From Diplocarpon mali (taxonomy: Eukaryota; Ascomycota; Leotiomycetes; Helotiales; Drepanopezizaceae), in assembly GCA_024741835.1 (NCBI GenBank), contig JAENRP010000351.1, positions 1 to 44,664 of the forward strand: a stretch of 44,664 nucleotides of DNA. Direction: 5' to 3'. This document shows, one piece after another, positions 1 to 44,664 of the stretch; positions within the stretch are counted from its first letter, which is position 1; each line of letters begins with the position of its first letter. The position numbers were made by a program, and so were the translations under genes. Under the pieces are notes generated by a model. It saw nothing but the letters and a program-made list of their open reading frames with translations, ran no database searches and was not told the origin of the DNA.

Positions 1-96
1 TATTAAAAAGTTAAAATGATTAAATAGCAGGTATTATAGAAGTATTAAATAGGGAGGAAGTCCTCTTATCGAAAAGGGTTTTTAGGCTATAACGCA

Positions 97-224
97 GGGA
101 ATCATACCTCCTATAAAATATAATAAAGCAAGGAATCACACCTCTTGCAGTACCAAAGGGGTTATAGAGCAAGGAATTATACCTTTTATAATATAGGTTA
201 GCTAAATAGGGAATCATACCTCTT
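97..224. repeat. four imperfect repeats in the copia-I leader
   Basis: A motif close to GGAATCATACCTCTTA recurs at about 97-112, 131-146, 172-187 and 209-224, with spacings of 34 to 41 bases. The same four copies are in copia-I #1 at about 10489-10505, 10523-10539, 10564-10580 and 10601-10617. They lie between the primer-binding site and gag, so they could be leader RNA structures or transcription-factor sites. The sequence does not decide between these. Confidence 0.8.
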
Positions 225-344
225 ATTCGCCGATTGCTCGCCTTTTACTATAAGTCTTATTCAACTTCCTACTAATAGTTGCAGCGCAAGTGCTTTCTAA
301 GGGAAGTTAATAATCTATTATCGGTCTATCTAAGGCTTATAACC

Positions 345-539
345 TATTAAGCTTAAGTGAGTTGGCGCAGTAGGTATAGGAAACTTCTAAAGGTCGATAG
401 TCGATATATTAGTAAGAGTTAGGGAAGGAAGGTTACCCCTTTCTTACCTATAGCTAGATATATATCAATATCCTACTGACTAAGGAATAGGGTCATATAA
501 CAATACATCGGAGTGATAGCTGTATCACCTATCTTAATA
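345..539 (-). repeat. copia-I LTR, 195 bp
   Basis: Read on the plus strand it begins TATTAAGCTT (from TGTTGAGC) and ends ATCTTAATA (from ATCTCAACA). It has the same 195-bp length as the LTRs at 4746-4940, 10737-10931 and 27744-27938. Differences among the copies are transitions of RIP type. As the element is on the minus strand, this is its 5' LTR and carries the promoter. Confidence 0.92.
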
Positions 540-1441
540 TATATTTAAATAATATTTTAATTTACTCTAAGAATATTAAAGAGCACTAAGGTCATATTAA
601 AAAGGTATTAAAACAACTCTTAAAGGCTGGCCTTTAAGCAAATATTAAGAAGTGCGAGTTCTATATCACTTGAACTTAATATCTTAAATATATGTTAATA
701 ATAACTAAGATCGAACTAAACCTTAAAAAGGTCGAACTACTATATAATTAAAAGTACCTAAGAACTATTACTAAAGTAAAGTCCTACTTAGGATTTTACA
801 AGTTCTATTAATAATTCATTTATAACTTTAGGCTAATCGCCAAACCCCTTTCTATTCTAACCCAACCGATAGTACCTTAGAATTAGATAGAAGAATACTA
901 AATCGCTTTTAAAGAGCTTTGCAAGCAGTTGCTCTTAATTTAATAGATTTACCACTTTAACCCCAACTTACTTATAAAGTTAGAAACTAATACTTCTAAT
1001 AGCATTATCGCTAGAGTACTTTCTTAATAATACTCCGATAAGCAATAGTACCTAATCGGCTTCTATTCATATATACTCTTTAGTTATAAACCTAATTAGG
1101 AAATATATAATAAGGAACTCTTTGCTATTATTAAATCCTACTATAAATAGAGACCTAAGCTTATATCACTTAAGGAGCAAGTTGATATTTACTTAGATCA
1201 CCGCTCCCTTAAGTACTTTATAACTACTAAGGTTCTAATTGCAAAATAGTACTAATAGATGGAATTTTTATTTGACTTTAATTTTCAAATTATATATACT
1301 CTTAGTAAAGATAATTAGAAGGCTAATATTCTTAGCCGCTAAGAGTAGGATATGCTAGTTTACAAATAAGCGAAGTTAAATAGCCAATCCTAAGTTTTGC
1401 TTTCTCCTACCTAATTAGATACTTAAATTAATACCGAACTA
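540..1441 (+). pseudogene. gypsy B pol, RT C-terminus and RNase H (part 1 of the 3' half)
   Basis: This is the Ty3/gypsy reverse transcriptase thumb region and RNase H. It starts at the YLDD-box region (readable as YLNNILIYS) and runs in one frame to 1441. Visible landmarks are the KNIKEH and KCEFY-type RT motifs, the LGFYKFY segment that follows the RT catalytic domain, and an RNase H end with the KELFAII and DHRSLKYF motifs. All stops inside are TAA or TAG where Gln or Trp is expected. The frame is interrupted after codon 1439-1441 by gypsy A1 and resumes at 12763. Upstream gag, protease and RT fingers of this copy lie beyond the left edge, behind the copia-I insertion ending at 539. Confidence 0.9.
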
Positions 1442-1696
1442 TATTACGGCCGCATTACGTACACGGTTATGTCACGTATTGGTCAGGTGCACGAAGTCAG
1501 GTGCCCGCTAAGGTAGCAAGGTGGCTAGATCATATGCATACTAATGAAGCACCTGTACTTATTCTGAAAGAGCTCTACTAAAGACTCTCTTTTCTTCTTC
1601 ATCTTTTCTTCTTAATTATATAATATACCTCTTAAGGCAATACAGTTAGCGTCATTCGATTCTCGCCTTCTATACGCTTAAGAGCAAGTTATAATA
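1442..1696 (+). repeat. gypsy A1 5' LTR, 255 bp
   Basis: It starts TATTACGGCC (from TGTTACGGCC) and ends GTTATAATA (from GTCGTAACA), so the termini are short inverted repeats. It pairs with the equally long LTR at 12503-12757. The TSD AACTA lies just outside. A pyrimidine-rich block (CTTTTCTTCTTCATC) is conserved in all three A-family LTRs in the window. Confidence 0.95.
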
Positions 1697-2583
1697 TAAG
1701 AAAAGATCTACTTAACCTCCGCTAAGAAGCTTAATATCTACCACCTTTAGAATCGTTATTTCGAACTGCCTTAAGCAACTCGATCTCTCGATCTCGACTT
1801 CTATTATAAACTGCCTTAAGCAACTCGTACGTAGCGCTTAGATCTTACTGATCTAGTTTTTAGAGAAAGCTGAAAAACGACCTTTAAATATAAGATTAGC
1901 TCGTTTTTTCGACCCCTTACCTCTTCTATTTAGCAAACGGAGATTTACCTTTAATTTCAATTCGAAAAAATTTTTTATTCACTATGCCCTCGCTTCGCTA
2001 GCGTAGGCTGCTGCCTAAAGCAGTATAATAGCTTTTCTCTTCTTAACTTTCTCTCTCCCTTATAAACAACTCTGCACTACTCTTTTTCATCGATAACATA
2101 CTCGTCGACCTATACTCGTCGACCCATACTCGTCGACCCATACTCGTCGACTCTTCCTTATACTCTTCGAAGCTCCTCACTCCTTCCTTCGAATACTTAG
2201 GTATGAAACTAGGGGACCTATACCTATATATACATATAGAGACTTGGTCAGCCTTAGTAGGTTATACTATACTATTAGAGATTAGGTCAACTTTAGTAGA
2301 ATGATAAGCTTTAGATCCTCGGACCCTACTTCTCTAGATTTGCACTGCACCTTTAAGCAATCTTATTACAACTCCTGATTGGTAAAGAGAAGTGATCCCG
2401 AAGTAAAACCTTCTTTCTTAAGATCTATAAACCTATAATACCTTAATATATACTCTACTAAAAGGCTTTAAGAACGTATATAGCTCCGCCTATACTAATC
2501 TTCCCCCTTTTGAATAGGTTATTGTTTAGTATTAGGTCCCTTTAGATTAAACTAGATAATATAGAAAGAGTTAGTACTTATGA
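1697..2583 (+). pseudogene. gypsy A1 leader and possible gag-like ORF1
   Basis: No clear primer-binding site or CCHC zinc knuckle is visible. One frame is open, apart from TAA/TAG and a single TGA, from ATG 1984 (or ATG 2203) to a TGA at 2581-2583. From 2203 it reads as a plausible globular protein of about 125 codons, which is short for gag. Its stop overlaps the ATG (2580) of the pol frame as ATGA. The 14-bp tandem repeat at 2098-2153 falls in the ORF upstream of 2203 and is not a multiple of three, which argues for the later start or for non-coding. Identification as gag rests mainly on position. Confidence 0.35.
2098..2153. repeat. tandem 14-bp repeat, four copies
   Basis: The unit ATACTCGTCGACCC is repeated head to tail four times (2098, 2112, 2126, 2140). 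The first and last copies vary slightly at the end. Each carries GTCGAC. It lies in the gypsy A1 leader upstream of the possible gag start and has largely escaped CA to TA change, since it contains few CpA sites. Confidence 0.9.
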
Positions 2584-2669
2584 CCTCCAATCTTATGCCA
2601 CTTAAGAGAAGTGAAAGGTTAACCGCACCTCTACCACCGGGCCTTACTGCCACCAGTTCTACGGGCCTC

Positions 2670-2692
2670 ACTGCCAACCCCGGCCCGCGAGT
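2670..2692. repeat. 23-bp palindromic unit in gypsy A1
   Basis: One copy of the dispersed near-palindrome, with right arm GGCCCGCGAGT and a less exact left arm. It is read in the pol frame as T-A-N-P-G-P-R-V, the same phase as in the other elements. It lies in the N-terminal part of the polyprotein. Confidence 0.8.
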
Positions 2693-4586
2693 AAAACCTG
2701 CTAATTCGATTCCCACTCCCGTGGCCTCTTGCAGACCTAAGGATAGTAGTTTCTTTAGAGACTTAAAAAGAGATCTGAACTATATAAAGAAGGCCTTGCT
2801 AAGAGTACTAGACCCCCTGCTCCTTCTCCTAGCGAAGAGGAACGCTATTCTAAAGCTGGCTTGCCAGATCAGCCTAATCTCAGCCTTAGCAATCGGCGCC
2901 CTCTACTACCGCTTTACGACTAAGGTAAGATAAGCTATATAAACTTAAGAACCGGCGCTTAAAGAGTTCACATTTATAAGCTCTATTTACAATTTAAACT
3001 AAGAAATCAATCGCTAAGAATCGGTTAAGCAAGCTGAAATTAGCTCCCTTAGCCTTAGTTCAGTACTACAAGCTAAGTATAAAAGCAATAATAAGCTAAT
3101 AGATTAGAAGCTCTTGCCTTAGTACGCTAAGTTTAAGAACGTCTTTAGTTGCTAGGCCTTTGACCAACTGCTAGAACCTAGGCTAAGGGTAGATTATAAA
3201 ATCGAGCTGATAAGCGAGAACAACTTAATAATCGAACCCTTCTACCGCCTTACTAATGAATAGCTCTTAAAGGTCAAGAGCTATATTCTCGAGAACCTAT
3301 ATAAAGGATTTATCGAAGCTTCGAGTTCCCCTTAGGTAGCCCTAATCCTCTTTATTAGAAAAGCTAATAGCTCCTTACATCTATGCGTTAACTACTGGAA
3401 ATTGAACGCCTTAATAAAGAAAGACCCCTACCCGATTCCCTTTATTAATAAGATAATAGTACATATATCGAAAGCTTGTGTTTTTATAAAAATCGATATA
3501 TAATAAGCCTTCTACTATATTTGCATATTAGCTGATACTAAGGACCTAACTACCTTTCGCACGCGCTATAGGACCTATAAGTATAAGGTTTTGCCATTCG
3601 GGCTGACAAATAGGCCTGCTACCTTTTAAAGGTTTATTAATAATATTCTTCTTAAGCACCTTAACGATTTCTACTCTACCTACTTAGATAATATTCTAAT
3701 CTATTTAGAAAACTCCCTTAACTATGAGATTTATATTAAAAAGATCTTAGGAATTCTCTAACGCCATAGCCTTTAAGCAGATATTAAGAAAAGCGAGTTC
3801 GAGGTTACTAAGACTAGGTTCCTAGGGTTTATTATCGGAGTTTATAGAATTGAGGTAAACCCTGATAAGGTCTTAGTCATTTAAGAGTAGAAATACGCTA
3901 AGAATGTATATAGTATATAAAGCTTCCTAGGGTTTTGTAACTTCTATAGAAGGTTTATTCAAAGCTATAGTTATATCTGCCGACCCTTAATAGCTCTTAT
4001 AGGAAACGTTCCTTTTAATTTTAATAACGCTTATTAAGAAGCTTAAGAAGCTCTGCGCTTAAGGCTTTAAATAACCCCGATTTTATACTACTATTACCCT
4101 TAGAAGCAGACAAGGCTTAAGACTAACGCCTCCGATAGCGTAGTCGCCGGCGTACTCTTCTAACTCTAGGAAGACGAGAACTACCACCTAATCGGGTACT
4201 TCTCGAAGATAATGAATAACGCCGAGCTAAATTACCCTATTTATAATAAGGAGCTCCTAGCGATTTTTAAATCGTTCTACTAATATAAGGCAAAGCTACT
4301 TAAGGCCTAGAAAATAGTATATATATATATAAATCATAAGGCCCTTAAGTACTTTATAATAACTAAGGACTTAATAGCCCGGTAGGCTCGCTAGGCGGAA
4401 TTCTTCGCTGATTTCAACTTCCTTATTATATACTAAATAGGCATAACGAATACGCTAGCTGATATACTCTTATATTAAGACTAAGAGCTGACCCTTCTCA
4501 AGGCTAGGAAACGAGCTTTACGCTACTAGCAGCTCTTACCTAACGATAAGCTCTCTATAGAAGTACTCGCCATTAGAGGCGATTCT

Positions 4587-4654
4587 ACTCCTAGGCCCGG
4601 CCTATAAGTGACTTTAGCGCAGGTCGATTCCACTCCTAGGCCCGGCCTACGAGT
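4587..4654. repeat. two 23-bp palindromic units in gypsy A1 pol
   Basis: Units at 4587-4609 and 4632-4654 start 45 bases apart, a multiple of three. Both have the left arm ACTCCTAGGCC. They are read in the pol frame as T-P-R-P-G-L-Q-V and T-P-R-P-G-L-R-V. They sit in the linker between RNase H and integrase, where tolerance of extra residues is likely. Confidence 0.93.
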
Positions 4655-4745
4655 AACAACTATGCTAATCGCGCTAATAGAGGCACTTGCCAACCTAACG
4701 TCTAGGGTCGAGTACGACGTGGCGAGCTATTATATTATCGATAAG

Positions 4746-4940
4746 TATTGAGCTTAAATGAGTCGGCGCAGTAGGTAATAGAAACTTCTAAAGGTCGATA
4801 GTCGATATATTAGTAAGAGTTAAGGAAGGAAGGTTACCCCTTTCTTCCCTATAGCTATATATATGTTAATATCCTACTAATTAAGCAGTAGGGTCATATG
4901 ATAATATATTAGAGTAATAGCTGTATTACTTATCTTAATA
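4746..4940 (-). repeat. copia-I #1 3' LTR, 195 bp
   Basis: Begins TATTGAGC and ends TATCTTAATA on the plus strand. It aligns without gaps to 10737-10931. Adjacent outside is the TSD copy ATAAG. Confidence 0.95.
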
Positions 4941-5078
4941 CCTTTACTTAGACCTTACTCCGATTGACCTGTAGTTAGGAAAATAATAATTATCCTTTTG
5001 CGCTAATCCAACTCTTAAGTATCTCTTTAAATTAAAAACAATCAATTAATAGCAACCTCTATTGAAATCACTAATCCT

Positions 5079-5228
5079 ACTTATAAGGTAGGATTAAGAG
5101 TCAAATTTCCTAAAAGATATTCCTTTATAAGATTATATAATTTAACTTGCAGTCTAAGCCTAAGAGTCGATTTAAAAACTTTCCTTTATAAGATTATATA
5201 ACCTAACTCGCAAGGCGGGCTTAGGAGT
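5079..5228. repeat. three 23-bp palindromic units in the copia-I #1 3' region
   Basis: Units lie at 5079-5101, 5145-5167 and 5206-5228, starting 66 and 61 bases apart. They are beyond the likely end of pol (TAG complement at 5243-5245). The same three units occur at 16942-17093 and 28076-28228 with different spacings (62/67 and 65/65), so spacing here is not held to multiples of three. This fits a 3' untranslated location. Confidence 0.9.
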
Positions 5229-5242
5229 CGTCCTTAAGCCTG

Positions 5243-8200
5243 CTAAGCCCCTACTATCTTTTATAACCTTAGTATATCTTTAAATGCTTTGAACTTTGCA
5301 ACCGTCTTTAGTAGCTTTATAAATCCATCTATTACTATTCGATTAGTTAGGATATAAGTAATTAATAACTTATTCTTTATAATAAGGTCGTAGATAAAGT
5401 GGTAAGTAATATCGATATATTTCGATCGCTTATATAAGTATGGATTCTTTATAAGTGCAATCGCCTTTATATTATCTACTTAAAGATTAATATAGTTCCT
5501 ATCTTATCTAATATATTTAATAAAACCTATATCTTTTAGAACTTAGGCAATTTATAATCCTTATTTACAATTTGATAATATCGATATATATTCGGCCTTA
5601 GTACTTGCGGTAGCTACTGATTTCTACTTCCTACTTCCTTATAATATAGGTCTGCTATATAGTATTGCTACGCTTTTAGATATACTTTTCTAACCTTTTA
5701 TATTTGCCTAGTTAGAATCGGTATATACCTTAAGCTTTGCGCTTATATATTTCGTTAGTCTATATCTTACCTTTTATATAATTATCAATCGAAGGTACCT
5801 TTTAAGTCGCTTGACTGCATTCTTATATCAAATCGTTAGATCCTTTAAGTTCTGACTAAGTTGCCTAATAATAAAGGTAATATCTGGTCTTATATATACT
5901 ATAGTATATATAATCGCTCTAATATCCTATTAATACTTCTTCAGATCTCCTCTCTACTTATTTTCATTAGTAGGCTCTAACTTATTATACTTTCCTTTAA
6001 TTAAAGTACGCTTTAGCTTAAAGTTAGGAGTATAAATAAAGAGTCCCATTTGGTCTAGGATCTTTTTAATATACTACTCTTAATCTAACTAGAGTTCTTA
6101 AGTAGAGCGGTTCCTTATAACGCGGATGCTAAGGATCTTATAAATTCCCTTTAGATCTTTAGTATTAAAATGTTTCCGAATCGTTATAAAGAACTAATCT
6201 AATTAAGTAGTTGTTTTCATAGCTATAGTAATATCGTTGATATATAGTAGCAACTTGATTCTACGCTTAGTATAAATAAACAGATAAGGGTTAGCTAGGC
6301 TTTAAACGAATCCCATTTCTACTAAAGTAAAGCTATATAAGAGGTTCTAATCATAGGCTAATTATTTAAGCCTATAAATACTACAAAGTATATAAAGAAA
6401 GTGGCTAGCGCATATAAGAATACCGTTAGGTTAAGAGAGAAAAATCCGTTCCTTTATAATCGCTTTAATAAATGCATTTTTAATATCGTACTATTTGCAT
6501 TTAAGGTCCTTAGCAGCTACTATTACTATAAATATGCGAAGGGTATTTATGCAAACTATTAGCGCGAACGTATCGAAGTAGTCTTCTCCATACTATTAAG
6601 AGAAGCCCTTAGCTATAAGCCTTGCCTTATAATGCTTTAGGGTTCTATTTATATATATCTTAATTATAAAGACCTACTTTATTAATACTAAGTTCACGTC
6701 CTTTAGCGTTAGTTCCTCTATTTATATACTATTTGTAATAAGAGAGCTTATCTCCTTTTAGATTGCCTTACTCTATACTGCTCTATTCTTTAAGTTATTA
6801 ACAGCTTTATTATACATTTTTAAAAGAGAGATTTTCATTATTCCCCTAGCAGCTAAGAATGCATTATCTTCGTTGAAGCTCTATTGAAGTTCGAGCTCGT
6901 AGATCCTATGCGCTATTATAGCCTAGATACGCTTAGACTTGCGTTTATCTAAGGTATCTTCTAGTTCTAAGTCTCTATTCCTCTTTAAGGACGTAGGTTT
7001 AGCTATAGGTTCTATAGGCTTATTATTTAAGAAACCGCTTTCTAATAGTAGAGGCTTATTATTACTTATACCTATTTTAAGAATATCCTTTACTATAGGT
7101 ACTTTAATTAAAGGGATGATAATATTAAAGTTATTCTATACTTTAGGTAGTTCGCAGATAATAAGAATAGTCTATTCGGCCTTTAAACAACTAGCTGGTC
7201 GTTAATCAGTAGGTGCGCTTAATATACTTAAGCTAAGAGAAAGGGGTTATTAATTTAGCTTAATAGTATTACTATCGAATAGTATACCTTACGAATCTCT
7301 AGGTATATAAAGCTTTAAGGATAGCTCCCTTTTATTTTAAGATTCGTCGAACTTAACTATTAAGGATATAATTACTTACCTTAGATCTAGCGCATATACT
7401 ATCTATTGCTTTATTATCTATTTAATATACTTAATAAATATATACTCTTTACCTTAATCTATTAGCTTCTTACTCTTTATACCTATAGGCTAAGACTTTA
7501 GGCTAATATAGGAGTAGCAGATGCTTTTAAAGACGCAGATATAATCTAGGCTTAGTTTCTATTTAAAATATACCTTATATAGTAATATTTAAGTACTATT
7601 AACTATTAGTCTACTACCTATTTTATTTCGCAAGTATGCGTCTGCCTTAATCGCAAGGTCTTAGAATTCCAGTAGTAGGTTAGTATCTTGTAGTAGAGTG
7701 CAATAGTCAGTCTCTGCTTACTAAATGCTTTACTTAGCGATACTATTCTAGTAGGAACCTTTATATATTATAATTAGTTTATAATAAACTTCTTATTTTA
7801 CCTATTTATTAAACTTTACCCTAATCTCTAATGCGTTATTAGACCTAATAGCTATTAGCTTTAACTAAGTCTAGCGTTTCTTTATCACTTTCCAAGTTTC
7901 TAGCTTTTTTATAAGCTTAGATTTGGTCCTAGCGTAAATAGTCTATATTTGCTAAGTGGAGTTATCTATTATTTAAGAAAATTAATTATTTCCTTTAATT
8001 AAGGTTGTAAATAGTCTAGTAGTATTAATAGATATTAGCGCTAGTATTAAATCTTTCTATAGATTAAGCTTAATTTATATCTAATTTCGAAGTTTTATCA
8101 GCTTATAAATTCGGTATATTAAGCGATCCTTTAGTACTTAGATCTTCCGTTTTAAGGTTAAGACCTTATATAGGCCCTTTAATTTCTTTAGCTTTAAATG

Positions 8201-10345
8201 CGCAAATCTTTTATATATTAGCTAATACCTTAATAAGCTTTTGGCTTCTAATAGCTTTAGTAGCCTATTATTAATCGATATTTTATTATCGGCGGCTAGA
8301 AAGGACTAGTAATAGTAGTTTAAGGTTTTTCCGTTTTCCAATTGTAAGCCTAGCTTAAGAGTCGTTTTTAATAAAACCGCAAGATCTACTTATAGTTTTA
8401 GCTTAAGAGTCGATTTTCTAGAAATGGTAAGATCTACTCGCAGTCTTAGCTCAAGAGTCGTCTCTAACGAATTCGCGAATTTCACTTGCAGTCTTAGCTT
8501 AAGAGTCATTTCTGCGAATTTCACTTGCGATCCTAGCTTAAGAGTTATTATTAGCGAATTTGCAGAATCTACTTGCAGTCTTAGCTTAAGAGTTATTTTT
8601 ACTAAATTCACTTATGATCTTAGCTTAAGAGTCATCTTTAAAGATACTTTATAATCTACCTATAGTCTTAGCTTAAGAGTTATTTTCGCAAATTTTACTT
8701 GCAATCCTAGCTTAAGAGTCTATCTATTCTCCTTATCCTCGCTTAATTGTATTAGGGCAGAGAGTGCACTTTCCTTAAAGGAATTCACTTATAAGTCTGG
8801 CCTAAGAGTCAATTTCTATAATATTACCTTTAAGATAATATAAAGTCCATCTTTGATTTTAGCTTTAAAGATCACTTTATAGTTATTATTTATAAATTAT
8901 ATAAATTAATTATTAAAAACTCTTATATAATTTAACTTTATATAGATCTTATAGCTAGATAAAAGATTAATACTTAAGCTAGGTATAAAGAGAATATTTT
9001 ATAAAAGGAAAGAAATGCTAGCGATATTTATCTCTACTATACCTATTGAGTCTATATATAACCTTTTACTACTAACCTTAATAAAGCGCCTTTTTATTTT
9101 AATAAGTAGGCCTTTAAATAGGTAGGATTTATTAATTATATATGCTATGCAATTAGTATTATTATACTAGTCGGATTTAAGGATCTTATAAAGATCGGCT
9201 TTTAAGACGTAGGCATCTTTATTATAATTATTATCTAAATTATCAAAAGTGGATTTAGGTTTAAATAACCTACTATTATTATTAAAGGTATTTGCTAAAG
9301 TTCTAGCTAAATAGCCTTTTCCTTTGCCTTTCTTTAATAGTTATAGCCTTTAATAGGATAAGGGCAGTTTGCTTTTTAACTTCTGCTTTAATTGCTTCTT
9401 AATATTAAAGCTAGCAATTATATCGATTAATTGCCTTCTAACTTTACAATTAGTAATATTATAAGTACTATTATAGAAGTAGCATCCCTAATAAGCTTAA
9501 GGGCTTATCCTACGCTCCTTCCTCTTCTTAAGCTTATCATTACCCTATAACGCGGCATTTGCTAACTTAAAGCGTCCTTCGAGGTCTTACTTAATAGTTC
9601 GAAGGAGGTCGATCTTCTTATAGATCTTAAGGTTAAGTTAAATAAAAAGAGATTATTTTATAATAGTAAACTTAAGAGGGAGGCTATTAAGTAGGAAATC
9701 AAAAAGCTGAGTTTCTCCAAAAGTTATAACTATCTTAGGATCTACGGCTCTTACTCTCCTTCTTACTTTATATAATATAGATTAAGCAGAGTCTATATTT
9801 ATATTTATATCCTTACTATCTTTATCTTTTTTATACTAAAATAAAGTGATCTGCTATAGTAGATACTAAGTATTAAAGGCAGTTATTTAAGAGTATTTTA
9901 CCTTTAATATATCCTATCTTATTTTCGCATTATTATAAACTTAAATAAAATCTCGGTCTTTATTATTTAAACCTCTATTAATTTTAAGCTTATATTTAGC
10001 TAAGGCCAGCCTATACTCCTTTTCCTTTTCTATATTTAAAATCTGCCTTTGGGATTCTTAGTTATTATCTATTAAAGCTCTTAGGCTAAGCTTATTTAAT
10101 ATATTTAGCAAATCCTTAGCAGTTGTATTAGCTATTAAAGTAGAAGTAGACGAATTAGTAGAAGGAGTATAGGAGGCTATTCTCGCGTATTTAATAAGTG
10201 TCTTTTAAATCGCTATTTTAATACCTTTGCTCTTAAAGTAAAGCTTTAAATTATCGAACTATTATTACCAGTTCTTTTAAAAGAGTTAAAGGTCTTTAGG
10301 CTTAGTGTTTCGATCGGAATCGGATGCTATTGCCGTTTTAAATAG
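5243..10345 (-). pseudogene. copia-I #1 gag-pol polyprotein
   Basis: This is a decayed Ty1/copia polyprotein read on the minus strand. Gag begins near 10345 and a CCHC-type knuckle remnant is at about 9446-9484. A linker with ten 23-bp repeats (8340-8809) precedes a pre-integrase/integrase region (about 8300-7250). RT has the YIND box at 6233-6244 (equivalent to YVDD). RNase H has the TASTKAEYIS motif near 5570-5620. RT, RNase H and the repeat array share one frame, so it was probably a single ORF. Stops are TAA/TAG at Gln/Trp positions. The end is placed at a TAG shared by three copies, though RIP could have made that stop. The plus-strand open stretches at 6939-7205 and 8424-8654 are shadows of this gene. 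Confidence 0.88.
8340..8809. repeat. ten-unit in-frame array of the 23-bp palindrome
   Basis: Units start at 8340, 8388, 8436, 8484, 8523, 8571, 8610, 8658, 8697 and 8787. Start-to-start distances are 48, 48, 48, 39, 48, 39, 48, 39 and 90, all multiples of three. Read on the minus strand in the pol frame, each gives an octapeptide such as T-L-K-L-R-L-Q-V, joined by 8- or 5-residue linkers rich in F, A, N and S. The array lies between the gag/protease part and integrase of copia-I. Arms are worn by RIP, but ACT at the start and GAGT at the end of each unit persist. Confidence 0.93.
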
Positions 10346-10725
10346 AATTGCGTTTAAAATCAAATAAATTAAATAGTTAAGGGCACTCCTCCTATCGAAA
10401 AGTTGAAATGATTAAATAGTAGGTATTATAGAAGTATTAAATAAGGAGGAAGTCCTCTTATTAAAAAGGGTTTTTAGGCTATAACGCAGGGAATCATACC
10501 TCTTATAAAATATAATAAAGCAAGGAATCATACCTCTTATAGTACCAAAGGGGTTATAGAGCAAGGAATCATACCTCTTATAATATAAGTTGGCTAAATA
10601 GGGAATTATACCTCCTATTTGCCAATTGCTTGCCTCTTACTATAAGTCTTGTTCAACTTCCTATTAATAGTTGCAGCGCAAGTGCTTTCTAAAGGAAGTT
10701 AATAATCTATTATCAGTCTATCTAA
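10346..10725 (-). other. copia-I #1 untranslated leader
   Basis: The leader lies between the primer-binding site and gag. It contains four imperfect repeats of GGAATCATACCTCTTA (as in the left-edge copy). It matches 1-333 closely. No ORF of interest is visible. Confidence 0.75.
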
Positions 10726-10736
10726 GGCTTATAACC
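10726..10736 (-). other. copia-I primer-binding site
   Basis: Directly next to the 5' LTR, reading on the minus strand GGTTATAAGCC (GGTTATGAGCC before RIP). This is complementary to the anticodon stem-loop of initiator tRNA-Met (GGCTCATAACC, with the CAT anticodon). Use of this internal site is known for copia-type elements that prime from a 5' half of tRNA-iMet. The same site follows the copia-II LTR (21215-21225). Confidence 0.75.
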
Positions 10737-10931
10737 TATTAAGCTTAAATAAGTCGGCGCAATAGGTAATAGAAACTTCTAAAGGTCGATAGTCGATATA
10801 TTAATAAGAGTTAAAGAAGGAAGGTTACCCCTTTCTTCCCTATAGCTATATACGTATCAACATCCTACTAATTAAGCAGTAAGGTCATATAACAATACAT
10901 CGGAGTAATAGCTGTATCACCCATCTCAACA
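10737..10931 (-). repeat. copia-I #1 5' LTR, 195 bp
   Basis: Ends CATCTCAACA on the plus strand, the least mutated terminus of the family in this window. It supports a 5'-TGTTGAGATG start for the LTR. The TSD ACAAG follows at 10932-10936. Confidence 0.95.
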
Positions 10932-10936
10932 ACAAG

Positions 10937-12502
10937 GTCATTTAAGCTAATAAGACCTCCCCTGAGCTATAGAAGTTCCGAGACAAGGCGCAGAGCCATA
11001 GCTTCGACTATAAACTCAGCTAAGGCAAACTCTTCTTCTAAGGTAGACTCGTTATGCTATCCCAACCTCCCGAACTGCGAATAGCCCTAATTCGTTATAT
11101 ACATAAGTAATCTTGCGTTGTATATATTGGAATTAGGAAAACAAGGCTTTTAGTAAGAAGAAAATACTACTGGAAAAGTCTTGGCAGCAACGTCGGCACT
11201 TATATCTAAAACTATCGTTATTCGAGAATAAAAGCTTATTATAATAAGACCCTAGGTTTCCTGCAACCCTTGCCAATTCCCGAACGAGCTTATTAACACT
11301 TGATAATAGATTTTATAAAGCTTTCGCTTAATGAACTCGGTTATAATTTTGCCTTTGTAATTATCGATAGGTTATTAAAGAAGGCAGTTTCGGTTTTATA
11401 TTATAATTCGATTAACGCAAAAGGCCTTGCAGAGTTGTTTTTAATTCATTAGATACGCCATTTTAGCATGCCCGATTCAATTCTATCAGATAGAGGCGCC
11501 TAATTTGTCTCTTCCTTTTAAAAAGAACTCTATCGGATACTAAGTATAAAGGTTAAGCTAACTATAGCTTATAACCCTAACGTCGATAGCTAAACTAAGA
11601 TTATAAACTAGTACTTAAAATAACGCCTTAAACCGTTCTACTTATACTATTAAGACAATTAGAGTCGTCTCTTGCCTTTGATAGATATTGCCTAATTGAC
11701 CTTGCCTTACGAATCCTTAGGGTAAATTTCCCCTTTTCAAGTGCTAAACGGCTACGAAGCTTGCTCCTCTTAGAATTTAATTAACCTAGAACCTCTATAG
11801 ATAGTAAACAAGAGAGTAAATCGTAAAACGGCGCTCTGTATAGCTACTAGAGCTTAAAAAGTAGTCCAATTCGCTCAATCGTCTCTTTAAGTATAATAAG
11901 CTAAAATGAAATAGCTTATAGATCTCTACCGCTGGCTAGTTGATTGGACTATAAGAGATGATATGCTAATTAGTATTAAAAATTGGAAACTGGACCAGCT
12001 GAGCCGAAAGCTCTTTAATAAGTAGTACGGCCTAGTAAAAGTATTAGAAAAGCTAAGAGAAAGCTAAAAGCTACAATTGCCTAATTCACTCTATTCAATC
12101 TACCCTATATTCTACTCCTACTTACTGCGAAAATACGTTCCTAACCCTCTGCTAGGCTAAGCTTAGGAACCTCCGGCTCTAATTAAAGTATTGCTAGAAT
12201 AAGAGGAATAGGAGATAGAAGAAATAATTAGATCTTGTATTCGAGCTAAGAAGCTCGAATATCAGATTAAGTGGAAAGGAGCTGATAAAGACCTCGAATA
12301 GTACCTGTGCTCTAATGCTATAACGGCGCTATATGCTATTCGAGACTTCTATTTAAAAAACCCTTAAGCTAAGGGGCTACTAAGGGCGCTATCAAGCTAG
12401 CTTAGGTCATATAATAATAGAGTTAATGATTATAAGGACCTAGAGGATAATACGCCTATAGATACAACTGCGCAGGCGCAGTTTTTCAAAGGGGGGGGGT
12501 AG
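10937..12502 (+). pseudogene. gypsy A1 integrase with chromodomain
   Basis: This is the continuation of the A1 polyprotein after the copia-I insertion, in phase with 2580-4745. Integrase shows the linker LLQPLPIPER-like segment just before the catalytic core (about 11255-11290), a first Asp in IDFIKLS and a second Asp in SDRGAQF. The expected third residue Glu now reads Lys in QTKIINQYL. A chromodomain with YQIKWKGADKDLEQY lies at about 12250-12310. The ORF ends at TAG 12500-12502, directly against the 3' LTR, so the polypurine tract AAAGGGGGGGGG is itself the last coding sequence. A2 (16010-16258) keeps the same end. Confidence 0.92.
12488..12502 (+). other. gypsy A1 polypurine tract and stop codon
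   Basis: AAA followed by nine G and TAG directly precedes the 3' LTR. It should prime plus-strand DNA synthesis. An identical tract precedes the A2 LTR (about 16244-16258). In frame it codes Lys-Gly-Gly-Gly-stop. Confidence 0.85.
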
Positions 12503-12757
12503 TATTACGGCCGCATTACGTATACGGTTATATTACGTATTAGTTAGGTATACGAAGTCAGGTGCCCGCTAAGGTAGTAAGGTGGCTGGATTATATGCAC
12601 GCTAGTAAAGCACTTGTACTTATTCTGGAGGAGCTCTACTAGAGACTCTCTTTTCTTCTTCATCTTTTCTTCTCAATTATATAGCGTACCTCTTGAGGCA
12701 ATACAGTCAGCGTCATTCGATTCTCGCCTTCTGTACGCTTGAGAGCGAGTCGTAATA
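12503..12757 (+). repeat. gypsy A1 3' LTR, 255 bp
   Basis: Begins TATTACGGCC and ends GTCGTAATA. Same length as 1442-1696 but less mutated (keeps GAGCGAGTCG). Followed by the TSD AACTA at 12758-12762. Confidence 0.95.
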
Positions 12758-12762
12758 AACTA

Positions 12763-14435
12763 GCTGATAAATTTCTCGCCGAATCTGCCAAAGGCACCCT
12801 AGCCCTAATGTCTACCGATACTTCCGATTCGACCTTAAATTAACTTAAGGATTCCTTTAATTTAATTGAAAAGCTTTATTAAGATAATCGCAAATCCTTT
12901 TAAGAGATTCGCGCCGACCTTCCTAAGAACTACTCCTTAAAAGACAGATTGCTTTGCTTTAAGGAGCATCTTTATATATACTATAATACTCTCTTATACA
13001 CTTATCTAATTTAAGAAGCTTATAACCAACCTTTAAGCGCGCACCTTAATAGCTTAAAGACCTACTAGCTTTTTACTCTTAAGTACTATTAGGTTAGGAT
13101 AGGTTCGAATTATAAAAGATTTATTGCAAACTGTAGACCTTATCAATTCTCGCATTTAAAGATAACTAAGTAATAAGGCCTCTTGCAGCCCTTTCCTATT
13201 CCTAACTATCTTATATAGTACTTATATATGGATTTTAAGGATTTCCCTCCTAATAAGTACAGTTTTGATCGAATCCTGGTTTTTATAGACCGACTTAATA
13301 AGAGCGCTATTATAATCCCTTATTAAAAAGATATTAATGCTTAAGGAACTGCCTAATTGTTCATTTAGTAGATATATCGATTCGGCTATACTCTAAAGAT
13401 AATTATCTTAAACCAAGGCCCTTAATTCGTCTTCTCATTTTAGAAAGAGTTCTACTATATTATTAGTATTAAGATTAAACTCTTTATAGCATACTATAAA
13501 GAGACTGACGGCCAAATAGAGATTATAAATAAGTATATTAATTTAAGGCTATAGCCTTTTATTAATTACTATTAAGATAATTAAAGTAAGCTAATTCTAT
13601 TAATGGATTATATGCAATCCACTCTCCTTTATACTTCGATTAGTATAACCCTATATTAGCTTAAGTATAAAGTTACACCTTAGATAAGTTAGGACTGGAT
13701 CTCTTTAAAACTATCCAATCTATAGGAGAGATTAAACTAAGCAGAGGCTAGGCTAGTAGTAGAGAGGATGCACTTAGCCTAGGAAGTAGCAAAAGGCAAT
13801 ATAAAACGTACTTAAGAGAAAATGTGTAAATCTATAAATCAATACTAAAGGGAGATTAATTAGAAACCTAGAAATATAGTCTACCTTTTGATAAAAAATC
13901 TTAAGAACTACCGCCTTAGCTAGAAACTGGCCAATTAATAGAATAGCCCTTTCGAGGTTCTTAAGAAGGTAGGCAATTTATATTAGATCAAGCTACTTAT
14001 AAGTTCTATAATATATAATATCTTTACGCTAAAGCTACTATTTAAAAATCCGCAGAACCCTTTGCTAAGTTAGAAATAACCCTGGCCTACTATAGAAAAG
14101 ATCGCAAAGTAGGAAAAGTATAAAGTATCTAAGATACTAAGTATACGCCTATCCTAAGGGAAACTAAAGTACTAGGTCAAATGGACTAGTTATAACTCCG
14201 ATTTAAGTTAGTATCGCGCCTTAAATTTTGCAAAATCCTTATATAAGATTCGCGACTTTTATTAGGCCAACCTTATAAAGCCAGGACCACCTTAGAACTT
14301 ATAAGCTTGGCTAAAGGCTTAGGAAAGTGATATAGATGATTATAATCACTTAGAAGATAATAGGCCAAATGCGAAATAGGTTAATAAACAAATCTAAAAA
14401 TATATAAAAAAAAGGAGAAAAATAATAAAAATAAA
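12763..14435 (+). pseudogene. gypsy B integrase with chromodomain (part 2)
   Basis: This continues the gypsy B pol frame interrupted at 1441. The segment LLQPFPIPNY precedes the DDE core. The first Asp is in YMDFKDF, the second reads Asn in LNQGPQF (expected Asp), and Glu is kept in GQIEIINKY. A C-terminal chromodomain (YQVKWTSYNSDLSQYR, about 14180-14225) is followed by KIRDFY, as in gypsy A, so both families are chromovirus-like but clearly different. It ends in a Lys-rich tail near 14440; the exact stop is masked by RIP. The next ORF is in another frame. Confidence 0.9.
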
Positions 14436-14441
14436 AAAACA

Positions 14442-15689
14442 ATAATACTAAGCCTACTGCCTCCCCCCCTTTATAACTCCTCCGACCCCTCCTCCTCTGC
14501 GCTTAAGGAGACGAGCTCCAACTCTATTCTAGAGCTAGAGCTTGCCTCTTATCCACGCCCTCACTTAGAACGACCCTAACCTCCTCTTGCCGCTGCTAGC
14601 GCCGCCTTATTAGCCGCTGCGCCTAACGCTACCCTTATTATTATAAGCCCCCTTCCCCTTATAAGAGATTCCGCTACTATAGCAGTCCGCTCTACCAATA
14701 TAACAATAGACCCTAGGAGGCCTAGCATAGTTCAGCTAGATTACTCTAACCTTACTAATTAAGACTTAATAAAGTCGCCGCGCTCCTATTAAAAAGTTAG
14801 CAATCAATTTAATACTAATTCGAGTTTAACTTATAGCAACTATCGCCTAAACCCCCTCTAGCTAGCTTGCTATAGCCTTAGCTATAAAGCAGAGCTCCGC
14901 AAGGCTAGCGCGCTTAAGTTGAGTGCAGCTAATTAGAGCCTCTGCACTAGCTACTAGCAGAAGGTTAATAAGGATCTAGGCGCACTAGACCGCCTCCTAA
15001 TAGAGCATCTCGCGGTTCCCTGCCGAAACCGCCTAAGCGTTATTATCATCGTCGTCGCTGCTATTATCCTCCTCTTACTGCTAGGCAGCCTCCCCCTACT
15101 ACTCCTTAAGGGCCGCAGATAGCACTGCGAACTCCTCCCTAATATAAGAGGGAAGCTATAAATAAGTATTAGCGTAAATAGAACTCTAGAGTCGATTCGA
15201 GGTACTTATAAGGATGCACTCTGCCTTCTGCTCCTAGTACTAGTAGCACTTTTTACTATATTCCAACTCGAACTCGCACTTATACGCAATATCGCATATA
15301 AGGCGCCGTACGCACTAGTAATAATAAACGCAGTAGGCCACTACAAGGGCACCTAATGGCAAGGGAATTGGCACTATATATATTAAACGCAATTCGACCC
15401 TAGACTAAGGCAAACTTACTTATAGTAGTTAATAGTAGTAGTAGTAATTGTTTCTACTATTATACATTAGCCCTACGCTATAGTAGTAGGAGTAAGGGAC
15501 CTATGCAATTATATATAATTATTATACTAAAGAAGGAAGATCCTGCGAAAGGAAAAACAAATTTAAGTATATAATGCGACTTGCGCTAAACCAAATATAA
15601 AACAGTACCGTTTGCATAATAATACGCTAAGTACATTACTATATAAAAATCATCACAACCTACTAACACTTATAAATAAGCGTTCTTAA
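14442..15689 (+). pseudogene. gypsy B ORF3, possible multi-pass membrane protein
   Basis: After integrase there is a third reading frame of about 415 codons, shifted by -1 relative to integrase. It runs to a TAA at 15687-15689, just before the polypurine tract. Only TAA/TAG interrupt it. The N-terminal third is Ser/Pro/Ala-rich. A strongly hydrophobic run starts at about 15036 (VIIIVVAAIILLLLLG), a second at about 15216-15290 (LCLLLLVLVALFTIF), and a weaker one near 15426-15470 (LIVVVVIVSTII). Position after pol and membrane segments recall env-like ORFs of some Ty3/gypsy elements, but I see no similarity to a known envelope protein. The start may be an ATA derived from ATG near 14442. The integrase frame is also free of TGA for the first few hundred bases, so the call is tentative. 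Confidence 0.5.
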
Positions 15690-15702
15690 AGGGGAGGGGT
15701 AG
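15688..15702 (+). other. gypsy B polypurine tract
   Basis: AAAGGGGAGGGGTAG lies directly upstream of the 3' LTR of gypsy B. Confidence 0.85.
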
Positions 15703-16009
15703 TATAATAGCTGCACCTCTACTTAGTGCAATTACTTAGGAGTATAGCGTTTTAAGGTTTTGCAATCTTAATTCAATATAGGATTATCTTAAATCGACCC
15801 TAAAGGTGTAAAAGGATATTCTTATATAATATTATATAAACGGACAAAGAGCCTTAAGCTACTTATATATATAAGGAAGAAGGGCTCTCCCTTAAGGAGG
15901 GCTCTCTAACTTCTTCGTTTCCTTTGTATTAGACCTATAGAATACGCCTTTTGCACCACTTCTTGCTCCCATACTTGAACTCGCACTTCGGCGGTTCTGT
16001 GTCGTTATA
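15703..16009 (+). repeat. gypsy B 3' LTR, 307 bp
   Basis: Begins TATAATAGCTGCACC (from TGTAACAGC) and ends TCGTTATA (from GTTACA). It matches the LTR at 18718-19024 over its full 307 bp. It contains the GGGCTCTC...GAGGGCTCTC hairpin-like segment and a TATATAT stretch upstream, compatible with a promoter. The TSD copy CTCAA follows (16010-16014), where A1 has CTCGA. Confidence 0.92.
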
Positions 16010-16258
16010 CTCAAATATTAGATTAAGTAGAAAGGGGCTAATAAAGACCTCGAATAGTACCTATACTCTAATGCTATAATAGTGCTATATACTATTTAAG
16101 ATTTCCATCTCAAGAACCCTTAAGCTAAGGGGCCACCGAGGGTGCTATTAAGCTGGCTTAGGTCATATAATAATAGAGTTGACGATTATAGGGACCTAAA
16201 GGATAATACGCCTATAGATACAACTGCGCAGGCGCAGTTTTTCAAAGGGGGGGGGTAG
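16010..16258 (+). pseudogene. gypsy A2 pol C-terminus (chromodomain end)
   Basis: This is the 3' end of a second gypsy A copy, matching 12253-12502. It begins inside the chromodomain at the site where gypsy B inserted (CTCAA against CTCGA in A1) and ends with the same AAAGGGGGGGGGTAG. Trp codons of the A1 motif (IKWKG) read TAG here, a clear RIP signature between two copies of one family. Confidence 0.92.
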
Positions 16259-16509
16259 TATTATAGCCGCATTATATACATAGTTGTATACAGTTATATC
16301 ATATGTTAAAGTCAAGTGCATGCTAAGGTAGCAAGGTGGCTAGATCATATGCACGCTAGTGAAGCACCTGTACTTATTCTAAAAGAGCTCTACTAGAGAC
16401 TCTCTCTTCTTCTTCATCTTTTCTTCTCTATTATATAGCGTACCTCTTGAGGTAATACAGTCAGCGTTCGATTCTCGACCCACTATACGCTCCAGAGCAA
16501 GTCGTAACA
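16259..16509 (+). repeat. gypsy A2 3' LTR, 251 bp
   Basis: Matches the A1 LTRs with small indels, including loss of four bases in the CAGCGTTCGATTC stretch. Ends GTCGTAACA. The adjoining ATATA (16510-16514) should be its TSD in copia-I #2. The matching left end is outside the window. Confidence 0.92.
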
Positions 16510-16927
16510 ATATAGTGGACCTATATTATAAGGAAGTAGGAAGCAGAAATCAATGGCTACTATAAGCACTAAGGCCGAATATATATTAATATCATTAAAT
16601 TGCAAGCAAGGATTATAAATCGCTTAAGTTCTAAAAGATATAGGTTTCGCTAAGTATATTAGATAAGATAGGAATTATATTAATCTTTAAGTAGATAATA
16701 TAAGGGCAATTGCACTTATAAAGAATCCACACTTATATAAGCGATCGAAATATATTAATATTACCTACTACTTTATTTACAACCTTATTATAAAGAATAA
16801 GTTATCAATTACCTATATCTTAACCGATTAAATAGTAGCAAATGGATTTATAAAGCTATTAAAGATAGTTGCAAAGTTCGAAGCATTTAAAGATATACTA
16901 AGGTTATAAAAGATAGTAGGGGCTTAG
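16510..16927 (+). pseudogene. copia-I #2 RNase H C-terminus
   Basis: Reads MATISTKAEYI followed by the usual copia RNase H tail (HLYKRSKYINI-like and DGFIKLL). One frame is open except TAA/TAG. The end is set at TAG 16925-16927, found also in copia-I #1 and #3. An earlier TAA (16907-16909) is CAG in #3 and so is a RIP product rather than the original stop. Confidence 0.88.
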
Positions 16928-16941
16928 TAGGCTTAAGGACG

Positions 16942-17093
16942 ACTCCTAGGCCTGCCTTACGAGTTAGGTCATATAGTCTTATAAAGGAAAAGTCTTTAAA
17001 TCGACTCCTAGGCCTAGACTGCAAGTTAAGTTATATAGTTTTATAAAGGAACGCTTTTGGGAAATTTGACTCCTAGTCCTACCTTATAAGTAG
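16942..17093. repeat. three 23-bp palindromic units in the copia-I #2 3' region
   Basis: Units at 16942-16964, 17004-17026 and 17071-17093 all keep the left arm start ACTCCTAG. They are orthologous to those at 5079-5228 and 28076-28228. None is in phase with RNase H in this copy. Confidence 0.9.
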
Positions 17094-17297
17094 GGTTAGT
17101 AATTTTAATAGAGGTTACTATTAATTAATTGTTTTTAATTTAAAGAGATACTTAGGAATTAGATTAGCGCAAAAGGATAGTTATTATTTTCCTAACTATA
17201 GGTTAATCGGAGTAAAGTCTAAGTAGGGGTATTAAGATAGGTAATACAGCTATTACTTTAATATATTATTATATAACCCTACTGCTTAATCAGTAGG

Positions 17298-17796
17298 TGT
17301 TATGCAGAAAATAGGCTAAATATGCTAGTACGCGCCTTAAGGTATGGATTCACATTTTGGCCAAGCGGTATTATATATAATAGTTATAAGCCCTATAAGC
17401 GCAGCGATAAATCTTTTCGCATTCCTCTTGCGCAAGGTTTAGCCGACGTTTCTCGCTTTAAAGTTCTATTAGTAAACCACTTTTCAAAGAATTCGATAAT
17501 AATTATACTCAGTTTCAACTATATCGATAGAAGTTTCGATAGATTTAAGTAAAAACGACCTCTGATATATAGCCGAAGAAAAATGCATTCCGGCCTTCCG
17601 ACCACCTATTTCCTACTAGCTTAGCGGTCTATGCACTATATCTACGCTACTATAGACTAGGCTAGTACTTAGGCCATTGGAAAAACTATTCTTCTAGCGA
17701 CCTAAGGGGTATATTATATAGAAAATAGGCTAAATATACTAGTACGCGCCCTAAGGTATGGATTCACATTTTGGCCGAGCGGTATTATGCACAACA
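17298..17796 (+). mobile_element. TRIM-like miniature LTR element, 499 bp
   Basis: A complete tiny element with 85-bp direct LTRs (17298-17382 and 17712-17796), each TGTTATGCAG-like to CACAACA. The perfect 5-bp TSD is GTAGG (17293-17297 and 17797-17801). A primer-binding site GTTATAAGCCC abuts the left LTR, and a purine stretch (CTAAGGGGTA) precedes the right LTR. The 329-bp interior has no recognisable gag or pol; the plus-strand open stretch 17322-17552 starts inside the LTR and shows no known domain. This structure matches terminal-repeat retrotransposons in miniature, which depend on other elements. The shared primer site points to copia-type helpers. It is less RIP-worn than its surroundings. 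Confidence 0.9.
17383..17393 (+). other. TRIM primer-binding site
   Basis: GTTATAAGCCC directly follows the left LTR. Allowing one G to A change, it is complementary to the initiator tRNA-Met anticodon arm, as in copia-I and copia-II. Confidence 0.65.
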
Positions 17797-17928
17797 GTAG
17801 GATATTAATATATATATAGCTATAAGGAAGAAAGGGGTAACCTTCCTTCCCTAACTCTTATTAATATATCGACCATCGACCTCTAGAAGCCTCCTTTACC
17901 TACTGCGCCGACTCACTTAAGCTCAATA

Positions 17929-18717
17929 CAAACTATATAAGGCCTTAAGAAGCTTAAGATAGTGGTCTTAAGGTAAAAGAATAACCTTATTATAAGTATA
18001 TCTAAGAGGTAACTTGACGTAGATATTAGAATCAGCTTTTGAATTAAGGAAAGCTATCTTAATATCGAATTGATTTAGCTTAAAGTCGTATAGCACTATA
18101 AGTGCAATTGCGATCTTTTAAACTGTAGATTTGCATACTTTAGCAAATGTTTAATTATAATCTTGACCTTATTATTACATATAGTCTTATATAATAAATC
18201 TGACCTTTTATTAGGAGATTTCCCTGTTTTAGTCTCTTTTTATTTTAAAGACAAGCCTTAATCCGAGTACTCTATCGTCTTTAAAGAGTTTTAAGCGTTT
18301 TACTACTACCTATATATTCTTATAAGCAAGAGAATTGTACTTAGAGTTAATCGCAGATTGCCATTTATTAGCGTCGGCGTAAAAGAGGGCTTATTCGACT
18401 GTTTTCAAGTCATTTAAGTATAGAGAGTTAAGTAAGGCTATATAAAAGGCGCTTAAATAGGCTTCCTTATTATTAGAGTTATTAGCTTTAAGTCTAAGAG
18501 TAGTAAAGCGAGTAGCTCTCTTTTCAAAAGGCTAAGGGTAAGCCTTGTTCTTAGAGCTAGGAGGTCTTCCTTTCTTTCTTGGAGTTGGAAGCTCAGCTTC
18601 TCCTGAATTAGAATTGACTCGCGGTCCCGGCCTAGGAGTAAAGTCGTAAGAGTCAGAATTGACTCGCGGTCCCGGCCCGGGAGTGAAAATATCGTTTTAA
18701 GAAGTGACTCGCAGGCC
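17929..18717 (-). pseudogene. copia-II #1 integrase/RT linker and RT N-terminal half
   Basis: This minus-strand copia-II fragment is homologous to about 24144-24955 of copia-II #2. It is cut on the left by copia-I #2 (inside the LYSLKQ motif of RT) and on the right by gypsy B2. It covers the RT part that includes KARLVAKG-like, DYDQTFA-like and FNIKIAFLN-like motifs, and the linker with 23-bp units. It is the outermost layer of the visible nest; the rest lies outside the window or beyond other insertions. Some unmutated Trp and Gln codons remain, so it is less RIP-worn than many neighbours. Confidence 0.88.
18617..18717. repeat. two and a half 23-bp palindromic units in copia-II #1
   Basis: Units at 18617-18639 and 18662-18684 and a half unit at 18707-18717 start 45 bases apart. 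On the minus strand they are in frame and correspond to the three units of copia-II #2 (24144-24259). The half unit ACTCGCAGGCC is exactly the 11-base left arm; gypsy B2 starts at the next base. Confidence 0.92.
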
Positions 18718-19024
18718 TATAACAGCTGCACCCCCAACTAGTACAATTACCTAGGAGTATAGCGTTTTCAGGTTTTATAATCTCGATTCGATATAAGGTT
18801 ATTTCGAATCGACCTTAAAGGTGCAAAAGGATATTCTTATATAATATTATATAAATAGGCAAAGAGCCTTAAGCTGCTTATATATATAAGGAAAAAGGGC
18901 TCTCCTATAGGAAGGGTTCTCTAACTTCTTCGTTTCCTTTATATTAAACCTATAGAATACGCCTTTTATACCACTTCTTACTCTTATACTTAATTTCGCA
19001 CTTCGGCGATTCTATATTATTATA
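18718..19024 (+). repeat. gypsy B2 5' LTR, 307 bp
   Basis: Begins TATAACAGCTGCACC and ends TATTATTATA. It aligns over its full length to 15703-16009, differing mostly by transitions. Confidence 0.92.
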
Positions 19025-19332
19025 TTAAATAAAGAAGTTCTTCTCTACCAAAGACGGCTTTTAATAATATCTTACCCCCTTTGAAAATCGATTTGCAATT
19101 ATTTCGACTTTCGATAGAGTTAAGATCTTAAAGATCTCTTAAACAAACTAAGAGCTTAAGTATAGCTTATTAACTAATATAATCAAAGAACGCTTTCATT
19201 AGCTAGATTTTCTTAACTACTCCTTTTATAAAAGTGCTATAGGTAGAAGTTAAAAGAGTACTATACTATTAAAACCCTTTTTCTATAGAACCCCTTTTTA
19301 ACTGAATCCTTATTAAAACTAAAATCAGTAAA
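19025..19332 (+). other. gypsy B2 leader
   Basis: Untranslated leader between LTR and gag. It starts TTAAATAAAGAAGTTC; I could not assign a primer tRNA. No gene is visible. Confidence 0.6.
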
Positions 19333-20715
19333 ATGAATTCCCTATTAGTCGGAAGTTAGCAAATATAGAATATACCTAGTTCGTTTAAGGAACCAGCTTT
19401 TATAAGGAGTACCTTTACCCTAGCCCTTAAGGCCGGACCTTCCTTTGCCGCTAAGGGCAAGAGACTATAATACTATAGCTAAGCTAATTAAGATAAATAA
19501 GACTTTTCGAACTTAAACGTCTTATAAAGAATAGTCTTAGATTTAAAGGAATCCTTATAATACTAAGATCAATCTAATTAATAATTATAAAGTAAGATTA
19601 ATAGGATTACTTAGGCTATCTTTAACTTAAAGACCCTAGCTTATTAAAGCTAAGAGACGGCTTAGTATATATATTAAACTATTAAGCGAGAATCCACTTA
19701 CCTTTAATAAAGCAAGACCTAGCCTCCTTTAGAAGTCGATATAGATATAAAATAGCTAAAAATTCAACTAATTGAAAAGATCACCCCTTTTAATAATAAG
19801 ACCTCTTTAATATATAAGTAGTAGTTAGCTTTAGTTTAAAACCGATTATAAGTTAATACTGACTTATATCCGAATAAGCGAGCTCGCTAAGCCTTTATTT
19901 AAAGATCTACTATAAGATAAGCCTAAATGTACCTTAAACCTTAGTACCTTTTAAAGACTAACCCCTTTCGAAACTATTAAGAAATAGTAGAACTGCTAAG
20001 CAATTACTTTTTAACTAACTAAAAGGTAGACCTATTCTAATCCACTTTCTACTACCTCTATATAAAAGAAGCTGGTTATTCTAAAGAAACTTTCCCTTAG
20101 TTTTAAGCCTAATTCTAATTAACTGCAATTTAAAGAGAGGTCTTAAGATCTAAGTAGTTCTTCTTTATATAAAATAAGATTACCTCCTAGCTTAAAGCTA
20201 CTTGCGCCTTAGCTAAGGCCTCTTAAAGGAAGGACTATACTATTATAGTTAATTAATTAAATGCCCTTAATGCTAAACGCTAAAGCAATTAACTTCTTAA
20301 CCCTTTGATTAAAAGTAAGGCAACCCTAGTATTATATTAAAAGATATCTAATTCGCTCTTTAATAAGACTACTCGCGGTCTGAGCGCTAGAAGTACTACT
20401 TAAGTTTCTAAGATACTAGCCTTAAAGCTGATTACCCCTTTTCGCTAAGATATACTAGCTAAGGCTAGTTCTCCTACTTTGCCCTTTAAGCAAGCTACCT
20501 GCTAGACCTATAATAAAACTAGCTACTATAAGACCAAGTGCCCTTTTGCAAGTAAGATTAATACCTTAGAAGATGCAAAGGAAGTCAATCCGACTCTAGA
20601 CTTAATTAAAAATAGGGTCGAAACGGAAGAGGATTAGGAAAATAAAGAGGCTTAGGAAAAGACTCCTACTTAGGCTTATAAAAGTGCAACTTATCAAAGC
20701 TAGATCTTAATTCTT
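19333..20715 (+). pseudogene. gypsy B2 gag with CCHC zinc knuckle
   Basis: This is a decayed nucleocapsid protein, from ATG 19333 in one frame interrupted only by TAA/TAG. A zinc knuckle of exact CX2CX4HX4C spacing lies at 20500-20541, in the same frame; its second Cys and its His both read Tyr (TGT to TAT and CAC to TAC), as RIP predicts. The C-terminus is Glu-rich. A degenerate 24-base relative of the 23-bp unit (20371-20394, T-R-G-L-S-A-R-S) lies in frame upstream of the knuckle. Pol follows in the -1 frame. The exact end is uncertain. Confidence 0.75.
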
Positions 20716-20974
20716 TAATAAAAGAGAAGCAATTCCTAACCTCTTATACTATTAGTATAAATGGACTTAAAGTATTATTATTAGCTTTAGTAGATACTAA
20801 AGCTCTTAATTACTTATTTTTAAACTATTCCCTTTCTATATATCTTTCGAAAGCGATTAGCTTTAAAATTCTTCCTCTTCTAGCCCTTATTCCTATTTAT
20901 AGATTTTAGAATACCATTTATATATAAGCTATATATTATATATGCTTTCACTTAATAATTAATAGAAGGTATAT
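20716..20974 (+). pseudogene. gypsy B2 aspartic protease, N-terminal part
   Basis: A retropepsin-like active site reads LVDTKALNYLF (expected DTG or DSG) at about 20787-20820, in the frame that continues as RT after the copia-II insertion. The domain is split at 20974 by copia-II #2 and resumes at 26589. Confidence 0.7.
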
Positions 20975-21214
20975 TGTTGCAGGAATGCCCGTTACATGTT
21001 TGTCATATGATCTGTCACATGACACATTATACATATAATGTGTCATATGACTTGCCATATGACTTAGTGGCAGCCCTTGTTAAATAGCTTATAGTTAGAG
21101 AGCTCTTATAAATCAAGACATAAGACACCCAATATCGTCGTTTGCACCTTATACTTCTTCGTGCCCTCTTCTAGTTTACTATTAAGTTTACTATTAGAGA
21201 ACCTAATTGCTATA
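20975..21214 (+). repeat. copia-II #2 5' LTR, 240 bp
   Basis: TGTTGCAGGA to ATTGCTATA (from GCTACA). It contains a long palindrome at 21014-21051 with 18-base arms, a single mismatch and a 2-base centre, flanked by further GTCATATGA-type repeats. The right LTR has the same region more heavily changed to TA. Confidence 0.95.
21014..21051. promoter_or_regulatory. 38-bp palindrome in the copia-II LTR
   Basis: Left arm GTCACATGACACATTATA pairs with right arm TATAATGTGTCATATGAC apart from one position. Additional GTCATATGA copies flank it (21002 and 21055 region). A dimeric regulator or an RNA hairpin are both possible. It is in the upstream part of the LTR, where U3 control sites would be expected. 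Confidence 0.7.
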
Positions 21215-21225
21215 GGTTATGAGCC
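21215..21225 (+). other. copia-II primer-binding site
   Basis: GGTTATGAGCC immediately follows the 5' LTR and is unmutated. It is the exact complement of an 11-base stretch of the eukaryotic initiator tRNA-Met anticodon arm, including the anticodon. Confidence 0.82.
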
Positions 21226-22664
21226 TCGCATGCTTATGAATAGCATTCGACAAATTCCATCGATTAGAGTCTCCTTTACAAATGAAAAGGCTGATTGATA
21301 TTTTTGAGTTTTACTTAACTAACGACGTACGATAGCATTATTTCAATAATAAAATAGTAGCTACTCCCCTTCTAAAGCGCTACGCAATAATCTAAGCTTA
21401 CGCAAGATTCATTACTATAGCTGAATTATTAGGACTGATAGCTAAGATTACTAGCTTAATTGCTAAAAGTACTCTACTGCCTAAATCACCTATTTTTAAA
21501 GGGACTAATATATAGTACCTTAAACTCGAATTCAATAGTTCATCTCCTCCTCCTCCTCCTTCTCCTCCTTTCGATAACTCTATATATATATATATAAATA
21601 AGATATTATCATTATCTTCGGCTGCCTTTAGCCTCCCTAAGTCTTAAAAGCTTAAAGGCGCAAAGGACTATAGCTAGTAAAGGAATAAGGTTTTGAACCT
21701 TGCAAAGTCAAACGCCTTGACTATATATCTTTATATAAAAGCTAGAATATATGCTCTACCTAAGGTTGACTTATAGGACCGTTCTATTACAAATGAGAAA
21801 AGGGACAATTGGGTTAGATAGGAAGCTAAGGAATCTTAGATAAAGCTTGCTATTATACTTAATTGCAAACTAGGCCTACTAGCTTATATAGAAGGCGACA
21901 AATCTGCCTTGGATATATGGGAAGCTCTTTAAAAATAGTATAAAGGATCTGGAATAGTGCTTGAATATAACGCTATACAGACCTATATCACTATTAAATA
22001 TAATGACTTCAATTTACTTAAAGCTTATATCGTCGCCTTTAGGCTTTTAATTATTAAATTAGAAGCTCTTGACTCTGCCCTTCTCTCTTATTAGCATCCT
22101 ATTATATTTATTGCTAGCTGTTCTAATAGATGGCCTATTTAAGCAGATTAATAACGCTCTAACCTTCGCTTAGCTATAGCAGCTGGACGAAAATCAGAGA
22201 TCACGCTTGAAGCTCTTATTAAAGATATTACTAATAAAGCTTGAGCCTTATAGAGTTTAAAGATAAACGGAACCGTCTTATACAGTAATAAATCGGCTGG
22301 CAAGCTGCATTCCTTTAATAAGAAGTCAGAAAACAAGGGAGGTTTTAAAGACTTAAAGAAGAGCACCTTTAGGAATACTACCACCTCCTCCCCTAACTCC
22401 CCCTGTTCTTATTATAAGCAACTAGAGCTATACTATAAGGTAGAAGATTGCTTTGCAATTAATAAATCGAAAAGAGAGGCCTAGGAGAAGGACTTAGGGA
22501 AGAAGTACGTATTCCGTTACCTTAAAGGTAAGAATGATAAGTCCTTGCCATTATTATTACTAAAAGGCAAGAAGCCTTTTAGGAAGACTTAGAAGGAAGA
22601 CGAAGAGTTAGATAATGACCTCTTTAGGTATACTATGCTATTACTAGCCCTAGGGCCAATTCTT

Positions 22665-22753
22665 ACTCGCGAGCCGGGCCTAGGAGTCAATTCCTCACTA
22701 AGAGGCGATTCCTCTTTAGGACCGATTTCCACTCGCGGGCCGGGCCTAGGAGT
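22665..22753. repeat. two 23-bp palindromic units before the copia-II protease
   Basis: Units at 22665-22687 and 22731-22753 start 66 bases apart. Both are read T-R-x-P-G-L-G-V in the polyprotein frame. They lie between the zinc knuckle and the protease region and are almost unmutated (GGGCCGGGCC-type cores kept). Confidence 0.93.
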
Positions 22754-24143
22754 CAGTTCTTTTACCTCCTGCTTCTTATTAAAATTGAAGAATCATTAGC
22801 TATACAATATAGGTATTAGTGAGCATATCTCTAATAATCTCTTTAAGTTCACTTCCTATACTACTTAAGATAATCTACCCTCTTTAAGTATAGTTAATAG
22901 ATCTGTTTAACCTTTTAGCGTTAGCATTTGCAAAGTTAACGCACTTAAATCTAATAGAAAGGTATATATTCTTAAATTAATTAATACTCTTTATATACCT
23001 CAATCACCTGTCTACCTATACTTAGGTAGTAAATTTAATAAAATCAAAGGCTTCTATCGAAATGGCAAGCTATTCCTATCTAATGAGAAGGAAATTTGCA
23101 CTATCGATAATAATATATATATTAATAAGGAACAGTCTTCTACTAACTCCTCTGGTTATATAAGTGGATATGCTCTCTTAGCTGCTATTAAAAATAGACC
23201 TCTTGATATTAAGCTCTGGTACTATCGATTAGGCCATATTGGCCTATAAACGGTTAGAAAGACCTAATCTGCTATCACTAATATGCAGATTAAGGAAATA
23301 AAATCAAGGAAGATGCGAATCTGCGCTCCTTATAAGAAAGGCAGACCTCTCTAATATATTAATAAACGTTTAGCTCGCCCTCGACCTATAAAGGCACTTG
23401 ATAAGCTATATATTAATATAGTTCATCTAAAGCCAACTAGCCTTAACGGCCACAAATACGCTTCTATCTTCACTTGCGCAGCTATAATAGCTAGATAGGG
23501 ATGGACCTATATAAATAAATCTAATGCCTTTAAGGCAAATAAGAAGATGATTAGCCTCTTATAAACTTAATATAATCGCATAATTAAGCGGTAGAGAACT
23601 GATAGAAGCAAAGAGTACTCTCTTATACAGATGCGAATACTTATAGAAAACCTTAATATGATTTTAGAAGAATCTACTCTATATACGCTAGAATAAGACA
23701 GCAGATTGGAACAATCAATTCATACACTAATAGAAAAGTTGCAAATAGCTATAATTAATTAAAATATCCCCTCCTTTCTCTAGCCTTACCTCCTTCTTTC
23801 GGTAATATATATTATTAATCTTACTACCTTTGATATTCTTAGTAGTAAGACTTTATATAAGGTCTTTTAGGATAATATCGAGCCTAATAAGCCTTATACT
23901 CCCTTAGTTAAGCATCTTCAAGTACTAAGCTATTACATCTATATGCTAATTGAGAAAGAAAGGCGAACTCAAAGTAATAAACTTGCTTTAAGAGCAGAGG
24001 TAGGTACTCTTATCGGATTTAATAGCAGAAGTATCTATTAAATCTATATACTATTACAAATAGGTAAAAAGATTATTTGATTATCTTACATTCGATTCGA
24101 TAAAGACGGCCTAATTATAGAGCTGCAATTAAGGGGTGATTTG

Positions 24144-24259
24144 ACTCCCGGTCCAGGACCGCGAGTCAATTCTCACTCTTACAATTTCACTCCTAGGCTG
24201 GGACCGCGAGTTAATACTAACTCTTATAGTGATTTCACTCTTAGGCCGGGACCGGGAGT
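24144..24259. repeat. three 23-bp palindromic units between copia-II integrase and RT
   Basis: Units at 24144-24166, 24189-24211 and 24237-24259 (spacings 45 and 48) are in frame, encoding T-P-G-P-G-P-R-V, T-P-R-L-G-P-R-V and T-L-R-P-G-P-G-V. The first pairs at 10 of 11 arm positions. Copia-II #1 has the same three sites but different arm sequences at them. Confidence 0.95.
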
Positions 24260-26056
24260 CAATTCTGATTTAAGAGAAGCTAATAAAGCTGAGCTTTTAA
24301 CTTTAAGAAAGAGAGGAAGACCTCTTAGTTTAAAAAACAAGGCTTACCCTTAGCCTTTTAAAAAGAGAGCTACTCGCTCTACTACTTTTAGATTCAAAGC
24401 TAATAACTTTAATAATAAGGAAGCCTATTTAAGCGCCTTCCATATAACCTTACTCGACTCTCCATATCTAAATAACTTGAAAACAGTCAAATAAGCCCTC
24501 TCTTATGCCGACGCTAATAAATAGTGATCTGCGATCAACTCTAAGTATAATTCCCTTGCTTATAAGAATATATAAGTAGTAGTAAAACGCTTAAAACTCT
24601 TTAAAGACAATAGAGTACTCGGATCGAGGCTTATCTTTAAAACCAAAAGAGATTAAAATAGGGAAATCTCTTAATAGAAGGTCAGATTTGTTATATAAGG
24701 CTATATGCAATAACAAGGTCGAGATTACGACTAGACTTTTGCTAGAGTATGCAAATCTGCGGTTTAGAAGATCGCAATTGCGCTTATAGTACTATACGAC
24801 TTTAAGCTAGATCAGTTTAATATTAAGATAGCTTTCCTTAATTTAGAAGCTGACTCTAATATCTATATCAAGTTACTTCTTAGATATACTTAAGATAAGG
24901 TTATTCTTTTACTTTAAGAATACTATCTTAAGCTTCTTAAGGCCTTATATAGCTTAAAGCAATCTCTACGACTATAGTAAGAAAAGCTACAGTCTAAGCT
25001 GCAAAAGCTCGATTTTCAACCTCTTAATACTAATAATTGCATATATATTAACTACGCCTCTCGGATTCTTATTATCACTTATATTAACGACTTCCTTATA
25101 GTAGCTAAGAAAGGTAATATATATGATAAGTTTAAGAGAGATCTTTGCAACCTCTTTAAAATTATAAGTAGCGAACCGGCTAACTACTTCTTAAGAGTAC
25201 GTATAGTTAAAGATTGATAAAATAGAACGATCTCGCTTTATTAAGACGCCTATATTAATAAGGTTCTTGAATGTTTTTATATAATTAATTACAAGAGCGT
25301 ATCAACTCCTTTTACTAATGGCTGTAAAGTTCATATGGTCAAATTTAAAGGCTAAGCCACTCTATAGGAAGTAAAGCTGTACTAAGAGATCTGTGGTTTT
25401 CTATAGTACCTTGCGCACTATATGCGTTAGGATATACTATACTACTACTCTATTCTTAGCAAATTCCTTACTAACCCTTTGCTATAATATATAGTAGCTT
25501 TAAAATGAGTTTTATAATACTTGCAAGGGATGCGATTCTATTATACTACCTTTGGAAGTAAAACAACTGACCTAAAGCTTTAGAAATTGCACAGCTATTG
25601 CGATTCTGACTAGGCAGGTAATAGAGGAAGTAGAGCCTCCTAGTCTAAGGCCGTCTTCTTCCTTAATAATAGGGTAATTACCGCCTCCTTTAAGCGATAG
25701 ACTATTATCGCTCTTTTATCTATAGAGGCAGAGTATATTGCTATATGCAAATTCGTATAAGAAGCCTCTTAGATATGCTAGGTACTTAAGGAAATAGGCT
25801 ATACTAGCGATAATGCTATTAAAGTCGAGATGATCTGCGATAACTAAAGAGCCCTTCATTTTATTAAAAACCTTAAATATTATTAAAGAACGAAGTATAT
25901 TAATATTAAGTTCTATTATATTTAGCAAGAGCTTTAGAAAGGCCATTTAGACCTTTGGTATACAAATACTAAAGATAATGCCGCCGATAGACTAACTAAG
26001 AGCTTGAATAGCTTTAACCATACCGCCTTTATCAAATTGTTAAATATGAAGGTTCT

Positions 26057-26142
26057 GCACCTCGATTAAAGGGTGATTTTTTTTTGCACCTCTATTATAA
26101 GGTGATTTTTTTTTTTACACTTCTATTAAGGGGTGATTTTTT
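26057..26142. repeat. three tandem GCACCTC-TTTT hairpin repeats in the copia-II 3' region
   Basis: A unit of about 30 bases, roughly GCACCTCTATTATAAGGTGA plus a T run of 5 to 12, occurs three times (starts 26057, 26086, about 26117). The GCACCT and AGGTG parts are complementary, so each unit is a small hairpin followed by T. A 23-bp palindromic unit follows immediately. Confidence 0.8.
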
Positions 26143-26165
26143 ACTCCTAGGCCAGGCCCGCGAGC
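26143..26165. repeat. 23-bp palindromic unit in the copia-II 3' untranslated region
   Basis: Left arm ACTCCTAGGCC, right arm GGCCCGCGAGC. It lies downstream of the pol stop and is therefore non-coding here. Confidence 0.9.
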
Positions 26166-26343
26166 TGATTTTGACTTTTTTAAAGGGTAGATTTCCTACT
26201 CTAGAGTAGAGCGCGCTAGCGAACTCTACTCTATTTCCTATATCTGCAGGTTGATTTTTCATATGAAACTATAGATTCTAACAAAAGTTATAACATCATA
26301 TGTATTACTGGCGAGTACCTTTAAAGGTCTCCTTAAAGGGGTA

Positions 26344-26583
26344 TATTACAAGAATGCCTATCATATATTTGTCATATGATCTATCATATAATATATTATA
26401 TATATGATATGTTATATAACTTGCCATATGACTTAATGGCAGCCCTTGTTAAATAGCTTATAGTTAGAGAGCTCTTATGAATCAAGATAAAAGATACCTA
26501 ATATCGTCGTTTGCACCTTATACTTCTTCGTGCCCTCTTCTAGTTTACTATCAAGTTCACTATCAGAGAACCTAATTGCTACA
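26344..26583 (+). repeat. copia-II #2 3' LTR, 240 bp
   Basis: Starts TATTACAAGAATGCC (from TGTTGCAGG) and ends GCTACA, followed by the TSD TATAT. It is more RIP-worn than the 5' LTR in the palindromic part. Confidence 0.95.
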
Positions 26584-26588
26584 TATAT

Positions 26589-27743
26589 CTATAACTGCCC
26601 TTAGGTTATTCTCGACCTAGGCTAGCGTAATACTATTATTAAAGTTAAATAGATACGCCGATTCCAACTTAAACTTAATCCAAAGGAAAACCGATTTATA
26701 TAGCCTTTGTATTACCCCTTATCTTCCTAATTTGCAAAGGAAATCGTCATTCGTCTTCCCCCTTTTAAAGGACTTCGGATCCGATCCGATTATTAAGCTA
26801 ATATTAATCGCAAAGAATAGGAAATAGCTATAGACAAAGCTCAATAGGTTAATAGAAGATAGTTTTATATCAATTTAATAGTCTTAACTAAGCGCAAGAT
26901 CCCTATTACTATTACTAAGCCAGCGCCCTTGCTTATAACTAAGCCAGATTTAAGAAAACAGTCTAATACAAATCGACTATAATCTAACCCTATTTGCAAA
27001 TGCCCTAAAGCTGCAGTTCCTATTTATAAAATCAGCGCTAATGCCTTTTATTATAATATAAAGCGTAAGAAGACTGAGTTCTTTTAAATTAGTATTTATA
27101 AAGTAAATAGGATTCTAAAGGAAAGATATAAGCCTAAGAATCCTAATATCGAAAAGCTAATTAACAATCGACTCCTAAAATAGTACTAATCTTTAAGATA
27201 AGCTTTCTTAAAAAGGGATGCAGATACCCTCCCTTCCTATTAGTACTACGATTATAAGATATAGCTAAAAGGGCCCCTGCCTAACGCCTATTCGCCCCTT
27301 TACTATTAATCTATTAAAGAGCTTAAGGTTATAAAAGAGTACTTACTTAAGAATTTAGATAAAGGCTTTATTAAGACAAGTACTAGCCCCTTTGCTTCGC
27401 TAGTACTATTTATAAAGAAGTCCGACAATAGCCTCCGATTTTATATAGACTATTAAAAGCTAAACGCACTAACTTAAAAGGACGCTTACCCAATTCTAAG
27501 GATAGACGAGCTTTTAAGGCAAGTATCTAAAGCTAAGATTTTCATAAAACTAAATATTCAAGCCGCTTTTAATCAGATATAAATAGACCCTAAATTAAAG
27601 GAATATACCACCTTTCGAATAAGGTATAGATCCTATAAATGCAAGGTTCTCCTATTCGGCCTTTGTAATAGACTTAGTACTTATTAGTAGTATATAAATG
27701 ACATTCTTTTAAATTACTTAAATAATTTTTATATAGTATACTT
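26589..27743 (+). pseudogene. gypsy B2 protease end and RT
   Basis: This continues the protease frame of 20716-20974 in phase. RT begins with the PLYYQSIKELKVIKEYLLKN-type lead-in (about 27300). The FIKKSDNSLRFYIDYQKLN and IKLNIQAAFNQI motifs follow, then YKCKVLLFGL and NDILLNYLNNFYIVYL, where it stops at the catalytic YLDD box because copia-I #3 is inserted. The last five bases TACTT (27739-27743) should be the TSD. It is complementary to the B copy, which starts at this same box (540). Confidence 0.9.
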
Positions 27744-27938
27744 TATTAAGCTTAAGTGAGTCGGCGCAGTAGGTAAAGGAGGCTTCTAAAGGTCGATAGT
27801 CGATATATTAGTAAGAGTTAAGGAAGGAAGGTTACCCCTTTCTTCCCTATAGCTATATACGTATTAATATCCTACTAATTAAGTAGTAGAGTCATATAAT
27901 AATATATTAGAGTAATAGCTATATTACCTATCTTAATA
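27744..27938 (-). repeat. copia-I #3 3' LTR, 195 bp
   Basis: Begins TATTAAGCTTAAGTGAG and ends TATCTTAATA; gap-free match to the other 195-bp LTRs. Confidence 0.94.
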
Positions 27939-28075
27939 CCTTTACTTAAACCTTACTTTGATTGACCTATAGTCGGGAAAACAATAACTATCCTTTTACG
28001 CCAATCTAACTCCTAGGTATTTCTCTAAATTAAAACAATTAATCAATAGCAACCTCTATTAAAATCACCAATCCC

Positions 28076-28228
28076 ACTCGTAGGGCAGGACTAGGAGTCA
28101 AATTTCCTAAAAGCGTTCCTTTATAAGACTATATAACTTAACTCGCGGTCTAGGCCTAGGAGTCGATCTAAAGAAAAACTTTCCTTTACAAAACTATATA
28201 ACCTAACTCGCAAGGCGGGCCTAGGAGT
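28076..28228. repeat. three 23-bp palindromic units in the copia-I #3 3' region
   Basis: Units at 28076-28098, 28141-28163 and 28206-28228, spaced 65 and 65. They are better preserved than in #1 (GGCCTAGGAGT arms kept). Confidence 0.92.
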
Positions 28229-28242
28229 CGTCCTTAAACCTA

Positions 28243-29494
28243 CTAAGCCCCTACTATCTTCTGCAACCCTAATATATTTTTAAACGCTTCGAACTTTACA
28301 ACTATCTCTAGTAGCTTTATAAATCCATCTGCTACTATTCGATCGATTAGGATATAAGTAATCGATAACTTATTCTTTATAATAAGGTCGTAGATAAAGT
28401 AGTAGGCAATATTAATATATTTCGATTGCTTATATAAGTATAGATTCTTTATAAGTGCAATCGCTCTTATATTATCTACTTAAAGATTAATACAGTTCCT
28501 ATCTTATCTAATATACTTAATAAAACCTATATCTTTTAAAACTTAAGCGATCTATAATCCTTACTTGCAATTTAATAATATTAATATATATTCTGCCTTA
28601 GTGCTTGCAGTAGCCACTGATTTCTACTTCCTACTTCCCTATAATATAAGTCTGCTATATAGTACTGCTACGCTTCTAGATATACTTTTCCGACCTTTTA
28701 TATTTGCCCTATCGGAATCGGTATATACCTTAAGCTTTGCACTTATATATTTTATTAGTCTATATCTTACCTTCTATATAATTATCAATCAAAGGTATCT
28801 TCTAAGTTGCTTAACTGCGTTCTTATATCAAATCGTTAGATCCTTTAAGTTCTGATTAAGTTGCTTAATAATAAAGGCGATATCTAGTCTTATATATACT
28901 ATAGTATATATAATCGCTCTAATATCCTATTAGTACTTCTTTAGATCTCCTCTTTACTTATTTTTATTAATAGGCTCCAACTTATTATACTTTCCTTTAA
29001 TTAAAGTACGCTTTAGCTTAAAGTTAGGAGCATAAGCAAAGAGTCCTATTCGATCTAGGATCTTCTTAATATACTACTCTTAATCCAACTAGAGTTCTTA
29101 AGTAAAGCGGTTCTTTATAACGTAAATGCCAAGGATCTTATAAATTCCCCTTAGATCCTTAGTATTAAAACGTTTCCAAATTGTTATAAAGAACTAATCC
29201 AATTGAGTAGTTATCTTTACAGCTATAGTAATATCATTGATATATAGTAGCAACTTGATTCTACGCTTAGCATAGGTAAATAGATAAGGGTTAGCTAGGC
29301 TTTAAACGAATCCTATTTCTACTAAAGTAGAGCTATATAAAAGGTTCTAATTATAGGCTGATTATTTAAGCCTATAAATACTGCGAAGTATATAAAGAGA
29401 GTGGCTAGCGCATATAAGAATACTATTAGGTTAGGAGAGAAAAATCCATTCCTTTATAATCGCTTTAGTAAATGCATTCTTAATATCGTACTAT
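28243..29494 (-). pseudogene. copia-I #3 RT and RNase H
   Basis: Homologous to 5243-6495 of copia-I #1, with the same motifs (STKAEYI near the TASTKAE site at about 28590-28620, YIND box at about 29233-29245). At the place of the TAA in #1 and #2 this copy reads CAG, so the ancestral frame continued there. The plus-strand ORF 28565-28855 is a shadow of RNase H. Confidence 0.9.
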
Positions 29495-29740
29495 TATAGA
29501 GACCTGAGATAGATAGGTCTCGTGACATATATCATATGATCGGCGTAAGACGGTGGGAGGATAAAAAGGGCCATCTTCTATATATAGAGACAGCGCGTGT
29601 CGCTATAGTACTAAATATACCCTATACTTAGGACTTGTTCCTAATATCTTATTTAAGAGAGCCCGCTTATAGTGCTTCCTCCTCTTGTTTTTAGGTCTTC
29701 CCTTAGGCCTATTCTTATATTATCTCCCCTTAGTTTTATA
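29495..29740 (+). repeat. putative 5' LTR of gypsy-type element C
   Basis: A sharp junction with copia-I at 29494/29495 starts TATAGAGACCTGAG (TGTAGAG before RIP), and a TTTTATA (TTTTACA) end is possible near 29740. The interior has a TATATATAG stretch and a CT-rich block. Downstream gag and pol in the same orientation support an LTR. There is no second copy in the window, so the 3' boundary and the LTR status are inferred. The expected TSD is ACTAT (29490-29494). Confidence 0.6.
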
Positions 29741-30440
29741 TTAATAACCTATATAAGGACCGATTTCTTAAGATTTCCGTTTTTATATAACCTTATCGAT
29801 CTCTTAGTTCGTAGATAAAAGACCGGCCTTTGAAATATATCTTTGAAAATACTTATAGCATTTTAATTAACTTTAAAACCCTTATCCTTAATCGCTTAAT
29901 TACTTAGAACTATCGATTTTCGTTTAGCAACTATTAATAACCTTAGATTTTCCCTTTTCAGCTCTGCTTTAAAAACCCCTATTTTCTTCCTTAACTCTAA
30001 GATTCTCGGAATTTTCGGCTTCCTAGTATAAAAAGTTTAGCAAACCCTATAATAGCAATCTCAAATAGCAGTAGTTTTAAATACTCAAGTAATACTAAGC
30101 GCAAACTCTAATCGGAAGTGCCTCCTTAGAATCTTTAAAAATCCGAATCTGATAATTCAGCCGCCTTAGCTTAATAGAACTCTAAAAATTGCCTTAGAAT
30201 CGTCTCTAGAGACCCCTTTATTCTAAGGACTAATAGGAATTAGCCTAAAGGCTAAGAAGAATCTTAGATATAAACCTTATCTTAGAAATTGGTCTTTAAT
30301 TAAGTAAACCTTATCTTATTACAATTAGTCGCAATACTCCTATTAGCTGTTTAGTACCTACTTAAAATCTCTTAGTAAACTTAAATTAAACTTTTAATAG
30401 AATTCGGAATTCTACTCCTAAGCCTAGCCTATAAGTAGGA
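29741..30440 (+). other. leader of element C with one 23-bp unit
   Basis: About 700 bp between the LTR and gag, with no convincing gene. A 23-bp unit lies at 30414-30436 (ACTCCTAAGCC left arm); it is not in phase with gag as read downstream. The gag start could lie anywhere from here to about 30690. Confidence 0.55.
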
Positions 30441-33330
30441 GGATAAAAAGACATCTTTAAATAATTTAGGACTACTACCTACTTTTTCAATATTAATATT
30501 AAAAAATATTAAAAATAATAATAATTTTAAACTTTTTACTAACCCTTTATCTAAATCTTTTCAAACTTATCCTAATCACTTTAAGATTAACTTAGATTTT
30601 AAACGTTCTTTAAGCCCTTTTAAATTTCGAAGTACTCCTCTTAGCAATCAATCTTATAATATTAAAGCTTCCCCTTTGCCTTTTATAGATTCTAATAACT
30701 TAGACAGTTAGTATAAAACGATAATAGCTATATTTAAGGCTATTATTAGTCACTTTCCCCTCTCTAATTCCCTTAGCACTCTTTACTTTACAGGCGCTAA
30801 TATTACTGATTTCCTTAAGTAATATAAGGAAACGTATTACGATTTTGGTATTATATAAGAGGATATGATTTTTCGACTTCCTCGCTATTATAATTATATA
30901 AGCAAGGATATTATCAAGTCCCTCCTTAAATAGAAAACTCATAGTTTATAAGAACTTCTTATTAAGGCCCTTAAATCTGAATTCTGCGAATTTAACAAAT
31001 AGTAGATTTGCAATACCCTAGCTTTCTTAAAGGAATTTATTCTAATTACTTATACTCTTAAGGAACTTAAGAACTACTATCGGACTTTTACTTATATATC
31101 AAATACCTTAATTAGCTAGAAAATACTTAGCGAAGTTGAAAGAGGCCGCCTTTTCTTACTTAGATTACCTACTAGCCTTTAAAACAAAATCATTAAGCAT
31201 TTTAAGATCAATAAGCAAGACTTTATAACCTTTGCCTTATTTAAGGAATTCTCAGCCTTTGCTTTAAAATCAGATCTCAGTAAGAGAACTATTAATGCTA
31301 TAGAGTAGGAAAAAGCCCTTACTCCCTCCTATACTAAAGACCTTAAGAATCTGGTCCAAGAATATTCGAAAGCTCTAGAAGTTATAGAAGAGGCAAAGAA
31401 GAACCTAGTAGTCATACCTTTCACTTATAGGCCCAACCTAGGAGTAAGATCCAACCTTAGAATTAAGGAACTTAAGACCTAATTTATAGAACTCCAAATC
31501 TAAAGCTTAGAAACCAGGATTAATAATCTCTTATAGGAAAAATAGCATATTCCCTAATTTAGTAATAGGTAAAACTCAGCTACTATAAGCTAATATAGTA
31601 GTTCCTATTACCAGACTTCTACTTCTTATCATTCGGAATAACCAGCTAATATAAGAACTTAATAGTTAATTAAAGAAGGAGAAATTAATCCTAATTAGCA
31701 CTCTACTAATATTAATGCTATAAGGTACCAAAGGAATAGTAATAAAAGACGACTAACCTATAACTTTTGCAATAACAAAGAACCTAACTGCACTTTATAT
31801 AAGTATCGCAACGATTGCCCTCTTTTCTATCGTTTTATTAATACTAAGGTCATATATATTAATAAGTATAAGATACTTTATATTAGAGATCCTAAGCTAA
31901 AAGCTATCCCTATTAAAAAGTACTAGAATCACTTATAGTTATAAACTATTTAAATGATAATATATAGTATAAAATAGGACGAGAATTTAGTCGAACGATA
32001 GCGTATTATAGATATAAACGCTAAAATTCCAATTTATATATACATAGGTCCAATTAGCAACCTACCTAAGGGAGTTCTTAAGGACCTAGCTTCTAATCAA
32101 ATAGCTATAGAAGTTAAAGGCATCTTTATCTTAAGATAGGTTAATAATAATATATCTGCTAATATTAATGCTACTTCTATATTTAGAAACCCTTGGAATA
32201 CTTAGCGTTCTTCTAGATCTACCACTCCCTTAATACTAATAAAACTAGCCAAAGTCCAGAAATCAATACGTATAACTTAAGAATCTTAATATAGAATCTA
32301 AACGCTAAAAGATATCTAATAATCTGGAACTATAGTAGATAAGGATAAAGCTAATATAGTAGATAAATTAATCAGAGATATAATAGACAAAGATGGCTCT
32401 AAGCTCGAAGATTAAGAAGTCGAAGTTATTACGCAAACCCCTAACTTTAAGTGAAAGAGATAGATATTAAAATAGGAAAAATTCATTAATAAATATACTA
32501 ATTCAACTACAATAGAGAAAGCTATAGAGAATATTATAGCCTAGTAAATTAACCTTACGTTTAAAGACCTATTTAATTTAACTAAACGCTTTAATAAAGT
32601 GCTAAGAAAGCATATCCCAATTACCTTTAAAGATTTGAATAATAATAAGGAAATAGAAATTATAATATAAAAGAACTTTAAGAAACACTTAGCCTTAATC
32701 AAATGTCTTTAGATTATAAAAGACGAAGGAACCCAAAGGTATTATAATATTATAGCAATAGCTTTAATATCTTAAAATATTAATTGAAATTGTTTAGCAA
32801 TTGTAATAAAAAGCCCTATTATTATTTATTTTATAAAAGAATCAGTTAAAGCAAAGGCTCTAATCGATTATAGTTCAAAAGTTAATACAATAATTAGAAA
32901 AGTAGTAGAAATAGCTTAATTGACAATTGTTAGCGATCGACTTCTTATTTATTCGACTATCTCTAGATCAAAATACAATTTTAATAGATAGGTGAAAAAT
33001 ATAAAGGTTAAAGTTAAAGGAATCGTTAATTATACTAACTTTCTAATAATAGAGAATTCTTTAAATAATATTCTTTTAAGAATGCCCTTTATTTTAGAAT
33101 CTTAGCTAATATTTAACTATCCTAGAGATAGTCTTATAAAAGCTAGTCTTTAAAATATAGATTGATCTTTAAAAGGATAAATAGTTATTATAAGAGATAT
33201 AGCCGAATTTTAAAATAAGGTTTTAAAAAACAATTAGCCAGTATAAGGGCTAGGCTTAATACTAATAAAGGAAGGCACCTAGCGAGAAGTTATAGCAAAA
33301 GAAAGGTAAGTTTGCTAATTTTAAATAATA
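30441..33330 (+). pseudogene. element C gag and aspartic protease
   Basis: A long frame with TAA/TAG interruptions. It has an alpha-helical gag-like part (from about 30688), including HFPLSNSLSTLYFTGANI and an RNA-binding-like Cys cluster (NFCNNKEPNCTLYKYRNDC, about 31758-31815). One 23-bp unit at 31423-31445 is in frame (T-Y-R-P-N-L-G-V). A retropepsin-like site ALIDYSSKVNTI (expected DTGS) lies at about 32857-32890. Pol follows in the -1 frame. The layout is that of Ty3/gypsy. Boundaries are approximate. Confidence 0.7.
31423..31445. repeat. 23-bp palindromic unit in element C gag
   Basis: Left arm ACTTATAGGCC, right arm AACCTAGGAGT, in the gag frame with the usual phase. Confidence 0.9.
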
Positions 33331-33338
33331 GCAATTTG

Positions 33339-33523
33339 ACTCGCGGTCCTAGACTAAGAGTCAAATCTGGAATTTTGAAAAATAGTGCAATTAGCGTTTT
33401 ATTAGATTAATAATTAAGAAAAAAGAAAAATAAAGCAAAGAAGAGGGTTTATTTTACAAATTTCGATAGTTTACTAATTATTTTAAAAAACTCAAAAACC
33501 ACTTATAGGCCAGACCCGCAAGT
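33339..33523. repeat. two 23-bp palindromic units before element C RT
   Basis: Units at 33339-33361 and 33501-33523 start 162 bases apart and both are in the RT frame. They lie in the protease-RT linker. Confidence 0.9.
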
Positions 33524-35467
33524 GAAAAACAATAAAATTACTAATAATATTTCCATCTACGCACTTTAAATTAATAACTTAGAAAATCTTTTATTTGTTT
33601 TTAAAAAGGAAAATTCAGACCGCTTTATAAGATTTAATAAAAAAGGAAAGAAGTAAAGAAGTATAGTACTAGCTAATATTTAAACTATATATAAAAGCAA
33701 GGCTAATAAAGTACAACTAATAGATTAGGGAATCTCTAATAGCTTAAAGCCTAAAGGACTAGATGATTAATTTAAATAAGATAAGAAGCTTCAACTTCTA
33801 AAGCTAAGTAGCAAATTCGATAAGTTTATTATAAGTAGATTTTCTAATAAACCTATTAGATATTGGCTAATAAAAGAACATTTTAATATACTAAAAATTA
33901 GAGATAACTTAATAAAACAAGAATGCAAACTACTTTATAAAACCTTAATAAATCGAAAGGACGCCTTAGCTTTTGACTAAACAGAACTTAGCCAGATTCG
34001 AAAAGAGGTTACGCCTTATATTAAGATTAAGATAATACCCTATAAAGCTTAGTAAGAGAAAACATTCAAGGTCTTTAAAGCTCTTTAAGAAAAGGTAATC
34101 GAAATATTAAAGGATAAGCTAAAGCAAGGTATTCTTAAGTTCTATAATAGCCCTTATAAGAATAAATGGTTCTTAGTTACTAAGAAAGAGAAGGGATCTT
34201 ATAGACTAATAATAATAGTAGTAGAGATGAACCAAGTAATTATTAAGGACGCTAACATTCCTTTGAATATAGATGAGTTCTTAAATGAATTCGCAGGATT
34301 AACCTATAGCTCTTTTATTAACTTCTTCTTTAGATATAACCAATTCATTCTTAATATTAAATCGAAAGATATAATAGCAATTCAAACCCCTTTTAAGCTA
34401 CTTCGGATAATAAGATTACCTTAAAGGGCTATAAATTCGATCGCTCAATTTGTCTAAGTAATCTATAAGATACTAATAGATTATATACCTAATATTACGC
34501 TCCCTTATATAAATAATATAAGAGTAAAAGGATTAAGATCATTTTATAATTATAAAGAAGTTCTCCCTAGTATATAACGATTTATAATAGAATACATTTA
34601 AAACCTAGACTAAGTACTTATATAATTCGAAAAGGCAAGAGCAATAGTTGGTCTGAAGTTATAATACTATCTTTTATTAATAGAAATTATTAGTTTTATT
34701 ATTGATTCTAATAGCTGAAGTCCTTAGAGGGCTAAAGTACTTAAAATCGACAAATGGAAGAGGTATAATAATATAGTAGAAGCTCGCGCGTTTATTAGTA
34801 TTATAGTATACTATTATATATAGATTAAGGATTTTGCTAAAAAGGCAGTACCTATTTATTCCTTATTTTAAAAAGGGGCTGAGTTTCAGTAAGAGGAACC
34901 TTAAATAGAGGCTATGAAACAACTAAAGCAGGCGTTGCTTAAAGCGCTATATCTGATTAAAATAGACTATAGAGCCGACGCTAGGCCAATTATACTAATA
35001 GTTGACGTAAGCTTAATCGGATAGGGTGCTATCCTTTAATAAGCTAATAGTTAATAGAAAAGACATTTAGCTTACTTTGAAAGTGGTCTTTAGAATCTAA
35101 TAGAAATAAAGTATAATATTATTAAATAGGAATATAAAGGAGCTTTAAAAGTAATAAAAAAGATAAGAAGCGACCTCTATAGTACTTACTTTATCCTTAA
35201 AACTAATACTAAAGTGCTAATAGAATAATTAAATAGAGCTGCAAGCGACCTACCTAAAGCCTTACTAATAAAATGGATTACTTAAATAAGATTAATAGAC
35301 TTTAAAGTCAAATATATTCTAAGAATGAAAAATATTATTATAAATAGCCTTTTAAAAAGAACTCGCCCTTACCCCTTTGATTTAATTAAAGAAGATAAAA
35401 CAGATATTAATAAGTAAGTAGAAAATAAAGTTAATTATCTATTAATATATCGCCTTAAAGGGACTCG

Positions 35468-35490
35468 ACTCTTAATCCTAGCCTACGAGT
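35468..35490. repeat. 23-bp palindromic unit, off phase, in element C
   Basis: ACTCTTAATCC left arm and GCCTACGAGT right end. Between RNase H and integrase. Read in the pol frame it gives L-L-I-L-A-Y-E-L, the only clear coding-region copy not in the standard phase, unless a local indel shifted the frame. Confidence 0.85.
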
Positions 35491-36902
35491 TAAATAAGAG
35501 AATTTTATTACCTAACTACTTAAGTGACTTTAAAGAAATTGCGAAATTTTTAATTACGCTTAAATAACTAAAGATAGTTGCTCTTAAGGATTTTTAGAAA
35601 TTCAAAGCTAAAGCTCTGATTTATCTAGTATAAGAAGAACGATTATTTAAAAGAAGCAATAACTTATATCTTATATAACTCTACTTAAATAATGAAAAAC
35701 TAAGGGCTAAGGCTATCTAGGATATTTATAAAGAAACTGGCTACTAAAGAGCTAAGTCCACCTACCACCGACTCTTAAGGAAATTCTTTTAAAAGGGTTC
35801 TTTTAAAGACTATAAAGCTTTTGTAAAAAGTTGTATCCTTTATTAGAAACGAAAACCTAGTTATAAAGAGAATCCCCTATTCCTAACTTAGTTATTAGGC
35901 CTTTTTTATAAAGTCAGTCTTAATATTATATAAGTACTAATAATTGAAAATAGGATTATATATTTTATTTTAATAAAGGAAGACTTATTAAGATAGCCTA
36001 AAGGACGACCTTTGAAATCTACTAACTCTGAATCTATTGCAAAGTTCCTTTAAGAAGACGTGGTCTATTGCTATAGACTTTTTAGCAGACTAACTATTAA
36101 TAAGGGCCTTAAAAATAAAGGAGTAGTTAAAGCTTTTTTATAAAAATATAGTATTAAATAGGTTCAAATTTCAGCGTATAACTCGAAAGCTAATAAAGTA
36201 GTAGAATAAGGATATTGCAATATTCTTAATAGGCTATCTAAAGTTACTTATAAAGGATTTAAGAATTAGATAAAACACTTTTATAAAATACTCTTTACTT
36301 ATCGAATGATAATTTATAAACCAACTAGAGTTATACTATTTTTCCTTATCTATAGTAAAAAGGCATAGCTTCCTTTTAAATCCTAATAGCTTATTTAAAG
36401 ATTATTCGATTATAGTCAAATTTAGAACTATTCTGATTTACTTATAATAAAATGCTAATAACTTAAGCTTTAAGATATAGATATAGAGAAAATCATTCTA
36501 TAAAAGAAACAATATTAAGAAAAAGCTAAGGAAGCATAAGCTACTTTTAAAGTACTTAAAACGTACTTTATTTAAAAAGATGATCTTATCCTAGTCTATA
36601 ATATTATAAGAAGTATTAATATATTAATAGATATTAAACTTAACTATCGATAGCTTAATCTATTTAAAGTTAAGTTTAAGTAGAAAGAAAAGGAATACTA
36701 TTCTCTTTAGGAACTTAATAGAATCGATATTAAAGGAACCTTTATAGCCAATTGATTAAAGCGCTTTTATTAATACAACTAAACCTTATTCCCTTTAAAA
36801 GACGAATTAGAAATTGATATAACCTCCGAATCTTTTATAAGAACCGATAGTAATATAAGCAATTTTAAACCCTTAGATAAAGACTAAGATTTTTCCAACT
36901 TA

Positions 36903-36925
36903 ACCTATAAGCCAGTCCTATAAGT
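36903..36925. repeat. 23-bp palindromic unit at the element C pol C-terminus
   Basis: ACCTATAAGCC left arm and GTCCTATAAGT right arm; RIP-worn but in standard phase (T-Y-K-P-V-L-x-V). Confidence 0.8.
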
Positions 36926-37020
36926 AAAGAATATTAAAATACCTAATCAATTGCAACCTTAAGTCATTATTCCTAAAATATCCAAAGAATGCAAATAGGA
37001 ATACTAAACGATTTCCTAGC

Positions 37021-37319
37021 CTATTAATTATCCTACTTTCCTTTAATCCTTATTTTTACATTTTCGGCAAGGTCGCCTCCTTTATTATTTAAGATATAGA
37101 TCTTTTAAGATCACTTTAAATTCTTACTTACTCTAACTTATTTTATATTCTTAATATTAGCCTTTAATTATAGCATTCCTATTACTTTCCTTAAATAATA
37201 AATAAAAAGTCCAATTTCCTTAATATATATATAGTAAACCTATTGCAGCTTATATGCCCTTTTAATTCTTATACCCTATTAAACTCTCTTATTTATACTC
37301 CTTATCTTTTATAAGTAAT
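37021..37319 (+). other. pyrimidine-rich spacer before ORF X1
   Basis: About 300 bp rich in T and C on the plus strand, similar in character to the spacer before X2. It has no TGA in the frame linking pol to X1, so read-through or fusion cannot be excluded. It may hold the promoter or leader of X1. Confidence 0.5.
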
Positions 37320-38165
37320 ATGCTTTTAAAGAACTTATAAATGGTTTTATCTATTGCAATAGGAGATAAATAAGTACTAATTATAAACTTCTCTTAGGAT
37401 AGTAAAGCTATTATATTATTAGAGAGCTTCAAATCGACTTACGCAGCCTTAGGAGATATAGAGTAATAAAAACTCCTTTTAGCTTATGCGAATGCTATTA
37501 ATAACCTTTTAACTTAAGTGGCCCTTGGAATTCTCTAATTTAACAACTTCTTAACCGAAGAATTGAGATTGAAGGGAATCTTTAAAGAGGAATTCTTAGC
37601 TGACGCAAATCAATATATAACCTTGGCCGACACTTTTAAAACGGACTAAGATAAAAGGGAAGAATCTATTCGACGACTAGATAATTTAGCCACTAATAAA
37701 AGAGGACTCCTATTTCATTCGCGCTTCTTAACAAATATTAATTCTAATAATAGAAGGCGAATGTTATTAAAAATTCTTAAGGAAAATACTCTTATAGCTA
37801 GAGCTATTCAGATTCTCAATTTCTTTATCATTTAAGAAGGAGTAGTAAAATTCCAAGGCAATCGAATTCGCAATCGCAGATTTATAAGCTTATTTAATGC
37901 AGTACTTATAGTAGCTAATAAGGCTATAAAAAGATCAAATTAGGCTATAGATATTACCCTACCTAATAGTACTATTATTAATATACTAAGGCTCTACGCT
38001 TTTGCTTATAGTTTGCTTATTTTAAAAGAGAACTGGACTCCTATACTAGGATTTAGATAAGATTTCTTTAATAATAAAGAAGGGAATTAATTATTTATAA
38101 TTAAGCCTGCCTTAAAATTCGCCTCTTAGCTTAAAGATATAATAAGTGTTAAATTATATAATTTA

Positions 38166-38188
38166 ACTCGCGGTCCTAGACTAAGAGT
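38166..38188. repeat. 23-bp palindromic unit 1 in X1
   Basis: ACTCGCGGTCC left arm; read T-R-G-P-R-L-R-V in the X1 frame. It is at the position matching 42085-42107 in X2. Confidence 0.93.
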
Positions 38189-39551
38189 CAAAAATGAGAA
38201 TTTTAAAACTAGACCTAACTTGCCTTTTATTAAAATGATTTTAGAAACTGCTATTAAATAAACTGCCTAAACGCTTAGCATAGCCTCTTTAGAATTTTCA
38301 AAATCTTTAAAGGACTCTCCTTTAGCTAAACGACCTATTTTAGCTTAACCTTTAAAAAGGATAGATCGTTTAATAGTTACCTTAGCTAATTTACAATTTA
38401 AAACCAAAGGATTATACGCTTACTTAGACTCTTTCTTTAATAACTTAAAGGAGCTAGTTCTTGACTTCTTTATATCTATATACAACTGTTTTAGAAATAA
38501 TAATATAAGGGAAGACCTTATTCCTACTACTTTAAAGATAATTAAAAGAGATATTAGATAGATTCAATAGCTTATCTTAAATGAGTTTGCCTTTATAGAT
38601 ATTATTCAATTCTTTAATAATTATAAAAGTCAAGAACTTAATCTCTTAAATGCTAAGCGAGACTATTTTATCTTATAAGAAAGAGAACGCAAAGAGGAAT
38701 CTATTAATTAGGACATTTGTAATTATAGCAATATGCTTCAATCGGTCATTCTTAACCTTAAGCTTAGAGAATAATATAATATTCAAGTGTCCTTTGCAAT
38801 AAAGACTCGCTTTCGATAGTATCTTCTTAGCGTAGGAATCGAAGGGAGAAGACTTTGTGACCTTTATATTTGCTCTCTTTTAGTTTACTATAGTCTCAAT
38901 TATAAAGGATTTAATATTAATAAAACTATTAAATACCTTAAACTTCTTTACGTAGTAGAAGATATTAATCTTTTTCTAATTTACTTTAATAATCAATTCT
39001 TTATCTCTTTAAAGATACGTAAATCCAACCTATTAATAATAGAGGCATCTTTAGGTGCTGTAAAATTCAAGGCTGATCCTAAAGCCTTAAAAGCGTTAGA
39101 GCCGATTAAATAGAACAATTCCTTCTTATCGATATTATTAAGTAATAAATAGTAGGAGGAAATAAAGGAAGAAAGGTCAATTATAATGCCTAAACCCTTC
39201 GGATGCTGCTTCTTAATCGAAAATTTTACTACTAATAATAGTGCTTTTATAAGTATATTCCTCTCTATTATAAGATAAGAAGTAGAGATATATCTTTATT
39301 ACTTCTGCCCTATAGATAGCGCGACCTTTATACTTTCTTATTTTCTTTATAATATGATATTCAGTCTTACTTAATAAGTCCTTTAAATGTACTATAGACT
39401 CTACCTCTTAGCTATAATAGTAAGAAGTAAAGGAACCTATTAGCTTATAGCCTACTTTAAACCTCCTTAATTGATTGGCCTTAGTCTTTATAATTAAGTT
39501 GTTTTAATAAAGAGAGATATAAGTGCTACTAATAAAGAAATTCCGATTTTC

Positions 39552-39574
39552 ACTCGCAGTCCTGGCCCGTAAGT
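39552..39574. repeat. 23-bp palindromic unit 2 in X1
   Basis: ACTCGCAGTCC left arm; read T-R-S-P-G-P-x-V. Matches the position of 43501-43523 in X2. Confidence 0.92.
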
Positions 39575-40436
39575 TAATTTTATTAGAAAGTAAATCTTAG
39601 ATTATCAGATCCTACTAATCGGATAAGGGCCAGCTTTTAAAAGCTTTAATAGGTAGGTCGGCTCTTAATTGACTATAAAACTCACTCTATTTGCAAAGAA
39701 GATAAGTTAATAGACTTCTTAAGCACTTAGTTTAAAATCTCAACTAGCTTAAATGACTATAAAATTAAAGCGAAAGGAGATCTTGCGACCTATTACTAAT
39801 AATAGCAATCCAATTATAGTAATAATAAAATAGGAATACCTTCTTAAAATGCTTTTGAACAATTCTTATAGGACTAATAGTTTTATAGCCTTTTGCAATA
39901 ACTATATAGCTATCTTTAATAAGAATACCTTAGAAAATGAGACTCGAATCTCCGATTTTATCTTTTTAGTCTTTACTCTAAAGCAACCTCTAGTACTTCG
40001 ATAGATTAATATAAGTAGAACTACTATACCTTTTAAAGCAGCTTTTCATCTTAAGAACTATAGTAGCCTCTTTAAAGCTATTATTAGTCGACGCTCTTAA
40101 ATAGATCTATTGGTTATAATCGAAGTATAGGAATTATTTCTTTTTAATAAAGACGAATTGAAAATCTACCTTATAAAATATAATTAGAAGCTCTTTAATG
40201 CCCTTATTAAGGCCTGGACGAATGTTATAAATACTAAGTCACTTCTTTATAGACTTAAGTTTTAAAGATAATGCGATAAAGTAAATGCTATCCGAGAGCC
40301 TAATGCACTGATTAATAAAGGCATTATTATAAGAAAATTCGGAAAAGAGACGAATTAAGACGCTAGTATAGTATCAGACCCTAATTTAGAAACCAATCCC
40401 CTATTTTTACCCTTAAGCTTAGAAACGCTAAAACTG

Positions 40437-40459
40437 ACTCGCAAGCCTAGCCCGCAAGT
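40437..40459. repeat. 23-bp palindromic unit 3 in X1
   Basis: ACTCGCAAGCC left arm; read T-R-K-P-S-P-Q-V, in the C-terminal region, like 44323-44345 in X2. Confidence 0.9.
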
Positions 40460-40712
40460 AAGGTTAGACTTAGCTAGCTTAAGCCTATAAGATGGTTTAG
40501 ATAAACCTCGGTTACTAAATCTAAGGGTACTAATAGAAGATCCTTTAAGAGAGGTCCCTAAAGCTGAAAAATCGCCGAGAAATAAGAACTAATATAAGAG
40601 AAGAAGACTTTAAAGTAATAATAGAATTAACAATTAAGTCGACTTAAGCTTAAAGAATCGAGTCTACTACCCCTTTGAAAACCATTTAGAGAGATTGCGA
40701 ATTAGAAGTTGA

Positions 40713-41196
40713 ATTTTTTAAGGATTATCTACTTTCTATATACTTGCACCTCTTTATTCTCAACCTATTATTCCATTTTATATATATTCTTTATTTACTT
40801 TACTCTTTATATAATTCATTCTTTAATTATTCCCTTTATATACAACTTTCTAACGCTTACCTTTGAAATATTATCCTTACCTTTAACAATTGTCATTTAC
40901 CAATTATAGGTCCTTATATATATCATACCCTACTTTTGTTCCTACTTCCAAGCTCATTATACCCACTTTTCCTTTATATACTAGCGCAATTTCAAACTCT
41001 ATAAATAAGCCTCTTCCTGCACTACGATTTTACTTTTTTTACTTTTTCTATAACCCTACTAGACCTATAATACCAGCACCACTACTATTATCTTTTATTA
41101 TCAATCTTTTCTAGTATAAGCCTCTTATATTATTAATCTTTCTTAAATAATCATCTTTTCATTTAGAACTACCCCCCTCCTATTAAATAATTTATT
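40713..41196 (+). promoter_or_regulatory. pyrimidine-rich spacer between X1 and X2
   Basis: 484 bp with a strong C/T bias on the plus strand and several TATATA stretches (about 40781 and 40918). It holds no gene; the short open stretches 40709-40909 and 40890-41114 are T-rich and read as hydrophobic nonsense. CT-rich leaders are common upstream of fungal start codons, so this may be the X2 promoter and leader. Confidence 0.5.
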
Positions 41197-42084
41197 ATAG
41201 CACCACTGAGCTTAAGTAAGAAAGCCATACTTAAGAAGAATATATCAATTATAGCTTTAAGCAGCAAACCCTTAAATATCGCCAATAATAAACTAATATT
41301 AGAAGGTAACTTTTCATAGGACGGAAAAGCTCTAAGATTATTAGAAGATATAATAAGTACTTATAGAACGTTAGGTGAAATAGAATAGTAAGTATTCTTA
41401 AACTCATTTATAAAAGTGTTAAACTATAGAATTTCTACTATAGAAGAAGGATTTTTAAGCTTTGATGATTTTCTTAAGAATAAGCTTAAGATAAAAGGGA
41501 TCGATTATGAAAAATTTCTATAAGAATATTAGAAGTATGCTAATTTAATAGATTTGTTTTGGAAAAATCGAAATAAGAAGAATAAGTATATAAAAAGATT
41601 ATTGCAGTTTATAAGTAGTACCTATAGTATACTTTTCCAAACCTACTTTATAACCGATATTACTGCTAATAACGCCTTGCGAGGGCTTGGCAAAATCTTT
41701 AAGATATACTAACCTATAGTAAAGGCTATATAGGTATTAAATCATTTCACCATCTAAGAAGGTATAAAAAAGCTGCAAGGAAATAGTATTAAAGGTAGAA
41801 AATTTATTAGGTTCTTAAGTACTATTATATACTCTACCATTTAAATTATAAAAGATAAACCCTTATAGTATAATAATTTTACACTTCTTAACTAAATTGT
41901 TTTAGATATACTTAGCCTTTAATAGTTATAATATAGTCTACTTATTATAAAAGAAAAGATGACTTATCTCATTAAGTATACTATAAATTACTTTAATAAT
42001 AAGTTAAAGAGATAGGAGTTTATTATCCCTATTACTTTAAAAATGCTACTACCCTTAGTAGGAATAACTAATAAGGAGAATTTG

Positions 42085-42107
42085 ACTTATAGGCCTAGCC
42101 TATAAGT
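42085..42107. repeat. 23-bp palindromic unit 1 in X2
   Basis: ACTTATAGGCC left arm and AGCCTATAAGT right arm, pairing at 10 of 11 positions with a TATA block in both arms. In frame as T-Y-R-P-S-L-x-V. Confidence 0.93.
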
Positions 42108-42270
42108 GGAATTAGTATATAAGGAGAATGTCCTTAAGCCGGAGATGCTTATAATACTAAGAACTTAAGTAGCTAACCTGCCTAACTACTAATCCTTTAA
42201 CTTAAACGAATTTGAGTCACTATCCTTAGAAATGCCTTAAACACTTTAAACACTAGTAGCAAAGAAAATG

Positions 42271-42293
42271 ACTCGCGGGCCTAGCCTATAGGT
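42271..42293. repeat. 23-bp palindromic unit 2 in X2
   Basis: ACTCGCGGGCC left arm; in frame. No counterpart seen in X1 at this position, so it is a candidate for a later gain in X2 or a loss in X1. Confidence 0.92.
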
Positions 42294-43500
42294 TAATATA
42301 CATAATATTATAGACTTAGAAGATGAATTGTCTAATAAAGAAATAGGCACTATTACTAATATACTAGAAATTTTTAATAATATTAAGAAGGATACTACTA
42401 ATATTATACAATCTTTCCTTAATAACTTATAAAAATTTATTCTCAAATTCTATAAATTAATAATAAAGCGTTTAAGAAAAGAAGGTTAAGGAGAAGTCTT
42501 ATTAGTATAGGAAGGGACGATAAAAGCCATTAAGCAGATTATAAAACTACTATAAGACGAATTTTCTATAGATAATATTATATAGTTCTTTATTAAGTAT
42601 AAGAAATTAAAAGGTAACTTCTATATTCTTAAGAAGAAATCCAAAGTTAATACAAATATTATCTCTATAGAATATTATCAGGTCCCCTTTAATATAAAGA
42701 TAATACTATAGTATAGCAATAGTTTTAAGATAGTAGTAATACTAGAAATGAAGATAAGACTTGCAAAGTTTATAATAGGAATATTTAAGGACTTCAATTT
42801 TGAAAAGTTCTACGCCTTTTATAAACGCTAATATGCGCAGTACTATAGATTAATAATAATAGGCCTTACTAATAAAGATATATTGTCTAGTATTTATAAA
42901 TTTTATACCGCTTCCGACCTGACCTTATTTTTATTGTATCTAGGAAATCATGCAATTATGGCTACTGGTAATAGAATAGCAAGCCAAGTTAAGAAGGATA
43001 TATTATTAGGCTTCTCTAAGTTTAAAGTAGCACCTAAAGCCCTTAAATTGTTTTATAATATCGTATGGACCCCTGCCTAGTATAACGCTATACTAACTAT
43101 TAACAACTTTATATCATTCTATAGCAAAGGCTTTTTAAATATGCCTAAGTTGTTTAGCTACGCCTTTTTAAGCGCTGTGCATATGTATAATTATAGTAAT
43201 TGTAAAAAGAATTCATTTTTGATATTAGTATAAGAAGAACTAGAAATGTACTAATACTACTTCCGGACCTTAAATAAGAAGCCAAACCCCCTCTCTGCCT
43301 ACCTTTATAATATAACTTATAGCTTAATATAATAGATACTAAGGATATATTATAGATTATACTTAGGTGCTCTACTAACTTAATATAAGTCTTTATATAA
43401 ACTAGTAACGTATCTTAAGCTTATATAATTTATTAGAATTGACTACTACTTAAGAGTTATTGCTATTAAGATTAATGCTAATATAAGATTTGTAAGATTG

Positions 43501-43523
43501 ACTCTTAGGCCTAGCTTGCGGGT
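43501..43523. repeat. 23-bp palindromic unit 3 in X2
   Basis: ACTCTTAGGCC left arm, right end TTGCGGGT; in frame as T-L-R-P-S-L-R-V, followed by Asn as in many copies. Confidence 0.92.
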
Positions 43524-44322
43524 TAATCCACTTAATAATAGAACTATTGACTACTATATGATTCTAGCAGCCAAACAATCGATCGGAGAATTCGCTATTT
43601 AGGAAAAATCCTATAAATTATCAAATCTTATACCCTAACGCCTTAAGAATGCTTAATAGATCTTATTAAATCTGGCTTAAAATATAGTATAATAGAAAGA
43701 ATTGAATACTAAAGAGAAGACACTTTTAAAGGAGTATATCTCTAATAAAATGACTCTATTCTCTATATTTACTAAATAAGGCATATTTGTTGATATAGAA
43801 TCTGCTAAAAAACTAAGAAAAGGTGGCTTTCTTACTATTAGTAATAATTATATAGAAGTTATTAGCAATAACTTACTAAAGAATAGTATAAACTTAGAAG
43901 ATTTTCTTATCGATTCTATTAGTATAAAGAGACCTAGCATTATAAGATAGAGTATTATTAAAGAATCGTTAGCCAAATTTTATATAACGCTTAGCATAAT
44001 AAAAGGAGGCCTACTATCAGAGGCACTTATAAGGAAACGGCTATAGAACGATCTATTAGTAGTAATAATAGTAAAGGAGTTGTTCTCTAAAGATATGACT
44101 CAGTTGATAATATATCTAAAGAAGTATAAGTAGGAACTTTTTAATAATTTCACCTATACCTAAAAGCTAATTCAATAGTTGAAGCTATAACTATATAAGG
44201 ATAAGTCCTAGACTAAGACAAAAGGCACTAATAATAATATCAAGGCTGATAATATAATTAATAAGACGATCCTTCTTAAAAAGTATAGCATTAAGAAACC
44301 TTATGCTAAACCCTCTGATATA

Positions 44323-44345
44323 ACTCCTAGGCCTAACCTATAACT
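44323..44345. repeat. 23-bp palindromic unit 4 in X2
   Basis: ACTCCTAGGCC left arm, right arm AACCTATAACT; in frame near the C-terminal low-complexity part. Confidence 0.88.
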
Positions 44346-44664
44346 TATATCAACTAAAGGTAAAGAAAAGGAAGTATTATCTATTGAATTGCCTGCCTCA
44401 TCTCCCTTTGCAGTAGAAGACTCTCTAAAGGATAATAATAATAATAAAAAAGATAATAATAATAATATTATAATATAAGTCTCCCTCCCTATTAGCAGAA
44501 GCCGTCAAACTATACTAATATCTTCATAAAATACTAAAGCTCTTATAATATTAAGACCGGACTCTTCTAATATTAATAGTAAACTATTAAGAAGAAGTAG
44601 GCGCTTTATAAAGAGAGTATTATCTAATAATAGTTCTCCCTATCCTTTAAAGAGAACTAAGGAA

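What the first reader, a model, noticed from the sequence alone, without database searches (positions are those of the whole stretch)
2670..44345. A dispersed 23-bp near-palindrome present in at least five unrelated sequence contexts
Seen directly: about 44 copies of ACTC(N3)GGYC(N)GRCC(N3)GAGT in gypsy A, copia-I, copia-II, element C, X1 and X2, with a degenerate relative in gypsy B2 gag. Outer ACTC/GAGT and inner GGCC/GGCC arms are kept. The 3-base block between them varies (CTA, GCG, TAT, TTA, CCG) and pairs in some copies but forms a 3x3 internal loop in others. Families that share no other sequence carry it, so it must spread or be selected independently of its hosts. Inference: a tiny mobile palindrome or a recruited protein-binding/hairpin site. 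The closest known analogue is the Rickettsia palindromic elements; I know of no described fungal one.
Basis: partly seen in the sequence, partly recalled or inferred. Interest (0 to 1): 0.95.

Follow-up and report, generated by a model that had tools for sequence, protein, structure and literature searches.

The report
Tiny coding palindrome inside fungal retrotransposons
A fungal genome carries thousands of copies of a 23-letter near-palindromic DNA unit, and the copies examined lie in many unrelated surroundings, several of them retrotransposons in which the unit reads in frame through open reading frames, so it is likely a minute mobile passenger that has spread from one retrotransposon family to the next.

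Summary
The window has 42 copies by a score that tolerates transitions, against means of 0.14-0.23 in three random controls and 0 for the reversed pattern. The 49.4-Mb genome has 5,576 places within 3 mismatches, against 14 for the reversed pattern. The 178 copies read fall into 21 clusters with unrelated flanks. Conservation is symmetrical and fades about six bases outside the 23-mer; farther flanks match on average as off-register flanks do.

(1) In copies with open frames the unit is translated (T-P/R-x-P-G-P/L-R/G-V), in both orientations in copia-II. Array spacings are multiples of 3 in six clusters, but not in the copia-I 3' region. (2) The variable 3-base block is mostly RIP-type CG/TA change beside a usually non-pairing C/C position. 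(3) Arms show no consistent covariation, so hairpin selection is unsupported.

Best reading: a eukaryotic analogue of Rickettsia palindromic elements, parasitic on LTR retrotransposons. How it moves is inferred. I found no empty site, and a 7-bp target duplication is only hinted at. One protein match suggests a Diplocarpon-like Helotiales host.

The parts
2670..2692 (.). unit copy, in a 122-aa open frame (TANPGPRV)
4587..4609 (.). unit copy, gypsy A pol side, first of a 45-bp tandem pair
4632..4654 (.). unit copy, gypsy A pol side, exact match to the literal pattern
5145..5167 (.). unit copy, copia-I 3' region (non-coding by spacing)
5206..5228 (.). unit copy, copia-I 3' region, 61 bp from the last
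8340..8362 (.). unit copy, copia-I linker array
8388..8410 (.). unit copy, copia-I array
8436..8458 (.). unit copy, copia-I array
8484..8506 (.). unit copy, copia-I array
8523..8545 (.). unit copy, copia-I array
8571..8593 (.). unit copy, copia-I array
8610..8632 (.). unit copy, copia-I array
8658..8680 (.). unit copy, copia-I array
8697..8719 (.). unit copy, copia-I array
8787..8809 (.). unit copy, copia-I array
16942..16964 (.). unit copy, copia-I 3' region (second element copy, inverted)
17004..17026 (.). unit copy, copia-I 3' region
17069..17091 (.). degenerate unit copy, copia-I 3' region
18617..18639 (.). unit copy, copia-II site before RT (second element copy, inverted)
18662..18684 (.). 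unit copy, copia-II site before RT, 45 bp from the last
22665..22687 (.). unit copy, copia-II gag-protease linker, inverted orientation (TREPGLGV)
22731..22753 (.). unit copy, copia-II gag-protease linker, exact match to the literal pattern (TRGPGLGV)
24144..24166 (.). unit copy, copia-II site before RT (TPGPGPRV)
24189..24211 (.). unit copy, copia-II site before RT (TPRLGPRV)
24237..24259 (.). unit copy, copia-II site before RT (TLRPGPGV)
26143..26165 (.). unit copy, copia-II 3' region before the 3' LTR, T-rich 29-31-bp repeats alongside
28076..28098 (.). unit copy, copia-I 3' region (third element copy)
28141..28163 (.). unit copy, copia-I 3' region, 65-bp spacing
28206..28228 (.). unit copy, copia-I 3' region, 65-bp spacing
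30414..30436 (.). unit copy just before a 90-aa open frame; in homologue L043_184 the longest frame reads it in phase 1
31423..31445 (.). unit copy, homologue of L047 (IPFTRGPDLGVRS)
33339..33361 (.). unit copy, frame ...NLTRGPRLRVKSGILKNSAISVLLD, likely a gypsy gag-protease junction (motif recalled)
33501..33523 (.). unit copy
35468..35490 (.). unit copy
36903..36925 (.). degenerate unit copy
38166..38188 (.). unit copy identical to 33339, in a similar stretch
39552..39574 (.). unit copy
40437..40459 (.). unit copy, element X site d
42085..42107 (.). unit copy, element X site a
42271..42293 (.). unit copy, element X site b, 186 bp from site a
43501..43523 (.). unit copy, element X site c
44323..44345 (.). 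unit copy, element X site e
20968..21212 (+). 5' LTR of copia-II (88% to the 3' LTR)
26340..26581 (+). 3' LTR of copia-II
22911..23246 (+). copia-II frame ending in a weak gag_pre-integrs match (E 0.069, below cut-off)
24981..25214 (+). copia-II reverse transcriptase fragment, RVT_2 E 4e-8
4746..4940 (-). likely copia-I LTR (pairs with 10737-10929, 89.6%; strand inferred)
10737..10929 (-). likely copia-I LTR (strand inferred)

Best explanation
The unit is a discrete 23-bp near-palindrome that sits at many unrelated sites, several of them in copia- and gypsy-type LTR retrotransposons, and it likely spreads between such elements as a minute selfish passenger that enters linkers in frame and also non-coding ends, in the manner of Rickettsia palindromic elements. 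Shown: the copy number; the unrelated flanks; the symmetrical edges; open frames running through it, in both orientations in copia-II; and local growth and shrinkage by whole tandem units. Inferred: that the unit itself moves; that it does so as a DNA or cDNA insertion, probably while retrotransposon RNAs are reverse-transcribed together in shared particles; and that the gene-rich loci sampled lack it because its carriers are retrotransposons or because insertions in genes are purged. Each carrier family would then have multiplied its units by ordinary retrotransposition, and RIP would later have turned CG to TA in dead copies.
For: Genome-wide 5,576 places against 14 in the reversed control. 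21 flank clusters among 178 copies. The conserved stretch is symmetrical: in 20 clusters weighted equally, -1 is always Y and +25 always R, and information falls to near background past about -5 and +29. Far flanks match at 0.29 and 0.28 against 0.28 off register. Two copia families carry it at different places. Copia-I has an array between a protease-like and a gag_pre-integrase-like stretch (L031, 225-aa frame; names from recalled motifs) and more units in its 3' region. Copia-II has it after its zinc-knuckle-like stretch (motif recalled), inverted (L033, 175-aa frame), before RVT_2, and before the 3' LTR. Spacings are multiples of 3 in 92 of 92 neighbouring pairs of six clusters that I count as coding, and in 0 of 6 of the copia-I 3'-region cluster. 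All 40 scored copia-II linker copies differ from the matched query span by multiples of 3 (-6 to +24; my arithmetic). Wobble positions 3 and 21 of the frame keep one base at 93%, so the DNA and not only the peptide is shared. Copies of one element differ by 45- or 87-bp (48+39) blocks.
Against: No empty site was found. 40 of 40 scored copies of the L047 family (of 312 candidates) and of the copia-II linker (of 181) are filled. With joined flanks, 24 of 40 scored loci show both flanks, each about 30 bases apart, and 16 show one flank only; in the second search 40 of 40 keep the 30 bases. So movement of the unit alone was never seen. The 7-bp direct repeat that an insertion might leave is weak: shift 30 gives P 0.0005 in one set of 24 sites, but with other copies of the same sites P 0.06, where shift 29 does better (0.02); shifts 31 and 33 also rise in the first set, and 18 shifts were scanned. 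No agent that would move the unit was identified. Phase-0 reading is favoured by stop avoidance after RIP, so the 20 of 24 phase count is biased. At L043/30414 the longest frame is phase 1, at L036/L051 phase 2, and at window 35468 and 36903 phase 1. The highest single flank match between clusters is 0.56 over 39 bases; it was not tested for significance.
Confidence: 0.5

Rival explanations
1. The unit is a binding site for a dimeric protein of the host or of the retrotransposons, gained repeatedly because it helps (or silences) the elements; each half-site GGCC-YR-N-GAGT-N-RR is read separately.
For: Half-sites are conserved symmetrically with a free centre base, weakly constrained positions at 0 and 24, and a weak outer RRWYY. 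Arms show no consistent covariation, as expected of separately read half-sites. It occurs in open frames, in non-coding places and in arrays.
Against: Repeated de novo gain of about 20 fixed bases is improbable without copying. The frequent C/C asymmetry at 5/19 marks common descent rather than a symmetrical site. No protein was identified or sought.
Confidence: 0.2
2. It is an ordinary peptide spacer: a proline-glycine linker repeat selected in retrotransposon polyproteins, and the palindrome is a by-product of its codons.
For: Translated as T-P/R-x-P-G-P/L-R/G-V in several open frames; array spacings in multiples of 3.
Against: Wobble positions 3, 9, 15 and 21 keep one base at 93, 80, 75 and 93% across unrelated contexts. 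It occurs in reverse orientation with a different peptide (TRGPGPGV). It occurs in the copia-I 3' region with non-triplet spacing.
Confidence: 0.1
3. The unit passed between families only by recombination or template switching of longer stretches of retrotransposon RNA, and what remains is the part that tolerated divergence.
For: The carriers that could be named are LTR retrotransposons, whose RNAs can meet in particles (general knowledge). A few single flank comparisons are high (up to 0.56 of 39 bases).
Against: On average flanks beyond six bases match no better than off-register flanks, and identity falls on both sides at about the same distance. Carriers include gypsy-type (RVT_1) and copia-type (RVT_2) elements.
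Confidence: 0.12
4. The unit is a MITE-like DNA element moved by a transposase acting in trans, duplicating about 7 bp so that 30 bp (10 codons) are added and frame is kept.
For: Direct-repeat excess between -6..0 and +24..+30 at shift 30 in 24 sites (0.48 against 0.37, P 0.0005); inverted matching of the same flanks shows no excess.
Against: Weaker with another choice of copies (P 0.06), where shift 29 scores better; shifts 31 and 33 rise in the first set. 23 bp is shorter than any MITE known to me. No transposase was sought.
Confidence: 0.07

Closest known systems
Rickettsia palindromic elements (RPE)
   Same: Short palindromic DNA inserted in frame in unrelated proteins and translated; many copies with unrelated hosts (passage seen in PMC10969869; remarks in passages of PMC2996958).
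   Different: RPEs are about 150 bp, bacterial, and sit in ordinary genes. This unit is 23-35 bp, in a fungal genome assembly, and every context that I could name is an LTR retrotransposon.
[quoted passage not shown]
   Same: Tandem coding repeats with dyad symmetry, variable copy number, dispersal between unrelated ORFs (abstract and passages of PMC2996958).
   Different: PARCEL is a 25-residue, 75-nt amphipathic motif, often in membrane-targeted proteins. Here the array period is 39-48 nt and the motif is Pro-Gly rich; it is also non-coding in places.
GC clusters and other mobile palindromes of fungal mitochondria
   Same: Palindromic repeats of fungal mitochondria that are thought mobile (search listing of PMC4478555; passages of PMC7218506).
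   Different: Those are mitochondrial. This one lies in a 49.4-Mb assembly, inside retrotransposons.
Conserved Hairpin Site of fungal GalEa copia elements
   Same: Palindromic sequence kept in fungal copia elements (passages of PMC5445492).
   Different: CHS has a 9-bp palindrome just after the 5' LTR where a primer-binding site is missing. This unit is elsewhere, longer, and also in a gypsy-type element.

Membership tests
Rickettsia palindromic elements | palindromic unit in many unrelated contexts | tested here: met
   21 flank clusters of 178 copies
Rickettsia palindromic elements | in-frame translated insertion | tested here: met
   open frames through the unit in L031, L033, window 2565-2930 and 24081-24350; triplet spacing in six clusters. 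That it was inserted is inferred
Rickettsia palindromic elements | length of about 150 bp | tested here: not met
   23 bp, at most about 35 bp conserved
Rickettsia palindromic elements | shared sequence with RPE families | not tested
   no RPE sequence was compared
Rickettsia palindromic elements | empty orthologous sites | tested here: inconclusive
   none found in this genome; no second fungal genome available
PARCEL | 25-residue, 75-nt amphipathic repeat | tested here: not met
   commonest array spacings 39, 45 and 48 nt
MITE | target-site duplication | tested here: inconclusive
   weak 7-bp direct-repeat excess, not robust to choice of copies
MITE | terminal inverted repeats of a known transposon family | not tested
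   no transposase search was made
RNA hairpin signal | compensatory change between arms | tested here: not met
   18 pairs, z -2.6 to +2.4 with mixed sign (pairs 9/15 and -2/26 at +2.4, 5/19 at -2.6). Six units alone fold at -8.8 to -16 kcal/mol, z -0.1 to -2.2

The most novel reading that the evidence does not exclude
This is the smallest protein-coding mobile element yet described and the first in a nuclear genome. It is a 23-bp palindrome that parasitises LTR retrotransposons, inserts with a 7-bp duplication so that exactly ten codons are added in any frame, reads as a harmless Pro-Gly linker on either strand, and rides its hosts to more than 5,000 copies.
Probability: 0.17. Interest if true: 0.92.

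Novelty: new variant of a known kind. Interest (0 to 1): 0.72.

Why it matters
Protein-coding palindromes that invade unrelated genes are an old puzzle, known chiefly from a few bacteria; how they move is, to my knowledge, unsolved. Here the same kind of thing appears in a fungal genome in thousands of places, with carriers that replicate through RNA, so its mode of spread could be tested. It also gives a DNA-level tag shared by copia- and gypsy-type elements that show no other sequence in common around it.

Tried and rejected
Chance and RIP artefact: rejected by four controls. Longer palindrome as one general motif: a 33-bp extended pattern finds only 7 places at <=1 mismatch, so outside the 23-mer only an R/Y pattern is general. 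Hairpin selection: unsupported by the arm test. Shared longer flanks: none on average. Window repeat 33321-33421 / 38149-38247 as an LTR pair: dropped, because the frame at 33339 looks like a gag-protease junction (motif recalled). Protein relatives of the L031 array: none at E<=0.001 among 940 candidates. Other genomes: exact extended patterns found 0 in viral contigs and 0 in prokaryote contigs; no other fungal genome is held. 5.8S rRNA to name the host: no match. Empty sites: none. Literature: the listings showed no fungal nuclear unit of this kind; the library lacks most subscription papers.
Full report
OBSERVATION. The 23-mer exists and is far beyond chance. The literal pattern matches 2 places in the window exactly and 30 with up to 3 mismatches. 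A score that charges less for transitions gives 42 (>=14.5) or 38 (>=15.9). At 14.5, reversed pattern, permuted columns, Markov sequence and simulated RIP give 0, mean 0.14, 0.20 and 0.23. The window is contig C351 of a 49.37-Mb, 676-contig genome. There the literal pattern occurs 376 times against 0 reversed, and the YR form 5,576 times within 3 mismatches against 14. Only the first places of such lists are shown, so most genomic copies were counted but not read.

WHERE IT LIES. Of twenty 10-kb loci fetched, 13 hold no copy at score 15.9. Five of the twenty (L010, L011, L019, L020, L024) contain a place listed and were chosen so. The other 15 contain none listed; of these, L009 (10 copies, 37% GC) and L018 (8 copies, 34% GC) have copies and 13 have none, one of the 13 being AT-rich (L023, 36%). 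Of the 12 loci with at least 46% GC, one has a single copy (L019, in the copia-II 3'-region cluster). The 25 small loci, all chosen at hits, have 27-45% GC. So the unit belongs to the AT-rich, repeat-rich compartment; host genes were only sampled thinly.

INDEPENDENT CONTEXTS. Masking the unit and comparing flanks gives 18 clusters of 140 copies and, with more loci, 21 clusters of 178 (L002 and L003 left out as parts of L010 and L011). Several clusters are different sites in one element. Copia-II (LTRs 20968-21212 and 26340-26581; RVT_2 at 24981-25214) has three: after a zinc-knuckle-like stretch (motif recalled) and before a protease-like one, before the RT, and before the 3' LTR. Copia-I (likely LTRs 4746-4940 and 10737-10929) has an array between protease-like and gag_pre-integrase-like parts and two or three units in its 3' region, beside an RNase H-like frame. 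These names rest on recalled motifs; Pfam gave nothing for the three L031 frames. A gypsy element with RVT_1 in L004 has a pol-side site; L004 aligns over 3 kb with L010. Element X has at least five sites; its kind was not settled. The remaining clusters were not assigned to a named element.

EDGES. A profile in which each of 20 clusters weighs the same shows the core ACTC-N-YR-GGCC-N-GGCC-YR-N-GAGT; weak or no constraint at 0, 12 and 24; pyrimidine at -1 and purine at 25 in all of the weight; and a weaker RRWYY on both sides. Beyond -5 and +29 mean identity between 20 representatives is near background: 0.29 and 0.28 against 0.28 off register. The highest single comparison is 0.56 of 39 bases (L020_1727 and window 33501), not tested for significance. 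This argues for a discrete unit and against a recombination chain.

CODING. The frame ACT CSY RGG CCN GGC CYR SGA GTN gives T-P/R-x-P-G-P/L-R/G-V. The clearest open frames are L031 1500-2174 (225 aa, nine units), L033 460-984 minus (175 aa, two units), window 2565-2930 (122 aa) and window 24081-24350 (90 aa). Copia-II reads the unit as TREPGPGV/TRGPGPGV in one site and TPGPGPRV in another, so both orientations occur in one element family. Spacing between neighbouring copies is a multiple of 3 in 92 of 92 pairs of six clusters that I count as coding (0, 1, 4, 5, 6, 7), and in 0 of 6 of the copia-I 3' cluster. Two more pairs, in clusters 12 and 14, are also multiples of 3 but I do not class them. 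Many pairs are copies of one ancestral array and are not independent. The 40 scored copia-II linker matches differ from the matched query span by -6 to +24 bases, always a multiple of 3 (my arithmetic). By longest open frame, 20 of 24 sites are phase 0. That count is biased, because decay to TA puts stops in other phases, and even the 3' sites score as phase 0. The exceptions are L043/30414 (phase 1), L036/L051 (phase 2), and window 35468 and 36903 (phase 1); the first two perhaps lie upstream of gag.

DNA OR PEPTIDE. If only the peptide were kept, wobble positions would drift. Positions 3 and 21 keep T and A at 93%, 9 keeps G at 80% and 15 keeps C at 75%. The DNA is shared.

HAIRPIN. Of 18 position pairs, z against shuffles runs from -2.6 to +2.4: pairs 9/15 and -2/26 are at +2.4, pairs 3/21 and -6/30 at -2.3, and pair 5/19 at -2.6 (0.15 complementary against 0.31). 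Counts at 5/19 are led by C/C 62, G/G 31, G/A 21 and T/C 20; G/C is 6 of 178. Six units fold at -8.8 to -16 kcal/mol with z -0.1 to -2.2. The unit can fold, but nothing shows that folding is selected.

RIP. Against L031, other copia-I copies show C to T at CpA 0.56, CpG 0.39, CpT 0.12 and CpC 0.07, with other changes of C at or below 0.007. Positions 6, 7, 17 and 18 of the unit vary only by transitions, so RIP explains most of the variation in the 3-base block; positions 5 and 19 also vary by transversion.

GROWTH AND LOSS. Of 31 indels that touch a unit, the cleanest are whole blocks: 45 bp in the gypsy element (for example window 4582-4626 against L004) and 87 bp (48+39) in copia-I; others range from 15 to 126 bp, some of them split by the aligner.

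MOVEMENT. I found no empty site. In the L047 family the 40 scored matches (of 312 candidates) cover 265-271 of 271 bases without length change. With joined flanks, 24 of 40 scored loci show both flanks, each about 30 bases apart, and 16 show one flank only; in the second search 40 of 40 keep the 30 bases. A direct repeat between -6..0 and 24..30 (shift 30) is enriched in 24 sites (0.48 against 0.37, P 0.0005). With other copies of these sites it is P 0.06 and shift 29 does better (0.02); shifts 31 (0.03) and 33 (0.005) rise in the first set; 18 shifts had been scanned. It is a lead only.

HOST. The copia-II ORF L033 has one match at E<=10 among 38 candidates: a 107-aa Diplocarpon coronariae hypothetical protein, 82% identical over 51% of the query and ending before the unit. 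A lanosterol synthase ORF has named fungal matches at 70% and unnamed ones up to 84%. A Helotiales host near Diplocarpon is likely, not proven. The D. coronariae genome paper, of which I saw passages (PMC11527701), reports about 51 Mb with 20.74% copia, 5.67% Ty3 and 0.29% DNA transposons; so absence from DNA transposons would say little.

VERDICT. A real, very abundant, discrete palindrome, translated in frame in several LTR-retrotransposon contexts. The nearest kind is the Rickettsia palindromic element; length and carriers differ, so I file it as a new variant, not a member.

Noticed in passing
window 2097-2151: 14-bp tandem repeat CATACTCGTCGACC, 3.9 copies, 95% matches.
   Followed up: no
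window 26056-26142: 29-31-bp minisatellite with T-runs beside the copia-II 3' unit; in copies such as L052 a similar AAGGGGTG motif recurs on the other side of the unit.
   Followed up: partly
L018 3038-3361 (-) and L020 6300-6533 (-): A shared basic frame that resembles, from recall, small fungal MADS-like ORFs; only a sub-threshold Pfam match for the L018 one.
   Followed up: no
L031 and other copia-I copies: Strong RIP-type decay at both CpA and CpG with almost no transversions, so the copies look recently amplified.
   Followed up: partly
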